DNA from: an uncultured Bacteroides sp.
Lineage (GTDB): Bacteria; Bacteroidota; Bacteroidia; Bacteroidales; Bacteroidaceae
Assembly (NCBI RefSeq): GCF_963675905.1
Contig: NZ_OY780936.1
Coordinates: forward strand, 1 to 64,000
Length of the DNA: 64,000 bases
Direction: 5' to 3'
Below the pieces are notes generated by a model that worked only from the letters and a program-made list of their open reading frames with translations, was not told the origin of the DNA and did not search any database. Positions 1-64,000 of the stretch are shown piece after piece (within the stretch, counting starts at the first letter, position 1; each line of letters opens with the position of its first letter). Both the position numbers and the translations under genes were made by a program.

Positions 1-1
1 G

Positions 2-250
2 AATATTGATAATAATACGGGCGAACGGAGCATGCGTTCCTTAGCCGTTGGCAGAAAAAACTTTGTAGGTTTTGGCTCCCATCAAGGAGCAAGCCTGGGT
101 GCGTGTGCCTATACGTTTGTAGAAACTTGCAAACTCAATACAATCTCAGCTTACGAATATATCAAGAAGGTGTTAACTCTAATTGGAGATGAAAAGGAAG
201 ATACGAATGACTACTGCGCTCTGCTTCCGAGTATTCTGGCTGTTAAATAA
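2..250 (+). CDS. IS66-family transposase, C-terminal fragment (cut by window edge)
   Basis: The open frame enters from the left edge and ends at 250. It carries the IS66 C-terminal signature: N-I-D-N-N-T-G-E-R-S followed by L-A-V-G-R-K-N-F and G-S-H-Q-G-A, then an E-T-C-K-L-N segment. This is the end of the DDE catalytic region and the small C-terminal domain of IS66 TnpC. An ATG at 32 lies inside the conserved domain and is not the real start. The upstream part lies outside the window, so intactness cannot be judged. A strong hairpin follows at 277-303, then a second, decayed IS66 fragment. Confidence 0.85.
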   Translation, partial: NIDNNTGERSMRSLAVGRKNFVGFGSHQGASLGACAYTFVETCKLNTISAYEYIKKVLTLIGDEKEDTNDYCALLPSILAVK

Positions 251-276
251 TAACAAATAAATTAAGAGGTATTAGA

Positions 277-303
277 TTAGAAAGCCGTTTTCCGGCTTTC
301 TAA
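277..303. terminator. Hairpin after IS66 transposase fragment
   Basis: An 11-bp perfect stem (277-287 with 293-303) encloses a TTTTC loop. It begins 27 bp after the transposase stop. There is no long T tract, so it may be a terminator or only part of the element end. Confidence 0.5.
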
Positions 304-645
304 TGGTGGCATGCCGGATATTAAACGCTTACACTAAGGCACTCCGTTATTTGAGGAATGCATGGACTCCCGTTATGGCTTATCGCAATAACGGTCGGTA
401 TTCTATTGATAAATCTATAGCGGAACGTTCAATTTGTACCCTGACGATTGAGCGCAAGAACAAAATGGCTTTTGGTAGTCATATAAGGTGCTGAAACCTC
501 GACGGTTTATCATACCTTTATTGGTACTTGTAAAATGCGTGCACTGTCATTCTACCAATTCTTGAAGCAGTATTTAACTGCTTTTATGGAAGGACGTACG
601 GATTTTTAGAATCTGACCCCTGCCATACTGGGCAAAATCAATTAA
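303..645 (+). pseudogene. Decayed IS66 transposase C-terminal remnant
   Basis: The first part (303-494) encodes A-Y-T-K-A-L-R-Y-L and S-I-D-K-S-I-A-E-R, then T-I-E-R-K-N and F-G-S-H, the IS66 catalytic C-terminal region. The homology continues in another frame from about 486 with G-A-E-T-S-T-V-Y-H and F-I-G-T-C-K-M, through an in-frame TAG at 607, to N-L-T-P-A-I-L-G-K and a TAA ending at 645. One frameshift and one nonsense codon therefore break it. It differs in sequence from the fragment at 2-250, so two different IS66 copies ended here. Confidence 0.8.
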
Positions 646-720
646 AAAAATCTAAAATTTAATGACCTTTATTTGTCTCGTGCGTGCAAACGTGCGATGA
701 ATAAGGGGTTTTCAAATAAC

Positions 721-743
721 TAACGTGAAAATTGGACGCTTAC
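721..743. mobile_element. IS66-type right terminal inverted repeat
   Basis: The reverse complement begins GTAAGCGTCCAATTTTCACG. IS66 ends characteristically start GTAAGCG. It lies 76 bp after the end of the decayed transposase, where a right end should be. A near-identical left-end copy occurs at 18873, on the other side of the polysaccharide locus. Confidence 0.7.
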
Positions 744-812
744 GGACGTGCAAGTAATCGCATAAACTATGTGTAGCTTTATCAGCGCATAGTGCCAAAT
801 TAAATATAAAAA

Positions 813-2366
813 ATGTCAGAACAAATATCTAATAATACTTCAGCAAACAACAAGCGAATAGCTAAAAATACTGTATTTCTATACATAAGAATGCTATTTA
901 CAATGGCTGTTTCTTTATATACCTCCCGTGTTGTATTGAATACGCTAGGAGTAGATGACTATGGTATATATAATGTAGTAGGAGGTGTTGTTTCTTTAAC
1001 AACATTTCTTAATGGTATGATGACGGCAGCTACTCAGAGGTTTTTGAACATTGAAATAGGGAAGGATGTATATGATAGAATAACAAAGGCTTTTAGTACT
1101 GCAGTCCAAATACATATTGGTATAAGTTTAGTTGTTCTTATATTGGCAGAAACTATTGGTGTATGGTTCTTAAATAACAAAATGAATATTCCAGTAAGTC
1201 GATTAAATGCAGCGAATTGGGTTTTTCAGTTCTCCTTATTAAGCTGTTTGGTTGTTATTTTAAGTGCACCTTATAATGCTGCAATTATTGCTTATGAGAA
1301 GATGTCTGCCTTTGCTTACATTTCTGTTCTTGAGGTATCATTAAAACTTATAATTGTTTATCTTCTTGTTATTTCTTCGGTAGACAAACTGATTTTATAT
1401 TCTATACTACTTTTTACTGTACAAATATTAATTCGCGTCATTTATGGTAATTATGTATCGCGGAATTTTATAGCGTGCAGGTTCAAATTTATAGATGATA
1501 GAAAGTTATTAAAGGAGATGCTCTCGTTTGCATCATGGAGCTTCATGGGTATTATTTCTGGTATCGGTTTTACTCAAGGCATAAGTATTATTTTAAATTT
1601 ATTCTTCGGAGTCACAGTAAACGCTGCTCGAGGAATAACAATACAAATTCAAGGTGCAATACAAGGCTTTATTACAAATTTCCAAGTAGCAGTTAATCCG
1701 CAACTTTATAAAAGCTACGCTACTAGAGATTACGATAGAATGAAATCGTTGATTTATTTAAGTAGTAGGTTCTCGTTCTATCTAATGCTTTTACTTAGTT
1801 TGCCAGTATTTGTAAATACAGATTTCATATTAAGTCTTTGGCTAGGTATCGTACCGGATCATACTGCGAATTTTGTAAGACTCATATTAATAATAATGCT
1901 ATTTGAAACCCTTACCAGTCCAATTATTGTTTCTGTTAATGCAACTGGACACATAAAGAAATGCCAAGTAATTGTTGGGGGACTTTTATTATCAATTCTG
2001 CCTTTATCATATCTTGCATTTAAGCTTGGAGCAAGCCCCGAGATTGCATATCTTATACATTTTTTTATCGTAATAATAGCCCAAATAGCAAGAGTTATTA
2101 TCCTAAGACCATGGATAAATTTGTCAATAAAAGATTATTTTCGAAAGGTTATTTGTAATACTTTATTAGTCTTAATTACCGCCTCTGTAATACCCTTAGT
2201 TTTAAAATATTTCTTTATTACTAATAATACATTTCTTCATTTCTTTGAATTGTGCTTCGTTTGTGTTTTATCTATAGTGTTTACAATTTTCTTAATAGGG
2301 CTTAGCCATAATGAAAGACTTATGTTACGGAAGAAGATTATTCTAGTTACAAAGAGGTTTATATAG
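813..2366 (+). CDS. O-antigen/polysaccharide flippase (Wzx-like)
   Basis: A 517-residue protein with about 12 to 14 hydrophobic segments and a short hydrophilic N-terminus. The N-terminal region (residues about 17-70: R-I-A-K-N-T-V-F-L-Y, then S-R-V-V-L-N-T-L-G-V-D-D-Y-G-I-Y) is typical of Wzx/MATE-like lipopolysaccharide exporters of Bacteroidetes. It is expected to flip lipid-linked oligosaccharide units across the inner membrane. It is the first gene of the co-oriented locus, 70 bp after the IS66 end, so the locus promoter lies in or near 744-812 or further upstream. The coding sequence is AT-rich, like the next several genes. Confidence 0.88.
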   Translation: MSEQISNNTSANNKRIAKNTVFLYIRMLFTMAVSLYTSRVVLNTLGVDDYGIYNVVGGVVSLTTFLNGMMTAATQRFLNIEIGKDVYDRITKAFSTAVQIHIGISLVVLILAETIGVWFLNNKMNIPVSRLNAANWVFQFSLLSCLVVILSAPYNAAIIAYEKMSAFAYISVLEVSLKLIIVYLLVISSVDKLILYSILLFTVQILIRVIYGNYVSRNFIACRFKFIDDRKLLKEMLSFASWSFMGIISGIGFTQGISIILNLFFGVTVNAARGITIQIQGAIQGFITNFQVAVNPQLYKSYATRDYDRMKSLIYLSSRFSFYLMLLLSLPVFVNTDFILSLWLGIVPDHTANFVRLILIIMLFETLTSPIIVSVNATGHIKKCQVIVGGLLLSILPLSYLAFKLGASPEIAYLIHFFIVIIAQIARVIILRPWINLSIKDYFRKVICNTLLVLITASVIPLVLKYFFITNNTFLHFFELCFVCVLSIVFTIFLIGLSHNERLMLRKKIILVTKRFI

Positions 2367-2414
2367 ACATAAAATTATGAGAATATCTTCTGAATTAGTT
2401 ATATCGTATAGCAT

Positions 2415-3536
2415 ATGATAAACATTTTAGATAAATATAAGTGTTGTGGGTGTTCTGCTTGTGTACAAGTTTGTCCTAAGCAATGCATTGCATTTAATGA
2501 GAATGAACAAGGATTCCGATATCCTATTGTTAATAAGACATACTGCATTGACTGTGGTCTCTGTGAGAAAGTTTGCCCATGTATAAACCAGAACACGCCA
2601 AAAGTCCCCAAAAAAGTCTATGCGGCAATCAATCCGAATGATGAGATTCGAATGACATCGTCATCAGGTGGTATTTTTTCAATGCTTGCCGAAATAATCA
2701 TTGATGAAGGAGGCGTTGTCTTTGGAGCACGTTTTGACAAGAATTGGGAGGTAATACACGACTATACAGAAACAAAAGAAGGTCTTGCAGCATTCCGTGG
2801 ATCTAAGTATGTACAGAGCCAGATAGGTAACATTTTTGTAAAAGCAAAAGATTTTCTAAAAGAAGGTCGTAAAGTTCTATTCTCGGGAACTTCTTGCCAG
2901 ATAGCAGGTCTGAAAAGGTATTTGCGCAAAGAATATACAAACCTTCTGACCGTCGATATTGTTTGTCATGGAGTCCCAAGCCCTCTTGTTTGGAGAGATT
3001 ATGTAAAAAAAGTGAAAGGGGCACGTGTAATATCAAAAGTCTCTACCAAATATAAAAATAATAGTTGGAGACGTTATAATTATCTTATTTTAGATGCTAA
3101 TAATGTAACACTAGTCAATGAGAACTCTTCTTCGAATCAGTATCATCAAGCTTATTTGCTTAATTTATCAATTAGGAGATCTTGTTTCAATTGTCCATCA
3201 AAAGATGGTAAGGCGAATAGTGACATTACTTTAGGTGATTGTTGGGGAATTGAGAGATTCTTCCCTGAAATAGATGATGATAAAGGTGTCAGCTATGTAG
3301 CTTGTAACAGTCATTTAGGATTGTGTTATATAGAACAATTAGACGGTAAATTCTTTGATATATCATACAATGACTGTGTTACGTACAATAGTTGTATTAC
3401 AGAGAGCACTAAGGAACCATTAGATTATAATCAATTTTGGAGTATTTATTCCAAGAAAGGTTTTCCTACTTTAGAAAGTTTCATTCCTAAAAATAATTTT
3501 CTAAATAGGATAATTAAATATTTTAAGAAACAATGA
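2415..3536 (+). CDS. FrhB-like (coenzyme F420 hydrogenase/dehydrogenase beta subunit family) iron-sulfur protein
   Basis: 373 residues. Two ferredoxin-type 4Fe-4S motifs sit at the N-terminus: Cys10/13/16/20 and Cys44/47/50/54, each in the C-x2-C-x2-C-x3-C-P pattern. The FrhB N- and C-terminal domains follow, including G-T-S-C-Q-I-A-G-L and D-I-V-C-H-G-V-P-S-P. The family uses flavin and Fe-S clusters in F420 enzymes, but homologues in bacterial polysaccharide loci sit beside pyruvyl transferases and have no settled role. It overlaps the pyruvyl transferase gene by 4 bp, so translational coupling is likely. A redox step on a sugar or on the pyruvyl donor side is an inference. Confidence 0.85.
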   Translation: MINILDKYKCCGCSACVQVCPKQCIAFNENEQGFRYPIVNKTYCIDCGLCEKVCPCINQNTPKVPKKVYAAINPNDEIRMTSSSGGIFSMLAEIIIDEGGVVFGARFDKNWEVIHDYTETKEGLAAFRGSKYVQSQIGNIFVKAKDFLKEGRKVLFSGTSCQIAGLKRYLRKEYTNLLTVDIVCHGVPSPLVWRDYVKKVKGARVISKVSTKYKNNSWRRYNYLILDANNVTLVNENSSSNQYHQAYLLNLSIRRSCFNCPSKDGKANSDITLGDCWGIERFFPEIDDDKGVSYVACNSHLGLCYIEQLDGKFFDISYNDCVTYNSCITESTKEPLDYNQFWSIYSKKGFPTLESFIPKNNFLNRIIKYFKKQ

Positions 3537-4687
3537 AAATAGGTGTAATTACTTACTGGTTTGGAAATAGTAACTATGGAATGATGATGCAGTGTTGGGC
3601 ATTGCAGCGATTCCTAAAAGACCTTGGTCACGAACCATATGTCATAAGATTTGCAAAAAAGGATAATCAAAGGCTTTATAGAAAAATTTTGTCCTATTTT
3701 GGGCTATTACAATTTTTTGATAAAGTAAAATGTCAATGTAATCATGAGAAATTTGTTAGCACTGTAAAAAATAATAGGATAAGAAAATTTGATGATTTTC
3801 GAAAGGGTGAATTAAGTTTTTCCCAATATGAATACTCGTCTATTGATGAATTACAAACACTTCCACCAAAAGCAGACTGTTATATAACAGGAAGTGATCA
3901 AGTTTGGTCCCAGCTACTTGATAATAACGATAATACGGCTTATTACTTAAATTTCGGCGATAGAACTACAAAGAGAATAGCATATGCTCCAAGTTTTTCA
4001 ATGAAAGAATATCCAGAACATCTATGCGGCAAATTATCTAAAATGTTACAGAATTTAGACTATATATCGGTCAGAGAATATGACGGAATAAAGATTTGTA
4101 GTAATCTCGGATTTGTTGCTACTAAGGTACTAGATCCTACTCTGCTGTTAGACAAACAACATTATTTAGATATTTGTGTTAATGTTAAGAGGAGAACGGA
4201 CAACTATGTGTTTGTTTATAGCCTCAATGTATCAACACCTGAAGATATCAGATGGGAAGAATTATCAGAATACAAAAGAAAAACGAACAAGGAACTCATA
4301 GTAACACCTGCAGATGGTTATTTCACAGGAGGTGAAATTTTTGGAAGTGATGTGAATTACTTATATGCTACAGTTGAACAATGGTTGGCTTTAATACGAG
4401 ATTCAGATCTTACAGTAACATCATCATTTCATGGAATTGTATTGTCGATAATATTTGAGCGTCCATTCATTTATGTCCCTTTGAAAGGAAAATTTGCATC
4501 TGGAAATAATAGAATTATTGACTTACTTAAAGAGTTGAGGCTTGAAAACAGAATTCTGACCGACAAAACAAGTTACGATGAATTATGTCAACTCAGTATT
4601 GATTGGAATACTACAGGAGATTATTTAAAAAAATATAAGTTTGATTCTATTGCTTTTCTAAAAAGCGCTTTAGAAGGAAAAATGTGA
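3533..4687 (+). CDS. Polysaccharide pyruvyl transferase family protein
   Basis: 384 residues. The start G-V-I-T-Y-W-F-G-N-S-N-Y-G and the conserved Y-I-T-G-S-D-Q-V-W segment (around residue 120) match the CsaB/WcaK pyruvyl transferase family. A late T-S-S-F-H-G-I-V motif (around residue 300) holds the conserved histidine. The family transfers a pyruvyl group from phosphoenolpyruvate to a sugar hydroxyl, forming a ketal and adding negative charge to the polymer. It starts within the last codons of the FrhB-like gene. The pairing of these two families is common in polysaccharide loci. Confidence 0.88.
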   Translation: MKIGVITYWFGNSNYGMMMQCWALQRFLKDLGHEPYVIRFAKKDNQRLYRKILSYFGLLQFFDKVKCQCNHEKFVSTVKNNRIRKFDDFRKGELSFSQYEYSSIDELQTLPPKADCYITGSDQVWSQLLDNNDNTAYYLNFGDRTTKRIAYAPSFSMKEYPEHLCGKLSKMLQNLDYISVREYDGIKICSNLGFVATKVLDPTLLLDKQHYLDICVNVKRRTDNYVFVYSLNVSTPEDIRWEELSEYKRKTNKELIVTPADGYFTGGEIFGSDVNYLYATVEQWLALIRDSDLTVTSSFHGIVLSIIFERPFIYVPLKGKFASGNNRIIDLLKELRLENRILTDKTSYDELCQLSIDWNTTGDYLKKYKFDSIAFLKSALEGKM

Positions 4688-4721
4688 TTTAAATAGAATA
4701 ACAGCACAAAATATAATAGTT

Positions 4722-5723
4722 ATGAATATACTACAAAAAACTATATGGATGCAACGAAGGATTCTGAGAAAATTAATTTGGAGTCGTCATCCTCTTCTCC
4801 CTTCTCCGACTCTTGATAGAATTAATGATGAGGAAACTGTCGTTAAGATAATTAACGATGCGTTAGAAAACAATGAAGGATGTATGATCTGTCGATTTGG
4901 TTCAAATGAGCTACGAGTTGTTTGTAATTATCGAATTGTTGTAGAAAAAAAATATAGATTGTTATCCTTGATCACGTCTGAAGTCCCAACTCCATTTTGG
5001 GCTGACGACTTGTTTATGCATTTTGAAAGAGGTGGAGGTTTCTTCAATCCGAGTATAGATAATATCAAAAGATACAGTCGTTTAGTCTTGTCTGATGTTA
5101 ATGAAATAGACGTATTAGGAAGTTGGGTGCCAGAGGAATACCTTATGCGTGACAAACTTACACACGTAAAAAAAATTGCTTTTGCATGGCTTGAACCATG
5201 GTTTTCTAAGACTCCATGGACCAAGAATCTTGAGGGTAAAACTGTATTAGTAATACATCCTTTGGCAGAATTAATAGAAAAACAATATAAGGAAAAAAGA
5301 GAAATCCTCTTTGAAAACAAGAATGTCTTGCCATTATTCGAACTAAAAACAATTAAAGCAGTTCAAAGTATTGGAGGAGACGATAATGGCTTCAAAGATT
5401 GGTTCGACGCACTTGATTCTATGAAATCAAAAATGGATAAAATCGAGTATGATATAGCATTAATTGGGTGCGGAGCTTATGGATTTAATCTGGCTGCTCA
5501 TGCCAAACGTAAACATAAAAAAGCAATTCATATGGGAGGGGCGCTACAGCTCTTATTTGGAATTAGAGGTAATCGATGGGATAATCCAAAACAAGGTTTT
5601 TCTTTCTTTAAACAAGAAGGCATGTATTCTAAACTTTTTAATGATGCATGGGTTTATCCTGGGGATGAATTTAAACCAAAGGCTGCAGCAAAAGTGGATG
5701 ATTCAGCTTATTGGAAAAAGTAA
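4722..5723 (+). CDS. Putative GT-D-like glycosyltransferase (uncharacterised family)
   Basis: 333 residues, no membrane segment or signal peptide. Near residue 53 it has C-M-I-C-R-F-G-S-N-E-L, resembling the A-R-F-G-D/S-x-E motif of DUF1792/GT-D enzymes. Near residue 247 it has D-I-A-L-I-G-C-G-A-Y-G, followed by K-A-I-H-M-G-G-A-L-Q, resembling the C-terminal 'GP/GA ... aiDiG' motif of that group. I infer a sugar-transfer role from these motifs and from its place among glycosyltransferases. The family match is by eye and modest. It could be an uncharacterised sugar-modifying enzyme. Confidence 0.5.
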   Translation: MNILQKTIWMQRRILRKLIWSRHPLLPSPTLDRINDEETVVKIINDALENNEGCMICRFGSNELRVVCNYRIVVEKKYRLLSLITSEVPTPFWADDLFMHFERGGGFFNPSIDNIKRYSRLVLSDVNEIDVLGSWVPEEYLMRDKLTHVKKIAFAWLEPWFSKTPWTKNLEGKTVLVIHPLAELIEKQYKEKREILFENKNVLPLFELKTIKAVQSIGGDDNGFKDWFDALDSMKSKMDKIEYDIALIGCGAYGFNLAAHAKRKHKKAIHMGGALQLLFGIRGNRWDNPKQGFSFFKQEGMYSKLFNDAWVYPGDEFKPKAAAKVDDSAYWKK

Positions 5724-5734
5724 ATAGAATTGCA

Positions 5735-6940
5735 ATGAAGGTTGTACATATACAAAACTCAATGTCTATATCTGGGAATGCTGCGTATAGACTAAGTTGT
5801 GTCATGCGAAATGAAGGAATTGACTCTTCTGTTCTAAATATTAGTTCCGGCCCGAATTTGGAAAATGTTTATATAAATATGCCTTCCAAGAAATGTTTTT
5901 TGGCGTCTATCGTAAACAAAATAAACCGAAATTTCAAATTAAAAGGAAAAATAGAAGGATCATATTATTATTCGCCATTGCCCGTAATAGGAAGAAATAT
6001 TGCAAAAAATAGTTTAATAAAAGAGGCTGATGTCATTTATATTCATTGGATTGCTGGTATTCTTAGCACTGAAGATATTCAGGATTTAATCAGTATGAAA
6101 AAGCCTGTAATTTTCTTTATGCATGACATGTGGGATTTTACAGGTGGATGCCATCATAGTTTCTCTTGTAATCAATACAAAACAGGTTGTAAGCATTGCG
6201 AAATGTTTAATGATAATAACAATCCAAGGAAGCAGATAGAATGTTTGAGAAACTTATACTTAAATAAAAAGGATGTTGCATTTGTTTCTCCGAGCAAATG
6301 GATGGCTGATTGTGCAAAAAGTTCTAACGCAATAGCGGGAAACATCGTAACCAATATTTCGAATATTGTTGACGTTGATGTATTTAAGCCAATGAACAAA
6401 TTGCAGGCAAAACAGAGTTTAGGATTTTCTTTGAGCAAAAAAATAATAACCTTTGGATGCCAGGCTGGGACAAAGAATAAATACAAAGGATGGGATTATT
6501 TGCGAAGTGCAATAAATAGTATTGACAGAGAAGACATACAGATAGTAGTTTATGGCTCTGATGGTAATCAAGAAACCCGAGAACAGATTAATTCTCCAAT
6601 AACGTTTCTTGGATATATCAATGACGAAAGCAAACTGGCAACAATATGTAATGCTACAGATGTGTTTGTTTCTCCATCCTTGGCAGAAAGCTTTGGACTT
6701 ACATTCTTAGAAAATATTCTATGTGGCACACCTGTCGTTGGCTTTGATAATACTGCAATCGGAGAAATTATTATTCATGGTGTTAATGGTTATCTTGCGA
6801 GAAACAAAGACTCGAATGATTTAAAAAATGGTATAAATTATATTTTAGATCACACATTTAAGATAGATACACATAATTATAACCCTTCGTCTATTATTCA
6901 GCAACATATTGATATAATTGAAAAAATAAAGTCAATTTAA
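5735..6940 (+). CDS. Glycosyltransferase family 4 (group 1)
   Basis: About 401 residues from the ATG at 5735. An upstream TTG at 5711 would overlap the previous gene and is less likely. The GT-B C-terminal domain shows the donor-binding E-S-F-G-L-T-F-L-E pattern (the ExxxxxxxE motif) and G-T-P-V-V-G-F-D. The N-terminal half has H-D-M-W-D-F-T-G-G-C plus further cysteines (C-N-Q-Y-K-T-G-C-K-H-C), a possible metal-binding cluster also present in the GT at 10151. It should transfer one sugar from a nucleotide donor to the growing lipid-linked repeat. It ends 2 bp before the polymerase gene. Confidence 0.88.
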   Translation: MKVVHIQNSMSISGNAAYRLSCVMRNEGIDSSVLNISSGPNLENVYINMPSKKCFLASIVNKINRNFKLKGKIEGSYYYSPLPVIGRNIAKNSLIKEADVIYIHWIAGILSTEDIQDLISMKKPVIFFMHDMWDFTGGCHHSFSCNQYKTGCKHCEMFNDNNNPRKQIECLRNLYLNKKDVAFVSPSKWMADCAKSSNAIAGNIVTNISNIVDVDVFKPMNKLQAKQSLGFSLSKKIITFGCQAGTKNKYKGWDYLRSAINSIDREDIQIVVYGSDGNQETREQINSPITFLGYINDESKLATICNATDVFVSPSLAESFGLTFLENILCGTPVVGFDNTAIGEIIIHGVNGYLARNKDSNDLKNGINYILDHTFKIDTHNYNPSSIIQQHIDIIEKIKSI

Positions 6941-6942
6941 AA

Positions 6943-8142
6943 ATGGATAGTTTTATAAAAAAAATTAATGTAATAGCATTATGTGCTTTTCTTTATACAC
7001 CAATGTACTTGTATAATAAGCAGATCAATGTTATGCTTGTAGTAGTGTCATTCGCCATTTGGATTATTTCTTCATTTCGAATTGACTCAGATTGGATAAA
7101 GCGATTTAAACCATATATACCAACACTAATAATGATGATTGGTATTAATGTTTTATATTGCAACTGTACTGGAACCGATCTATATACGACCATGGTTATG
7201 TCTATATTAGCATACACTGGAATTCTATTATATGCATTTTATAGTAACCATATAGACCTACTTAAGTGGCCTTTTATCTTTCTAATTATAATTCTGTGTT
7301 TAGACTGTGTAGATACAATAAAAGGCAATATGATGATCCCCGGAATTTCGAGAAAACAAGGCGATGGATTTGATACACAAGAAGCTTCTTATATTTTAAA
7401 TTCAATGCATATAGGTAGTTATCCATTTCTTTATTCGATAGCATTATTAATTTTACCAATTACCTTATTCTTTAAGCACAAAGTAATTCGCAAGTACCTA
7501 TATTTCCCTATTACAATTTTGTCTGTCGTAACTATCTTATATGGTTCCTATTTCATTAGTTTGATTATAACTCTCTTGATGATATTTTTTGGCATTATGG
7601 ATATTAGGAATCTAAAAAAAACTGTTGTCTTGTGTATCATATCAGCTGTTATTTTTACGATTGCTAAAGATCCAATTATGGATGGTCTTGTTTATATGGG
7701 AGAAAAGACAGGATCTTCTGTTCTTGTGTCACATGCAATAGAGATTAAGAATAGTGGAGCTGTTGACGGTGCTAATCAGTTTACTGGAGGTCGCTCTTCA
7801 TTATATATGAATGCCGTATTGAATTTTTTAGAGCATCCATTGATTGGTCAGATGGATGGAGAGAAATCAAGTCATTTTAGTATGCATTCTGAATTGCTTG
7901 AATATCCGGAAAAATATGGATTGTTAAGTATTCCGTTCTTTTATATTTGGTTATTATTGTTTAAAACTCAGCATGGAGTTTTACGTACGAAACAAATAAA
8001 GTCTTATCATACAATATTTTTTGCGACCCTTATTGTTTTTCTTTTTATAAACCCTCTAAGATGTGAGCAACCATTTTCATTAACAGCATATTGTATAATT
8101 CCATTGATGCTTTTATTTTTAGATATGAAAATTGATAATTGA
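6943..8142 (+). CDS. O-antigen/polysaccharide polymerase (Wzy-like)
   Basis: 399 residues with about 10 to 12 hydrophobic segments across the length. A periplasmic loop near residues 265-330 contains G-G-R-S-S-L-Y-M-N-A and H-P-L-I-G followed by H-S-E-L-L-E, the Wzy_C-like loop pattern. Sequence identity in this family is always low. The call rests on topology, the loop motif and its place beside a flippase in a Wzx/Wzy-type locus. It should polymerise repeat units at the periplasmic face. Confidence 0.8.
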   Translation: MDSFIKKINVIALCAFLYTPMYLYNKQINVMLVVVSFAIWIISSFRIDSDWIKRFKPYIPTLIMMIGINVLYCNCTGTDLYTTMVMSILAYTGILLYAFYSNHIDLLKWPFIFLIIILCLDCVDTIKGNMMIPGISRKQGDGFDTQEASYILNSMHIGSYPFLYSIALLILPITLFFKHKVIRKYLYFPITILSVVTILYGSYFISLIITLLMIFFGIMDIRNLKKTVVLCIISAVIFTIAKDPIMDGLVYMGEKTGSSVLVSHAIEIKNSGAVDGANQFTGGRSSLYMNAVLNFLEHPLIGQMDGEKSSHFSMHSELLEYPEKYGLLSIPFFYIWLLLFKTQHGVLRTKQIKSYHTIFFATLIVFLFINPLRCEQPFSLTAYCIIPLMLLFLDMKIDN

Positions 8143-8146
8143 ATTT

Positions 8147-9340
8147 ATGAATAACAGAAATATCGTAAAACTCGTAGATAGTTTATTGCTTAAATTACTC
8201 AACTATCCTCATATTGCTAAGCTATTTCAACGGAATATGCTGCTACGTAATATTGGCAGCAATCCAAATATTATTCAACCTAAAGCATTAATATGTTATT
8301 TGACAGAGCCTCTATATGACACAGAATTTAATTCTGTAGAGCATCCCAAAAACTTTCAAATGCTACAGTTGTTGAACTACTTTTTGAAACATGGTTATGT
8401 AGTTGATATATGCAACTATGTGGATGAACAATCTATTCTAAAAAATAATATATCCTACGATGTTGTTGTTGGGCAAGGTGCATCGTTTAACAGAGCATTG
8501 GATGTTTACTCGTATAGACATTCTATATTATTTCTGACAGAGAACAATCCTGAGATTGTTACAAGGAATTATAATGAAAGAATCGAGTATTTCAAGCAGA
8601 GGCATCCTTCTGTAGATTACAGAATTGCAGTTGCAAGGATGGGGGTCTTTAATGAAACATCATTGGAAAAATCTAATGCTATTATTGCATTTAATAGTAC
8701 ATTTTCTGCACGAAGTCTAAATAAGTATTGTAAAAACGTATATCCTATTACAGTAAATACTCTTAAGAACAAATATGCGAGTGTCAATAGTGAAGATATT
8801 ATAAAAAATAAATTAAATTTTGTCTGGCTTGGATCTGTTGGCTTTATACATAAAGGACTTGACATACTTCTGGATGTATTCAAAGAACTACCTGATTGTA
8901 CATTAAATGTATATGGGGTTCCTAAGTCTGAAATGAGTCTGTGGAATAAGCTGAAAAGTACTAATACCCAATTGCATCCAAATATTGATGTAACAAGTGA
9001 AAGATTTGTGGATGAAGTGGTTAAAAAGAATGCTTTTGTAATATCAGCATCCTGCTCTGAGGGTATTCAAACAGGAGTTGCCACATGTATGAGAAGTGGA
9101 CTAATTCCTATTGTTACTAAAGATTGTGGATATGATGAACATGAATCTATTTTTATTTTAGAATATTATCAAGTAGATTATGTTGTCAATAAATTAAGAG
9201 AAATCATATCATTAAATGACAATGATCTTCAAAGTAAAAGTAATCTAGCGAAAGAGTTCTCAAATAGTAAATATACTAATGAACAATTTTCGATAGAGTT
9301 GAATTTTGCACTGGATAAAATACTAACCACATATGAATAA
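8147..9340 (+). CDS. Glycosyltransferase, GT4-like
   Basis: About 397 residues from the ATG at 8147. A TTG at 8132 would overlap the polymerase gene. The C-terminal GT-B half has F-V-W-L-G-S-V-G-F-I-H-K-G-L-D-I-L near residue 224, then S-C-S-E-G-I-Q-T-G-V-A near residue 303 as the donor-binding region. The N-terminal half is less typical. It ends 8 bp inside the next gene. Confidence 0.78.
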   Translation: MNNRNIVKLVDSLLLKLLNYPHIAKLFQRNMLLRNIGSNPNIIQPKALICYLTEPLYDTEFNSVEHPKNFQMLQLLNYFLKHGYVVDICNYVDEQSILKNNISYDVVVGQGASFNRALDVYSYRHSILFLTENNPEIVTRNYNERIEYFKQRHPSVDYRIAVARMGVFNETSLEKSNAIIAFNSTFSARSLNKYCKNVYPITVNTLKNKYASVNSEDIIKNKLNFVWLGSVGFIHKGLDILLDVFKELPDCTLNVYGVPKSEMSLWNKLKSTNTQLHPNIDVTSERFVDEVVKKNAFVISASCSEGIQTGVATCMRSGLIPIVTKDCGYDEHESIFILEYYQVDYVVNKLREIISLNDNDLQSKSNLAKEFSNSKYTNEQFSIELNFALDKILTTYE

Positions 9341-10151
9341 ACCTTTATTTTCCATTGTAATGGTTAATTATAATGCAGATACTTTTTTGGAAGAAGCTAT
9401 ATTGTCCGTTCTTAATCAGACCTGTTCTGATTATGAGCTAATAATGGTCGATGGCGGTAGTAAAGATAATAGTGTAGATATTATAAAAAAGTATGCCAAT
9501 AGATTATCTTGGTGGGTGTCGGAACCAGATAAAGGACAAAGTGATGCATTTAATAAAGGATTTGCCCATGCCAAAGGTGATTACTTTGTGTGGTTGAATT
9601 CTGATGATTTAATGCTCCCTCGTACTCTTGAAATAGTGAAATTTACAATTATTAACAATCTAACTTGTAAATGGTTCGCACTGAACACTGTCTATATTGA
9701 TAAGGACGATTGCATATGGAGGGCTTATAAAACGCCTTCATATCCCAATCGTGTAATGAGGAATGGGTATATAGAAATGGGTGCACCTTCTTCCTTCTTT
9801 CATCGTTCAATCTATGAGAAGTGCGGACCTTTTGTTGTCGACTACCATTATATGATGGACATTGACCTTTGGCTTAAATTTATTTATGCTGACTTTCCGC
9901 TTAAAAGAATAAATAATTTTGGTTGGGCATTCCGAGATCATGAAGGTTCTAAAACATCATCTAGCCTAAAAGGTAAACCAAGCGAAAAGTTTCTTAAAGA
10001 AAAAGCAGTTGTACTAACTGCAAATAATTGTAAACCTAAGAAACTAATACTTCTATTGCAAAAGCTGAGCCGAATAATCTATTCATATCCTCGGGCATGG
10101 TACTATACTAAGAAATATACTGGAAAGAATATTAGCGAATTAAAGCAATAA
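9333..10151 (+). CDS. Glycosyltransferase family 2
   Basis: 272 residues, GT-A fold. The N-terminus F-S-I-V-M-V-N-Y-N is followed by M-V-D-G-G-S-K-D-N-S and L-N-S-D-D-L-M, giving the nucleotide-binding and DxD-like acidic residues of GT2 enzymes (residues about 6-95). W-V-S-E-P-D-K-G-Q-S-D-A is typical of the subgroup next to WcaA/WcaE-type enzymes. It overlaps the previous gene by 8 bp, and its stop overlaps the next ATG by 1 bp, so the genes are translated together. Confidence 0.9.
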   Translation: MNKPLFSIVMVNYNADTFLEEAILSVLNQTCSDYELIMVDGGSKDNSVDIIKKYANRLSWWVSEPDKGQSDAFNKGFAHAKGDYFVWLNSDDLMLPRTLEIVKFTIINNLTCKWFALNTVYIDKDDCIWRAYKTPSYPNRVMRNGYIEMGAPSSFFHRSIYEKCGPFVVDYHYMMDIDLWLKFIYADFPLKRINNFGWAFRDHEGSKTSSSLKGKPSEKFLKEKAVVLTANNCKPKKLILLLQKLSRIIYSYPRAWYYTKKYTGKNISELKQ

Positions 10152-11383
10152 TGCCAACATTACTTCAAATAAATACATCTCTGAATTGCAACTCCACAGG
10201 TAAGATTGCTGAACAGATCGGATTATTGGCAAAATCACAAGGTTGGGATTGCTATGTCGCACACGGTCCCAGGTTCAAGAAGGAAAGTGCACTTAAAAGT
10301 TATGAGATAGAATCAAATCTAGGTGAGAAGTTACATCTAATGAAAAGCCTATTGGTAGATGGCCATGGCCTATCGTCAAAAAAAGCTACAGCCAGATTTG
10401 TAGAGTGGATTAATAGTATTAAACCTGATATTATCCATTTTCACAATATTCATGGTTACTATTTGAACTATCCAATTCTGATTGAATACCTACAGAAGGC
10501 TAATATACCTGTAATTTGGACATTCCATGACTGTTGGCCTATTACAGGACATTGTGGCTATTTCAGTCTGGAAGGGTGTGAGAAGTGGAGAACCGGTTGC
10601 GGCAAGTGTCCTCTTCGTTGGAAGGAGTATCCTAAATCTCTTATTGTCGATAGATCAGCCAAGAATTATCAACTAAAGAAACAACTGTTTTGCGCTTTAG
10701 AGAACTTGAATATTATATCTGTATCAAAGTGGTTGGACAGTATTGTCGGTGAGTCGTTTTTAAGCAATAAGCACCATTCCTATATTTATAATGGTATTGA
10801 CGTCAATATATTTAAACCAACAACTTCGGAATTAAGAAAGAGGTACGGTATTGGGGAAAAGAAAATCCTACTAGGTGTAGCTTCTATATGGACGACAAGA
10901 AAGGCGCTTGCTGATTACATAGAGCTTTCTCATCTTTTACCAAAGGATTACAAAGTTGTATTGGTAGGCCCAACCGAGAAGCAAGCTAAAGCTATACCGG
11001 ACGGTATTATCGTGATCAGTAGAACTAATAATCAGCAGGAATTAGCTCAATGGTATTCAGAGGCGGATATTTTACTGAATCTTTCATACGAAGAAACCTT
11101 TGGGCTCACGACCGTTGAAGGTTTTGCTTGTGGTACTCCGAGTATTGTGTATAACAAAACAGCCAGTCCTGAACTAATAACGAACCATACAGGAGCGGTT
11201 GTTGAAGCCGGTGATTATGATGCATTAATCAAAGCAATTATCAATATTACATCAAAAGGCAAAGCTTCCTATTCTGCAGCATGCCGCCAACGTGCAGTTG
11301 AGCACTTCAACAAAGACGATAGATTTCAAGATTACATTAACTTATATAATGAACTACTCAATGAAAAAAGTTGTCCTCGTTAA
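10151..11383 (+). CDS. Glycosyltransferase family 4 (WcaC-like)
   Basis: 410 residues. The start L-L-Q-I-N-T-S-L-N-C-N-S-T-G-K-I-A is typical of WcaC-like GT4 enzymes. It shares with the gene at 5735 a four-cysteine block after F-H-D-C-W-P-I-T-G-H-C (residues about 125-155). The donor-binding region is E-E-T-F-G-L-T-T-V-E-G-F (residues about 317-328). Its 3' end overlaps the next gene by 23 bp. This junction also marks a visible change in base composition from AT-rich to a higher GC content. Confidence 0.9.
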   Translation: MPTLLQINTSLNCNSTGKIAEQIGLLAKSQGWDCYVAHGPRFKKESALKSYEIESNLGEKLHLMKSLLVDGHGLSSKKATARFVEWINSIKPDIIHFHNIHGYYLNYPILIEYLQKANIPVIWTFHDCWPITGHCGYFSLEGCEKWRTGCGKCPLRWKEYPKSLIVDRSAKNYQLKKQLFCALENLNIISVSKWLDSIVGESFLSNKHHSYIYNGIDVNIFKPTTSELRKRYGIGEKKILLGVASIWTTRKALADYIELSHLLPKDYKVVLVGPTEKQAKAIPDGIIVISRTNNQQELAQWYSEADILLNLSYEETFGLTTVEGFACGTPSIVYNKTASPELITNHTGAVVEAGDYDALIKAIINITSKGKASYSAACRQRAVEHFNKDDRFQDYINLYNELLNEKSCPR

Positions 11384-12482
11384 TCAGTCCACACGCCACC
11401 TTATGATAGATATCGCCAACGCATACGCAAAGAAGTATGACGAGGTGGTGCTGATGGCTGGTGTTGTAGAGGAATATGAGCGCCCTTTGGACAAGCGCGT
11501 TAAGGTTATCAAGATAAAGACTTACGACCGCTCATCGGGCGTGAAACGCATCATGACCTGGGGTATAGCATTCCTGCAGATTTTCTTCAAACTGTTGTTT
11601 GGCTACAAGGATTATGAGATTATATATTTCACCAATCCCCCTATGACATACTTCACCTCACTATTTATCAAGAATCCATTCTCTGTGGTTGTATATGACA
11701 TCTATCCCGATGCTCTTCGCAATGTAGGCATCAAGGATGGAAGCTTCATCTATAACCGCTGGACAAAAATCAATAAGAAGCTCTATGCCAAGGCTGAGGT
11801 AATGTACACTCTCAGTACTGGTATGGCTAATGTATTATCTAAGTATGTAGATTTGGAGAAGATACGTATTGTGCCAAACTGGTCGTTTACCGAGAAGTTT
11901 GCTCCAATCCCTAAGAGTGAGAATCCTTTTGCAAAGGAGCATCAAATGGAGGATAAGTTTGTGGTTATGTACTCCGGTAATATGGGCTATACCCATAGTG
12001 TAGATGTATTGTTAGATGTAGCTGAGGAGACCTTGACGGATGAGCATATCCACTACCTGATGATTGGCCAAGGCAAGAAGAAGCCTTTGCTAGAAGAGCG
12101 CGTAAAGAATAATGGACTCAAAAATGTTACTATTCTTGATCTACAACCATTTGATGTAGTGCCTTATTCGTTTGCTACGACAGATCTTGCAATGATTACC
12201 CTCAATGAAGAGTCAGGTGCTGTAAGTGTTCCCGGAAAGACCTACGACCTGCTTTCTGTGGGTGCACCTCTTCTTTGCATTTGCCCTCCGGAGTCAGAGA
12301 TGATTGCATTGACTGAAGAGTATGGCAATGGCAAGTGCTTCCGCTCGAAGGAGGTGAAGGAGATTGTTGCATACATCAAGCGGGTAGCTAATGATTCTGC
12401 TATGCAGAAACGTTTGTCCGATAATTCGCTCAAAGCATCGAAGGACTTTACTCGTGCGAATGCTTATAAGTTCATGAAATAA
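11361..12482 (+). CDS. Glycosyltransferase family 4
   Basis: About 373 residues starting at M-K-K-V-V-L-V-N-Q-S-T-R-H. A second ATG 12 bp upstream is possible. It has V-V-Y-D-I-Y-P-D-A-L mid-domain, V-V-M-Y-S-G-N-M-G-Y at the start of the C-terminal GT-B domain, and P-G-K-T-Y-D-L-L-S-V-G-A-P near the donor site, as in WbuB-like enzymes. Codon choice is clearly more GC-rich than in the genes before it, so it probably came with the following genes as a separate block. Confidence 0.88.
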   Translation: MKKVVLVNQSTRHLMIDIANAYAKKYDEVVLMAGVVEEYERPLDKRVKVIKIKTYDRSSGVKRIMTWGIAFLQIFFKLLFGYKDYEIIYFTNPPMTYFTSLFIKNPFSVVVYDIYPDALRNVGIKDGSFIYNRWTKINKKLYAKAEVMYTLSTGMANVLSKYVDLEKIRIVPNWSFTEKFAPIPKSENPFAKEHQMEDKFVVMYSGNMGYTHSVDVLLDVAEETLTDEHIHYLMIGQGKKKPLLEERVKNNGLKNVTILDLQPFDVVPYSFATTDLAMITLNEESGAVSVPGKTYDLLSVGAPLLCICPPESEMIALTEEYGNGKCFRSKEVKEIVAYIKRVANDSAMQKRLSDNSLKASKDFTRANAYKFMK

Positions 12483-12496
12483 ACAAAACAATAGAT

Positions 12497-13150
12497 ATGC
12501 TGATAGAATTTAGTGGATTGGATTGTGCGGGCAAATCTACTCAGATAGCTCTGGTAAAATCCTATCTTGAAGAAAAAGGATATAAGGCTCAGGTCATCTG
12601 GAGCCGTGGCGGATATACTCCGGGCATTGAGACCTTGAAGAATATTGTACGTGGTTGTAAGAGCAAGAAGCCAGAAGAGCAGACCGTAGAAGAGCGTAAT
12701 GCCAAGATGGCGCGAGAGCCGCAAGGTGGTAAACTTCTGCTCTGGCTCTCCATAGCTGATCTCGTGCGCTATTGGGGTTGCAGCTTCAAGCGTTGGAGCA
12801 AAGGAAAGAATGTGGTCTTGTGTGACCGCTATTTTGGGGACACCAAGATTGACTTCGACTTGAAATATAGCAAGGTGGATTACCAGAAATGGTTTATCTG
12901 GAAGTTGCTCAAGAAGGTTTATCGCAAGCCAGATTGCTCTTTTGTGCTTACTGTCACACCCGAGGAATCCGTAAGACGTTCGAGCCTTAAGTTTGAACCA
13001 TTCCCTGAGCCTGAGGAGAAGCGTACCATCCGTATGAACAAATATTTGGAGGCTATCAAGGCAGGATGCTGGCAGTATGAAATTGACTGTATGCGTCCCA
13101 TAGAAGAAATCAAGAACGAGATAATTGCGAAACTAAATGAAAATATCTGA
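12497..13150 (+). CDS. Thymidylate-kinase-like P-loop kinase
   Basis: 217 residues. The N-terminus has the P-loop G-L-D-C-A-G-K-S-T-Q (residues about 7-16). C-D-R-Y-F-G-D follows near residue 112, the DRY/DRF motif of dTMP kinases, and a lid-like segment S-V-R-R-S-S-L-K lies near residue 157. A housekeeping tmk would not be expected here. It sits directly before an APH-like kinase and a nucleotidyltransferase. I infer a small-molecule phosphorylation role in making or decorating a polymer constituent. The substrate is unknown. Confidence 0.75.
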   Translation: MLIEFSGLDCAGKSTQIALVKSYLEEKGYKAQVIWSRGGYTPGIETLKNIVRGCKSKKPEEQTVEERNAKMAREPQGGKLLLWLSIADLVRYWGCSFKRWSKGKNVVLCDRYFGDTKIDFDLKYSKVDYQKWFIWKLLKKVYRKPDCSFVLTVTPEESVRRSSLKFEPFPEPEEKRTIRMNKYLEAIKAGCWQYEIDCMRPIEEIKNEIIAKLNENI

Positions 13151-14267
13151 AATGCTTGTGCGTGAGGATTTCTATACCATCCTCGAGCAAACTTTGTCAG
13201 ACAATCGTGAGACCATTCACGCTATGGAAGCTCCTATTTCAGTAACGGATGCAAGCAACGATTGCACTTTGTTTGTGAACGCACAACTCAACTCTATCAT
13301 GACTGCTCACCCTTCGAGGGATGTAGTAGATTACCTTAAGACGGAATACAACGTATCCGGTGGTCTGCTTCGTCGTTTGATGGTCAGGGGGTATCTAACT
13401 GCTGCCACTACATTTGTAAAGCGATTCGTGCAAAAAGGTATTAAGATCAATTTCAAGACAGGTGTAGATAAAGACAATATCCTTATTTACCCTTGTAACA
13501 AAAAAATTCGTCTTTTCGACTTCGGTAAGGGTATGGTATATACGATGCTTAAGCGAGACTTTCCTCCACTCTATATTGATCGCGAAACTAAATTTCGCTT
13601 GGAGCATAAGGCACCCTTTATTCCGGAGATTGCGGAATCAGGTGCCGGTTGCTATTCGGAGAAGATTATCAACGGAATGCCTGTGGCTCGTATCAATGAT
13701 CAGGCATTTGTAAATAGATGCAAGGAACAGGCTTATAATCTGGTTATATCCTTAACACGTTCCGATAATCAGGTTTTGGCGGTTGACTATATGCAGGAGC
13801 TTAAGAATACCTGCTTAGAACAACTGAAGCAAAAGAAAGCGTTTGCTGATTCCGCTATAGTTGCCTGCCTGTTTGATACCCTACTTGCTGTAAAGCCTGA
13901 TGAGAAACTTTCGTTGGTGGTAAGTCATGGTGATTTTCAGCCCGGGAATATCTGGTGGGATAAGGATAAGAAGCAAATTGTTATCATCGACTGGGAAACT
14001 GTTAAACTTCGTTCTCGCTCCTATGATCATGCGGCACTTTATTACAATCTCCGCAGAGAGGGAACCGAACAGCAGGTGATAGATAGTATCAAAGCATCAT
14101 CACACATCCATTCTTTTATCCCAATGTGCTCTCCTGAATCAGTTGCTAAGATAGTAATGGCGGAGGAGTTGGCATATCAGACAGAGGAGCTTATCAGTTT
14201 CCCAGGTGATATTGGAATCAAACAATATAACAAGATAATAGAAAAGTTCAAAACACTTAAGATATGA
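13137..14267 (+). CDS. Aminoglycoside phosphotransferase (APH)-fold kinase
   Basis: 376 residues. Near residue 262 it shows the APH/choline-kinase catalytic loop H-G-D-F-Q-P-G-N, then I-I-D-W-E-T-V with the metal-binding aspartate. The N-terminal half is unusual and lacks an obvious lobe match. It overlaps the thymidylate-kinase-like gene by 14 bp and the next gene by 4 bp. Such kinases phosphorylate small hydroxylated substrates. Resistance is unlikely in this context, and a role in a phospho-substituent or activated precursor is an inference. Confidence 0.75.
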   Translation: MKISEMLVREDFYTILEQTLSDNRETIHAMEAPISVTDASNDCTLFVNAQLNSIMTAHPSRDVVDYLKTEYNVSGGLLRRLMVRGYLTAATTFVKRFVQKGIKINFKTGVDKDNILIYPCNKKIRLFDFGKGMVYTMLKRDFPPLYIDRETKFRLEHKAPFIPEIAESGAGCYSEKIINGMPVARINDQAFVNRCKEQAYNLVISLTRSDNQVLAVDYMQELKNTCLEQLKQKKAFADSAIVACLFDTLLAVKPDEKLSLVVSHGDFQPGNIWWDKDKKQIVIIDWETVKLRSRSYDHAALYYNLRREGTEQQVIDSIKASSHIHSFIPMCSPESVAKIVMAEELAYQTEELISFPGDIGIKQYNKIIEKFKTLKI

Positions 14268-15436
14268 TAGAACAAGTTTTTGGAAATGAGTACTTCAAAC
14301 TGATGTCTCTCATTATACGCGAAAAGAATACGCAAGAGGAGCTTGAATATATCAAGCAGTCTGAAGATAAGATTCGCTCTAACGAATTTTATGAGGTCGC
14401 CCTTGAACACGAGTTGGTAAGTACTATTGGTGCAAAGCTTGTAAAGAAGATTGGCCTTGAGTTAGGCGACCCTTGGAAGATGGAGATGGAAGAAACTCGC
14501 GCTCGTCTTGGTTTCCTTTTTGCAAAAGTAGAGGAGTTAGGAGCAGACCTTAAGGCAAATGGTATCCCTCTGATTCTGCTGAAGAATGGTGGTATAGCAA
14601 TCGATATCATGGACGACTTGGCAGAGTGTCCTATGGGGGATATTGATATGCTTTGCCGTAAGAGCGATTTCCATAAGGCACATGATATTATTCTGAAACA
14701 TGGATTCAACTTCAAATTCCGTAGCATCTATGAGTTTGAGAACTTGGACGAAGCATTTGCAGACGGTAGTACCGAATACAGCATCCAGAATAGCGAAGAA
14801 ACTGCATGGGTGGAATTGGCATGGAGACCTGTTGCTGGTCGTTGGATTCGTAAAGATAAGGAGCCAAAGGCTGATGCACTTGTTGAGGCATCACACAAGG
14901 CAAAGAGAAGTGTGAACCATGTGCTCTCCAATGAGGATAACCTCCTTCAGGTAAGTTGTCATACCGCAAAGCACTCATACGTTCGTGCTCCTGGTTATCG
15001 TCTTCACTTGGATGTGGATCGTATTGTTTCAAACAATGATATTGATTGGGATCTCTTTATCAAGAAAGTGTATGAGGTTCATAGTCGTGTAGCAGTATAT
15101 TTCTCACTCTATCTGGCTCAGGAAATACTTGGAACCAAGATTCCTGCACACGTTCTGGATGCACTTTGTCCTTCTAAGAGCAAGGAAAAGAACATCATGA
15201 ACATGCTTCTGAAAGCAAATCTTATGCATCCTCACGGACGCAAGTTCTCTAAGTTGGGCTTCTTACGTTTTCAAACCGCTCTCTATGATTCTTTGGGTGA
15301 CTTCTTGGCAGTCCTCTTCCCACCTTCTGCAGATTTGAAGTTGAAGTACAAATATAACACTTGCCTACTGACACCTTACTATTGGTGCTGGTATGTATTG
15401 GATATGGTGGGAATCAGAAAGTCAAAGAAAGCATAA
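14264..15436 (+). CDS. Nucleotidyltransferase family protein (NTP_transf_5-like)
   Basis: 390 residues. The centre has L-L-K-N-G-G-I-A-I-D, then C-P-M-G-D-I-D-M-L-C (residues about 107-131), matching the K-G ... R-x-x-G-D-I-D-L-L pattern of the uncharacterised nucleotidyltransferase family PF14907. The G-D-I-D aspartates are the expected metal ligands. It may transfer a nucleotidyl group in the same pathway as the two kinases upstream. The stop codon overlaps the ATG of the acyltransferase by 1 bp. Confidence 0.75.
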   Translation: MIEQVFGNEYFKLMSLIIREKNTQEELEYIKQSEDKIRSNEFYEVALEHELVSTIGAKLVKKIGLELGDPWKMEMEETRARLGFLFAKVEELGADLKANGIPLILLKNGGIAIDIMDDLAECPMGDIDMLCRKSDFHKAHDIILKHGFNFKFRSIYEFENLDEAFADGSTEYSIQNSEETAWVELAWRPVAGRWIRKDKEPKADALVEASHKAKRSVNHVLSNEDNLLQVSCHTAKHSYVRAPGYRLHLDVDRIVSNNDIDWDLFIKKVYEVHSRVAVYFSLYLAQEILGTKIPAHVLDALCPSKSKEKNIMNMLLKANLMHPHGRKFSKLGFLRFQTALYDSLGDFLAVLFPPSADLKLKYKYNTCLLTPYYWCWYVLDMVGIRKSKKA

Positions 15437-16443
15437 TGAGGAACTTGTCCATTCAAGGCTTGCGTGGAATAGCAGCTCTAGTAGTATTCTTCTCGCACGC
15501 CCTTTTGATCCCTGAACTGCATCTGGAAGAGATAAAGCAATCTCCACTACATCTTTTTTTTGATGGTCAAATATCAGTAATTATATTTATTGTATTAAGT
15601 GGTTTTTTTTACTATAATAAATCGGTTACTAGATTTTCTGATTATATTACCGTAGTTAAGAAAAAAGCTTTACGCATATATTTACCATATTTATTTATAA
15701 CGGTTATTGCATTTCTTCTACTAAAGTATTGCTCGTCAATATCGTATAATCATTCAAATTTCACAGATTGGGGAAATTCGTTTTGGGGTTCTGACGTCTC
15801 TGCTATAGAATTATTAAAGCAATGTACTGTTTTATGGCCGCATAATGCGGATCTAATTAACCCTCCATCTTGGTATTTAGCCATCGAAGTAAGACTTTTC
15901 TTAATCATTCCGCTTTTGTTAATGTTGGATGCTAAATGCCCTTCATTAAACAAACTTATAATGATAGTCTTTATTGGATGTATGGGTATCGGAGTTATGA
16001 AATTCGTTGGCGCATGTTTGTGTGGCTATTTTTCCCACATGATCATGTGTTATTTTAATAAACAAAAGCCACTTATTTTGAATACTAGATACCTTAAACT
16101 CCTATTATCTATTGTTGCGTTATTTTTACTTAATATTAATAATGAATTTGCTATTTCAGAGAGAATCTCGTACGTGCTACAGGCTTTGGGAGCTTCAATA
16201 TTAGTTGCAGTAGCATATAATTCAAGTATTAAATTGTTGACAAATAAGATAATAGTTTGGTTTGGCAATATTAGTTATGAATTATATCTAGTGCATTTTG
16301 TTGTCTTATTGGCACTCAGACCATGGTATCATAACGGATTAAGTTATATCATGTTATCTTTATCAATAACATTAATAGTTTCGTTCTGCATAAACAAGCT
16401 ATGTTCAACTATCATAAAAACCATTGAGTCATCAAAGAAATAG
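15436..16443 (+). CDS. Membrane acyltransferase (OafA/acyltransferase 3 family)
   Basis: 335 residues with about 9 to 10 hydrophobic segments. The start I-Q-G-L-R-G-I-A-A-L-V-V-F-F-S-H is the acyltransferase-3 signature, with the catalytic-type histidine at the end. It probably acetylates or otherwise acylates the polysaccharide at the membrane. I chose the ATG at 15436 because it overlaps the preceding TAA and begins exactly at the domain start. The first 35 or so codons are GC-rich like the upstream gene, while the rest is AT-rich, which suggests a recombination join inside the gene near 15550. Confidence 0.87.
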   Translation: MRNLSIQGLRGIAALVVFFSHALLIPELHLEEIKQSPLHLFFDGQISVIIFIVLSGFFYYNKSVTRFSDYITVVKKKALRIYLPYLFITVIAFLLLKYCSSISYNHSNFTDWGNSFWGSDVSAIELLKQCTVLWPHNADLINPPSWYLAIEVRLFLIIPLLLMLDAKCPSLNKLIMIVFIGCMGIGVMKFVGACLCGYFSHMIMCYFNKQKPLILNTRYLKLLLSIVALFLLNINNEFAISERISYVLQALGASILVAVAYNSSIKLLTNKIIVWFGNISYELYLVHFVVLLALRPWYHNGLSYIMLSLSITLIVSFCINKLCSTIIKTIESSKK

Positions 16444-16450
16444 TTTAATA

Positions 16451-17419
16451 ATGAATACAACAATGAATCACAATATTCTTATTACAAGTGCAGGTAAGCG
16501 TGTTGCGCTTACGAAGTATTTTAAGGAGACGCTGAACCGCTTCTTCCCAGAGGCGAAGGTGTATATTACAGATATGAATCCCGAGATGGCTCCCGTGAGC
16601 TATGTGTGCGATGGGGCATTTGCTGTTCCTCGTGTGACGGCTCCGGAGTACCCAGAGGTGCTGCTGAAGATTTGCGAGGAGAACGAAATCGGGATGATCA
16701 TTGCTACCATCGACACAGAGCTCCTTTTGCTTGCAGACTTGAAGACCGAGTTTGACAAGAAAGGTATCAAAGTGATGGTGAGCAATAAGCCTTTCATCAC
16801 GCTTTGTCGCGACAAGCGCAATACGGGTGAGTTCTTCGAGAACCATGGTGTGCGTGTGCCTAAGGAGGTGGATAAGTGCAACCCTACCTTTCCGTTGTTT
16901 GCTAAGCCATACGACGGGAGTTTGAGCACGAATCTGCATTACATCAAGACGGCAAAGGAGTTGACTCAGGAGATTCTGAACGACCCTAAGTTGCTCTTCA
17001 TGGAGTATATCGACAAGAAGGTGTACAAGGAGTACACGGTGGATATGTACTATGGCAAGGACAACAAGGTCAAGTGTATCGTGCCTCGTGAGCGAATCGA
17101 GATTCGTGCGGGTGAGATCAACAAGGGTCGTACGGCGAAGAACGAGATCCTAATCTTCCTGAAGGAGAAGTTGGGTTATATTGAGGGGTGTGTGGGTTGC
17201 ATCTGCGTGCAGCTGTTCTTCCATCCAGAAACAAAGGATATGGTGGGTATTGAGATCAATCCTCGTTTCGGAGGCGGTTATCCGTTGAGCTATAACTGTG
17301 GTGGTAATTTTCCAGAATTGCTGATTCGTGAGTACTTCCTGGGGGAGACTGTGGAGTACTTTGACGATTGGAAGGATGGGATGTTGATGCTCAGATACGA
17401 TGATGCTATCTATGTGTAA
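16451..17419 (+). CDS. ATP-grasp family enzyme (carbamoyl-phosphate-synthase-like)
   Basis: About 322 residues from the ATG at 16451. The N-terminal pre-ATP-grasp domain begins I-L-I-T-S-A-G-K-R-V. The ATP-grasp part includes F-A-K-P-Y-D-G-S-L-S and M-E-Y-I-D-K-K-V-Y-K-E-Y-T-V-D, and ends with the metal-binding G-I-E-I-N-P-R-F-G-G-G. Such enzymes ligate a carboxylate to an amine or thiol through an acyl phosphate. In polysaccharide loci they are thought to attach amino acids or similar groups to sugars, which is an inference here. It overlaps the HAD gene. Confidence 0.82.
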   Translation: MNTTMNHNILITSAGKRVALTKYFKETLNRFFPEAKVYITDMNPEMAPVSYVCDGAFAVPRVTAPEYPEVLLKICEENEIGMIIATIDTELLLLADLKTEFDKKGIKVMVSNKPFITLCRDKRNTGEFFENHGVRVPKEVDKCNPTFPLFAKPYDGSLSTNLHYIKTAKELTQEILNDPKLLFMEYIDKKVYKEYTVDMYYGKDNKVKCIVPRERIEIRAGEINKGRTAKNEILIFLKEKLGYIEGCVGCICVQLFFHPETKDMVGIEINPRFGGGYPLSYNCGGNFPELLIREYFLGETVEYFDDWKDGMLMLRYDDAIYV

Positions 17420-18095
17420 AGTAGTTTGCTTTGACTTGGACGATACAATCTCGAAAGAGATTGACTACTTGAATTCGGCTTATAGGGAGATAGCGCGATA
17501 TGCGGCTGCTCTCTGTAAAGGCTGTTCAATGCGCGAGGAAGTGCTGGCACAGAAAGCATATGAGACCATGCTGGAGGCGTATAAGAAGAACGAGAATACC
17601 TTTGAGGTGCTGAATGTGTTTCTTGGCGTATCGAATCCTATGAGCGAGTATCTGAGCATCTATCGCAACCACAAGCCGGAGATTGCCTTGTCGGAAGAAA
17701 CGGATAATGTGCTGACGGCATTGAAGGCTCAAGGCTGTAGGTTGGGGTTGATAACGGATGGCAGGTCGGTTCAGCAGAGGAACAAAATTGATGCTTTGAG
17801 ATTGGAGCGATTCTTCGAGGCTGAGGATATCGTTATCTCGGAGGAATTCGGTAGCGAGAAGCCATCGGCTGCCAACTATGAGTATTTCATAAAGAAGTAC
17901 CCTGAGGCTTCGTTTATATACGTAGGCGATAACCCTAAGAAGGATTTTGTGGGTGCCAATGCGCTCGGGTGGAATACCGTCTGCCTGTTGGATGACGGAA
18001 GAAATATCCATAAACAGGAGTTTGAAGCTTACGTAGATGCATTTCAGCCGAAGCTCAAGATTAATACATTGTCGGAATTAGTAAATTTGATTTGA
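17412..18095 (+). CDS. HAD-superfamily hydrolase
   Basis: About 227 residues. Motif I is C-F-D-L-D-D-T-I, motif II is L-I-T-D-G, and motifs III/IV are G-S-E-K-P and Y-V-G-D-N-P-K-K-D-F. ATGs at 17400, 17403 and 17412 are all possible; I prefer 17412, just before the core strand. It overlaps the ATP-grasp gene by 8 bp and the pair probably act together, the HAD enzyme as a phosphatase on a pathway intermediate. HAD substrate cannot be read from sequence. Confidence 0.85.
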   Translation: MCKVVCFDLDDTISKEIDYLNSAYREIARYAAALCKGCSMREEVLAQKAYETMLEAYKKNENTFEVLNVFLGVSNPMSEYLSIYRNHKPEIALSEETDNVLTALKAQGCRLGLITDGRSVQQRNKIDALRLERFFEAEDIVISEEFGSEKPSAANYEYFIKKYPEASFIYVGDNPKKDFVGANALGWNTVCLLDDGRNIHKQEFEAYVDAFQPKLKINTLSELVNLI

Positions 18096-18096
18096 C

Positions 18097-18735
18097 ATGG
18101 AATTGACAATTGGCCAGAAGTTTTATATGATATGCGTGAAGAGGACTATAGGTTTCTTGGGCGCATTGGTGGCGTTGATTTTGCTGTCGCCAATATTTAT
18201 TGCAACCACCATTTTGCTGCATTTTGCCAACAAGGGTGCTGGCGTGTTCTTCTGTCAGCCTCGTCCGGGAAAAAACGAAAAAATATTCAATGCACTGAAA
18301 TTTAAGACTATGACGGACGAGAGGGATGCAGAGGGGAATTTGCTGCCTGATGCCGTTCGTTTGACTCTAGTGGGTAAGTTCGTACGCTCTACATCGATTG
18401 ACGAGTTGCCACAGCTGATTAACATCCTTAAGGGCGATATGGCATTTATAGGTCCTCGTCCTTTGTTAGTGCAGTATCTGCCGTTGTATAGCGAGGAGCA
18501 ACACCATCGTCATGATGTGACCCCTGGTATGAGCGGATGGGCACAGGTGAATGGTCGTAACAATATCTCGTGGACAAAGAAATTTGAGCTGGATGTGTAT
18601 TACGTAAAGCACATCGGCCCGATGATGGATATTCGTGTGTTTTTCACCACCATCAAAAAGGTACTGTTTCGCAACGACATCAATCAGGAAGGTGGCGAGT
18701 GGACTACTATGGATCCGTTTAACGGTAGCAATTAA
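18097..18735 (+). CDS. Initiating sugar-1-phosphate transferase (bacterial sugar transferase family)
   Basis: 212 residues, the short PglC-like form. One N-terminal hydrophobic segment (residues about 17-40) precedes the catalytic domain. Diagnostic motifs are F-K-T-M-T, R-S-T-S-I-D-E-L-P-Q-L, G-D-M-A-F-I-G-P-R-P and P-G-M-S-G-W-A-Q-V-N-G-R. It moves a sugar phosphate from a nucleotide sugar to undecaprenyl phosphate and so starts each repeat unit. It starts 1 bp after the HAD gene and is the last intact gene of the co-oriented block. Confidence 0.93.
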   Translation: MELTIGQKFYMICVKRTIGFLGALVALILLSPIFIATTILLHFANKGAGVFFCQPRPGKNEKIFNALKFKTMTDERDAEGNLLPDAVRLTLVGKFVRSTSIDELPQLINILKGDMAFIGPRPLLVQYLPLYSEEQHHRHDVTPGMSGWAQVNGRNNISWTKKFELDVYYVKHIGPMMDIRVFFTTIKKVLFRNDINQEGGEWTTMDPFNGSN

Positions 18736-18872
18736 TCGGCATGACTCAAAAGGCAAAAATAGTATTACAAGCTTGTATAAAAAGAGATAGACCCCAAAGC
18801 TGGTGTTTATATACCTTGCTGGGGGGAACTGGGTTACTGTGATTGAGTTTGCTACAGAGCAAGGTGTCCTCG
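18736..18872. other. Intergenic stretch between sugar transferase and IS66 left end
   Basis: No supported gene. A short frame begins at an ATG near 18742 but stops after about 35 codons and resembles nothing I know. The region ends at the IS66-type terminal repeat. Confidence 0.4.
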
Positions 18873-18893
18873 GTAAGCGTCCAATTTCCACGT
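18873..18893. mobile_element. IS66-type left terminal inverted repeat
   Basis: The sequence GTAAGCGTCCAATTTCCACG matches the reverse complement of the right end at 721-743 except for one base. It is followed at the expected distance by a decayed first IS66 reading frame, so this is the left end of a separate, truncated IS66 copy in the same orientation. Confidence 0.7.
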
Positions 18894-18949
18894 CTTGCCA
18901 TTAGTCACTAGTCTAGCTACTTTTGCTAGTCATCAAAAAAAATGAGATT

Positions 18950-19270
18950 ATGTATAGTAGTGAAGAGTTAGAAAAGCTCTGGTTCCTCTACAAGTTGGAG
19001 GGTCAACCCAAAAATCTATCGATAGAATCGTTTTGCACGTAGCAGGGTGTTTCAACCCATCCTTCCGGGGGAGATTGTTGGTATGACGACAGAATAGTTA
19101 TCGGAATAAAGAGCAGCAAAGAGAATATTCACCTTGTCAGGAAATTATTAGCAAGTATGCCATACAAACGGTTGCCAGTTCTTTGGAGAATGGTGTTCAA
19201 CTATCCAAGAAGAATCTAAACAATCAGGAGTTGCTCTGATTGGTAGAGAAATTGGAGGTTTTATACTGAC
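18950..19270 (+). pseudogene. Decayed IS66 first ORF (TnpA-type helix-turn-helix protein)
   Basis: The frame from the ATG at 18950 reads E-E-L-E-K-L-W-F-L-Y-K-L-E-G-Q-P, then S-I-E-S-F-C-T, and stops after 30 codons. This matches the start of the small IS66 accessory protein of Bacteroides. Near 19190-19269 another frame reads G-V-Q-L-S-K-K-N-L-N, a stop, then L-V-E-K-L-E-V-L-Y, matching the C-terminal 'I-E-K-L-E-G-L' end of the same protein. Several stops and frame changes separate the two. The stretch 19270-19404 holds no recognisable gene and must contain the manC promoter. Confidence 0.65.
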
Positions 19271-19404
19271 AGTCTCCGGTTTGAAGAAGAAAAAAGCATT
19301 TATCAAGTGGATTGGAAAAATATCATTTCTATCCTTGAAAGTTCTGTTGTAAGGGAGATTAGAGTTAAAGATAAGGTTTGTTATTTATAAGATAATATAT
19401 TTTT

Positions 19405-20454
19405 ATGAAAAATACGCATGTAGTTATAATGGCCGGTGGCATAGGAAGCCGTTTCTGGCCAATGAGTACTCCTGAATGTCCCAAGCAGTTTATTGATGTG
19501 ATGGGATGTGGAAAAACATTGATTCAGCTTACTGCTGAACGCTTCATCGGGGTATGCCCACCGGAGAATATCTGGGTGGTTACTTCTGCTAAGTATACGG
19601 AGATTGTAAAGGAACAGTTACCGCAAATACCGGAATGTAACATCTTAGCAGAACCGTGTATGCGTAACACGGCACCGTGTATTGCGTATGTTTCCTGGAA
19701 AATAAAGATGCGCCACCCGAATGCGAATATTGTGGTTACTCCTTCGGATCAGCTGGTGATAAATACTACTGAGTTTCAAAGGATCATAAAGAAGGCTCTG
19801 GCATTCACAGAGAATGGTGATGCGATTGTTACATTGGGTATGAAGCCTAATCGTCCGGAAACGGGATATGGATATATTGCTGCAGGTGAATCGGTGGCTT
19901 TGGATAAGGAGATTTGTCGTGTAGAGGCATTCAAGGAGAAGCCTGATAAGGCTACTGCCGAGAAATACTTAGCTGCAGGGAATTATCTTTGGAATGCGGG
20001 TATCTTTGTATGGAATGTGAAGACGATCTCTGCTGCTTTACGGATATATGCTCCGGGTATTGCTGAGATATTTGATAAGATTTATACGGACTTTTATACG
20101 GAACGTGAAGCTGAGGTTATCAACCGTTTCTTCCCCGACTGTGAGAATATCTCTATTGACTATGCAGTGATGGAGAATGCAGAGGAGATTTACGTGGTTC
20201 CTGCCGAGTTTGGATGGTCGGACTTGGGCACATGGGGTGCTTTACGTGGCTTGCTTCCTCAGGATGCTTCGGGTAATGCTGCCATTGGTACGGTTAAGTT
20301 GTACGATAGCTCAAACTGTATGGTGCACGTAGCTCAGGAAAAGAAAGTGGTGATTCAGGGCTTGGATGGCTACATTGTAGCGGAACAGGATGATACATTG
20401 CTTATCTGTCGGCTTGAAGAGGAACAACGAATAAAGGAATTTAGTACAACTTAA
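19405..20454 (+). CDS. manC: Mannose-1-phosphate guanylyltransferase
   Basis: 349 residues, the short form without the C-terminal phosphomannose isomerase domain. The N-terminal V-I-M-A-G-G-I-G-S-R-F-W-P-M is the nucleotidyltransferase signature. F-K-E-K-P-D near residue 174 and N-A-G-I-F-V-W near residue 195 complete the active site. It makes GDP-mannose for the polysaccharide and fits the upstream locus, though it has its own position beyond the IS66 remnant. The stop codon lies 2 bp before a hairpin element. A roughly 60-bp copy of this gene's 3' end recurs at 42846. Confidence 0.93.
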   Translation: MKNTHVVIMAGGIGSRFWPMSTPECPKQFIDVMGCGKTLIQLTAERFIGVCPPENIWVVTSAKYTEIVKEQLPQIPECNILAEPCMRNTAPCIAYVSWKIKMRHPNANIVVTPSDQLVINTTEFQRIIKKALAFTENGDAIVTLGMKPNRPETGYGYIAAGESVALDKEICRVEAFKEKPDKATAEKYLAAGNYLWNAGIFVWNVKTISAALRIYAPGIAEIFDKIYTDFYTEREAEVINRFFPDCENISIDYAVMENAEEIYVVPAEFGWSDLGTWGALRGLLPQDASGNAAIGTVKLYDSSNCMVHVAQEKKVVIQGLDGYIVAEQDDTLLICRLEEEQRIKEFSTT

Positions 20455-20456
20455 GA

Positions 20457-20627
20457 TATTTTCTTTTCCCTTGACGGAAAAGAAACAAAAGGTCAAGGCT
20501 GCATTTTTTTTGCTAAAATCGGGAGGCTTGTATCGGAAGGTGCTGAAACTCGCTTCGCTCAGACAACAGCCCCTTCTTTTCGCTACAAACCTCTCGATTT
20601 CTTCACGCAAAAAAAATGAGGCCAGTC
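20457..20627 (+). repeat. Hairpin element, type A copy 1
   Basis: A 171-bp copy. The outer arm CTTTTCCCTTGACGGAAAAG folds on itself and its CTTGAC part can also pair with GTCAAG downstream. Inner stems are a T8/A8 pair, then ATCGGGAGG with CCTCTCGAT, and GAAGGTGCTG with CAGCCCCTTC around a conserved loop holding CTCGCTTCGCTC. It ends GAGGCCAGTC. It directly follows the manC stop. A low-complexity tail with GCTTCGCTCG motifs continues to about 20735. Confidence 0.9.
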
Positions 20628-20737
20628 TACGAGGTTCCTGAGCGTGCTGCGGTTTTGGACCAATTAGCTTTGCTTCGCTCGCTTGTAACTTCGTGACGGT
20701 TTTATTGTAGTATATATTATTCTTTTAATATAAGTAA

Positions 20738-20767
20738 AAGGCCCCTCATCACTGAGAGGCTTTTTTT
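20738..20767. terminator. Bidirectional terminator 3' of the truncated VirE gene
   Basis: The imperfect stem GGCCCCTC / GAGAGGC is flanked by an A run on the left and T7 on the right. It lies just beyond the minus-strand VirE-like stop codon. A related copy at 41607-41672 shares the flanking sequence. Confidence 0.65.
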
Positions 20768-20769
20768 GT

Positions 20770-21339
20770 TTATTCCTCTTTCAGCTTCTGCATAATCTGT
20801 GCGTAGAGCTGTTCATAGTTTACCGGGCTTTCGTTGTCGATCTGTTTTGTTGCTTCGAAATAAACGAAAGGTTCGCAACATTCCTCTTGGCGCAAGCTGG
20901 TGGCGTAAATTACAGAGGGCACACGTTTGCCTTTTTTTGTGTTTCCATACATCTCTTTGTAACATTTAGCCTCATGATGAATGGGGTATTCCAAGTCGGT
21001 GTTGTGAACCATTACATACAAGAGAGGTGGTTTAATTTCTTCGCCGTACGTGCCGATTGGTTTCTCTGAGTAATATTCCCTAAGCTCGGGTGGGAGGATG
21101 CTACGTATAAACGTTGTCTTTCCAGAGGATTGCTTGCCATAAATAAGTGGTACGAGGGTATTGCACTGTTTGCTGTAAAGTTCTGATCTTACGACACCAC
21201 ACAACCACTTGGTTAGGGTTTCGGTCCACAATTCCTGATTGGTGGTTTGCACGCGGTTAATAAAGGCTGTAAGGTGATCCGTACCGTCCCATTCAGGAAG
21301 ATTCTTGAAATAAACTTTTGGTGAACTAATGTTTCTCAT
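20770..21339 (-). CDS. Stand-alone VirE-type P-loop ATPase domain (truncated relative)
   Basis: 189 residues. It begins at the region Y-F-K-N-L-P-E-W-D-G-T-D, which lies mid-protein in full-length VirE proteins such as the one at 27863. It has a Walker A motif, G-K-Q-S-S-G-K-T-T, followed by F-I-R-S-I-L-P-P. The middle is remodelled (N-T-D-L-E-Y, Y-A-T-S-L-R-Q-E-E) and it ends Y-E-Q-L-Y-A-Q-I-M-Q-K-L, matching the larger protein. There is no N-terminal VirE_N or primase-like part and no C-terminal extension. It is either a shortened functional variant or a decayed copy. The frame is open, which favours some constraint. The upstream region shares GATAAAAAACGGCATTTTT with the promoter side of the full-length gene. 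Confidence 0.65.
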   Translation of the reverse strand: MRNISSPKVYFKNLPEWDGTDHLTAFINRVQTTNQELWTETLTKWLCGVVRSELYSKQCNTLVPLIYGKQSSGKTTFIRSILPPELREYYSEKPIGTYGEEIKPPLLYVMVHNTDLEYPIHHEAKCYKEMYGNTKKGKRVPSVIYATSLRQEECCEPFVYFEATKQIDNESPVNYEQLYAQIMQKLKEE

Positions 21340-21452
21340 TTTTTATGTGTTTTAATTACGAATGCAAAGAAACAGGAATTGTTCCTGATAAAAAACGGCA
21401 TTTTTAGTTTTCTTCTAAAGCGTTATTTATCTGTGAGTTATAGCTGAAATAT

Positions 21453-21640
21453 CTTTTATTTTCCCTTGACGGAAAAAAAAGAGGCCGGTCTTTCTGGTCG
21501 CTCGGCTGCGCCATCGCTCGGGTGGGGTTGTGGAATGGGTAGCTGTTGCTTCGCTTGGCTTTAGGGATGGGCTCGGCTTCGCCATCGTTGCCTTTGCTTG
21601 TAAACGTCTCAAATACTGTTTTTCCTGATAAATAAATAGT
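21453..21640 (+). repeat. Internally deleted type A hairpin element plus tail
   Basis: The left arm CCCTTGACGGAAAA joins directly to AAAAGAGGCCGGTC, so the whole central hairpin is missing while both outer ends remain. A GCTTCGCTCG-type tail follows to about 21640. The rest of 21340-21702 is the VirE-fragment upstream region and an AT-rich gap with no gene. Confidence 0.75.
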
Positions 21641-21702
21641 AAACACCTTATGTCAGAATTTAAAATCAATATTTTACTAAATTCTACGCCTTGTCAATAG
21701 TA

Positions 21703-23037
21703 TTACAGCAGACTTGTCATATAGGTTGGTACTAATATGGTGTCTGCATCCTTAGCCAAATCTTTTGTGTAAATCAGGTATTTCCATAGTATGCGATTTG
21801 AGTACTTTTTGTAGAACTCATCCAGCGACTTGTGTGTAGAGTATCCAGATGATTTTACTTCTATCGGGCATATCTTATTATTTTTAGATAACAAGAAATC
21901 AATCTCATAATAGTGCTTCTCATCTCTTTGCCAAGTGTGGTAGAATAATCTGTTACCTTTTGCTATAAGCATTTGTGCAATAAGGTTTTCATATACATAT
22001 CCAAGATTAGCAGACAGTTTATTGTTCAGTAACTTCTCGTATATTATGTTCTCGGTATAGTCCTTGTCCCAAAAAGCCAATGTTATAAATAATCCTATGT
22101 CAGCTATAAATAGTTTGAATTTATCGAAGTTGGAATTCAGAGGCATACCAACATTGGGATCATCTGCATGAAAAGCGAAGTTTACAGTTTTACTATCTTC
22201 AACGCTTTTAAGTATTTCGGTTAGCTTATCTTCTTCAACCTTTCCTAGTACAGAAAATGGTACATATCTATTGGCATTTCTAGAAAGAGCAGAAGGAATG
22301 GACATGAATATTTTAGAAGCACGTCCACTCGGATCTATTTTAAGAAAGTCATCTTCGTATAGTCTGATAATTTTTCTTTTGACTTCATCCACTTTCTGCA
22401 TATTATTTGTGTCAAGATATTCATTTACAGCCTGTGGCATTCCTCCTACAAGCATATAGAGACGAAAATCTCTTGCAACATTACGATGTGCAGCTCCCAA
22501 AGGTGCTTTTTTCTCCCAGAATTTTTCAAGAAGAGGAATTGTTGCAGTATCACCGAGCGTCCATCTGAATTCTTCGTAGTCCAAAGGGTGCATTTGCAGA
22601 CGGTCTTCCTCACTCGGAATGGTTATGTCTTTTGTATGTTTCTTTATACTGATAAGCGAACCTGTTTCTATGTAGTCATAACGGCCGTCCTGTACTAAAT
22701 ATTTTATTGCTTGTCTGGCAAGAGGACAGTTCTGCACTTCATCGAATATGATAACAGATTTTCTTTGAGTCAGTGTTTTGTGAAACGCTTGTTGAAGACG
22801 AAGAAATAAAAAATCAAGATCCATCAGGTCATCGAACATTGATTTTATGTCGTTACTGACTTTATTGAAATCGATAATTATATACGAATCATATTCATTA
22901 CGCGCAAACTCTTCTACAATGGTAGATTTACCAATGCGTCGAGCGCCTTCTATAAGAAGGGCAGACTTACCATTGTTTTCATTCTTCCAGCGAAGAATAT
23001 CCTGATATATTTTACGTTTAAAGATTCTTTTTCCCAT
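21703..23037 (-). CDS. AAA ATPase with DUF4143-like C-terminal domain
   Basis: 444 residues from the ATG at 23037; an upstream ATG at 23085 would place the promoter inside the gene. Walker A is I-E-G-A-R-R-I-G-K-S-T and Walker B is V-I-I-F-D-E-V-Q-N-C. The C-terminus has Y-E-I-D-F-L-L then P-I-E-V-K-S, a complete D...ExK nuclease-like signature. A -7 box, TATATTTG on the minus strand, lies at 23056-23063. Members of this family are abundant and multi-copy in Bacteroidetes and have no settled function. Related genes lie at 33024, 37906, 39910 and 44780. Confidence 0.85.
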   Translation of the reverse strand: MGKRIFKRKIYQDILRWKNENNGKSALLIEGARRIGKSTIVEEFARNEYDSYIIIDFNKVSNDIKSMFDDLMDLDFLFLRLQQAFHKTLTQRKSVIIFDEVQNCPLARQAIKYLVQDGRYDYIETGSLISIKKHTKDITIPSEEDRLQMHPLDYEEFRWTLGDTATIPLLEKFWEKKAPLGAAHRNVARDFRLYMLVGGMPQAVNEYLDTNNMQKVDEVKRKIIRLYEDDFLKIDPSGRASKIFMSIPSALSRNANRYVPFSVLGKVEEDKLTEILKSVEDSKTVNFAFHADDPNVGMPLNSNFDKFKLFIADIGLFITLAFWDKDYTENIIYEKLLNNKLSANLGYVYENLIAQMLIAKGNRLFYHTWQRDEKHYYEIDFLLSKNNKICPIEVKSSGYSTHKSLDEFYKKYSNRILWKYLIYTKDLAKDADTILVPTYMTSLL

Positions 23038-23055
23038 AACATCTGGATTATGCTG

Positions 23056-23123
23056 CAAATATACAAAGTATTCTAATCCCCGCAAATTTGATTACGAATA
23101 ATATTCCAATCCCCGCAAATTTT
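23056..23123 (-). promoter_or_regulatory. Promoter -7 box and direct repeats upstream of ATPase
   Basis: TATATTTG (minus strand, 23056-23063) matches the Bacteroides -7 consensus. Just upstream, a segment reading about AATCCCCGCAAATTT on the plus strand occurs twice (about 23073 and 23109) as a direct repeat of about 20 bp, a possible regulator site. Confidence 0.55.
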
Positions 23124-23193
23124 ATTTGATAAATCACTCTAAATACCCCAAATATAGTAGGTTTCATTGAATAGTTAGCAATGCCAAAGAAAA

Positions 23194-23232
23194 AAATCCC
23201 CATTACCAACAAATCAATGGTAACGGGGATTT
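23194..23232 (-). terminator. Terminator of the HU-amidase gene group
   Basis: AAATCCCCATTACCA pairs with TGGTAACGGGGATTT around a short loop, with flanking A and T runs. It sits right after the amidase stop on the minus strand. Confidence 0.8.
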
Positions 23233-23234
23233 CG

Positions 23235-23687
23235 CTATTTAAGAGAGCTGTACTCCTTGCCAGCGTCAAAGCAAGGACAAGCCTTCAGCCACTCATGGCT
23301 CTCAATAACACCATCGCCATCGAGGTCCGGACTGAGGTCGCGATGACCCACTATTCTGCAACCGGGGTAGTCCCTGAGTAGGGTGAGGAGCAGCACACGG
23401 AGTGAGTGGCGTTGCCATTCGGTGCGGGTGTCTGCCGGTTTTCCCAGTGCATTTAAGCCTCCCTCGTAACAGATGCCTATGCTGTGGGCATTATATCCCC
23501 TGGCATGCGCTCCGACTTTGTCCAGCGGGCGGGTACTTTTTATACTGCCATCCCGGCGGATGTAGTAATGGTAACCGATGCCGTTGAAGCCTCTTTCCCT
23601 GTGGCTTCGCTCAAGGTCGGCCTGGGTAAAGGGTAGGTTGGAGCGGGTGGCGGTGCAGTGTATCACTATCAGGTTAATCTCTCTCAT
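23235..23687 (-). CDS. N-acetylmuramoyl-L-alanine amidase (Amidase_2, phage lysozyme-like)
   Basis: 150 residues, no signal peptide. The start I-V-I-H-C-T-A-T-R holds the first zinc histidine. G-I-G-Y-H-Y-Y-I-R-R-D-G and G-I-C-Y-E-G-G-L mid-protein, and I-V-G-H-R-D-L near residue 115, complete the T7-lysozyme-like active site. Amidases of this type regularly accompany VirE, HU-like and DUF4248 genes next to Bacteroides capsule loci. Their role there is not established. It is co-directional with the small gene 3 bp upstream. Confidence 0.92.
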   Translation of the reverse strand: MREINLIVIHCTATRSNLPFTQADLERSHRERGFNGIGYHYYIRRDGSIKSTRPLDKVGAHARGYNAHSIGICYEGGLNALGKPADTRTEWQRHSLRVLLLTLLRDYPGCRIVGHRDLSPDLDGDGVIESHEWLKACPCFDAGKEYSSLK

Positions 23688-23690
23688 ACG

Positions 23691-23972
23691 CTATATTGGG
23701 CTTAGTGCACGCTCCTTACAGGCGGGCACCAGGCATTGCTGCTTCAGGGCTTCGCTAAGGCGGGCGTTGAGGGTGATGATTTCCTGGTACATCTGCCGTA
23801 CTTTCTCCGACAGCTCGAAGTAGTCGGTCTCAAAGCGGGTTACCTGCTCCATCAGGTAGTCGAACTGGCCCTTTACCAGTTCGGTGAACTCTTGCATCTC
23901 CCTGGCGCTCTTCTTCTTGAAGATGGGGAGCACCAGGGTGATTACATTCAGTAATTGGTCGATTACTTTCAT
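23691..23972 (-). CDS. Small coiled-coil protein beside amidase
   Basis: 93 residues. A short hydrophobic N-terminal stretch (L-L-N-V-I-T-L-V-L-P-I-F) is followed by a basic patch and a long helical segment rich in E, Q and L (residues about 25-75). The layout recalls phage spanin or holin-accessory proteins, but no family is recognised. It lies 3 bp before the amidase and 38 bp after the HU-like gene, so the three are probably one transcript. Confidence 0.7.
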   Translation of the reverse strand: MKVIDQLLNVITLVLPIFKKKSAREMQEFTELVKGQFDYLMEQVTRFETDYFELSEKVRQMYQEIITLNARLSEALKQQCLVPACKERALSPI

Positions 23973-24010
23973 GGGTTGTTGTGCTTAACTAATTGATGAC
24001 TGTGCTGCGA

Positions 24011-24436
24011 TTAACCTACTTCGTTACCGCCGTTGGTTACCTTCACCGGTAACTTAGGTACCTGGGTATACTCCAGCGTTTTCAGCATCTTGTTAAGTAG
24101 CTTACCCGGACGAAAGCTGATGCGTGCCTTTTTGATCAGGGAGCTGTTGAACTCTTCCTTGGTCACCGCCCCCGTGCTGCTAACCGCGATCTGGAAGGTA
24201 CCGAAGTCTCCCAAGCGGATGATCTCACTTTTACCAAGTGATGTCTCCATGGTGGTGAGCAAAGCTTTCAGTACGGCTGCCACGTCGGCCGGTGTAGCGG
24301 TACAGCGACTGTCAACGTCTTTACAGATTTCGTCGAAGTTCATATCGCCGTGACCTTGTGCTTGTGCATAGAACTTTGCGGGTTCTGAAATTTTTGAAGG
24401 ATTCTTTTTTGGAACTACAGAAAATCTTACTGCCAT
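24011..24436 (-). CDS. HU-like DNA-binding protein
   Basis: 141 residues. After a basic N-terminus (V-V-P-K-K-N-P-S-K) it has the HU/IHF fold pattern: L-K-A-L-L-T-T-M-E, then I-R-L-G-D-F-G-T-F-Q-I, and I-S-F-R-P-G-K-L-L near residue 110. This is the longer HU-related variant common near Bacteroides capsule loci. It heads the minus-strand group with the small coiled-coil gene and the amidase. Confidence 0.88.
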   Translation of the reverse strand: MAVRFSVVPKKNPSKISEPAKFYAQAQGHGDMNFDEICKDVDSRCTATPADVAAVLKALLTTMETSLGKSEIIRLGDFGTFQIAVSSTGAVTKEEFNSSLIKKARISFRPGKLLNKMLKTLEYTQVPKLPVKVTNGGNEVG

Positions 24437-24483
24437 AATTGTTTGTTTTTTAAATGATTAATAATTGTTTTTTGATTACTATA

Positions 24484-24520
24484 CAAAGATATGGCATGCG
24501 TGTGCGGGGGGCACACGCAT
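24484..24520 (-). promoter_or_regulatory. Promoter and perfect palindrome upstream of the HU-like gene
   Basis: TATCTTTG on the minus strand (24484-24491) matches the -7 consensus. Directly upstream, ATGCGTGTGC and GCACACGCAT (24496-24505 and 24511-24520) form a perfect 10-bp inverted repeat around GGGGG. It covers where the -33 box should be, so it may be an operator. Confidence 0.65.
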
Positions 24521-24559
24521 TGGGCAGTAATGGGTTTTTAGTGGTGTTTTATAGGTTTT

Positions 24560-24733
24560 TCTTTGTTCTTTTGTCTTGACACAAAAGAACCAAAAGGTCA
24601 AGGCTGCATTTTTTTTGCTAAAATCGAGAGGCTTGTATCGGAAGGTGGTGAAACTCGCTTCGCTCAAACAGCACCCCCTTCTTTTCGCTACAATCCTCCC
24701 GATTTCTTCACGCAAAAAAAAAGAGGCCGGTCT
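24560..24733 (+). repeat. Hairpin element, type A copy 2
   Basis: The arm reads CTTTTGTCTTGACACAAAAG, with T/A at the variable stem position where other copies have C/G or G/C. Stems GAAGGTGGTG / CACCCCCTTC and the T8/A9 outer pair are present. It ends GAGGCCGGTC and is followed by the tandem array. Confidence 0.9.
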
Positions 24734-24773
24734 TTCTGGTTTTGGAGCGGGCTACGGTTTTGGACCAATTAGC

Positions 24774-25030
24774 TTTGCTTCGCTCGCTTGACACTTCGTT
24801 TCGGTTCTGGTCGCTCGGCTTCGCCTTCGTTCCTTTGCTTCGCTCGCTTGACACTTCGTTTCGGTTCTGGTCGCTCGGCTTCGCCTTCGTTCCTTTGCTT
24901 CGCTCGCTTGACACTTCGTTTCGGTTCTGGTCGCTCGGCTTCGCCTTCGTTCCTTTGCTTCGCTCGCTTGACACTTCGTTTCGGTTCTGGTCGCTCGGCT
25001 TCGCCTTCGTTCCTTTGCTTCGCTCGGCTG
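24774..25030. repeat. Four perfect 60-bp tandem repeats in an element tail
   Basis: The 60-bp unit spanning 24781-24840 is repeated without change at 24841, 24901 and 24961, and a partial copy follows. It contains CGCTCGCTTG, ACTTCGTTTCGGT and GCTCGGCTTCGCC, the same short hairpin words found in every element tail. Open frames across it encode 20-residue repeats on both strands and are by-products of the period being a multiple of 3. Confidence 0.92.
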
Positions 25031-25054
25031 TTGGGGTGGGCTCGGCTTATCATA

Positions 25055-26569
25055 TCACTTTAATAATGAGGCAATAAATAATGTGAAGTCAGTAATATCC
25101 CCATCAACACTTCCTTTTTCTATGGTTTTCATGTATTCTTGGCGTCTTTCAACAGGGACTATAGTCCAATTGTATCCGCCGGATATTAACATGGCATTCA
25201 TCAAAAAACGTCCCATCCTGCCATTGCCATCCATGTAAGGGTGAATATATACAAATATAAAATGACCTAATACTGCACGGACACGTGCATCCTGTTCCTT
25301 TTTAAGCAATTCGAAAAGGACAGGCATTGCATCTCGTACTGCTTCAGGGTTTAGAGGTGTATGCAGTGAACCACGAATATAAACTTGCCCAGTACGATAT
25401 CCAGCTAAATCGGTTGGCTTTAAGATTCCGGCAGTAACACTTGGAGCAAAAAGTTCTCGATACCATGTCCTATGATCGTTATCTATGACCTCTCCTGGAT
25501 TTTCACCTTCCAATATGCGTTTTATACTACCTTTTACCGATTCAAAAGCCTGATAGTAACCACGGGCGGCCATTGCATTTTTCTGTTCCGCATCATTGGA
25601 ATTGGCATCCGGTTGCCAATTTCCACTTTTTACTTTTTCGATAAGGTAGTCCGTTACCCGATAGCCTTCAATTGAAAGTGAGTGGTATGCATCCAATTTG
25701 TATTGAGCCTCAATATTCTTCATGCAAGCATTTACATCAGTATATACATTATTTGTCTCAAGGAAATTAGCTATCACAGCTTCACGCATATTACTCCACA
25801 TAAGTTTTAATCGGGCAACATAAGGTGATGTTATACGAGAATAGGAGATGGTTGTTTTATCTTTAAATGGATCTTCTTCACGAATATCGTATCCAAGACT
25901 TTTCATTGTGTCAATAATTTCATCGGCCGCTACCGTATGTCCTATATTGCGGAAAGCTCCGGCAAGTCGTCCTGCCTTTGTGCTTTGTCCTTTCTCTAAC
26001 AGAATATTCAATAAATCTGAGGCATCTGGAATTAACAACAAGCAAGTACGTGCAGTAATGCTATCTAACTTGAAAAAATCAGGGCTGCATTCTATTAACG
26101 CCTCCGGCAAAGAATAAAGATTTAAGCCAAATCGTGGTTCTGTATAAATTGAATTGGCTAAAGATACTTTAATATCCAGTAGTGACGTCTTATGCATAAG
26201 TTTTACTACATTATTCGCTCCTTGGGGTGAGCGGATAATAACCTGAGCTGGAACAACCCAATTGCCACTATATATGGATAAAGAATGATCCGGTGTTAAA
26301 CACCAATTTTTGCCAAAACGTGAATTGCAATACTCAGTAATGAAATACCAGTACGAAGTGTACCAATTCGTTGTGTCACCGGGAGCGCTGTCTGGACGGG
26401 CAGAAATATACCATCCTTTCATCACCTCTTGAAGAAAGCCATTGGAAACCAATCTCTTCATGTGAGTTCTTGAGATTTTTGAAGACTTTACGATTGCAAA
26501 ACCACTCTCGTTCTGCAAATTTTGTAATACCTTCAAAGATTCCGCTAGTTTTTCCTGAATTGCTGCCAT
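25055..26569 (-). CDS. Fic family protein with an AbiEi-like N-terminal region
   Basis: 504 residues. The Fic core motif H-P-Y-M-D-G-N-G-R-M-G-R lies near residue 446, complete for AMP-transfer or related chemistry on a protein target. Upstream, near residue 300, S-L-S-I-E-G matches the S/T-xxx-E-G/N self-inhibitory helix motif seen in class II Fic proteins. The first 230 or so residues start with a winged-helix-like segment (I-S-R-T-H-M-K-R-L-V) and G-W-Y-I-S-A-R-P, resembling AbiEi-type antitoxin/regulator domains; that match is by eye. A promoter lies at 26720-26750. It stands alone between hairpin elements. Confidence 0.85.
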   Translation of the reverse strand: MAAIQEKLAESLKVLQNLQNESGFAIVKSSKISRTHMKRLVSNGFLQEVMKGWYISARPDSAPGDTTNWYTSYWYFITEYCNSRFGKNWCLTPDHSLSIYSGNWVVPAQVIIRSPQGANNVVKLMHKTSLLDIKVSLANSIYTEPRFGLNLYSLPEALIECSPDFFKLDSITARTCLLLIPDASDLLNILLEKGQSTKAGRLAGAFRNIGHTVAADEIIDTMKSLGYDIREEDPFKDKTTISYSRITSPYVARLKLMWSNMREAVIANFLETNNVYTDVNACMKNIEAQYKLDAYHSLSIEGYRVTDYLIEKVKSGNWQPDANSNDAEQKNAMAARGYYQAFESVKGSIKRILEGENPGEVIDNDHRTWYRELFAPSVTAGILKPTDLAGYRTGQVYIRGSLHTPLNPEAVRDAMPVLFELLKKEQDARVRAVLGHFIFVYIHPYMDGNGRMGRFLMNAMLISGGYNWTIVPVERRQEYMKTIEKGSVDGDITDFTLFIASLLK

Positions 26570-26584
26570 ATTTTTGTTATATTT

Positions 26585-26683
26585 TTAAAGCCCACCATTG
26601 CTTTTAAGGTCATTAAGAACATGATGTACACCCTTAAGTTTATCTTGTTGTTCAACTATTAGTTTATACTGCTGTTTAATCAT
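26585..26683 (-). CDS. Possible 32-residue coiled-coil peptide upstream of Fic gene
   Basis: A short frame ending 15 bp before the Fic ATG encodes heptad-like K-L-I-V-E-Q-Q-D-K-L-K-G-V. The same K-L-I-V-E-Q-Q-D-K-L segment is encoded once more just upstream in the same frame, so the leader carries a direct repeat of about 33 bp. It may be a small leader peptide or the end of a lost gene. No homologue is recognised. Confidence 0.3.
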   Translation of the reverse strand: MIKQQYKLIVEQQDKLKGVHHVLNDLKSNGGL

Positions 26684-26719
26684 TAGTTTATCTTGTTGTT
26701 CAACTATTAGTTTATTCTG

Positions 26720-26750
26720 CAAAGATACTATGAAATTACCAGTATAACAA
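26720..26750 (-). promoter_or_regulatory. Promoter of the Fic gene
   Basis: On the minus strand TATCTTTG (26720-26727) matches the -7 consensus and a TTG lies 20 bp upstream (26748-26750). Confidence 0.6.
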
Positions 26751-26802
26751 CTTGTTAAATCACTTTACGGCAACATGAAAAGTTAAAAATACCCTTTATG
26801 AA

Positions 26803-26850
26803 TAAACGAAAGGTTCGCAACATTCCTCTTGGCGAATGCTGGTGGTGTAA
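26803..26850 (-). pseudogene. Short virE fragment
   Basis: About 48 bp nearly identical to 20865-20910 inside the truncated VirE gene (shared words AAACGAAAGGTTCGCAACAT and TTCCTCTTGGCG). It encodes on the minus strand the R-Q-E-E-C-C-E-P-F-V segment. The flanks are unrelated, so it is a stub of a deleted copy. The rest of 26850-26964 is element-tail sequence. Confidence 0.75.
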
Positions 26851-26964
26851 AAGGATTACGAATATGGATGAAATAAAAAAAACAATGGTGCAGCCAGCCG
26901 AGCGAAGCAACGGCTATTCCGTTCTATAACCCCACCGAACGATGGCGCAGCCGAGTGACCAGCA

Positions 26965-27135
26965 GGACTGGCCTCATGAATTTTACGTTAAGAAATCAGG
27001 GAGTGGGGAGCGTTAAGAAGGGGGTGCTGTTTGAGCGCAGCGAGTTTCACCCCCTTTAGCTCCACGCTCCCTGATTTTAGTAAAATTCGTGCAGCCTTGA
27101 TTTTTTGTTTCTTTTGCATCAAGGCAAAAGAAAAG
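26965..27135 (-). repeat. Hairpin element, type B copy 1, with tandem arms
   Basis: 171 bp read on the minus strand. Plus-strand order is GACTGGCCTCAT, outer stem GAATTTTAC / GTAAAATTC, stem AAATCAGGGAG / CTCCCTGATTT, stem AAGGGGGTG / CACCCCCTT, a conserved loop with GAGCGCAGCGAG, then the arm. After it, to about 27200, two degenerate extra arms (CTCAAGGCAAAAGAAAA and GTCAAGCTAAAAGAAAA) are repeated in tandem. Confidence 0.9.
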
Positions 27136-27277
27136 GACAGTTGCACTCAAGGCAAAAGAAAATGCATTTGGGTCAAGCTAAAAGAAAAGGACAGTTTAAA
27201 AGTGCAAAATAGTGGCAAAAACACTAGGAAATCCACCTTTTATTTTGTAAATTTACTTCAAAATAAAATAGACCTTT

Positions 27278-27508
27278 ATGGAGGAAAATAAAACCGAATT
27301 TAGAGTGAAAGCCTATGGAAAAGCCGAACTGGCAATGTTGTATAATCCGCAAATGTGTACGCGGGAAGCACTGCGTACACTAACCAGATGGATGTTACGG
27401 AACGAACAGCTGTACAGAGAGCTGCTTATTATAGGCTATAAAAAGACCTGTAAGATTTTTACACCAAAAGAAGTAGCAGTAATCACACACTACCTGGGAG
27501 AGCCGTAA
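27278..27508 (+). CDS. DUF4248 domain protein
   Basis: 76 residues. F-R-V-K-A-Y-G-K-A-E-L-A-M-L-Y and A-L-R-T-L-T-R-W-M-L are the DUF4248 pattern, a short family of unknown function found beside VirE genes at Bacteroides capsule loci. It converges with the VirE gene and is closed by a strong terminator at 27553. Confidence 0.85.
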   Translation: MEENKTEFRVKAYGKAELAMLYNPQMCTREALRTLTRWMLRNEQLYRELLIIGYKKTCKIFTPKEVAVITHYLGEP

Positions 27509-27552
27509 AACTCCCGCCGGATGTTGCACGAACTCCGACCGGAGTTTGAATG

Positions 27553-27593
27553 AAGTCCCGCCTGTGTTTTTGAAAAGCAGGCGGGACTTTTTT
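27553..27593 (+). terminator. Rho-independent terminator after DUF4248 gene
   Basis: AAGTCCCGCCTG and CAGGCGGGACTT form a perfect 12-bp stem around a 13-nt loop, followed by a T run. Confidence 0.93.
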
Positions 27594-27599
27594 GACTCT

Positions 27600-27857
27600 C
27601 TAATCGGTTGATTATCAGTGTTTGTAAGGCGGCTTTACAGCTTCCTGAAGCCTCATTCCGGGACTTGAGGCAGGAAATGAATGTTGCTCTTTTTCTTAAT
27701 AATGCAACCGATTAGGGTGGGTTAGGTGGGTTAGGTTGGTTGTTTCTTATAACTTTCTATCTTTTTTCTATTTTATATTTCCTATAATAAGGATTCATTT
27801 TTATTTTTTTTCAGGAAAGTTATAGAATTATATCTAACCAACCCACCCAACCCACCC
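27600..27857. repeat. Nested inverted repeats between convergent genes
   Basis: CTAATCGGTTG (27600-27610) pairs with CAACCGATTAG (27705-27715). Overlapping it, a G-rich arm (27715-27741) made of GGGTGGGTTAGG-like words pairs with its near-complement at 27836-27857, and between these ATAACTTTC pairs with GAAAGTTAT. No gene is present. It may terminate the VirE gene or be a recombination or protein-binding site. Confidence 0.8.
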
Positions 27858-27862
27858 TGTTT

Positions 27863-30067
27863 TTACATTACAGGGGTGTTGTAATCTAACTCCTGCTGTG
27901 TGGCATCGGGCTCTTTTTCTACCTCATCCTTGATGTGTTGGTTTAGTGTAACCTCTTCATAACTAATAACATGCACCACGTATTTATAAACGCCTCCCTT
28001 TGCCGCTATGCGCTCGTACTCCTGGTCGCTCAATATCCGGCCGATGTTTACCTTTCCCCCATGATTGAGGACCAGACCAGTCCGGGTTTTAATTAGTATG
28101 GCAATTTGGCTCGCTGTGATATAGGAAATCTTGTCTCCCGCAAGTGGCTTACGAATGTTGGTGGCGATAAACTCCTCCTCTAAAGTTTGCTGCATAAAGT
28201 TTTGATTGTGCTTGTTCACCTTTACCGACTCTTCCCTGGTAAACCAGTAGCGAAAGTCCTCTACCATGAGCTTGTGCATTACGTGGGCATAGAGCTGCTC
28301 GTAATCCACGGCTGTGTCATTGTCGAAACTCAGTGTCTCGAAGCAGAGGTAACGGCGGTTCCCGGTTCTGTCCGTCAGGATATCCAGCAGATTGGTGGTG
28401 GCAATAAACGAGGCTATGCGTTTACGTATCTTCATAATACGGTCATACGGCAGGCGGATGTTCATCGTGGCACGGGTGATGAGGGCCTTATACTGGTTCA
28501 GCTCGCGCCCGCTCATCGCCTCAATCTCCTCCGTGTTGATAAGCAGACTCTGAAACACCTTGATCATGTCGTCCTTGCTCTCGGTGTTTATTTTGTCCTC
28601 GCAATAATACTCACGGAGAGTAGGCGGCAGTATGCTGCGCACGAAAGTGGTTTTACCCAGGCTCTGTGTGCCCTCGAGGATAACCACAGTGTGATTCTGC
28701 ACATTGGGCTTCACCACCGCTGCCACCATGGCACAAATCCATTTCTCGAAGCAGTATAGCCAGTGATCTTGCCGGGTGGTTTTTACCCGCGAGGCAAACT
28801 CCCGGATGTTGTCCTTGCCGTTCCAGGCGGGCAGATTGCAGAAGTACTCCTTCAGCGGGTTGAATGACGGGCTGAAGTCGGAATTGAGGATGGAGTAGAG
28901 CTGATCTGTAGAACATTCCGATCCGTGCTCGGAGAGCTCTACCCAGAGGGAGTTACGGATGCGGTCGTCCACCGCCTCAAATTCGGCTTCGGGCTTGTTG
29001 GGCCGATACTCCAGTACTCCCTTGATTTCGTTGAACCGGAATTCATACCGCTGCTTGAGGTGGCACTGTGCATAGAGTACACGGATGGCCTGACGGGAGA
29101 GCGGATGGATGCCGTGATTCTCCGTATTGCTGTATGCGCTGTCTATAATGGTGTCCAATTCCTGTGTGGCAATGTCATCGTAACTGTTTGCCATGAGGTT
29201 GAAGAGTGCATCCTCGGGTATTCCTGCCTCGTTGCACTTGCATGCCAGGGTGAACAGGAAGTTATTCCGATTGCCGGGTTCATATTTCTTACTCCGTTGC
29301 AGCTGCATCTGGAGTGCACGAAACAGCATACTGCACGACTTCTTCGTCAGCTCACTCTTTCCCTTGTTACTCTCTGCGGGGAAATCTCCTGTACGCTCCT
29401 TTTTTGTTCCGCGGGTCCCTGCGCCTCTTTTTCCGCCGTGTGCCCCCGCCTCCGGTGCAGAGGCAGAGAGGGGGAAGAGCACGGAGTCCGGGTTGTAATA
29501 AGCTTCCGGATCATAGCACAGGTAGGTGATGCGCGGCACATCACTTCCCGAGGTGTCGATCTTCACGCCTGTCAGTGCTTCGTAATAGGGCACCAGTGAG
29601 CGGAACAGGCGCAGGTGATACTCGTTTATCACCGCTGCCTTCTCTTGCTGCGTGAGTCCGGCGGCATCATCCATAACCAGCGGTTCGCCCCGCACAATGA
29701 TCTTTACTCCCCGCTTGGGACTGGCATACCGCACGTGGGTATGCCTGTCCGCTTCAATTTTACGGCAAATCTCATCGAACTGTTCCGGCTTCACGCCGTC
29801 AACATCCAGCACGATACGTGATGCGTACTCACTGATACACTCCGCCTTTCTCCTTCCCAGGAAAGTGCCGGCGGGAGTGCAGCCCGGCAGCGTACCTTTC
29901 AGGCGGTTGGCCCCCTCGGTCTCGCCTGCATCGCTCAGTTGCCTGATCTGCTCTGTTTTTGCTTTGTGTTTTTCACTTCTGATCTCTGCCACGGTTTCTT
30001 CCATGGTGATCTGGGATACAATTTTTGAGTGGTTGATGATGTAACTCATCTTGCTCATGTTTTCCAT
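27863..30067 (-). CDS. VirE family protein (VirE_N / primase-like plus VirE helicase-like ATPase)
   Basis: 734 residues. The N-terminal half has the VirE_N/bifunctional primase-like pattern: I-V-L-D-V-D-G-V-K near residue 88 and V-K-I-I-V-R-G-E, with D-T-S-G-S-D-V-P-R-I near residue 170. The C-terminal half is the VirE P-loop domain: W-N-G-K-D-N-I, then E-G-T-Q-S-L-G-K-T-T (Walker A), L-L-I-N-T-E-E-I-E (Walker B) and F-I-A-T-T-N. Proteins of this type may act in replication or mobilisation of genomic islands, but those at capsule loci have no proven role. The -7-like box TTACTTTG (minus strand) lies at 30140-30147. A shortened relative sits at 20770. Confidence 0.88.
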   Translation of the reverse strand: MENMSKMSYIINHSKIVSQITMEETVAEIRSEKHKAKTEQIRQLSDAGETEGANRLKGTLPGCTPAGTFLGRRKAECISEYASRIVLDVDGVKPEQFDEICRKIEADRHTHVRYASPKRGVKIIVRGEPLVMDDAAGLTQQEKAAVINEYHLRLFRSLVPYYEALTGVKIDTSGSDVPRITYLCYDPEAYYNPDSVLFPLSASAPEAGAHGGKRGAGTRGTKKERTGDFPAESNKGKSELTKKSCSMLFRALQMQLQRSKKYEPGNRNNFLFTLACKCNEAGIPEDALFNLMANSYDDIATQELDTIIDSAYSNTENHGIHPLSRQAIRVLYAQCHLKQRYEFRFNEIKGVLEYRPNKPEAEFEAVDDRIRNSLWVELSEHGSECSTDQLYSILNSDFSPSFNPLKEYFCNLPAWNGKDNIREFASRVKTTRQDHWLYCFEKWICAMVAAVVKPNVQNHTVVILEGTQSLGKTTFVRSILPPTLREYYCEDKINTESKDDMIKVFQSLLINTEEIEAMSGRELNQYKALITRATMNIRLPYDRIMKIRKRIASFIATTNLLDILTDRTGNRRYLCFETLSFDNDTAVDYEQLYAHVMHKLMVEDFRYWFTREESVKVNKHNQNFMQQTLEEEFIATNIRKPLAGDKISYITASQIAILIKTRTGLVLNHGGKVNIGRILSDQEYERIAAKGGVYKYVVHVISYEEVTLNQHIKDEVEKEPDATQQELDYNTPVM

Positions 30068-30139
30068 GTTAAATGGGTTGTTAATTTAAGCTTTTTTAAA
30101 AGCTGTTTTGTTTAATTATATGTTGCCGGTCAACGTTTG

Positions 30140-30147
30140 CAAAGTAA
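30140..30147 (-). promoter_or_regulatory. Putative -7 box of the VirE gene
   Basis: TTACTTTG on the minus strand, one change from TAnnTTTG, 72 bp before the VirE start. The neighbouring words GATAAAAAACGGCATTTTT recur upstream of the truncated VirE gene at 21385. Confidence 0.45.
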
Positions 30148-30182
30148 CATTCTTTGTTTCGGATAAAAAACGGCATTTTTCA

Positions 30183-30521
30183 TTATTTTCTATTTCGTTT
30201 TTTTTCATAGTTTAAATCAGCTTTTGCTATCTTTATTGACTCATGAATTGATGTGTGTTTAAGGATTTCCTCCTTTCCATTTGACCTTTTCATGTTGAAA
30301 ATGCATGCTAGTGTGAGTCCGAAGTCGTATGAGTCTGTTCCATTGTCATGAGTTATTAACCCGCTCTCTATCAGTAAGGCAAGGAGCTCTCCGCCCTGCC
30401 GTCTTGTACCGTTCCAGGTTATAAATCCAAAGTCTTTACCAAGCCTTTTTCTTGTTTTTGTTACCTTCTCGTGAAACTGTTTTGCATTGAGCCTTTTTGT
30501 CTTTTTACTATTCTTTTTCAT
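30183..30521 (-). CDS. Hypothetical basic protein
   Basis: 112 residues, strongly basic at both ends. The middle reads F-G-F-I-T-W-N-G-T-R-R-Q-G-G and L-L-A-L-L-I-E-S-G-L-I. No family is recognised. It is co-directional with the VirE gene and lies 115 bp before it, close to a type A element on its 5' side. Confidence 0.6.
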   Translation of the reverse strand: MKKNSKKTKRLNAKQFHEKVTKTRKRLGKDFGFITWNGTRRQGGELLALLIESGLITHDNGTDSYDFGLTLACIFNMKRSNGKEEILKHTSIHESIKIAKADLNYEKKRNRK

Positions 30522-30552
30522 TGTTAATAGATTGAATTAAGAAAGCAAAATT

Positions 30553-30732
30553 GTCCTTTTCTTTGTTCTTTTCTCTTGATAGAAAAGAACCAAAAGATCA
30601 AGGCTGCATTTTTTTTGCTAAAATCGAGAGGCTTGTAGCGGAAGGGGGTGAAACTCGCTTCGCTCAGACAGCACCCCCTTCTTTTCGCTACAATCCTCCC
30701 GATTTCTTCACGCAAAAAAAATGAGGCCGGTC
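30553..30732 (+). repeat. Hairpin element, type A copy 3
   Basis: The arm is CTTTTCTCTTGATAGAAAAG, with the downstream partner ATCAAG matching its CTTGAT loop. Stems GAAGGGGGTG / CACCCCCTTC and TTGTAGCG / CGCTACAA are intact. A tail with CTTGACACTTCG and GGCTGCGCC words runs to about 30895. Confidence 0.9.
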
Positions 30733-30946
30733 CTGCTGGTCGCCGGCTTCGCCATCGCTGGTGGGTTGTGGATCAATTAGCTTTGCTTCGCTCGCTTGAC
30801 ACTTCGTTTCGGTTCTTTTCTGGCTCGGCTGCGCCATTGCTGCCATTGCTTCGCTCGGCTGTCACTTTGTGGCGAGTTTTTTTGGCTTGGCTTGGGGTGA
30901 AACTATCCTTTGGCGGATACAGGAAAGAATTAAGAGATTTTATTGG

Positions 30947-30985
30947 TAAACAGATTTGTTTATCAGAATTTTATTATTAGATTTG
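30947..30985 (+). promoter_or_regulatory. Promoter with overlapping operator palindrome for the HTH antitoxin
   Basis: TTTG (30955-30958), a 19-bp spacer and TAGATTTG (30978-30985) give a full Bacteroides -33/-7 promoter. The palindrome TAAACA-GATT-TGTTTA (30947-30962) covers the -33 box, as expected for an autorepressor site. The same palindrome recurs without the gene at 46308-46323. Confidence 0.75.
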
Positions 30986-31005
30986 TGTCTATTAATAGAA
31001 ATAAT

Positions 31006-31554
31006 ATGTTACCTAAGATAGAAAAAATAAAAGGGGTTCATCCGGGAGCAGTACTTAGAAGGGAATTGCAAAGAAGAGGGATAGAGAGTAAACAATTTGC
31101 TCTTTCTTTGGGAGAGTACCCTCAAACAATCAATGCTATAAGTAAATGCAGAAGAGGCATAAACCCTGCTTTATCTATTAAATTAGGTCATGCTTTGAAC
31201 ACTGATGATGAATATTTTACTTTGCTACAGGCTTATTATGATATCGAAAAAGAACGTAGTATATTACTTGAGAATCAAGCAAAGCCTAACCTTACTAAAA
31301 TCCGTAAGATTCTCTTTTGGGACACAGACATAAACAAAATTGACTGGCAAAAACATAAAAAGGTAGTAATCAAAAGGATATTTGAAAGGGGAAATGATTC
31401 TGAAATAAAGGAAATTATAGCATTTTATGGAAAGGAAACAATTATCGGAGAATTAAAATTAATCTCTCAGTTCTTGCCTGCTCTTTCTGTGAATGCAGAT
31501 AAATATTTAGGCCTTACTTTAACTTTCACTTATGGATCACACAAAATTACATAA
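31006..31554 (+). CDS. HigA-like HTH antitoxin with DUF6922-like C-terminal region
   Basis: 182 residues from the ATG at 31006. The N-terminus has H-P-G-A-V-L-R-R-E-L and a helix-turn-helix with Q-F-A-L-S-L-G-E-Y-P-Q-T-I-N, the HigA/XRE pattern. The C-terminal part has I-R-K-I-L-F-W-D-T-D and K-K-V-V-I-K-R-I-F-E-R-G-N, as in DUF6922 proteins that sit before AbiEii/AbiGii-type nucleotidyltransferase toxins. It overlaps a broken remnant of such a toxin by 23 bp. It probably still represses its own promoter. Confidence 0.82.
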   Translation: MLPKIEKIKGVHPGAVLRRELQRRGIESKQFALSLGEYPQTINAISKCRRGINPALSIKLGHALNTDDEYFTLLQAYYDIEKERSILLENQAKPNLTKIRKILFWDTDINKIDWQKHKKVVIKRIFERGNDSEIKEIIAFYGKETIIGELKLISQFLPALSVNADKYLGLTLTFTYGSHKIT

Positions 31555-31763
31555 AGAAACTGTATCCGATACACTTTGGTGGGTATTAAAACAGTTAATG
31601 GATATAGAGTTGCTTTCACCTTTCAGGTTATACTAAAGAAGAACTGAAAGTTAAACTTACCGATTTCGAATATGCCGATTCTGATTTTGACCCTATATGT
31701 TTAAAAGGAAAGTATTGGGAACTTATTAAAGAAGATATTGAAGAAGCTGTGAATCAAATATAA
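31532..31763 (+). pseudogene. Internally deleted AbiEii/AbiGii-type nucleotidyltransferase toxin
   Basis: The frame from 31532 encodes E-T-V-S-D-T-L-W-W-V and L-S-P-F-R-L, the usual N-terminus, then stops at 31636. A second frame from about 31625 encodes Y-T-K-E-E-L-K-V-K-L and F-D-P-I-C-L-K-G-K-Y-W-E-L-I-K, the usual C-terminus, ending at the TAA at 31761-31763. The catalytic centre between them is missing. The stop codon is followed at once by a type A element. Confidence 0.72.
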
Positions 31764-31938
31764 CTGGCCTTTTCTTTTGCCTTGATGCAAAAGAAACAAA
31801 AAATCAAGGCTGCATTTTTTTTGCTAAAATTGGGAGGCTTGTATCGGAAGGGGGTGAAACTCGCTTCGCTCAGACAGCACCCCCTTCTTTTCGCTACAAT
31901 CCTCCCGATTTCTTCACGCAAAAAAAATGAGGCCGGTC
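31764..31938 (+). repeat. Hairpin element, type A copy 4
   Basis: It begins CTGGCC directly after the toxin-remnant stop. The arm is CTTTTGCCTTGATGCAAAAG with ATCAAG as second partner. The right-hand stem has CCTCCCGAT opposite ATTGGGAGG (one wobble). A tail of GCTTCGCTCG, GTCACTTCGTGAC and GGCTTCGCC words runs to about 32110. Confidence 0.9.
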
Positions 31939-32159
31939 TTTCTGGTTTTGGGACGGGCTGCGGTTTTGGGCCAATTAGCTTTGCTTCGCTCGCTTGTCAC
32001 TTCGTGACGGTTTTTTTTCGCTCGGCTTCGCCTTTGCTGCCGTTGCTTCGCTCGGCTTTGCCATCGCTCGGGTGGGGTTGTGGACCAATTAGCCGTTGCT
32101 TCGCTCGGCTGTTACTTCGTGATTTTTTTTTGGTGAGTTTGTATTGTTATCGACTGAAG

Positions 32160-32231
32160 ATGAGCTTTTTAAATGTACGGAAAATGCTAGAATGGTTAAA
32201 GGGTAAGTTTAAAAAAAAATCCTCTGAATAA
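32160..32231 (+). CDS. Possible 23-residue cationic amphipathic peptide (left copy)
   Basis: The frame encodes M-S-F-L-N-V-R-K-M-L-E-W-L-K-G-K-F followed by K-K-K-S-S-E. Hydrophobic and basic residues alternate as in an amphipathic helix. It is closed by a hairpin terminator at 32215-32245 and is unchanged in the second copy at 34696. The promoter is not clear. It could be a small membrane-active peptide or a gene end. Confidence 0.35.
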   Translation: MSFLNVRKMLEWLKGKFKKKSSE

Positions 32232-32245
32232 ATCAAAGGATTTTT
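32215..32245. terminator. Bidirectional terminator between convergent small frames (left copy)
   Basis: AAAAATCCT pairs with AGGATTTTT around a 13-nt loop; A and T runs on both sides allow termination in either direction. Confidence 0.65.
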
Positions 32246-32270
32246 AAATAAATGAAAGATATTTTGCGGA

Positions 32271-32501
32271 TTAGTTCGCTTCTTCTTTGTTCTTTTTTGC
32301 AGCCTTTTGATAAAGTTCTTCTTGTAACATCATAAACTCTGCTATAAGTTCAATTGGTATACATGCATCATTCTCGTCAACGGCATTGCTCATCAAATGT
32401 TGAATTTTATCTGAGAGAGAGAGGTATTGCTGTATTTCCGGTTCAAGATGACTTAACGAACTTAATATTATTTCTTTTTTCACTGACTTTGTGTAATCCA
32501 T
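32271..32501 (-). CDS. Hypothetical 76-residue protein (left copy)
   Basis: The ATG at 32501 is chosen because a minus-strand -7 box TATCTTTG lies at 32533-32540; longer frames start inside the element. The protein is helical and acidic in the middle (S-H-L-E-P-E-I-Q-Q-Y-L, D-E-N-D-A-C-I-P-I-E-L) with a charged lysine-rich end. No family is recognised. A second copy at 34807 differs by one residue (M to I). Confidence 0.6.
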   Translation of the reverse strand: MDYTKSVKKEIILSSLSHLEPEIQQYLSLSDKIQHLMSNAVDENDACIPIELIAEFMMLQEELYQKAAKKNKEEAN

Positions 32502-32797
32502 TTTTTTTTGTTTTTGTTTATTTAATTTTCGGCAAAGATATAATTTTTTTAAAATTAAGCTATAAAAATAGATAAATAATATTGATGTTACAAAGATGCC
32601 AGAACTTCGTATAAATTGCCAACCGAGTGGAATAACGGCAAATGAGTGATGGCGCAGCCAAGCACATCTCCAAAGCGAGCGAAGCAAAGGCGCAGCCGAG
32701 CAAAGTGGCAAGCAGAGTGCAGCAACGAATGGCGAAGCCAGCCGAGCGAAGCAACGGCTATATGCTCCAAAACAGCAGTCCGCTCAGGAACCAGCAA

Positions 32798-32968
32798 GAC
32801 CGGCCTCATGAATTTTACGTTAAGAAATCAGGGTGTGGGGAGCGTTAAGAAGGGGGTGCTGTTTGAGCGCAGCGAGTTTCAGCCCCTTTAGCTCCACGCT
32901 CCCTGATTTTAGTAAAATTCGTGCAGCCTTGATTTTTTTGTTTCTTTTTGATCAAGCAAAAAGAAAAG
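32798..32968 (-). repeat. Hairpin element, type B copy 2
   Basis: 171 bp on the minus strand. The arm on the plus strand ends TTTTTGATCAAGCAAAAAG, that is CTTTTTG / CAAAAAG at the variable positions. Outer stem GAATTTTAC / GTAAAATTC and stem AAATCAGGG / CCCTGATTT are present. The arm ends just before the ATPase promoter. Confidence 0.9.
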
Positions 32969-32974
32969 AAGTAT

Positions 32975-32982
32975 TATATTTG
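32975..32982 (+). promoter_or_regulatory. -7 box of ATPase gene, next to element arm
   Basis: TATATTTG lies 7 bp after the type B arm. A TTTG at 32947-32950 inside the arm is 24 bp upstream, slightly longer than the usual spacing. Confidence 0.6.
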
Positions 32983-33023
32983 CAACCACGGTTACAGTAA
33001 CCGCCGTTACTAAATTATAATGT

Positions 33024-34346
33024 ATGAAATTCTACAACCGAGAAGAAGAACTGAGCGAGCTGAAAAGAATTCAGTCACTGGCATTTGAAGAGAACTCCCG
33101 TCTTACAGTTGTTACAGGCAGACGCCGCATTGGTAAGACTAGTCTGATAGTCAAAGCAACCGAAGGAACGCCAACCATATATCTCTTCGTAGGCCGCAAG
33201 AATGAAACAGCTCTTGTTAATGAATTTTTACCCATTATAAATCAGTCTCTTGCCACTTATGTTCCGGAAGGAATACAAACATTCCGTTCGCTCTTTCAAT
33301 ATATCATGGAGGTGGGTACGCATCAATCTTTCAATCTTATAATTGATGAGTTTCAGGAATTCTACAATATCAATAAGTCTGTATTCAGCGATATGCAGAA
33401 TATATGGGATCAATACCGTAAACGCTCAAAGGTGAATCTTATTGTAAGCGGCTCCATCTACTCCCTTATGCACAAAATATTTCAGGATGAAAAAGAGCCT
33501 TTATTTGGGCGGGCAGACAATATCCTGAAGCTCTATCCATTTAAGTTGAGTGTTCTGAAGGAAATAATGACCGATTACCTCCCTACGTATACCAACGACG
33601 ATTTGCTGGCCCTGTACACCTTTACCGGAGGAGTTCCCAAGTATATAGAGCTATTCTGTGATAACCGTGCTCTTACGGTGGGGGAGATGATACAGTTTAT
33701 GGTGCGCGACAATTCTCCCTTTACTGATGAAGGAAAAAATTTGCTTATAGAAGAGTTTGGGAAAAATTATGCAACCTATTTCTCTATTCTTGGTGCAATG
33801 GCAAGTTCCAGAAATACCCAGTCGGAAATTGAAACCGCATTAGGAGGAATCAGTATAGGTGGTTATCTGAAAAGGCTGGAAGAAGATTACAACGTAATAA
33901 CCCGCATACGTCCCATCCTCTCAAAGGAGGGTACACAGGCAGTACGTTTTGTTATAAAAGACAATTTCCTGCGGTTCTGGTTTAAATACATTGATAGAAA
34001 CCGTTCGTATATAGAGATTAAAAACTTCGCCTCCCTACGGAAACTGATAGAAGATGATTACCCCACCTATACGGGGAAAGTGCTGGAAGCCTATTTCAAA
34101 CAAAAATTCGCAGAAAGCTTTGAGTTTCGCGAAATAGGATCATGGTGGGAAACAAAAGGTAATCAATACGAGCTGGACATTGTGGCCCTGAAAACAGAAA
34201 AAAACAGTGCCGTTGTAGCAGAAGTTAAACGACAGCGCAAGGAATTTAAACCGGAATTATTGGAAAGCAAAATAAAGCATCTCAGAGAAAAAGTAATGCC
34301 CAGGTATAAAATTGAAGCAATATGTCTTTCTATGGATGATATGTAG
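33024..34346 (+). CDS. ATPase_2 / DUF234-like AAA ATPase
   Basis: 440 residues. The start F-Y-N-R-E-E-E-L-S-E-L is typical of the archaeal-type ATPase_2 family. Walker A is V-T-G-R-R-R-I-G-K-T-S and Walker B is L-I-I-D-E-F-Q-E-F. F-T-G-G-V-P-K-Y near residue 205 marks the lid. The C-terminal DUF234-like region has Y-E-L-D-I-V-A-L and V-A-E-V-K-R-Q, an intact D...ExK nuclease-like signature. It is a single gene with its own promoter, flanked by type B on the left and type A on the right and by the two large direct repeats. Confidence 0.87.
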   Translation: MKFYNREEELSELKRIQSLAFEENSRLTVVTGRRRIGKTSLIVKATEGTPTIYLFVGRKNETALVNEFLPIINQSLATYVPEGIQTFRSLFQYIMEVGTHQSFNLIIDEFQEFYNINKSVFSDMQNIWDQYRKRSKVNLIVSGSIYSLMHKIFQDEKEPLFGRADNILKLYPFKLSVLKEIMTDYLPTYTNDDLLALYTFTGGVPKYIELFCDNRALTVGEMIQFMVRDNSPFTDEGKNLLIEEFGKNYATYFSILGAMASSRNTQSEIETALGGISIGGYLKRLEEDYNVITRIRPILSKEGTQAVRFVIKDNFLRFWFKYIDRNRSYIEIKNFASLRKLIEDDYPTYTGKVLEAYFKQKFAESFEFREIGSWWETKGNQYELDIVALKTEKNSAVVAEVKRQRKEFKPELLESKIKHLREKVMPRYKIEAICLSMDDM

Positions 34347-34356
34347 GGGGGGGAGC

Positions 34357-34527
34357 TTTTTCTTTTCCCTTGACGGAAAAGAAACAAAAGGTCAAGGCTG
34401 CATTTTTTTTGCTAAAATCGGGAGGCTTGTATCGGAAGGGGGTGAAACTCGCTTCGCTCAAACAGCACCCCCTTCTTTTCGCTACAATCCTCCCGATTTC
34501 TTCACGCAAAAAAAATGAGGCCGGTCT
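34357..34527 (+). repeat. Hairpin element, type A copy 5
   Basis: 171 bp starting 10 bp after the ATPase stop. The arm is CTTTTCCCTTGACGGAAAAG; stems ATCGGGAGG / CCTCCCGAT and GAAGGGGGTG / CACCCCCTTC are perfect. A tail follows to about 34645. Confidence 0.92.
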
Positions 34528-34695
34528 TTCTGGTTCCTGAGCGGGATACGGTTTTGGATCAATTAGCTTTGCTTCGCTCGCTTGTCACTTCGTGACGGTT
34601 CTTTTTTTGGCTTGGCTGCGCCATTGCTGCTGTTGCTTCGCTTGGCTGTTACTTCGTGACTTTTTTTGGTGAGTTTGTATTGTTATCGACTGAAG

Positions 34696-34767
34696 ATGAG
34701 CTTTTTAAATGTACGGAAAATGCTAGAATGGTTAAAGGGTAAGTTTAAAAAAAAATCCTCTGAATAA
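34696..34767 (+). CDS. Possible 23-residue cationic amphipathic peptide (right copy)
   Basis: Identical in protein sequence to the frame at 32160. The terminator at 34751-34781 is also conserved. Confidence 0.35.
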   Translation: MSFLNVRKMLEWLKGKFKKKSSE

Positions 34768-34781
34768 ATCAAAGGATTTTT
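34751..34781. terminator. Bidirectional terminator (right copy)
   Basis: The same AAAAATCCT / AGGATTTTT stem as the left copy. Confidence 0.65.
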
Positions 34782-34806
34782 AAATAAATGAAAGATATTT
34801 TGCGGA

Positions 34807-35037
34807 TTAGTTCGCTTCTTCTTTGTTCTTTTTTGCAGCCTTTTGATAAAGTTCTTCTTGTAACATAATAAACTCTGCTATAAGTTCAATTGGTATACAT
34901 GCATCATTCTCGTCAACGGCATTGCTCATCAAATGTTGAATTTTATCTGAGAGAGAGAGGTATTGCTGTATTTCCGGTTCAAGATGACTTAACGAACTTA
35001 ATATTATTTCTTTTTTCACTGACTTTGTGTAATCCAT
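34807..35037 (-). CDS. Hypothetical 76-residue protein (right copy)
   Basis: Differs from the left copy by one residue (F-I-M-L-Q instead of F-M-M-L-Q). The -7 box TATCTTTG is conserved at 35069-35076. Function unknown. Confidence 0.6.
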   Translation of the reverse strand: MDYTKSVKKEIILSSLSHLEPEIQQYLSLSDKIQHLMSNAVDENDACIPIELIAEFIMLQEELYQKAAKKNKEEAN

Positions 35038-35333
35038 TTTTTTTTTTTTTTGTTTATTTAATTTTCGGCAAAGATATAATTTTTTTAAAATTAAGCTATA
35101 AAAATAGATAAATAATATTGATGTTACAAAGATGCCAGAACTTCGTATAAATTGCCAACCGAGTGGAATAACGGCAAATGAGTGATGGCGCAGCCAAGCA
35201 CATCTCCAAAGCGAGCGAAGCAAAGGCGCAGCCGAGCAAAGTGGCAAGCAGAGTGCAGCAACGAATGGCGAAGCCAGCCGAGCGAAGCAACGGCTATATG
35301 CTCCAAAACAGCAGCCCGCTCAGGAACCATCAA

Positions 35334-35504
35334 GACCGGCCTCATGAATTTTACGTTAAGAAATCAGGGTGTGGGGAGCGTTAAGAAGGGGGTGCTGTTT
35401 GAGCGCAGCGAGTTTCACCCCCTTTAGCTCCACGCTCCCTGATTTTAGTAAAATTCGTGCAGCCTTGACCTTTTGTTTCTTTTCCGTCAAGGGAAAAGAA
35501 AAGA
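35334..35504 (-). repeat. Hairpin element, type B copy 3
   Basis: 171 bp on the minus strand. The arm on the plus strand ends CTTTTCCGTCAAGGGAAAAG, the C/G variant, with GTCAAG matched by CTTGAC before it. The GH5 promoter -7 box begins 6 bp after it. Confidence 0.92.
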
Positions 35505-35509
35505 ATATT

Positions 35510-35517
35510 TATATTTG
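35510..35517 (+). promoter_or_regulatory. -7 box of the GH5 gene
   Basis: TATATTTG, 39 bp before the ATG and directly after the element arm. Confidence 0.6.
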
Positions 35518-35555
35518 TCATTGCTTTCCCAATGTTACGTTAAACCTAAATCTAT

Positions 35556-37529
35556 ATGAAGAAAATTACATTGTTATTTACAGGCATTGTGCTAACTGTA
35601 TTAATCTCGGTTGTAAAGGCTCAAACTCCGTTTTCCAGAGGTGTAAACCTTACTGAATGGTTTCAAACATCTTCTGCTCACAATATTCAGTTCTCTAAAT
35701 ATACAAAGAAGGATTTTGTTAATATCAAAAGTCTGGGATGTGACGTAATCCGACTTCCTATTAATCTGTTTTACATGACCAACGGAAATCCTGATTATAC
35801 AGTGGATCCTTTGTTTTATGACTTTTTGGATCAGGCGGTAAACTGGGCTGAAGAGTTACATATTTACCTGATTCTGGATAATCATTCCACCGATGATATT
35901 GCCAGCAAGAACCCTAATCTGGAGACTGCGCTTACAAAGGTGTGGACTCAAATGGCTTTGCATTACAAGGATCGCTCTTCTTATATTTTATACGAGGTTT
36001 TGAATGAGCCCCATGGATTGTCGACAGCTGCTTGGGGAGCTATTCAGCAAAAAGCAATTACTGCCATCAGGAATGTTGATACCAAACATACTATTGTGGT
36101 TGGCCCCTCGGGTTGGAATACTTATAATGAGTTGAATCAGTTGCCATACTATACTGATACGAACTTATTGTATACTTTCCATTTTTACGATCCGTTTGTC
36201 TTTACGCATCAGGGTGCCAGCTGGCCATCTCCGTCTATGACTTCCCTCGCCAATGTGCCTTTTCCATATAATGCATCGGCTATGCCAACTGTTCCTGCCG
36301 ATCTTGCCGGTACGTGGGTGGCCGGTTCGCTCAAAAATTATTCGAATGAAGGTACGGTTGCTAAAGTTAAGTCGCTGATTGATATTGCTGTGGCTTTTAA
36401 AACGGCACGTAATGTAAATCTGTATTGTGGTGAGTTTGGTGTGTATATTCCAAATAGCAATAATACCGACAGGGCGTATTGGTATGGACAGGTGAGCAGT
36501 TATCTACAGTCTAAAGGTATTGTCTGGACTACATGGGATTATCAGGGAGGTTTTGGATTGTTTAACAAGGGCTCCAATCAGCAATTCAATTATGATGTGA
36601 ATGTGCCGTTGCTCAATGCTCTTGGTCTGTCTGTTCCTCCGCAGCAGGTTTTTACGCAGAAACCCGACTCGGTGGGGTTTAATATCTACTCTGATTATAC
36701 GGGAGAAAATATGCTTGAATCGGGTGGTGGCAGTGGGGCTGCAACCGATTTTTATTCCGATAGCAAGCCGAACAACGGGAAGTATTGCCTGAGCTGGAGT
36801 GGTAGCAATCGATATGGATCTGTGGGGGTGGATTTTGTGCCCGACAAGGATTTGTCGAAGCTGAGAGTGCAAAATTATGCTTTGAGTATGCTTGTCAGAG
36901 GAAATACTCCGGGTACTAAATTTGACCTTCGGTTTATGGATACTAAGAAGGATGCTTCGGACCATCCGTGGCGCATGAATTTCACAATAGACGAAAATAC
37001 CGTGAAATGGGATGGTAAATGGCATAAGGTGTTTATTCCACTTACCCGTTTTGTAGATGGTGGTTCGTGGGACAATGCATGGTTTAATCCAATAGGGGCA
37101 TTTGACTGGAGCGCAACGGATAGGTTTGAAATTGTGGCCGAACAAATGAGTATGGCGGGTAAATCACTGTGGTTTGATAATATTCAGATTAGCAATATTG
37201 ATAGTGCGCAAGTTTATGAATCGTCCGTTTTTACTGATATCAGGAAAATGCAGTCGGATAATTTACTTCTGAGAGTTTTTCCTAACCCTGTGCAAAACTC
37301 AACTGCGATAAGCTATACTCTTTCTGATGATGAAAAAGTGGATGTTGGCATTTACAACCTGAACGGACAAAAAGTAAGATCGCTTTTAAGTGCCCGGCAG
37401 TCATCGGGCAATCATCTGTTAGTCTGGAATGCAGATTCGGATGGCGGAGGCCGACTTTCTAAAGGACTTTATTTTTGCCGGGTTATAATTTCGGGGCAAA
37501 TTGCTGTAGCGAAGGTTATTGTTTTGTAA
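35556..37529 (+). CDS. GH5 family glycosidase (endoglucanase-like) with type IX secretion tail
   Basis: 657 residues. A signal peptide (M-K-K-I-T-L-L-F-T-G-I-V-L, cleavage near A-Q-T) precedes a GH5 catalytic domain (residues about 25-350). The acid/base glutamate is in V-L-N-E-P-H near residue 150 and the nucleophile in C-G-E-F-G-V near residue 292. A carbohydrate-binding-like beta domain follows (about 370-550). The last 85 or so residues, F-P-N-P-V-Q-N-S-T then Y-N-L-N-G-Q-K-V and G-L-Y-F-C-R, are a T9SS type A sorting domain. Endo-beta-glucanase or mannanase activity is likely. The stop codon touches a type A element. Typical gut Bacteroides enzymes use lipoprotein export instead. Confidence 0.88.
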   Translation: MKKITLLFTGIVLTVLISVVKAQTPFSRGVNLTEWFQTSSAHNIQFSKYTKKDFVNIKSLGCDVIRLPINLFYMTNGNPDYTVDPLFYDFLDQAVNWAEELHIYLILDNHSTDDIASKNPNLETALTKVWTQMALHYKDRSSYILYEVLNEPHGLSTAAWGAIQQKAITAIRNVDTKHTIVVGPSGWNTYNELNQLPYYTDTNLLYTFHFYDPFVFTHQGASWPSPSMTSLANVPFPYNASAMPTVPADLAGTWVAGSLKNYSNEGTVAKVKSLIDIAVAFKTARNVNLYCGEFGVYIPNSNNTDRAYWYGQVSSYLQSKGIVWTTWDYQGGFGLFNKGSNQQFNYDVNVPLLNALGLSVPPQQVFTQKPDSVGFNIYSDYTGENMLESGGGSGAATDFYSDSKPNNGKYCLSWSGSNRYGSVGVDFVPDKDLSKLRVQNYALSMLVRGNTPGTKFDLRFMDTKKDASDHPWRMNFTIDENTVKWDGKWHKVFIPLTRFVDGGSWDNAWFNPIGAFDWSATDRFEIVAEQMSMAGKSLWFDNIQISNIDSAQVYESSVFTDIRKMQSDNLLLRVFPNPVQNSTAISYTLSDDEKVDVGIYNLNGQKVRSLLSARQSSGNHLLVWNADSDGGGRLSKGLYFCRVIISGQIAVAKVIVL

Positions 37530-37704
37530 CTGGCTTTTTCTTTTGGCTTGACCCAAAAGAAACAAAAGGTCAAGGCTGCATTTTTTTTGCTAAAATTGGG
37601 AGGCTTGTAGCGGAAGGGGGTGAAACTCGCTTCGCTCAAACAGCACCCCCTTCTTCTCGCTACATTCCTCCCAATTTCTTCACGCAAAAAAAATGAGGCC
37701 GGTC
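37530..37704 (+). repeat. Hairpin element, type A copy 6
   Basis: Begins CTGGC directly after the GH5 TAA. The arm is CTTTTGGCTTGACCCAAAAG (GG/CC variant). Stems ATTGGGAGG / CCTCCCAAT and GAAGGGGGTG / CACCCCCTTC: the T-A pair replaces the C-G pair of other copies on both sides. A tail with GTCACTTCGTGAC repeats runs to 37905. Confidence 0.92.
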
Positions 37705-37905
37705 CTTCTTTTTCGCTCGGCTTTGCCATCGCTCGGGTGTGGTTGTGGGCTAATTAGCTTTGCTTCGCTCGCTTGTCACTTCGTGACGGTTTCTTTTTCG
37801 CTCGGCTTCGCCTTTGCTCGGTGGGGTGTGGAATGGGTAGCCGTTGCTTCGCTCGGCTTGTCACTTCGTGACGAGTCTTTTTTGGGCTTGGCTGCGCCTT
37901 TGCTT

Positions 37906-39183
37906 TTACAAAGATGCCAGAACTTTGTCTAAATTCCATGCTGATAGATGTTCAATTCCCTCGTTTGTGGGGATTTTATAGTCGTCCATACTCACCACAT
38001 ATTTATCAAAATTATCATCTATGAGTTTCAATGAACGATATTCTCTTTCGACAGTCTGTTCTTCTGTTAATTGAAGTGTAACTTGTAAGTATAGTTTTCT
38101 ATCACCCTTAATAGCAACGAAATCAACCTCTGCATCTTTGATTGTTCCCACATAAACCTGATATCCTGCACGCCTTAAACTTAAATAGACAGCGTTTTCC
38201 AGAAGATAACCAAGACCATAGCCATACCCCGAATAAAGATAGTTGCGATAGCTTAAATCATTGAGGTAGAATTTACAGTTGCCTGAAATGGTATCCTTGC
38301 CCTTGATATTATATCTCTCTGCACGATGGACTAAAAAAGAGTTCTCAAGATAGGTTATATATGTTGATAATGTTTCGTAGTTGGTTTTTCTTTTTTTTGA
38401 TGCAAAGAAATTTATGATGTTTGTAACCGACACGATGTTTGCAGCGCTATTTACCAAATAGACAAACAGGTCATCCAACAGTTTGATATCTTTAACTTTG
38501 TATCTTCCCACAATATCTCGCAACATAACAGTATCTTTAATTGAAGATACATAGTTCTGTTTCATTTCATCGCCGGACAAGTTAAAGAGTTCAGGCAAAG
38601 CTCCGCTTTGAAGATATTTTTTATAACTGTTAATACCCACTTCCTGCTCCGTGATTCCACAATACTCTGTATAGCTAAATGGAAACACCTCAAACTTGAC
38701 ATAACGGCCAGACAAAAGAGTTGCCAACTCACCCGATAGTAGATTGGAGTTTGAACCACTAATGAATAGTTCACAAGGTTCGGCGAAATCTTGTGAATGG
38801 GAGTTTACAAATCGTTCCCACCCTTCAATATATTGTATTTCATCAATGAAAAGGTAGACTTTACCCTGTGGTTTTAACTCCTGAAGATATGTTTTGTATA
38901 GTTCCTCTAACTCAATAACACTCCGTAGTGTTATAAGCTCCATATACTCTTTATTTATGTAGAGTATATTCTCGCTCTTAACCCCTTGAGAGATTAGCTT
39001 AGATGCTATTTGGCGCAAAATATAACTTTTGCCTGCACGGCGTTGTCCAACCAATACTTTAATTAATTTATTGCCAATGTATTGCCCGATTTTGTCGGTA
39101 TAGGTTGTACGTCTGTAACCTGTATCAACAGAGTTGGCATCCCAGAAATTATACTTTCTGATGGAGTTTATTAATTCAATCAT
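37906..39183 (-). CDS. AAA ATPase with DUF4143-like C-terminal domain
   Basis: 425 residues from the ATG at 39183. Walker A is V-G-Q-R-R-A-G-K-S-Y and Walker B is L-F-I-D-E-I-Q-Y-I. F-P-F-S-Y-T-E-Y marks the conserved post-sensor region. The C-terminus has A-E-V-D-F-V-A then L-Y-L-Q-V-T, so the ExK of the nuclease-like signature is replaced by Q-V-T. It is closest to the gene at 44780. Its last residues (K-V-L-A-S-L) match the 3' stubs in the two direct-repeat blocks. Confidence 0.87.
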   Translation of the reverse strand: MIELINSIRKYNFWDANSVDTGYRRTTYTDKIGQYIGNKLIKVLVGQRRAGKSYILRQIASKLISQGVKSENILYINKEYMELITLRSVIELEELYKTYLQELKPQGKVYLFIDEIQYIEGWERFVNSHSQDFAEPCELFISGSNSNLLSGELATLLSGRYVKFEVFPFSYTEYCGITEQEVGINSYKKYLQSGALPELFNLSGDEMKQNYVSSIKDTVMLRDIVGRYKVKDIKLLDDLFVYLVNSAANIVSVTNIINFFASKKRKTNYETLSTYITYLENSFLVHRAERYNIKGKDTISGNCKFYLNDLSYRNYLYSGYGYGLGYLLENAVYLSLRRAGYQVYVGTIKDAEVDFVAIKGDRKLYLQVTLQLTEEQTVEREYRSLKLIDDNFDKYVVSMDDYKIPTNEGIEHLSAWNLDKVLASL

Positions 39184-39273
39184 AGCCGAATATTTTTCTG
39201 TAAATATAAGAATTTTCAAATACACTTGAATATTTTATTCGGTTTTATTTGTGGTTTTTTGAATATTACAAAT

Positions 39274-39444
39274 GCTTTTTCTTTTTGCTTGATCAAAAAG
39301 AAACAAAAAATCAAGGCTGCATTTTTTTTGCTAAAATCGAGAGGCTTGTATCGGAAGGGGGTGAAACTCGCTTCGCTCAAACAGCACCCCCTTCTTTTCG
39401 CTACAATCCTCCCGATTTCTTCACGCAAAAAAAATGAGGCCGGT
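39274..39444 (+). repeat. Hairpin element, type A copy 7
   Basis: 171 bp. The arm is CTTTTTGCTTGATCAAAAAG, with ATCAAG as second partner. Central stem GAAGGGGGTG / CACCCCCTTC is present. Confidence 0.92.
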
Positions 39445-39756
39445 CTTTCTGGTTGCTCGGCTGCGCCATCGCTCGGGTGGGGTTGTGGAATGGGTAGCCG
39501 TTGCTTTGCTCGGCTGGCTTCGCCATTGTGGGAAAGAGCCTTTGCTTCGCTCGGTTTGTCACTTTGTGACGGTTCTTCTTTGCTCGGCTGTGTCATCGCT
39601 AGGGGTAACTTTCGCTTTGCTGTTCTGTAGAATAAAAAGGTGATGTGATACTTGCTATTGTGCTATGTGAACATAATGTTTGTAAAAGAGCGAAGTGACA
39701 AGCGAGCGAAGCAAAGCTAATCGGTCCAAAACAGTAGCCCGCTCAGGAACCAGCAA
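39445..39756. other. Element-tail region between two ATPase genes
   Basis: No gene. The left half has CGGCTGCGCC, TTGCTTCGCTCGG and GTCACTTTGTGAC words; the right half has their reverse complements (GAAGTGACAAGCGAGCGAAG). The centre (about 39600-39690) is unique AT-rich sequence. With the type A copy on the left and type B on the right this forms a complete A-tail-tail-B unit without cargo. Confidence 0.75.
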
Positions 39757-39927
39757 GACCGGCCTCATGAATTTTACGTTAAGAAATCAGGGTGTGGGGA
39801 GCGTTAAGAAGGGGGTGCTGTTTGAGCGCAGCGAGTTTCACCCCCTTTAGCTCCACGCTCCCTGATTTTAGTAAAATTCGTGCAGCCTTGATTTTTTGTT
39901 TCTTTTGCATCAAGGCAAAAGAAAAGA
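39757..39927 (-). repeat. Hairpin element, type B copy 4
   Basis: 171 bp on the minus strand, arm CTTTTGCCTTGATGCAAAAG. The arm contains the last codons and the TGA stop of the minus-strand ATPase gene (39910-39912). Confidence 0.92.
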
Positions 39928-41175
39928 AGAAAGCCATTTCCAAACCGGAATAATTTCTATTGTTTTATCATTTTCCTGAATGGTTGATTCTTCATCCCAG
40001 GTTATGATCTCCATTTTTTTTGTAGCGTATACTTCAGAAAGTTTAATCAGAGCTTTTATCTCTCTTTGTTTTGTGGCATCGTCTGCAATACTGTAAGATA
40101 CCTGGATGGCTCTTCTTTCGGTTGGTATAAAAAAGTCTACTTCTATGTTTTTGTTGTAGAAAAACAGTTCATCGCCATAGTGCTTTTTCAGTGTGATGGC
40201 TACTATATTTTCAAGCAGTTTGGTCTCGGGATCAAAAAGAAAGTTGTTTAGCAATCCGTTATCAAAGAAATATCTCTTTTTGAATGTTTCCTTGTCACTC
40301 AGCTTATCAGAGTAATTGGATATGCCAAACACTAAGTAGGCATCTTCCAGAAGCTGAAGATAATCTACCAGGGTATTGCGGGAAATGGTTGTTCCGGTTG
40401 AGTCAATGATGTTTTTTATTCTGGCCAGTGATGAGGGTTGCATAACGCTTTCTGCCAACTTCTTGACAAGAACTTTGATAGCATTTTCGTTTCTGATATC
40501 ATTTCGTGAAATAACGTCGCCAAGAAGTATCTTCTGATAAAGTGAGTTCAGCCAGCTTCGTTTATCTTTCAATGGAAATGATTCCGCAAAACCGCCAAAA
40601 TAGAAATAATCATGGAATGACTTCACTACTTGCAGACGAATGTTGCCATACTCCCAGTTACGATCTAAAGTGATTTGATTAAAGGTGAGGTATTCACTGA
40701 ATGAAAAGGGGAACACTTCCTTTGCTATGAATCGGCCGCCAAGGGTGGTATGCATCTCTTTGCTGAGCATCTTTGCATTACTGCCGGTAATGAATACTCT
40801 GTATTTTGAATCGGCCAGACGGCGGGCAAACTTTTCCCAGCCATCTACATTCTGAATCTCATCCAGAAAGATAATGGGTTTACCATCGAACATTTCATTA
40901 TAGCTTTCAATAAACAGGTTGAGTTCTTCCACTTTGACTGACGAAATTCGCTCGTCCTCAAAATTGATATACAGGATGTCTTCAATGGATGCTTGTTTGG
41001 TTTTAATCAACGTTTGTATATGCTGATATAACAAATAGGATTTACCTGCACGACGAAGTCCCACAAACACATAGTTGGCTGTTTCCTCCAGCTCAAGTGG
41101 TCTTTCTATCAGCTCGATATTCAGAATTTCGTTCTGTTTCTCAAGGATCAGACTTTTTATTACTCGTTTTTCCAT
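39910..41175 (-). CDS. AAA ATPase with DUF4143-like C-terminal domain
   Basis: 421 residues. Walker A is V-G-L-R-R-A-G-K-S-Y and Walker B is I-I-F-L-D-E-I-Q-N-V. I-T-G-S-N-A-K-M-L-S and F-P-F-S-F-S-E-Y follow. The C-terminus has I-E-V-D-F-F-I then A-I-Q-V-S, so the nuclease-like ExK is degenerate. The final residues S-F-L-L-P and the stop are encoded by the hairpin arm of the type B element, so the element has supplied the gene's end. A -7 box TATATTTG (minus strand) lies at about 41198-41205. Confidence 0.87.
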   Translation of the reverse strand: MEKRVIKSLILEKQNEILNIELIERPLELEETANYVFVGLRRAGKSYLLYQHIQTLIKTKQASIEDILYINFEDERISSVKVEELNLFIESYNEMFDGKPIIFLDEIQNVDGWEKFARRLADSKYRVFITGSNAKMLSKEMHTTLGGRFIAKEVFPFSFSEYLTFNQITLDRNWEYGNIRLQVVKSFHDYFYFGGFAESFPLKDKRSWLNSLYQKILLGDVISRNDIRNENAIKVLVKKLAESVMQPSSLARIKNIIDSTGTTISRNTLVDYLQLLEDAYLVFGISNYSDKLSDKETFKKRYFFDNGLLNNFLFDPETKLLENIVAITLKKHYGDELFFYNKNIEVDFFIPTERRAIQVSYSIADDATKQREIKALIKLSEVYATKKMEIITWDEESTIQENDKTIEIIPVWKWLSSFLLP

Positions 41176-41197
41176 AATTATTCATCTTATTGATACA

Positions 41198-41205
41198 AAT
41201 ATAAG
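41198..41205 (-). promoter_or_regulatory. -7 box of ATPase gene
   Basis: The plus strand reads CAAATATA, that is TATATTTG on the minus strand, 23 bp before the ATG and between the gene and a type A element. Confidence 0.6.
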
Positions 41206-41237
41206 AATTATCTTTCATTATATTGATCAATAATGTG

Positions 41238-41408
41238 CTTTTTCTTTTGGCTTGACCCAAAAGAAACAAAAGGTCAAGGCTGCATTTTTTTTGCTAAAAT
41301 TGGGAGGCTTGTAGCGGAAGGGGGTGAAACTCGCTTCGCTCAAACAGCACCCCCTTCTTCTCGCTACAATCCTCCCAATTTCTTTACGCAAAAAAAATGA
41401 GGCCGGTT
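41238..41408 (+). repeat. Hairpin element, type A copy 8
   Basis: 171 bp, arm CTTTTGGCTTGACCCAAAAG; stems ATTGGGAGG / CCTCCCAAT, TTGTAGCG / CGCTACAA and GAAGGGGGTG / CACCCCCTTC are all perfect. A tail with GTCACTTCGTGAC follows to about 41600. Confidence 0.93.
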
Positions 41409-41606
41409 CTTCTGGTTTCTGAGCGGGCTACGGTTTTGGACCAATTAGCTTTGCTTCGCTCGCTTGTCACTTCGTGACGGTTCTTTTTTGGGTTCGGCTT
41501 CGCCATCGCTCGGTAGGGTTGTGGACCAATTAGCTTTGCTTTGCTCGGCTTGTCACTTCGTGACGAGTTTTTTTGGGGCTCGGCTTCGCCTTTGCTTTGC
41601 ACAGTA

Positions 41607-41672
41607 GTATATGATATTCTTTTAATATTAGTAAATAGTCCTTCATCACTGAGAGGCTTTTTCTGTTTATAG
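41607..41672. pseudogene. Stub of the virE-side terminator region
   Basis: Matches 20707-20772 closely (shared ATTCTTTTAATAT and CATCACTGAGAGGCTTTTT). At 20770 this lies just outside the truncated VirE gene; here there is no gene, so it is a leftover of a deleted copy. Confidence 0.7.
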
Positions 41673-41810
41673 TTTAATTTAAATATAAGATTATACTCTA
41701 TGATAAATGATTATGTATATTTGCACTATATATAAATGCTATGAGCGGTGTTGTACAAATTAAATCTCTTGATAAAGATATCTGTATAGCATAGAATTGA
41801 TTCATAAATT

Positions 41811-42821
41811 ATGGCAGAAGAAAAAAATAGCAATATCGTTATCTATCAGAGTGAAGATGGCCAGACACATATCGAGGTGCGGATGGAAGGAGAAACCGTA
41901 TGGTTGACACAGCAACAAATGAGCGACCTTTATCAAACGTCTCGAACAAATGTGGTAGAGCACATTAAGCATATCTATGAGGAAGGTGAACTTATGGAAG
42001 AGTCAACCTGTCGGAAAATCCGACAGGTTCGACAAGAAGGAACACGTATGGTTGAGCGGGAGATTCCTCATTATAATCTTGATATGATTATTTCTTTGGG
42101 TTACCGAATAAATTCAATTCAAGCCACCCACTTTCGTCAATGGGCAACAGCTCGTCTGAAAGAATATATCATAAAGGGCTTCACTATGGATGATGAACGC
42201 TTAAAGCAGATGGGAGGAGGCAATTATTGGAAAGAATTATTGGACCGAATTCGCGACATCCGTTCATCAGAAAAGGTGATGTATCGCCAAGTTCTCGATA
42301 TATACGCTACTGCGGTTGATTACGATCCACACGCAGAGCAATCTATTGAGTTTTTTAAGATCGTACAGAATAAACTTCACTTTGCCGCCCATGGACATAC
42401 AGCTGCAGAAGTGATTTTTGTACGTGCTGACGCAGATCAGCATATCATGGGATTAACCTCATTTAAAGGCGACCACCCTACATTGCGCGATGCCAAGATA
42501 GCCAAAAACTATTTGAGTGCAGAAGAACTCAAAGTATTGAACAACCTTGTTTCTGGATACTTCGATTTTGCAGAAGTTCAGGCTATTAAGCATCGTCCCA
42601 TGTATATGAACGATTACATCAAGCATTTGGATGCCATACTGTCTTCCATTGGAGAAGCTCTACTACCTGGACCTGGTACAGTGAGTCACGAACAAGCCAT
42701 GGATAAAGCCGAAACGGAATACCGCAAGTGGGAAGTGCGAACGCTTTCTCCCGTAGAACAAGCATATCTTGACAATATTAAAATGTTGAATCATAAAACA
42801 AAAGGAAAGAAATTCAGATAG
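41811..42821 (+). CDS. RhuM family protein
   Basis: 336 residues. I-E-V-R-M-E-G-E-T-V-W-L-T-Q-Q-Q-M and Y-Q-T-S-R-T-N-V near the start, then Y-N-L-D-M-I-I-S-L-G-Y-R-I and A-T-H-F-R-Q-W-A-T, are the RhuM/phage-antirepressor-like pattern. A Fic/Doc-like C-terminal part (residues about 170-290) is usual in this family, although the full Fic motif is not visible. Named from a Salmonella pathogenicity island; molecular role unknown, often found in defence or mobile regions. Confidence 0.87.
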   Translation: MAEEKNSNIVIYQSEDGQTHIEVRMEGETVWLTQQQMSDLYQTSRTNVVEHIKHIYEEGELMEESTCRKIRQVRQEGTRMVEREIPHYNLDMIISLGYRINSIQATHFRQWATARLKEYIIKGFTMDDERLKQMGGGNYWKELLDRIRDIRSSEKVMYRQVLDIYATAVDYDPHAEQSIEFFKIVQNKLHFAAHGHTAAEVIFVRADADQHIMGLTSFKGDHPTLRDAKIAKNYLSAEELKVLNNLVSGYFDFAEVQAIKHRPMYMNDYIKHLDAILSSIGEALLPGPGTVSHEQAMDKAETEYRKWEVRTLSPVEQAYLDNIKMLNHKTKGKKFR

Positions 42822-42845
42822 ATTTTATTTGCATCCTTATCCTAC

Positions 42846-42908
42846 AATGGCTACATTGTGGCGGAGCTGGATAATACATTACTTATCTGTCGGCTTGAAG
42901 AAGAACCG
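42846..42908 (+). pseudogene. Stub of a manC 3' end
   Basis: Matches 20364-20426 of manC (shared TTATCTGTCGGCTTGAAGA). It encodes N-G-Y-I-V-A-E-L-D and L-L-I-C-R-L-E-E-E. It has no upstream gene body and runs into element-tail sequence (42908-42998). Confidence 0.8.
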
Positions 42909-42998
42909 TCACGAAGTGACAAGCCGAGCATAACCTAAAAGCCGAGCGAAGCAAAGGCTACTCCGTTCCAAAACAGCAGCCCGCTCAGAAACCAGAAA

Positions 42999-43169
42999 GA
43001 CCGGCCTCATGAATTTTACGTTAAGAAATCAGGGTGTGGGGAGCGTTAAGAAGGGGCTGCTGTCTGAGCGAAGCGAGTTTCAGACCCTTTAGCTCCACGC
43101 TCCCTGATTTTAGTAAAATTCGTGCAGCCTTGATTTTTTGTTTCTTTTGCATCAAGGCAAAAGAAAAGG
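42999..43169 (-). repeat. Hairpin element, type B copy 5
   Basis: 171 bp on the minus strand. The inner stem is changed on both sides compared with other B copies (GGGGCTG against CAGACCC). Arm CTTTTGCCTTGATGCAAAAG on the minus strand; one degenerate extra arm (TCAAAGCAAAAGAAAA) follows at about 43178. Confidence 0.9.
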
Positions 43170-43196
43170 ACAGTTGCACTCAAAGCAAAAGAAAAC

Positions 43197-43236
43197 AAAA
43201 AAATTAGCACCAGAATAACTCTGATGCTAATTTTTT
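43197..43236. terminator. Terminator of the small membrane protein gene
   Basis: AAAATTAGCA and TGCTAATTTT form a stem with A and T runs outside. It lies next to the minus-strand stop at 43240. Confidence 0.8.
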
Positions 43237-43239
43237 GTT

Positions 43240-43395
43240 TTAAGCTTCTTTCAGTACCCATGCTACTAATGACAAAAAGGTTACAGTAATAAGAAATCCT
43301 GTTCCAATCATGAAGTACTTTTCTAGTTTTTCGTGCTCTTTATTAATGAATCCATCTTCATTACGTTTGTGGAGCCACTTGTTTAATTTAGTCAT
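43240..43395 (-). CDS. Small single-pass membrane protein
   Basis: 51 residues from the ATG at 43395. An upstream ATG (43458) would include a TATATTTTG promoter-like word in the coding part. A charged N-terminal half (K-L-N-K-W-L-H-K-R-N-E-D) is followed by one transmembrane helix (residues about 29-48: F-M-I-G-T-G-F-L-I-T-V-T-F-L). No family is recognised. It stands alone between a type B element and decayed capsule sequence. Confidence 0.55.
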   Translation of the reverse strand: MTKLNKWLHKRNEDGFINKEHEKLEKYFMIGTGFLITVTFLSLVAWVLKEA

Positions 43396-43549
43396 CTCTT
43401 CCTCGAATAATTTAGTTTGTTGTATGACCAAAATATAAGAGGAAGCTATTCCTTCCAAATCAAGAACGATTTTTTAACCCTTTTTTAAGTTTTAGGAGTG
43501 GTTTTTGAATTAGTTAAGCTTTTATTTTGCTATTTCTTTGTTATCTGGT

Positions 43550-43795
43550 TTATTTTGTCTCAAGATGCTTTGTCTCTTTCTTTCTTTTCAGAAAATTGAG
43601 CATCTGTATCAATGCCAGCCAGAGGAGCATGTCTATGGCAAACATTGTATTGATATTGAGAATTTGAACCAGATTGGTATTTAATATAACAAATATCTCG
43701 GCACAGATTACCTGCCATACCATTGTTTTACGGTGTGACAGACCAAGATCGAGCAGCTTGTGATGAATGTGCCTTCTGTCCGGCTGAAATGGTGT
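43550..43795 (-). pseudogene. C-terminal fragment of a WecA/MraY-like glycosyl-1-phosphate transferase
   Basis: Reading from 43795 down, the minus strand encodes P-F-Q-P-D-R-R-H-I-H-H-K-L-L-D-L-G-L-S, the cytoplasmic-loop signature of WecA-type undecaprenyl-phosphate sugar transferases, followed by two hydrophobic segments and a basic end with a TAA at 43550. No start codon and no N-terminal two thirds are present. 43796-44007 is AT-rich with no recognisable gene. Confidence 0.8.
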
Positions 43796-44007
43796 AGCAT
43801 GAAATGACTATTATGTATTATGTAAAAATGCTATGAATAGTTTAAATAATGTAACATGAACTAAATAAGATTGTTATGAATAAATAGCTGATATTTAGTG
43901 ATAAAGTCTATAACTTACTTTGTAAGTGATAATATCAATTGATTTACCTTAGAATTTTTTTTTCACTTAAAAACTGTTAATCTTGTGAGTGTAAAGTTCG
44001 AAAGTAT

Positions 44008-44015
44008 TATATTTG
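44008..44015 (+). promoter_or_regulatory. -7 box of the AbiJ_NTD4-like gene
   Basis: TATATTTG, 44 bp before the ATG at 44060; a TTG lies 22 bp upstream at 43983. Confidence 0.6.
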
Positions 44016-44059
44016 TCAAAACTTTAATCTAAAGTGTGTACACAAATATAAAATATGAA

Positions 44060-44623
44060 ATGAATAGTTTTGCGGAAAGATACGGTTATGTAACATCTAG
44101 TAGAATCTACCTTCGGGAAAAAATAACTCCCGAATTAGTGAATGCAATATGTAATAATATAGAACTTTTGCGAGATAGAAACTATGCATTGTTTTATAGT
44201 CTTGAGAGATATATGTGGTATAAAGTTCTGAATAATCGTTTAAAAGACTTTGGAAATATTACAAAGGGCTTCAAAACCGTTACCATTGAGTATATAGAAA
44301 ACCCCGCCTGTTTGTGGTATGAAAAGTTTGATTACCTCGAAAGATTTATTGCCTGCCTGAAAGAACAGAATGAAAAAGAATACATCTGGTTTACAAAACA
44401 ATTAAATTCCAGCTTCAGATCTCAACACTTTGTTTATCGCATTGAAAATGAACAAATTGTAGAAATAGATCCAGATGACGAGGATAAACCTCAAATACCA
44501 CTCGCACTACCTCAATCACCCAGAAATACAGGAAATTACATCCGAGCCACTCTAAGAACCCTTTTTCAATTTCTGCCTCTGTTGCTTATTGTGGTGGGGC
44601 TTTGTTATTTTCTTTTAGCTTAA
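44060..44623 (+). CDS. AbiJ_NTD4-like protein with C-terminal membrane anchor
   Basis: 187 residues from the ATG at 44060; a GTG at 44036 is also in frame. The start S-F-A-E-R-Y-G-Y-V, then L-R-E-K-I-T-P-E-L-V-N-A-I, L-W-Y-E-K-F-D-Y-L-E-R-F-I, and the end H-F-V-Y-R-I-E-N-E-Q-I-V-E-I follow the order of the AbiJ N-terminal domain 4 of abortive-infection proteins. In those the domain is joined to an effector. Here only a short linker and one transmembrane helix (last 20 or so residues) follow. The stop codon lies in a degenerate element arm. A membrane effector role in defence is an inference. The domain call is by eye. Confidence 0.55.
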   Translation: MNSFAERYGYVTSSRIYLREKITPELVNAICNNIELLRDRNYALFYSLERYMWYKVLNNRLKDFGNITKGFKTVTIEYIENPACLWYEKFDYLERFIACLKEQNEKEYIWFTKQLNSSFRSQHFVYRIENEQIVEIDPDDEDKPQIPLALPQSPRNTGNYIRATLRTLFQFLPLLLIVVGLCYFLLA

Positions 44624-44662
44624 CCCAAAAGAAAAGGACAGTTGCATTCAAAACAAAAAGAA
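44607..44662 (+). repeat. Solo hairpin arms without the element body
   Basis: CTTTTAGCTTAACCCAAAAG is a degenerate arm; AAGGACAGTTGCATTCAAAA and an AAAAAGAAAA end resemble the tandem arms beside type B copies 1 and 5. The central hairpin is missing. Confidence 0.6.
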
Positions 44663-44673
44663 AATATAGTTTA

Positions 44674-44743
44674 AAGTATAATTAAAACCTTTATATAAAA
44701 ATTGAAAAGTTTTAGTTATACTTAAAACTTTTGCTTATATTTG
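44674..44743 (+). promoter_or_regulatory. Promoter with 15-bp inverted repeat upstream of ATPase gene
   Basis: AAGTATAATTAAAAC (44674-44688) and GTTTTAGTTATACTT (44709-44723) are inverted repeats with one mismatch. The right arm covers the -33 region of a promoter whose -7 box TATATTTG is at 44736-44743. This looks like an operator or an AT-rich hairpin. Confidence 0.55.
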
Positions 44744-44779
44744 TTGTTGTTTCAATTATACATAAGATCTTTTTTGAAG

Positions 44780-45988
44780 ATGAAAATCCCTAAGGTTATT
44801 AAAAAGAGAGACGGCTACATAGCGCGTATTGTGCCGTTTATGAGAAAACCGCTGATTAAAGTATTGACGGGGCAACGGCGTGTGGGGAAAAGCTATCTGT
44901 TGTTTCAGCTGATGGAACAAGTGCAGAACGAGGAACCTGATGCCCATATTATCTATATTAACCGGGAGGACATGGAGTTCGACTTTATGCGAACGGCTTT
45001 GGATTTGAATAATTATATTCTTGCTAACCGGAAGGAGGGAGTACGCAATTTTATCTTTATTGATGAGATTCAGGATATAGCGGAGTTTGAAAAGGCTCTT
45101 CGTTCTTTGTTACTGGACGAGAGCAATGATATCTATATTACGGGAAGCAACGCCAGACTGCTCTCGAGTGAACTGGCTACTTACTTAAGTGGCAGGTATG
45201 TAGAGTTTAAAGTATACAGTTTGTCGTACACTGAATTTCTACAGTTTCATGAACTGGAAAATAATGCCGACAGCTATGATTTGTATGCCCGATATGGAGG
45301 CTTGCCTTATCTGATTAATCTGCAACTGAATGATGATGTGGTCAATGAATATCTGAAGAGTATCTATTCAACCATCGTGTTCAGGGATGTGGTGAGCCGT
45401 TACAGTCTTCGGAACACTGCATTTCTGGAAAAGCTTATTCAGTTTATTTCGGAAAATATCGGTTCGTTGTTTTCTGCAAAGAATATAAGTGATTATCTTA
45501 AATCACAGCATACTCAGATTTCTGTTAACCAAATACAGAATTATGTGGAATACCTCACGAATGCATTTCTCATTCACAGGGTGGGGCGGTATGATTTGGT
45601 TGGTAAACGTTTCTTTGAGATTGGTGAGAAGTATTATTTCGAGAATATGGGAATCAGAAATGTGATTATCGGTTATCGCTTACAAGACAGGGCGAAGATT
45701 CTTGAGAATATTGTTTATAACCATCTTTTGTATCGGGGGTATACTATTAAAGTAGGTATTTCTGCTTCTTCGGAGATTGATTTTGTTTGTGAAAAAGGTT
45801 CCGAGAAGCTTTATGTACAGGTGACTTTAAGACTGGATAGCGAAACAACGATTGAAAGGGAATTTGGGAATTTGCTTAAAATTCAGGATAACTATCCCAA
45901 AATAGTAGTTAGTGAGGATGATTTTCGCGGAAACAGTTATGAAGGAATAAGGCACGTGTTTATTCGGGATTTTTTAATGACTTATTGA
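44780..45988 (+). CDS. AAA ATPase with DUF4143-like C-terminal domain
   Basis: 402 residues from the ATG at 44780, which follows the promoter; the ATG-like start at 44741 overlaps the -7 box. Walker A is T-G-Q-R-R-V-G-K-S-Y and Walker B is F-I-F-I-D-E-I-Q-D-I. I-T-G-S-N-A-R-L-L and Y-S-L-S-Y-T-E-F follow. The C-terminus has S-E-I-D-F-V-C then Y-V-Q-V-T, so the nuclease-like ExK is replaced, as in the gene at 37906. Confidence 0.87.
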   Translation: MKIPKVIKKRDGYIARIVPFMRKPLIKVLTGQRRVGKSYLLFQLMEQVQNEEPDAHIIYINREDMEFDFMRTALDLNNYILANRKEGVRNFIFIDEIQDIAEFEKALRSLLLDESNDIYITGSNARLLSSELATYLSGRYVEFKVYSLSYTEFLQFHELENNADSYDLYARYGGLPYLINLQLNDDVVNEYLKSIYSTIVFRDVVSRYSLRNTAFLEKLIQFISENIGSLFSAKNISDYLKSQHTQISVNQIQNYVEYLTNAFLIHRVGRYDLVGKRFFEIGEKYYFENMGIRNVIIGYRLQDRAKILENIVYNHLLYRGYTIKVGISASSEIDFVCEKGSEKLYVQVTLRLDSETTIEREFGNLLKIQDNYPKIVVSEDDFRGNSYEGIRHVFIRDFLMTY

Positions 45989-45997
45989 CGGGGTTTT

Positions 45998-46190
45998 TCT
46001 TTTCTCTTGATTGCAAATACCTTTTCTTTTGCCTTGATGCAAAAGAAACAAAAAATCAAGGCTGCATTTTTTTTGCTAAAATCGTGAGGCTTGTATCGGA
46101 AGGTGCTGAAACTCGCTTCGCTCAAACAGCAGCCCCTTCTTTTCGCTACAATCCTCCCAATTTTTTCACGCAAAAAAAATGAGGCCGGTC
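45998..46190 (+). repeat. Hairpin element, type A copy 9, with an extra arm
   Basis: A partial arm (TTTTCTTTTCTCTTGATTGC) begins 8 bp after the ATPase stop, then the full 170-bp copy starts at 46021 with arm CTTTTGCCTTGATGCAAAAG. The inner stem is GAAGGTGCTG / CAGCCCCTTC as in copy 1. A tail runs to about 46257. Confidence 0.9.
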
Positions 46191-46257
46191 CTTCTTTTCG
46201 CTCGGCTTCGCCATCGCTCGGTGGGGTTTTGGACTAATTAACTTTGCTTCGCTTGGC

Positions 46258-46365
46258 TTGAAACTATCCTTTGCCGGATACAGAAAAGAATAAAGAGATT
46301 TTATTGGTAAACAGATTTGTTTATCAGAATTATCAACACACTTTGGTGGACATAAAAATTGGTTC
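46258..46365 (+). pseudogene. Remnant of a toxin-antitoxin promoter region
   Basis: 46258-46337 matches 30898-30972 (shared AGAGATTTTATTGGTAAACA), including the full TAAACA-GATT-TGTTTA palindrome at 46308-46323. It then joins ACACTTTGGTGG, which lies inside the toxin remnant at 31576. The antitoxin gene between them is missing. 46366-46501 is element-tail sequence. Confidence 0.75.
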
Positions 46366-46501
46366 AAGCGAAGGTGTAGCCAAGCTGAAAAAGAACCGAG
46401 CCGATGGCGAAGCCGAGCCAGAAAAAGAAACGCCACAAAGTGGCAAGCGAGCGAAGCAAAGCTAATTGGTCCACAACCGCAGCTCGCTCAGGAACCAGCA
46501 A

Positions 46502-46670
46502 GACCGGCCTCATGAATTTTACGTTAAGAAATAAGGGAGTGTGGAGCGTTAAAAAGAAAAAGCTGTTTGAGCGCAGCGAGTTCTTTTTCTTTAGCTCTAC
46601 ATTCCCTTATTTTAGTAAAATTCGTGCAGCCTTGACCTTTTGTTTCTTTTCCGTCAAGGGAAAAGAAAAG
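46502..46670 (-). repeat. Hairpin element, type B copy 6 (stem-swapped variant)
   Basis: Here AAAGAAAAAG (46553-46562) pairs with CTTTTTCTTT (46583-46592), where other copies have a G run paired with a C run. AAATAAGGGA (46539-46548) pairs with TCCCTTATTT (46603-46612), where others have AAATCAGGG / CCCTGATTT. The loop word GAGCGCAGCGAG and outer stem GAATTTTAC / GTAAAATTC are unchanged. The arm is followed by GGCCAG and the GH3 stop codon. Confidence 0.93.
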
Positions 46671-46675
46671 GCCAG

Positions 46676-49156
46676 TTATTTATTAGAAGTCCCCCACTTC
46701 TGCCCCTCACGACAAGAAACAGTCAACGTTTGATTACCCGTTTGAATACGGAAATCACCTTTCTCCAGAATCCACTTACCATCATAACCAACAAAAGCCA
46801 GATCGGAAGCTTTTACCTTGAAAGTAACCGTTTTAGTCTCACCGGGTTGTAAATCAACCTTATCGAATGCACGCAAACGGCGGACATCAGGAGTAAGAGA
46901 CGCAACGAGGTCACTGCTGAACAACAGCACACTTTCCTTGCCCGCAATTTTGCCGGTATTTGTAACATCTACACTGAAAGTGAGCACATCATCGGCAGTA
47001 AAAGAAGTCTTGTCCGCCTTCAGGTTACTATAACTAAAGGTAGTGTAGCTCAATCCGTATCCGAAAGGCCATTGAACAGACATTACCGCATCGTAATTGT
47101 AAGCACCTTCCATTTTATCGAGGTCCTCACAAGGCTTATAGTCGTACGTAAACAATGAATTGATCTCCTTTGGATAAGTATAAGGCATCTTTCCGCTGAA
47201 ATTAACATCACCGGTTAAGAGATTAGCCAGCGCATCGGCGCCATAGTTACCCGGCAACATGATGTTTACCACAGCTTTTGTGAGAGGCTCAATTTCGTTT
47301 AAGATGCGTGGACGACCTTCGTTCAGGATCAGGATAACCGGTTTGCCGGTGTTGGCAAGCGCCTTAATGAGGTCGAGCTGATTCTTTGAAAGAGAGAGAT
47401 TGGTGAGATTGCCCGGAGTTTCGCAGTACGAATTCTCGCCGATGCACGCAATGATATAATCGGCATTGGCAGCACTGGCAACAGCCTTATCTATTTCGGG
47501 CGCATTTTCTTCCCAATAGAGACCACCCTGTTTGTAGGTAACTCCCGGTTCATAAATTACCTGATCTTTACCGAACTTGTTGCTGAGAGATTCGAGGATG
47601 GTGTTGTACTGAGTGGCACACATATCTGCTTTGTCGCCCTGCCAGGAGTACGACCAGCCTCCGTTGAGCGTGCGCATGGAGTTGGCATTTGGTCCGGTTA
47701 CCAGTAATTTCTTTCCGGTGCTTAAAGGTAAGATTTGATTGGTGTTTTTCAACAAAACAAGCGATTCCTGAGCAGCTTGCAAAGCAGCATCAGCATGCTC
47801 CTTGCATCCGAATAAAGGAAAATCTTTATTGTTATAAAAAGGTTTGTCGAACAATCCCAGGCGGTACTTCATGCGCAGAACGCGGCGTACGGCATCGTCA
47901 ATGCGAGTCATGGGCACTTCGTTTTCCTGTACCAGTTCCTTGAGGTAAGTGCAGAAGCTCCATTCGTAAGGTACCATGGACATATCTATCCCGGCGTTGA
48001 TAGCCAGTTTGATAGCCTCTTTTTTGCTGGATGCAATCTTGTCACGAGAATAAAGGTTATTGATGTCGGCCCAGTCGGTTACAATCATCCCGTCCCATTG
48101 AAGATCTTCCTTCAGCCATTTGGTAAGCAGTTCGTAGTTGGCATGGAAAGGCAGACCGTTGTTCATGGCCGAATTGACCATGACAGACAGTGCACCTGCC
48201 TTGATACCTTCGAGGAAAGGGGCGAAGTGCTTCTCGCGCATATCCTGCAGGGTGATGGATGATGGTGTGCGGTCCTTACCGGAAACAGGAACACCGTAAC
48301 CCATATAGTGCTTTAAGCAGGCAGCAACGTGGTTGTTATCGATGTGGTTTGGATCTTCACCCTGGAAACCCAGAATAGATTCGCGTCCCATTTCGGCATT
48401 GACATAGCAGTCTTCTCCGTAATTTTCCCACATGCGGGGCCAGCGGGCATCACGTCCCAGATCGAGAACAGGAGCGTAGGTCCACGGAATACTTCCGGCC
48501 TTGGTTTCGTAGGCAGATATGCGTGAGCCTTCACGTACCAGCGAGCGGTTGAAAGTAGCTGCCATATTGATGCCTTGCGGGAAGAAGGTACCTCCCTGAG
48601 TATAAGTAGTGCCATGAATCTGGTCTACACCATAAATGCAGGGAATACCAATCACTTTCATTGATTTATCCTGTATCTTCCGGATAATAGCTTCCCAGCC
48701 CTCTTTTGTCTGCGCAATGCTGTTTGGTACATTCAGGATAGAGCCAACCTTATACTTGCTTATCACAGAATCGAGCAAAGCTTCATCAATCTGGAACCCT
48801 TTCTTATTCTCTATCTCCATGATGGTCATATAGATTTTCATCATGTTTTCTTTGTCGGGCAAGCCTTTGGATAAGTCGAACTTCTTCTCCAGGTTATATT
48901 TCTTCAGAATCTTTTTCAGATCGTCCACTTTGGGATTCTGCTGATTCATTCCTTCGAACGGGTTAGTCCGTTTTGCCAGGATATCGATAGTAAGCTCGGT
49001 CATCTGACCAATTTTCTCCTCAAGAGTCATCTTTTTAAGCAGCGTTTCTATTTGCTGCTCAATCTTCGGATCCCGGGGTATGGCGGGTTTAACAGTTTGT
49101 GCCGATGCGGTGAGGATGCTCCCGGCAGCAAGCAACGAAAAGAGAATTTTCTTCAT
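46676..49156 (-). CDS. GH3 family beta-glycosidase (BglX-like)
   Basis: 826 residues with a signal peptide (cleavage near A-S-A-Q). The GH3 N-terminal TIM barrel includes [10 protein letters not shown] and the nucleophile aspartate in I-V-T-D-W-A-D near residue 360. The C-terminal alpha/beta domain starts near L-V-L-L-K-N-T, and a fibronectin-III-like domain ends the protein (V-D-V-T-N-T-G near residue 728). It probably removes beta-linked glucose or xylose from oligosaccharides in the periplasm. It lies 27 bp after the esterase gene. Its TAA is immediately followed by the type B element end. Confidence 0.93.
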
Positions 49157-49183
49157 GATATTGATATTTATAGAGTTATCAGA

Positions 49184-50374
49184 TTATTTGAATAACATAG
49201 GAGTGAATTCTGTGAGATAAATGCGCCAGTTTCTCCAGATATGTCCTTCGCCTGTTTCATAGTAAGTATACTTGTATCCTTTTTCGTCCAAAAACTTACG
49301 ATAATCTTCGTTGGCCTTATAGAGGAAGTCGGTTTTACCAATGGCGATCCAGTAAAGAGCCGGTTTTTTGGAGAACTGAATTTTTAATTTGCCTTCGAGA
49401 TCCTGGTAAACAGGTGAAGTTACATCCTTGTTTGGAACGATGGCTGCGGAGAACAGACCTACATAATTGAACAGGTCGGGGTATTGTTTGGAGATATGCA
49501 TGGAGTGGAAACCTCCCATTGAAAGTCCGGCAATGGCACGACCCGATTTACTTTTAATAGTGCGATAGTTGTTATCGACGAATTTCACCACATCGGGGAA
49601 TGCACTTTCGAAAGTACCTTCCATGGTTTTAGGTAATTGCATGGTAGGAGTAACCATGCCGGGTGAAGATTCTCCCGGGGCTGCTTCCTGAGCGGCATTG
49701 CCGTTGGTCATGACTACAATCATAGGTTTTGCCTTACCTTGTGCAATAAGATTATCAAGAATCTGTGCGGTGCGTCCCAGAGAAATCCAGGCTTCTTCGT
49801 CGCCGCCCATGCCATGTAACAGGTAAAAGACGGGATAACGCTTTCCACTGGTTTCGTATCCGGCAGGGGTGTAAACGGTCATGCGACGCTCCATGCCCAG
49901 CGTAGGACTGTTGTACCAGATGCGGGATACAGTTCCGTGAGGAACTTTGTTTACTTTATATAAATCGGCACGATCACCACCGATAATGAATACATTGGTA
50001 AGTGTAGCCACATCACGGATAAGATAAACATTACCTGGATCAGTAGTTTTCAGTCCGTCAACTATAAACGAATAGCCGTAAAGTTCCGGTTTCAACGAAT
50101 TAGTTGTGTATTCCCAGATTCCATCTTTACCTTCAGTTAAATCGGCAACTCCCGGACCGTCCATTTCTCCGAAGGGAGTCTTGAATTTCTGTGTAGGAAG
50201 AAAATCTCCCGTAACCTGTACCTTTACAGCTTTGGGTGCCTTCAGACGGAAGGTAACAGTGTTGTTGTCGTGAATCTCGGGAGAGACAACCTGTGTTCCT
50301 CCCCAAAGGGCTTGTTGCGCAAAAGTCATTACGCACATCAGTAGTCCTGCAGCTAAAATTGTTAATCTTTTCAT
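49184..50374 (-). CDS. CE1-type esterase with N-terminal CBM48-like domain
   Basis: 396 residues with a signal peptide (M-T-F-A-Q near residue 20). Residues about 25-125 form an early-set domain (V-T-F-R-L-K-A-P-K-A, Y-G-Y-S-F-I-V-D-G), as in feruloyl esterases of this group. The alpha/beta hydrolase follows: Y-L-L-H-G-M-G-G-D-E near residue 190, nucleophile serine in G-L-S-M-G-G near residue 285, and the last histidine in G-E-G-H-I-W. It likely removes feruloyl or acetyl groups from plant polysaccharide. It lies 11 bp after the HTCS gene, in one operon with it. Confidence 0.88.
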   Translation of the reverse strand: MKRLTILAAGLLMCVMTFAQQALWGGTQVVSPEIHDNNTVTFRLKAPKAVKVQVTGDFLPTQKFKTPFGEMDGPGVADLTEGKDGIWEYTTNSLKPELYGYSFIVDGLKTTDPGNVYLIRDVATLTNVFIIGGDRADLYKVNKVPHGTVSRIWYNSPTLGMERRMTVYTPAGYETSGKRYPVFYLLHGMGGDEEAWISLGRTAQILDNLIAQGKAKPMIVVMTNGNAAQEAAPGESSPGMVTPTMQLPKTMEGTFESAFPDVVKFVDNNYRTIKSKSGRAIAGLSMGGFHSMHISKQYPDLFNYVGLFSAAIVPNKDVTSPVYQDLEGKLKIQFSKKPALYWIAIGKTDFLYKANEDYRKFLDEKGYKYTYYETGEGHIWRNWRIYLTEFTPMLFK

Positions 50375-50385
50375 AGTACTATTTT

Positions 50386-53300
50386 TTAATTGCTTGATGA
50401 ATTAATATCTCCCTGTTCTTTTGCAAAATCGGTTGCATTCACTCCCCAGAAGGATTTGAAGCATTTACTGAAATAATGCGGATCGCTGAAGCCTACCATA
50501 TAGGCAACTTCTGCGATTGAATTTTCTTTTTCTTTTACCAGAGCAGCTGCTTTCTGCATACGTACTTCCTTGATGTACAAAATGGGGGAAAGGCCTGTCA
50601 GTGATTTCAGCTTGTGAAAGAAATTGGTGCGGCTCAGGTTGAAGCAGTTCACAAGGTAATCTACGTTAAGCTCGGGATTGCTTATCTGATCTTCCATAAT
50701 GACGGATAGCTTATCCAGAAATGCCTTATCCTTGTTGGATAGCAAGGCAGTGATTTCTTTCGGTGTGGAATCTGATTCAGTTTTGTTCTCGTTGTAAATT
50801 ACATTATGACTGTAAAAAGCCTGTAGCTTTTTCCGCTGACTTAAGATGCTTTCTATTTTTACCTGCAGATAATTGATACTGAAAGGTTTCACGATATAAT
50901 CGTCGGCTCCGGTCTGCACGCCGGTGAGCATGCTGTTCATATCTGCTTTGGCTGTTAATACTACAGCAGGGATGTGTGATGTGCGCTCGTCGTTTCTTAG
51001 TTCGGACAGCATTTGTAACCCATCCATTACCGGCATCATGATATCTGTTATAATTATGTCGGGCAGGTAAGTAACAGCTTTTCGGAGTCCTTCGCTTCCG
51101 TTCTGCGCTTCGAGTAGTCTGAATTTTCCTTCGAATACTTGCTTGATAAATGCTCTTAGTTCGTGATTGTCTTCTACGATAAGCATTTGTTGCATGTCCG
51201 TATCGTTCTCTTCCAGAGGGTGTTCTTCCGGTACCGGTGTAGCTTGTGCATCTTCCTGAAGATCGGATAAAATATACTCGGTGTTGGTTGGGTAGTGTGC
51301 CATTCCTTTCAGTAATTGAATAGTGAAGCAACTACCTTTGCCCGGCTCGCTCTGAACAGAAATATCACCGTGATGCATGGAGATAAGCTCTTTGACCAGT
51401 GCCAGTCCGATACCTGTGCTGAGACTACTGTGAATATTGTTTTGCACCAGGTTTTCGAACCGGTTAAAGATGCTTTTTTGTTTTTCACGAGGGATGCCAA
51501 TGCCCTGGTCGGTAATACGGATAGAAACGGAATCGTTGCTTTCAGTAAGGCGAACCTCTATCTCTTTGCCGTTGGGGGTATATTTGAATGCATTGGATAA
51601 CAGATTAAAGATAACCTTTTCCAGGTGGTCTGTATCAAACCATACATGACAAACAGCCGGTTCCGATGAGAACGAAAGATGTATATGCCGCTCTGTGGCA
51701 AGTGCCTCAAAACATTGAGTGATCTCCTTGGTGAAACTTACTATGTCTTTATTCTGAATACGGAGTTTCATCTTGTTCTCCTGCAGTTTGCTCAGGTCGA
51801 GAATCTGCCCTACGAGCCTTTGCATGCGGTCGCTGTTCTTTTTCATGGTAGTCAGCGCATCTTTCACTTTGGCAGGCAACTCTTCATCTTTCAGAATAAG
51901 TTCCAGTGGCCCCGTGATAAGAGTGAGCGGTGTACGTAGTTCGTGAGAAACATCGGTAAAGAAGCTCAGCTTTTGTTGTGCTATGTACTCTTCGTTCTTT
52001 ACCTGTTGCTTCATTTTGTAGAACACGGTATAGACATAAACCCCGCCAACAATGATAGCCAGTGAAAGGAAGATATAAAGCACATGTGCTAACGTTGTTT
52101 CGTTGAAACTGGGCTGTACCTCGATGGATAAGAGTCGCTCGTTATTAACCCACACTCCTTCGTTATTGGTTGATTTGAGGTGAAATGTATAATTGCCGGG
52201 AGGCAGGTTGGTGTAGCTGGCTTCCCTTCCGTTTTCGGTAAGGCGGTATGTCTTGTCGAACCCTTCGAGCATATAGGCGTACTGGATGTATTCCGTATCG
52301 GTCATGTCCAGTGCCGAAAAGCTAATCCGTAACGAGTGATTATTGGGTGGCAGTGTGAGATGATAGATGCTGCCCCGGTTGATTTTCAGTGTAGCATTGT
52401 GTTGTTTTGAGGTAACCTCCTGATTGTTGACCCATATTGAAGTGAAGAATATGCGGGGAACGAAGTTTGTTTTATGAATTTTTTCCGGAGTAAAATACAA
52501 CAGTCCCTTGTTGGTTCCGAAATAAATCTGTTTCCCGTCAGTAGCACCCACGCCTTCACTGAAATGTACATTGAAAGCAATGTGTTCGTTTGGATACTGA
52601 ATCTGCTCCCGGGTAGCTATGAATTTAACCAGACCACCTCCAGTTGCCAGCCAGAGATTTCCCCTTTTGTCTTCCTGCATGGAATAGATGATATCAGAGC
52701 TGAGTCCGTTTTTCTGGGTAAATGATTTGCATGTAAAGGAGTTGCTTCCCGTTGGGATAAGCTCATTCAGTCCGCCACCGTAGGTAATGGCAAATATCTT
52801 TCCGTTGCTCATGCATTTAACCATCTGCACATCGTTGTTGCTCAGACTGTTTACATTGCTTTGCTCACGGCAGATGGTATGGAAAGAGATATCTTCCGGC
52901 TTCCCAAATGATCCGTCGAAATAGATTATTCCGGCAGTGGTGGAAACCCAGATACGCCCTTTCTGATCCTCCGTAATATGTCTCACTTTATAGAAACGGT
53001 CGATGGGGTATTTTTTCAGCCGGTTTCTGTAGTTTATAAAATGCAGGGAACCACCAGGCATGCTCTCCATTAAATTGAGTCCGCCGCCATAGGTAGCAAC
53101 CCAGATTCTTTTTTTGCTGTCCTGAAAGGTATAATAGATGTAATTACTGCTAAGGCTGTACCGGTTATCGGCATTGTAAGTGTATTGCCTGAGCTGAAAT
53201 TTACCGGGAGTTATTTCAGTTGCATTTGTCAGTCCCTGCCCTTTGGTGGAGATCCAGAAGTTCTGATGTTGATCCTGCATGACGGCGTAGACTCTGCCCG

Positions 53301-54771
53301 ACTTAAACCGTTGAATAAGCTTTAGCTGCGAATCGTAAATGGAGATGTTATTATCTCGTGCTCCCGTCCATATTCGTTTCTTGCTGTCAATGAACAAAGC
53401 CCTGATTTCGTTATCCGGTAACTCTATATCGCTGGAATTGGGTGTATAGATGTGAAATTTATTGGGGAAAAAGGTGACACGCTTCAGTCGGTCGAGCTGT
53501 GTGCTCATCCACAGGTTTCCTTGTTTATCGGCAAAAGCAGCAAAACAGCGGTCGTTTGATTTCCATTTAACCTGTTTGTCGGTAGTATTGAACGGAACAA
53601 GCTTTTTGCTTCGGGAATCGTAATAGGAAAATCCGCCCCCTTTGGGATGTACCCACAAAAAGCCGTTTTTGTCTTCGAAAGTGAAAAATCCGGTTTCGGT
53701 ATCGAGTGGTCGGCCTAACTCGTCGGTTATATCAACGAAACTGAACTGTCCGGTTTGTGAATCAAACAACGTGACTCCCGGTTTTGGGTGAGTTAGCCAG
53801 ATTAGTCCGTTGCGTGTAATCCGGGCCGATTCGATAACTTCGCTCTTTAAATTTTTCACACCGTTCAAAGAAAAATGGCGAGGCAGACTGTTTGCTGTGT
53901 TTGTTATAAATAAGCCATCACGATCTGTAATATAAGCTGTTTGTTGTTGGCATTTTAGTATGGAAATAATGCGGGCTGCTGTTTGCAGCTGCATACTTGT
54001 TATTTTTCTTCTTTTGAGGGAATACTTAAACACGAGTCCACGACTGGCACCAAACAGTAGTTCTCCATTTTGTTCGGTGGCAGAATAGAAACCAATCGTT
54101 TTTCCCGTTACCGTTTTCCCCTTGATAATGGTGGTTAGTCTGGAACCATGCAGTTTGTACAGTCCGTTATCAGTAAGTATCCATTCATACTGTTCTGAAT
54201 CCATGAATACAGATTGAATTCTTCCGCCGGGCAATGTTCCCCGGGAAGCAGAGTACGACTTAAGTGTTAGTTTATAGTTGGGTGGATTGGTTGTGGCACG
54301 GATGGCACTTCCGTCTTTTCGCAGAAGCCATGTGGTGCCGTTGGGTAGAACCTGAATAGACTGGTATTTGTTTCGCGCACCTTGTATTATGGGTTCGAAA
54401 ATCTCTTTCCCTGGATTAAAACGATAGCCGGTTGAGTCGTAACAAAGCACCCATAAATATCCATATTTGTCTTCGTTAATATGGAGTAGCCTGTCGTTGG
54501 TAAGCCCTTTCTTATCTTTTATACTTGATTTGTAATTTTTGAAAACATAACCGTCGAAACGATAAAGGCCATTCCATGTAGCAAACCAAAGCAGTCCTTT
54601 ATGATCCTGAATGATATGGTTCACAAGTCCGTCTTCCACCCCGTTCTTGGCAGAAAAATAGGTCACGGAATATTTATCGGGGATGTTTGTTGCAACAGCC
54701 GTCAGGTTGACCATGAACAGACACGACAGAATTATAAAAAGGATAGTTTTGACGTTTGACAGTTTTTTCAT
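50386..54771 (-). CDS. Hybrid two-component system sensor-regulator (HTCS)
   Basis: 1461 residues. A signal/anchor segment is followed by a two-bladed-propeller sensor region with many G-L-L-W-F-A-T-W-N-G-L-like repeats (residues about 30-770), a Y_Y_Y domain (about 780-890) and a transmembrane helix (about 895-915). The cytoplasmic part has a histidine kinase (S-H-E-L-R-T-P near residue 942 and a full ATPase domain), a receiver (L-I-V-E-D-N, D in I-T-D-I-M-M-P near residue 1242) and an AraC-type DNA-binding domain at the end. It senses an oligosaccharide in the periplasm and activates the neighbouring locus. It is divergent from SusC. Confidence 0.95.
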   Translation of the reverse strand: MKKLSNVKTILFIILSCLFMVNLTAVATNIPDKYSVTYFSAKNGVEDGLVNHIIQDHKGLLWFATWNGLYRFDGYVFKNYKSSIKDKKGLTNDRLLHINEDKYGYLWVLCYDSTGYRFNPGKEIFEPIIQGARNKYQSIQVLPNGTTWLLRKDGSAIRATTNPPNYKLTLKSYSASRGTLPGGRIQSVFMDSEQYEWILTDNGLYKLHGSRLTTIIKGKTVTGKTIGFYSATEQNGELLFGASRGLVFKYSLKRRKITSMQLQTAARIISILKCQQQTAYITDRDGLFITNTANSLPRHFSLNGVKNLKSEVIESARITRNGLIWLTHPKPGVTLFDSQTGQFSFVDITDELGRPLDTETGFFTFEDKNGFLWVHPKGGGFSYYDSRSKKLVPFNTTDKQVKWKSNDRCFAAFADKQGNLWMSTQLDRLKRVTFFPNKFHIYTPNSSDIELPDNEIRALFIDSKKRIWTGARDNNISIYDSQLKLIQRFKSGRVYAVMQDQHQNFWISTKGQGLTNATEITPGKFQLRQYTYNADNRYSLSSNYIYYTFQDSKKRIWVATYGGGLNLMESMPGGSLHFINYRNRLKKYPIDRFYKVRHITEDQKGRIWVSTTAGIIYFDGSFGKPEDISFHTICREQSNVNSLSNNDVQMVKCMSNGKIFAITYGGGLNELIPTGSNSFTCKSFTQKNGLSSDIIYSMQEDKRGNLWLATGGGLVKFIATREQIQYPNEHIAFNVHFSEGVGATDGKQIYFGTNKGLLYFTPEKIHKTNFVPRIFFTSIWVNNQEVTSKQHNATLKINRGSIYHLTLPPNNHSLRISFSALDMTDTEYIQYAYMLEGFDKTYRLTENGREASYTNLPPGNYTFHLKSTNNEGVWVNNERLLSIEVQPSFNETTLAHVLYIFLSLAIIVGGVYVYTVFYKMKQQVKNEEYIAQQKLSFFTDVSHELRTPLTLITGPLELILKDEELPAKVKDALTTMKKNSDRMQRLVGQILDLSKLQENKMKLRIQNKDIVSFTKEITQCFEALATERHIHLSFSSEPAVCHVWFDTDHLEKVIFNLLSNAFKYTPNGKEIEVRLTESNDSVSIRITDQGIGIPREKQKSIFNRFENLVQNNIHSSLSTGIGLALVKELISMHHGDISVQSEPGKGSCFTIQLLKGMAHYPTNTEYILSDLQEDAQATPVPEEHPLEENDTDMQQMLIVEDNHELRAFIKQVFEGKFRLLEAQNGSEGLRKAVTYLPDIIITDIMMPVMDGLQMLSELRNDERTSHIPAVVLTAKADMNSMLTGVQTGADDYIVKPFSINYLQVKIESILSQRKKLQAFYSHNVIYNENKTESDSTPKEITALLSNKDKAFLDKLSVIMEDQISNPELNVDYLVNCFNLSRTNFFHKLKSLTGLSPILYIKEVRMQKAAALVKEKENSIAEVAYMVGFSDPHYFSKCFKSFWGVNATDFAKEQGDINSSSN

Positions 54772-54973
54772 AAAGGGTATAACAAATGATAATCATTATC
54801 TACTTGCGAAAATAGAAGAAAATGAGCAGTAATCAAAAATAATTATGGTTTTAAAGTCTTTATGGATGTGTTTTTTATCGTATTTGTTAGAAATTCCATC
54901 AAAGTTGTCAGATTTTACACCGGAAATAGAACAGCATTGCCTTAATTTGGCACCAGATTGTTATTTAAAATCT
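54772..54973. promoter_or_regulatory. Divergent promoter region between HTCS and SusC
   Basis: 200 bp, AT-rich. It must hold both promoters and the HTCS binding site. ATAATCATTATC at 54789-54800 is partly palindromic. TATCGTATTTG at about 54877 is a loose -7-like word for the susC direction. No exact box is claimed. Confidence 0.4.
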
Positions 54974-57900
54974 ATGAAATCTAATATGAAGAGCATGAAA
55001 AGAAAAAGTGATTTAAAAAAAGAGTCCTTTTTACCTGCAGACCATTTTCTTAAAAGAGCATGGTTTACCTATGGACTTTCTCTTGGTTTAATTGCTTTGC
55101 CACTTGGGGCTAAAGCTGAAGTTGCAACACAAATACAAAGCGTCTCTATTGAACAATCGGTTAATCAGAGCAAAAAAATCAACGGACATGTTGTTGACCA
55201 GAATGGCGAAGCATTGATAGGTGTGTCTGTTGCACAAAAAGGAACTACGAACGGTGTGATCACCGATCTGGATGGTAACTTTACATTAAATGTGCCTGCT
55301 AATGCTGTGCTGACAGTTTCGTATGTGGGTTACAAATCACAGGAAATAAAGGTTGGCAATCAGCAGAAATTATCGATTACACTTGAATCGGACAATAAAC
55401 TGCTGGATGAAGTGGTTGTGGTTGGTTATGGAGTTGTGAAGAAAGCCGACCTGACCGGTTCGGTGGGTAGTGTGAAGGCGGAGAATATATCGGCTAAAGG
55501 TGCTACTTCACTGATGGAAAGTTTGCAGGGGCAGGTAGCCGGTGTGAACATTACTCAAAACTCCAGCCGTGCCGGTGAAGGGTTCGGTATTCAGATACGT
55601 GGTAAGAGCTCACTGAATGGCGGTGAACCTCTGTATGTTATTGACGGTGTGGTATGCGATAATATGAACTTCCTGAACCCGATGGATATTGAAAAGGTAG
55701 ACATATTGAAGGATGCTTCTTCTACAGCCATTTATGGTTCCCGCGCTACGAATGGTGTGGTAATGATCTCTACCAAAAGAGGAGATTCCAATGTTACAAG
55801 AACAACTGTGAGCTATGACGGCTATTATGGTGTGAAGACAAAAGCCAATATGCCTGATTTTATGGATGGTGACCAGTTCATGAAATTCCGTTTCTCACGT
55901 TACCTGACTTCAGCACTGGATAATGCTACCGGACTGACAAAGTGGGACATGAGTGCTTCTAACTTTGCTAATTTCTGGGGAGGAGACAGCCAGGTGGTTA
56001 AGGATATGTATCTGAATAAAAAATATACCAACTGGTTTGATATTGTAACCCGCGACGGTTCACAGCAAAACCATTTCTTCAATATTTCAGGAAACGCAAA
56101 GGATATTTCCTATCATGTGGGACTGGGATACCAGAATGAAAAGGGTATTTTATATGATGGTTACGAACGCTGGAACCTGAAAGGAGCATTGGAACATAAA
56201 ATATCTGAAAAGGTATTGGCCGGTTTTTCTACCAACCTGGCTACTTCTATGAAGAGAAATGGTAGTCAGAACTCTGTGCTGTCAGGATTTCGTATGACTC
56301 CGAACATGCCTTGTTATTACTGGGAAGGCGAGAAAGCCGGTCAGCCTATTTATCAGCCGGGTAAAGATGCGGTAGTGTATCCAAATGGCGGTGGCCCGAC
56401 TTCAAATATCAACCCGGTGATTGACCGTGATAATTCAAAAGACGATACACGCTATTATGACATGATGGCAAATCTGTATTTGCAATATAGTCCGGTGAAA
56501 GATATTATCTTTAAAACAACTTTCTCGCCTATGTATTCAAAGAATACACGCGGTACTTTCTACGGAACATCGACTCAGCTTCGTCAGGGAAAAACCAATA
56601 TGGCCGAGAAGTATAACCATGATGTATTTTCGTATACCTGGGATACTCAGGCTAACTATATGAAGAGCATTGGTGACCACAGCTTCAATGCATTGGCCTT
56701 GTTCAGCGTTTACGAACAGAAAGGTCAAGGTGATTATATAAATGTGGTAGATATGCCATTTGATGTAGACTGGTATAACCTGGGTTCGGGTACAGTGCAG
56801 GATAAGTGGAGCTATTACAATAAAATTTCGATGCTTTCGTATGTAGGTCGTATTAATTATGCTTACAAAGGAAGATATATGTTGACTGTATCTTCACGTT
56901 GGGACGGTAGTTCTAAATTCCAGAAAAACAACCGTTGGGGTATGTTCCCTTCTGCAGCTTTGGCATGGCGTATCTCTGATGAAAAGTTCATGGAGCCTGC
57001 CAACAAATGGTTGAGCAACCTGAAACTTCGTGCCAGCTTTGGTATTACCGGAAATAATGCCGGAGTAGGGCCGTATGATACACAGGCTTTGGCAAACGTG
57101 AAGAATTACTATAACTTTGGTTCGAACGTAGCTAACGGATACGGTTATACAATGACTAACACTAACCTGACCTGGGAAAAAACAACTGAGTTTAACTTTG
57201 GTTTTGATTTTGGTTTGTTCAACAACAGAATCAATGGTTCGGTGGATATGTACAACAAGGATTCCAAAGACTTGCTGATGAAAATGGATACTCCTTATGA
57301 ATTGGGTTCTAATACCGGTTCTATTGTAAACAATGTGGGTAAGGTTAATAATAAAGGTATTGAAGTGCAGCTGAACACGCTTAATGTACAGACTAAGGAC
57401 TGGAGATGGGAAACTAACTTCTCTTTTGCCCGTAACATTAACAAGATTATAGAACTGAATGATGCGAAAGAAGACCTTGTGGGTAACAACTGGTTTATTA
57501 ATCACCCTATTGATGTTGTTTACGGATACAAATATACAGGAATATGTACCCGTGAAGAGGCTCAGGCTTATGCTAAAGATGCCAATATGAAGACTAAATT
57601 CTTTGAAGGTGAAATGAAGATTTACGATAAAGATAAGAATGGTACTATAAACGCTGATGATAAGATGATTATAGGACATTGCGCTCCAACATGGACAGGT
57701 AGCTTTGTTTCTAATCTTTCTTATAAGAATCTGGATTTTTCTGTTAATATCTATGCAAGTCAGGGTGGTAGAGTGTACTCTTCGTTCATGAATGAGTTCT
57801 TGGATTACGGACAACGTGGTATGATGCGTATGAACATGGATTTCTACATTCCTGAAGGAGCTCCGATATTGGGCGAAGATGGCAAGATTGCTTATCAGGA

Positions 57901-58225
57901 AAAGACTCACTACGGAAAATATCCTTTCCCAACCAATGGTACAAACGGTAAAGGAGGCGGTGCATACTGGTCGGGTGGTTCACAAAACCTGGTTGATAAC
58001 TCTTTTGTGAAGGTTAAGAATATTACAGTTGGGTATACTTTCCCAAAGAAGTGGATATCAAAGATACATGTATCTAATTTGAGAATTTACGCAAATATAT
58101 TGAATCCGTTTATATTTACCGATTATGAAGGATTTGATCCCGAATGGGCATGGGCAAATGTTGGTGACGGTTCTAATGGGGTAAGCTCAAGAACTTATCA
58201 GTTTGGTGTAAATCTAAAATTCTAA
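54974..58225 (+). CDS. SusC/RagA-family TonB-linked outer membrane transporter
   Basis: About 1083 residues from the ATG at 54974. The frame is open upstream to 54845, and ATGs at 54986 and 54995 are also possible. A signal segment (W-F-T-Y-G-L-S-L-G-L-I-A-L) precedes a carboxypeptidase-regulatory-like domain (I-N-G-H-V-V-D-Q-N-G-E-A). The TonB-box-like D-E-V-V-V-V-G-Y-G, the plug (G-Q-V-A-G-V-N-I, Y-V-I-D-G-V) and a long beta-barrel ending F-G-V-N-L-K-F follow. It imports oligosaccharide with the SusD partner encoded 12 bp downstream. Confidence 0.94.
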   Translation: MKSNMKSMKRKSDLKKESFLPADHFLKRAWFTYGLSLGLIALPLGAKAEVATQIQSVSIEQSVNQSKKINGHVVDQNGEALIGVSVAQKGTTNGVITDLDGNFTLNVPANAVLTVSYVGYKSQEIKVGNQQKLSITLESDNKLLDEVVVVGYGVVKKADLTGSVGSVKAENISAKGATSLMESLQGQVAGVNITQNSSRAGEGFGIQIRGKSSLNGGEPLYVIDGVVCDNMNFLNPMDIEKVDILKDASSTAIYGSRATNGVVMISTKRGDSNVTRTTVSYDGYYGVKTKANMPDFMDGDQFMKFRFSRYLTSALDNATGLTKWDMSASNFANFWGGDSQVVKDMYLNKKYTNWFDIVTRDGSQQNHFFNISGNAKDISYHVGLGYQNEKGILYDGYERWNLKGALEHKISEKVLAGFSTNLATSMKRNGSQNSVLSGFRMTPNMPCYYWEGEKAGQPIYQPGKDAVVYPNGGGPTSNINPVIDRDNSKDDTRYYDMMANLYLQYSPVKDIIFKTTFSPMYSKNTRGTFYGTSTQLRQGKTNMAEKYNHDVFSYTWDTQANYMKSIGDHSFNALALFSVYEQKGQGDYINVVDMPFDVDWYNLGSGTVQDKWSYYNKISMLSYVGRINYAYKGRYMLTVSSRWDGSSKFQKNNRWGMFPSAALAWRISDEKFMEPANKWLSNLKLRASFGITGNNAGVGPYDTQALANVKNYYNFGSNVANGYGYTMTNTNLTWEKTTEFNFGFDFGLFNNRINGSVDMYNKDSKDLLMKMDTPYELGSNTGSIVNNVGKVNNKGIEVQLNTLNVQTKDWRWETNFSFARNINKIIELNDAKEDLVGNNWFINHPIDVVYGYKYTGICTREEAQAYAKDANMKTKFFEGEMKIYDKDKNGTINADDKMIIGHCAPTWTGSFVSNLSYKNLDFSVNIYASQGGRVYSSFMNEFLDYGQRGMMRMNMDFYIPEGAPILGEDGKIAYQEKTHYGKYPFPTNGTNGKGGGAYWSGGSQNLVDNSFVKVKNITVGYTFPKKWISKIHVSNLRIYANILNPFIFTDYEGFDPEWAWANVGDGSNGVSSRTYQFGVNLKF

Positions 58226-58237
58226 AAAGTAACGATT

Positions 58238-59959
58238 ATGAAAAAGAAATATTTTATCGTAGGCTTACTAGCCTTGTCAACTCTTAGCGGGTGCTCTGAT
58301 TTTCTTGATCAGGATAACAGATCAAACGTGGCATCTGCTCAGTTCTATGCTACTACAACCGGTTTTGCTAGCTTAACCAACAGTGCGTATTCTTCTTTAC
58401 GCAGTTTATACAACACATCACCGTTATTGTTTGTGGCCGGTACCGATTTATATGCTGATGGAAAATCTCAGGGAGTAGTTTTGAGTCAGTACACTTTTAC
58501 TGCTGATGAAGGGAATATTAAAAATTTCTATGTGAATTGCTATAAAGGTATTCAGTTGGCCAATAGTGTGATTGCTTATGGCGAAACAACTGCCGATTCG
58601 GGTGCGCGTTTGCAATACATAGATGAAGCGCGGTTTTTACGTGCATGGTACTATTTTCAACTCGTTCAGCAGTACGGACCTGTTGCTTTGAACACACAAA
58701 TGTTCGATTATGCTGAAATGAATCACGCTCGTGCAAGTCTTTCTGACATGTATAAATTCATTATAGACGAATTTACCTATCTGATCTCTTCCGATTCTCA
58801 TTTGCTGGATCGCTCTAAATCGGGTGTGGGACGTGGTAACAAACGTGCTGCTGCTTTCTATCTGTCGAAAGCTTATCTTACCCGCGGATGGCTGGATGGT
58901 AACGGCTATGAAGCACAAGAAGAAAAGGTGGCTCAGAGCACCGATTTTGAAAATGCTGCCAAATATGCTTTGCAGGCTATAAACAGCGAGGTTCCTGCTC
59001 TTTCCATTGAAAGTGCATTCAATATAGCGAATGAAGAGAATAGTGAAATATTCTGGAGTATTCAGTTTAGCGCTGCATCTGTTTCCAATCCTTCGTCAAA
59101 CGGTTCTTACCAGCAGTCTCAGTTCGGCTCTTATCTGGGAGGATCTGAAAAACCAAGAAATAAATCGATTGATGGAAACTTTGCACCATCTTTGCGCTTA
59201 CAGCAAATGTATACTCGAGGTGATGCCCGTTTGGAACAGACTTTTATGCTTGAGTTCCACCAGACTTATTTTGATTTCTATTCGGCTCCTACAACTTCGC
59301 CTATTATTTATTACTATGCTCCGGCATGGGCTACAGATGCTGATATTGCAGCTTGGAAGGCTGATGATCCGTATGGAATCAAGAAGAATACTTTGATTAG
59401 TAAAACAATTGCTGATGGTGGTATTGCTCCTTCGAACGGAAAACCTGCTACGTATAAAGACCGTCGTTCACAGGACTATGGTAATGCTTGTATCAAGAAG
59501 TTTGACGACTATACCGATGCTTCAATTGCCAACCGCAGTACGGCATGTAGTATGCACGATGTGGTGATGGCTCGTTTAGGTGAAGCTTATCTGATTGCTG
59601 CAGAGGCTTATCTGCAAATGGGAGATACTGAAAAGGCTGCTCAGATGATTAACAAACTTCGTCAGCGTCCGGGAACAATCCGTACAGGATATACTACTCA
59701 GATGACTGTTGATAAGGCACAGGTAAACATCGACTTTATTCTGGATGAACGTGCCCGTGAACTGGCCGGTGAATATGTGCGCTGGACCGACCTGAAACGT
59801 ACACATAAACTGGTTGAATATGTTACCAAATATAACGAGGATGGTGTTCAGGAAGCTAATATGAAGGGTCCTGACGGTAAGTACAAGATTCTTCGTCCGA
59901 TACCTCAGGCTGCTATTGATTTGAATCAGGCTAAAGTTCAACAAAATCCAGGATACTAA
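58238..59959 (+). CDS. SusD/RagB-family surface glycan-binding lipoprotein
   Basis: 573 residues. A lipobox, T-L-S-G-C-S, lies near residue 19. The SusD fold is indicated by A-R-F-L-R-A-W-Y-Y-F near residue 130 and by the C-terminal L-G-E-A-Y-L-I-A-A-E-A-Y, L-D-E-R-A-R-E-L-A-G-E and R-W-T-D-L-K-R. It caps the SusC channel and binds the substrate at the surface. It ends 3 bp before the GH43 gene. Confidence 0.94.
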   Translation: MKKKYFIVGLLALSTLSGCSDFLDQDNRSNVASAQFYATTTGFASLTNSAYSSLRSLYNTSPLLFVAGTDLYADGKSQGVVLSQYTFTADEGNIKNFYVNCYKGIQLANSVIAYGETTADSGARLQYIDEARFLRAWYYFQLVQQYGPVALNTQMFDYAEMNHARASLSDMYKFIIDEFTYLISSDSHLLDRSKSGVGRGNKRAAAFYLSKAYLTRGWLDGNGYEAQEEKVAQSTDFENAAKYALQAINSEVPALSIESAFNIANEENSEIFWSIQFSAASVSNPSSNGSYQQSQFGSYLGGSEKPRNKSIDGNFAPSLRLQQMYTRGDARLEQTFMLEFHQTYFDFYSAPTTSPIIYYYAPAWATDADIAAWKADDPYGIKKNTLISKTIADGGIAPSNGKPATYKDRRSQDYGNACIKKFDDYTDASIANRSTACSMHDVVMARLGEAYLIAAEAYLQMGDTEKAAQMINKLRQRPGTIRTGYTTQMTVDKAQVNIDFILDERARELAGEYVRWTDLKRTHKLVEYVTKYNEDGVQEANMKGPDGKYKILRPIPQAAIDLNQAKVQQNPGY

Positions 59960-59962
59960 TTA

Positions 59963-61524
59963 ATGAGAAGATTTTTATTAATTATATGTGTTATTACTAA
60001 GGTAGTTGTTTTGTTTGCCCAGGATTGCCCCAACCAATGGGGCGATCTGGGCAACGGAACATATGCCAACCCGATTTTGAATGCTGACTATTCCGATCCG
60101 GATGTGATCCGTGTGGGGGAGAAGTATTATATGGTGGCATCTGACTTTCATTTTATAGGCATGCAGGTGCTGGAATCGGAAGACATGGTTAACTGGAAGC
60201 TTGTTTCTCAGGTATATAAACGTTTTGATTTTCTGGGATGGGACAATAATACGCAGTATGCCGGAGGTTCATGGGCTCCTTCTATCAGGTATCACGACGG
60301 ATATTTCTGGATATTCTTCTGTACACCGAAGGAGGGTTGTTTATGACAAAAGCCAAAGAAGCAGCCGGCCCGTGGAGCCCGCTTGTTAATGTGATGCATA
60401 TTGAAAAATGGGAAGATCCGTGCCCTTTCTGGGATGAAGACGGACAGGCGTATCTGGGGCGCAGCCAGCATGGTGCGGGACCAATTATTATTCATAAGAT
60501 GAGTGAGGATGGTACGCGTTTACTCGACGAGGGGAAGGTGGTTTATACCGGTCCGGTAGCCGAAGGTACAAAGATTCACAAACTGAACGGATATTATTAC
60601 ATCAGCATCCCTGAAGGGGGTGTGGAGAAGGGATGGCAGACTGTGCTTCGCTCAAAGAATATCTATGGTCCGTATGAAAAGAAAGTGGTGCTGGAACAAG
60701 GTACAACGACGGTTAACGGTCCGCATCAGGGCGCTATGGTAGACACTCCGCAGGGCGAATGGTTCTTTTTCCATTTTCAGCATTGCAATCCAATAGGAAG
60801 AGTGGTGCATTTGCAACCAATGCACTGGTACGATAACTGGCCGGTTATGGGGGTAGATATTGATGGAAATGGAGTTGGTGAACCGGTTAAGACATGGAAA
60901 AAACCGAATGTGGGGAAAAAGAGTGCTGTAACGGTTCCGCGGACGAGCGATGATTTCTCTTCACCCGTTTTATCGCTTCAGTGGCAGTTTAACCACAATC
61001 CCGTTGATGATGCATGGTCGCTCACAGACAAGAAAGGTGCACTCACGCTGAAAGCACTGAAAGCAGAGAACTTTAAACTTGCCAGAAACACGCTTACTCA
61101 AAAGAGTATGGGATATATGGGGATGGTTATGACGGAGCTCAATTACAATAATATGGAAGAGGGGCAATACTGCGGACTGGCCTGTATAGGAAAAGAGAAT
61201 GTGTTACTGGGCGTTTCTATGATTGATGGTGAGAAGTGGATTTATATGGATCGCAACAATCAGCTTACCCGTATTATAAAGTTGTCAGCTGGTAAAAAAG
61301 TTTATTTACGCTTGCAATTGAATGCAATTGATAATGCTTACCAGTTTGCCTATAGCGTGGATAATAAGCAATTCCATTTATGTGGAAACTCTTTCAGCAT
61401 GAAATTCGGATACTGGAAAGGGGTACGCGTTGGTCTGTATTGCTATAATGCTAAGGCTGATAAAGGAAAAGTTTCTTTTAGCCGGTTCACTTATAAGCAT
61501 GACGGTGCGGTGTGCAACAAATAA
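59963..61524 (+). pseudogene. GH43 family glycosidase, interrupted by a frameshift
   Basis: The first frame (59963-60346) has a signal peptide and the GH43 start N-P-I-L-N-A-D-Y-S-D-P-D with the catalytic-base aspartate. It continues to F-F-C-T-P-K-E-G, then goes out of frame. The second frame (in phase from about 60271, ending 61524) continues L-F-M-T-K-A-K-E-A-A-G-P-W, P-C-P-F-W-D-E-D-G and N-G-P-H-Q-G-A. A C-terminal concanavalin-like domain (D-D-F-S-S-P-V-L near residue 330) follows. Joining needs one extra base around 60336-60345 (GAGGGTTGTTT). Intact, it would act as a xylosidase or arabinofuranosidase. A sequencing error is possible. Confidence 0.87.
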
Positions 61525-61555
61525 TAATAGATTGACAAACTACTTTAGAAAATTT

Positions 61556-62926
61556 ATGAAAATATCAGATTATGCTTTCTTGCTGCTGGTTGTGTGCCTG
61601 ACAGCTTGTACAAAAGCTCCGAAGCAACTGACAGAGCCGGAACGAATCATTGAGAATATTGCGAAAACATCTTTTCCGGAACGAAGCATGAAATTTGTCT
61701 GTCGTGAAGATAGTAATGTGCGCAGGCAGCTGCAACAGGCTATTGACTCTTTTTCGCTGACCGGAGGTGGACGGTTGCTGGTGGGGAAAGGTACTTATAA
61801 AATTGATGGTTCTATTGTGCTGAAATCGGATGTTGACCTGCATCTGGAAGAGGGCGCTTGCCTGCTGTTCAGTGGAAAGGCATCCGACTATCTGCCGGTG
61901 GTACTTACACGCTGGGAAGGTACGGAACTATATGGTCACTCGCCTATGATTTATGCCTGCCATGCCAATAATATTGCCATTACAGGAAAAGGAATCATCG
62001 ACACACAAGGGGGAGTGGAGTTTGCTGCCTGGGCTGAGAAAGAGATGAAGGATCGCGACCGGTTGAGAGAGATGGGTAGTAAACTTGTTCCTGTGCAGCA
62101 ACGGATATTTGGTGAAGGAACTTTGCTGCGTCCTTCCTGCATTCAGTTTCTGGGATGTTCCAGAATTCTGATAGATGGTGTTACCGTTAAGAATTCCCCT
62201 TTCTGGACCATTCATCCGGTGTATTGTGATAATGTGATTGTAAGAGGGGTGACTATTGACAGTCATTATCCCAACAATGATGGTTGCGACCCCGAATCGA
62301 CATCCAACGTGCTGATTGAAAACTGTACTTTCAGGACCGGCGATGATGCTGTAGCCATAAAATCCGGTCGGGACAAGGATGGAAGAGAAATTGGACGTCC
62401 GTCGAAAAATATTGTGATACGTAACTGTATATTCAACTCGGAATGCAACGGCCTTTGTATAGGAAGTGAAATGTCCGGTGGTGTGGAGAATGTGTATATG
62501 AGCGGAATTAAGATAGGAACAGTAAAGAATGCCATCTATTTTAAGTCGAACAAAGACCGTGGCGGTTACATACGCAATGTGTTTGTGGATCATATAACCG
62601 TGGAACGGGTAAAGGGTGCCATTCTGCGATTTGAAACGAATTACTTTGGTTTCAGAGGCGGAAATTATCCTTCGACTTACGAACATTTTGAAATTAAGGA
62701 TGTAGAGGCAAACGTGGCCGACAATTATGCTGTTTACATTGATGGCTTAAAAGGTAATGAAATACACGATATTTCAGTGCGTAACTTTCATGTGAAACAG
62801 GCTAAAAATGGGTACTATCTGTATAATACACGCAATGTTACTTTTGAAAATTCGTCGATCAATAATATTCAGGTTCCAAAAGAACCCAAAGAGAGCTTGA
62901 AGAGAGTATCGCTAGATGTTTATTAG
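61556..62926 (+). CDS. GH28 family polygalacturonase-like lipoprotein
   Basis: 456 residues from the ATG at 61556; the longer frame starts inside the GH43 gene. A lipobox, C-L-T-A-C-T, lies near residue 19. The right-handed helix signature includes N-N-D-G-C-D near residue 241, G-D-D-A-V-A-I-K-S-G and N-G-L-C-I-G-S-E, the GH28 acid residues. It hydrolyses galacturonan or rhamnogalacturonan-type pectin. It is the last gene of the SusC operon, 31 bp after GH43. 62927-63087 holds no gene. Confidence 0.9.
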   Translation: MKISDYAFLLLVVCLTACTKAPKQLTEPERIIENIAKTSFPERSMKFVCREDSNVRRQLQQAIDSFSLTGGGRLLVGKGTYKIDGSIVLKSDVDLHLEEGACLLFSGKASDYLPVVLTRWEGTELYGHSPMIYACHANNIAITGKGIIDTQGGVEFAAWAEKEMKDRDRLREMGSKLVPVQQRIFGEGTLLRPSCIQFLGCSRILIDGVTVKNSPFWTIHPVYCDNVIVRGVTIDSHYPNNDGCDPESTSNVLIENCTFRTGDDAVAIKSGRDKDGREIGRPSKNIVIRNCIFNSECNGLCIGSEMSGGVENVYMSGIKIGTVKNAIYFKSNKDRGGYIRNVFVDHITVERVKGAILRFETNYFGFRGGNYPSTYEHFEIKDVEANVADNYAVYIDGLKGNEIHDISVRNFHVKQAKNGYYLYNTRNVTFENSSINNIQVPKEPKESLKRVSLDVY

Positions 62927-63087
62927 AGGAATGATTAAAAAAGAAATGAGCGACGTTAAATGCAAAAAAATGAATAAAAGTATATATAAATAAAATGAAA
63001 TCTTAAAATCTCAATATCGAAAAACCTATTTCGGCTTTCTGTGTTTATAAGTTATGGAGCCGGTCCTTAACAAAATAAACATTAATT

Positions 63088-64000
63088 ATGAAAATAGCAG
63101 TAATAGGCGGATCTGGTTTTGTTGGAACACGTCTTATTGAGACACTAAAAGATCATACTATTCATCAATTGATGAATATTGATAAACAACAAAGCCCATT
63201 TTTCCCGGAAACAACAACGATAGCAAATGTACTTGATCAGGAAGCTATTAATAACTTGCTGAAAGGTACGGATTTGGTTGTTTTACTAGCAGCCGAACAC
63301 AGAGATGATGTTTTTCCGAAAGCTTTATATTATGACGTAAATGTACAGGGTATGGCGAACGTGTTGGCTGCCATGGATCTGAACGGCGTAAAGCGCATTG
63401 TGTTCACTAGCTCGGTTGCAGTATATGGATTAAATAAAGATAACCCTAACGAAGAACATCCGATTGATCCATTCAATGATTATGGCAAATCAAAATGGAT
63501 GGCTGAACTATTATTGCAGGAGTGGTATGCCAAACATCCTGAATGTAATGTGAATATTTTACGCCCTACGGTGATATTTGGTGAACGTAACCGGGGTAAT
63601 GTTTATTGTTTACTTAAACAGATATCCAGTGGCAGATTCCTGATGGTTGGAGATGGCAATAACAAAAAATCTATGGCTTATGTGGGTAATGTTGTTAACT
63701 TTATTCGATATCTAATTCGCAATAAGCCTGTTGGCTATGACGTTTATAATTACATTGATAAACCAGAAGCTACGATGAACGACCTGGTAGCTCATGTGAG
63801 CCGAGTGATGGGAAAGCATATCCCATCTAAACATATTCCATATTGGATGGGTTTTTTAGGGGGATGTTGTTTTGATTTTCTGGCTTCTATTACAGGAAAG
63901 AAACTAGCGATTAGCAGTATTCGTGTGAAAAAATTTTGTGCAAATACACTATTTGACTCATCAAAAGCTATGGCAACAGGATATAAGCCTCTTTATACAT
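63088..64000 (+). CDS. NAD-dependent epimerase/dehydratase (partial, runs off the window)
   Basis: 304 codons are visible. The Rossmann start I-A-V-I-G-G-S-G-F-V-G-T-R binds NAD(P). V-F-T-S-S-V-A-V-Y-G with D-Y-G-K-S-K-W gives the S...YxxxK catalytic set of extended short-chain dehydrogenases. L-R-P-T-V-I-F-G-E-R follows. Such enzymes make or modify nucleotide sugars. It has its own 160-bp upstream region and may begin a second sugar-related locus beyond the window. Confidence 0.88.
   Translation, partial: MKIAVIGGSGFVGTRLIETLKDHTIHQLMNIDKQQSPFFPETTTIANVLDQEAINNLLKGTDLVVLLAAEHRDDVFPKALYYDVNVQGMANVLAAMDLNGVKRIVFTSSVAVYGLNKDNPNEEHPIDPFNDYGKSKWMAELLLQEWYAKHPECNVNILRPTVIFGERNRGNVYCLLKQISSGRFLMVGDGNNKKSMAYVGNVVNFIRYLIRNKPVGYDVYNYIDKPEATMNDLVAHVSRVMGKHIPSKHIPYWMGFLGGCCFDFLASITGKKLAISSIRVKKFCANTLFDSSKAMATGYKPLYT

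Follow-up and report, generated by a model that had tools for sequence, protein, structure and literature searches.

Integron attC sites fold into imperfect hairpins and lie next to cassettes of one gene each, often a defence-like one. In REP/BIME families, intergenic palindromic repeats of two types stand in alternating opposed orientation and are presumably processed as folded single strands of DNA. Flavo-1 (RF01705) is a structured element of the Bacteroidetes. Within the phylum, a RAYT subclass is reported to be flanked by atypical structures (PMC6006769). The STAXI motif is a pseudoknot that occurs repeatedly and for which a role as RNA or as single-stranded DNA has been proposed (PMC2864571).

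The stretch of DNA analysed here (the window; 64,000 nucleotides of contig NZ_OY780936.1 from an uncultured Bacteroides sp.) carries a non-coding, foldback element that invites comparison with these systems. Each copy consists of a 39-nt head followed by an imperfect rod, and measures 164-166 bases from head to rod end. Nine type A copies, all on the (+) strand, and six type B copies, all on the (-) strand, were re-found by sequence search at the places given by an earlier, sequence-only reading. These copies, together with gene slots between heads and terminator-like sites, are the following.

20459..20623 (+), type A copy 1 (head 20459-20497, rod 20497-20623)
24564..24728 (+), type A copy 2, whose head begins TGTTCTTTTGT
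26970..27134 (-), type B copy 1
30564..30728 (+), type A copy 3
31770..31934 (+), type A copy 4
32802..32967 (-), type B copy 2, with a head longer by one base
33024..34346 (+), gene slot from the B copy 2 head to the A copy 5 head: ATPase_2/DUF234 gene
34358..34522 (+), type A copy 5 (fold z -7.7)
34582..34598 (+), terminator-like hairpin (GTCACTTCGTGAC) and T-run downstream of A copy 5, same strand
31994, 37773, 39556 and 41464 (+), and 42922 (-), similar terminator-like sites
35338..35502 (-), type B copy 3
35556..37529 (+), gene slot from the B copy 3 head to the A copy 6 head: GH5 cellulase
37536..37700 (+), type A copy 6, at most 7 bases from the cellulase gene stop
39277..39441 (+), type A copy 7
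39761..39925 (-), type B copy 4
39910..41175 (-), gene slot from the B copy 4 head to the A copy 8 head: AAA_14/DUF4143 ATPase
41240..41404 (+), type A copy 8
43003..43167 (-), type B copy 5
46022..46186 (+), type A copy 9
46506..46669 (-), type B copy 6, just after a GH3 gene, with the A-rich/T-rich stem variant

The earlier list of copies holds for the window and falls short for the genome, which contains 18; the three others lie at 4149328-4152848 of the 4,166,832-base contig, so that all 18 fall within a stretch of ~64 kb, provided that this contig forms a circle. The arm variants named earlier are present, and the exchange of a G-run/C-run stem for an A-run/T-run one in B copy 6 is real, occurring in 5 of 22 B copies from three genomes. 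The motif CTCGCTTCGCTC (at most 2 mismatches) occurred 42 times in the window versus 2.2 expected in shuffles, many of the matches falling in low-complexity tails.

With its 39-nt head, the element is a member of a family found across the Bacteroidota. The head was detected in 57 of 395 phylum genomes with at most 2 mismatches and in 79 of 395 class genomes by an exact pattern; the reversed control gave 0 in both searches. Element sites are mostly intergenic (between predicted genes), and copy number differs between species. The rod is ~127 nt in the window genome and 120-190 nt in most other genomes, has GGCTGC as its foot in 102 of 107 copies, and carries recurring asymmetric bulges (GCTAAAA opposite TTTTTAACGC). 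At the gathering score, Rfam gave no match in the window, and on 18 further loci no element copy matched, the only hits being one tRNA and one nearby Flavo-1. No description of the element was found in the literature searched, most subscription papers lying outside that search. Plasmid and phage collections yielded no match to the one type A copy used as query. The head pattern is present in 17 stretches of viral contigs. On the catalogue and paper searches made, this appears to be a repeat family without a match; if so, the Bacteroidota have structured intergenic repeats of a class of their own, in which the covariation of the head is very clean and the head is findable by a simple pattern and directly testable.

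The head is a 10-bp stem whose loop, CTTGAY, can also pair with RTCAAG just downstream of the stem. This second pairing fits an H-type pseudoknot, a topology in which the two pairings need not be mutually exclusive; this is the probable geometry, rather than the two exclusive, attenuator-like folds of the sequence-only reading. The CTTGA and TCAAG letters are invariant in all aligned heads, as the search pattern itself required. When the last loop pair was freed at both letters, 142 of 150 were Watson-Crick and 0 were G-T, in a hand count among the rows listed.

In the four variable head pairs, 768 of 808 cells were Watson-Crick, with 2 G-T, 20 A-C and 18 other combinations. Among 118 heads (65 distinct), 101 cells had changed on both sides, where column shuffles gave 35.2; covariation scored 0.212 versus at most 0.058 with partners slid, neither of these nulls being tree-aware. 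The same heads showed no excess of pairs that carry double changes (4 versus 4.0 in shuffles) or of further pair types (8 versus 10.3), the latter lying below the shuffles because wobble types are missing. Two of five head covariation measures, in all, do not surpass shuffles.

Orthologous sites were compared in 25 pairs, some of them not independent of each other. Head letters differed in 12 of these, and 9 of the 12 were fully paired in both genomes; the remaining 3 all share one element, at 4243969 of genome G149. The A copy 6 head has 5 letters different at the orthologous B. luti site, and that of A copy 8 reads CTTGAC..GTCAAG in the window versus CTTGAA..TTCAAG in B. luti. Since head letters change while self-pairing is kept, the fold is maintained: head pairing is maintained. 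The differences come in blocks, which exchange between copies or templated copying fits better than slow compensation. The near-absence of G-T intermediates makes the head a test case for fold selection versus palindrome-templated copying.

The earlier claim that the two sides of a stem change together stands for the head; in the rods, compared inside the genus, double changes are scarce and mismatches are often tolerated, so that the strong covariation signal sits in the head. One A copy folded as RNA reached -72 kcal/mol (z -7.7), and one B copy folded as DNA reached z -6.0; in each case 0 of 200 shuffles were equally stable. The mean z was -3.2 for 21 rods versus -0.29 for 19 flank controls. 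Three of the 21 rods have positive z, and one flank control reaches z -4.1. RNAalifold on a plain MAFFT alignment of the 21 diverse rods was unsuccessful, and rod conservation therefore rests on per-sequence folds. Rods were closed in 79 of 84 cases, a figure biased upward because the closing motif served to pick the rod end. The complementary strand was stabler in 72 of 95 cases with RNA and 82 of 95 with DNA parameters, versus 48 of 88 for the flank control; the better-folding strand is the one reading rod to head.

The arrangement of copies was analysed in seven Bacteroides-group genomes with 98 neighbour intervals, of which 39 were rod-rod, 33 head-head and only 26 tandem (binomial 4e-6). 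Among intervals below 6 kb (the 13 of 98 at or above it being excluded), every one of the 26 head-head intervals held a mechanically called ORF of at least 100 aa, as did 16 of the 36 rod-rod intervals (Fisher 9e-7 between these two classes) and 18 of the 23 tandem ones. Heads face genes, and rods face each other over short spacers. Neighbouring rods were more than 80% alike in 0 of 39 facing, 1 of 33 head-facing and 13 of 26 tandem pairs, and the rods of this group are of two diverged types that alternate, set in opposed pairs; one copy, in genome G121, remained untyped. Some opposite-strand copies were more than 80% alike in G543, G635, G587 and G624, so that strand strictly tells the type in no more than the three remaining genomes of the seven.

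These opposed pairs, which bear inverted heads, separate single genes in a variable capsule and defence region whose seams the elements would mark in the Bacteroides group. Gene families annotated in all seven islands are HU-HIG, amidase and polysaccharide export. Of the 108 proteins next to array copies 107 were scanned, and 19 of them match PDC-S01 defence-candidate models. Eight orthologous sites differ in order between the window genome and B. luti; the gene slots are reordered between the two species with strand unchanged. Outside opposed pairs, the elements are single or tandem. At an orthologous site in a second genus, the 20 junctions read ranged from no copy through a single one to two or more, or held remnants, and since several genomes have remnants there, loss explains as much as insertion. 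In a MITE, terminal inverted repeats would come with target-site duplications, of which inspection by eye showed none at a handful of junctions. As to lagging-strand orientation, in eight single-contig genomes of one genus, with dnaA taken as the origin, ~16 sites lay along the fork direction, 4 against it and 2 near the terminus, by a hand count in which several sites are orthologous to each other.

A terminator-like site follows the rod on the same strand in 45 of 100 Bacteroides-group copies (7 of 107 array copies being left out, with rod end unrecognised or flank too short), versus 6 on the opposite strand downstream and 4 and 2 upstream; the other 55 have no such tail. Outside the group (n=94) the counts were 10 same strand, 5 opposite and 12 upstream. 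As the tail is not phylum-wide, the element's general function cannot lie in insulation. Within the element itself, a terminator-like site was found on the head-to-rod strand in 0 of 100 Bacteroides-group and 3 of 94 other copies, and on the reverse strand in 4 and 12 of them, respectively. Orientation to the upstream gene was near random, with 89 on the same strand versus 77 opposite among 185 rows, repeated loci included. An attenuator or riboswitch was rejected on these two results.

The reading we favour, while holding it to be somewhat short of probable, is that a BIME-like foldback repeat bounds single-gene cassettes, insulates them and gives homology for their reshuffling. Each copy would be a cassette boundary; in the Bacteroides group, the terminator-like tail would end transcription leaving the gene slot, and the copies would supply homology by which slots are exchanged through recombination. 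Facing rods would have to differ, as a long unstable palindrome would otherwise form. Spread of the family, and head exchange or copying, may depend on folded single strands handled by an enzyme in trans; for such an enzyme, a phylum-wide Pfam scan of 132 of 169 neighbouring proteins gave no family of more than 4 members among the 25 commonest listed. If true, this would offer a handle on gaining, insulating and reshuffling single-gene cassettes without an integron.

An unlikely alternative is a transcribed structured RNA, with the pseudoknot head and hairpin rod at message 3' ends, stabilising or regulating. Conservation of structure over a phylum, the same-strand tail in the Bacteroides group and the position of heads near stop codons in many copies speak for it. 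However, an evolving RNA helix normally shows G-U, whereas G-T fills only the 2 cells noted above; the near-random orientation to upstream genes and the better folding of the complementary strand also speak against it, and no conserved promoter-like flank was seen by eye.

Less likely again is a passive repeat, in which palindrome-templated copying (quasipalindrome correction), together with gene conversion, leaves the arms complementary although the fold itself is not selected. The scarcity of wobble or half-changed states, the block differences at orthologous sites and decay in some species agree with it, but such copying would erase the recurring imperfect rod bulges, which persist, and the CTTGA and TCAAG letters are fixed, with the reservation that the pattern required them. 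A bolder extension, improbable at this stage, would combine an undescribed, phylum-wide system recognising single-stranded DNA (or RNA), the variable letters of its heads being able to change yet kept in register by active copying or exchange, with an integron-like Bacteroides-group platform that, without integron parts, collects and reorders insulated defence and capsule-locus genes.

More doubtful than these is an integron-like site-specific system in which a recombinase acting on the folded single-stranded head or rod moves single genes. Genes sitting between heads, slots reordered with strand kept, many defence-type cargoes and the truncated extra half-heads read by eye upstream of some Bacteroides-group copies would suit it. 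Against it, an upstream half-head occurs in only 6 of 144 copies outside the group, the attC boxes are missing (see below), and homologous recombination between near-identical rods would give equal reordering. Finally, movement of a REP/BIME family by a RAYT (TnpA_REP) transposase is very improbable, for despite the BIME-like alternation of two opposed types and the atypical structures reported to flank the Bacteroidetes RAYT subclass (PMC6006769), Y1_Tnp had 0 matches in the element-bearing genomes G000, G121 and G149 (6 of 12 genomes searched have one), 12 RAYT loci lacked head-like sequence by three loose patterns, the rod foot has no GT[AG]G in 107 copies and the element is four to five times REP length.

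The repeat, on the favoured reading a cassette boundary, can be placed among described systems. Flavo-1 shares with it the phylum and a structured nature; its sole match, ~300 bases from a copy in locus L062, is a separate element. STAXI, judged by its description (PMC2864571), adjoins other kinds of genes. REP/BIME repeats share the intergenic palindromic form and the alternating opposed types, but are hairpins of 20-40 bases with a GTAG or CGTC foot tetranucleotide, GT[AG]G (the one form searched) being found in 0 of 107 element copies; the present element, moreover, is clustered in one island of the window genome rather than dispersed. Integron attC sites differ in their core boxes, since RYYYAAC...GTTRRRY in order was found in 0 of 107 copies (RYYYAAC alone in 8, GTTRRRY in 0). 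Like them, the elements are folded imperfect hairpins by single-gene, often defence-like cassettes of shuffled order, and unlike them they stand at both slot ends and in both orientations.

The folding repeat is a real and maintained element, belonging to a family that extends throughout the phylum. The nine type A and six type B copies originally reported for the window were recovered at the same positions by a direct-repeat search, and the loop word was matched 42 times (≤2 mismatches) versus 2.2 expected. The complete 4.17-Mb contig contains 18 copies, all located within 4149328-end or 1-46673; all 11 A copies are on the plus strand and all 7 B copies on the minus strand.

The main form of the 39-nt head is TTTTCTTTT NN CTTGAY NN AAAAGAAACAAAA RRTCAAG, and the rod, located 3' of the head, starts with GGCTGCA and ends with TGAGGCC. 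The loop CTTGAY is situated inside the first head stem and its complement, RTCAAG, six bases past that stem, the topology being that of an H-type pseudoknot. The head pairs may all fit simultaneously, possibly at the cost of opening a pair at one end. Among 118 heads, the purine preceding RTCAAG, a position restricted to purines by the search pattern, was identical to the letter paired with the first N in all 42 rows where that paired letter is itself a purine, a possible third-strand contact.

Each head has four variable pairs, and in a non-redundant set of 202 heads these were Watson-Crick in 199, 194, 192 and 183 cases, compared with 111, 90, 67 and 94 expected for independent letters. The 40 non-Watson-Crick cells comprised 2 G-T, 20 A-C (14 of them at the outermost pair) and 18 others. 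The sequence-only reading had claimed that the stems change on both sides together, and this holds for the heads, in which double-sided changes occupied 101 cells versus 35.2 in shuffles (118 heads, 65 distinct, from loci of the named species genomes); the rods, within the genus, displayed few double changes and tolerated many mismatches. In the same 118 heads, partner sliding abolished the covariation signal; two counts, that of head pairs showing double changes and that of pair types, were not above shuffles. The scan behind this set fixed the last loop pair as C/T and A/G; when left free, pairing held in 142 of the 150 class-sample matches listed.

Between genomes, 12 of 25 orthologous-site head pairs (some of which have an element in common) differed, by 2 to 6 letters. 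Pairing was complete in both genomes at 9 of these sites, and the other three all include the G149 copy at 4243969, changed on the 3' side alone. At the three changed, fully paired sites among the window genome, the same-genus Bacteroides luti and genome G149, the rods were 91-93% alike. This pattern is better explained by copies exchanging blocks, or by templated copying, than by serial compensation.

End closure was detected in 79 of 84 rods of up to 325 nt, the rod end being chosen by its motif. The mean folding z was -3.2 for 21 rods less than 80% alike (positive in 3), versus -0.29 for 19 flank controls. The complementary strand was the stabler in 72 (RNA parameters) or 82 (DNA parameters) of 95 rods less than 80% alike, and in 48 of 88 flank controls; the folded strand, if single, is therefore more likely the one reading from rod to head.

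The head pattern occurred in 57 of 395 phylum-sampled genomes (30 of 170 genera; ≤2 mismatches) and in 79 of 395 class-sampled genomes (47 of 196 genera; exact match), and its reversed control in none of either sample. At least 120 stretches from named species genomes carried the pattern; the 80 titles listed were of Bacteroidota-type organisms, including one labelled Chlorobiota and one merely "uncultured bacterium". Its distribution in the Bacteroides group is patchy (6 of 149 genomes, with B. luti found separately). In a second genus, all 59 genomes searched for a particular orthologous intergenic site matched the query; the 20 junctions read there ranged from empty through a single copy to two or more, and some had decayed heads. 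The pattern was also observed in 17 stretches of IMG/VR viral contigs (L255-L271), which may represent either phage sequence or host flank.

In the arrays of seven Bacteroides-group genomes (105 copies), the 98 neighbour intervals were rod-rod (39), head-head (33) or tandem (26). ORFs of at least 100 aa were present in 26/26 head-head, 16/36 rod-rod and 18/23 tandem intervals shorter than 6 kb. Rods were more than 80% alike in 0/39 facing, 1/33 head-facing and 13/26 tandem neighbours; overall, 42 of 442 opposite-strand rod pairs were so, all from four of the seven genomes. Two whole units are inverted in genome G543, each still pairing one rod per type, and the eight sites common to the window genome and B. 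luti appear in changed order with strand retained. In close tandems (L049, minus strand; G543:C2:3227129-3227262; G635:C1:1469705-1469846), a head or truncated element lies immediately 5' of a complete one, and a similar insert separates the heads in G543 and G635. At window 24773-25072, 3' of A copy 2, 60-base TTTGCTTCGCTCGCTTGACACTTCGTTTCGG-type units run head-to-tail, the low-complexity tail of the element having expanded here in tandem. An identical 300-base stretch in two units (32125-32424 and 34661-34960) looks like a recent unit duplication; it overlaps two 146-aa ORFs, 32271-32711 (lacking a Pfam match) and 34807-35247.

A same-strand terminator-like site followed the rod in 45 of 100 Bacteroides-group copies, with 6 on the opposite strand and 4 and 2 upstream. 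In the phylum at large (94 copies) there were 10 on the same strand versus 5 opposite and 12 upstream, and the terminator-like tail is thus a local addition.

The 107 proteins encoded next to elements in the arrays included AAA_14/DUF4143 ATPases (AAA_14 in 17, DUF4143 in 16), HU-HIG (6), NusG-like (5) and Abi_2 (3) proteins, and 19 matched PDC-S01 defence-candidate models. Outside the Bacteroides group, copies adjoin ordinary genes. Among the families common to all seven islands are HU-HIG and amidase, both identified from annotation of the window, and a 265/266-aa pair whose match to polysaccharide export comes from annotation of the window genome. Together with an annotated glycosyltransferase and polysaccharide-synthesis enzyme, this pair marks the island as a polysaccharide locus, probably for a capsule. 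Polysaccharide export, glycosyltransferase and sugar-nucleotide genes are enclosed by the cluster, taking window 2415-20454 and locus L009 7381-11315 together.

An IS66-type transposase lies within the polysaccharide region (L009:14326-16293), with no element adjoining. Downstream of a NusG-like gene (L009:1959-2468), which has 169/170-aa relatives in 6 of 7 islands, a same-strand element follows within 31 bases. For this island, the candidate roles with the most support are insulation at boundaries and provision of homology for recombination.

At gathering level, Rfam gave no match on the element (window and further loci), and weak matches on one stretch were far under the cut-offs. A Flavo-1 RNA (RF01705; 42.3 bits, cut-off 42) was detected at L062:6277-6439, about 300 bases from a copy and on the opposite strand. 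No description of the element was found in the literature searched, including the portions covered of PMC6006769, PMC3733652, PMC12306157 and PMC2864571. Integron attC boxes were not found in the copies. The RAYT transposase (TnpA_REP) was not detected in three element-bearing genomes searched, and membership in the REP/RAYT family was rejected on three tested features. In layout the element resembles a BIME.
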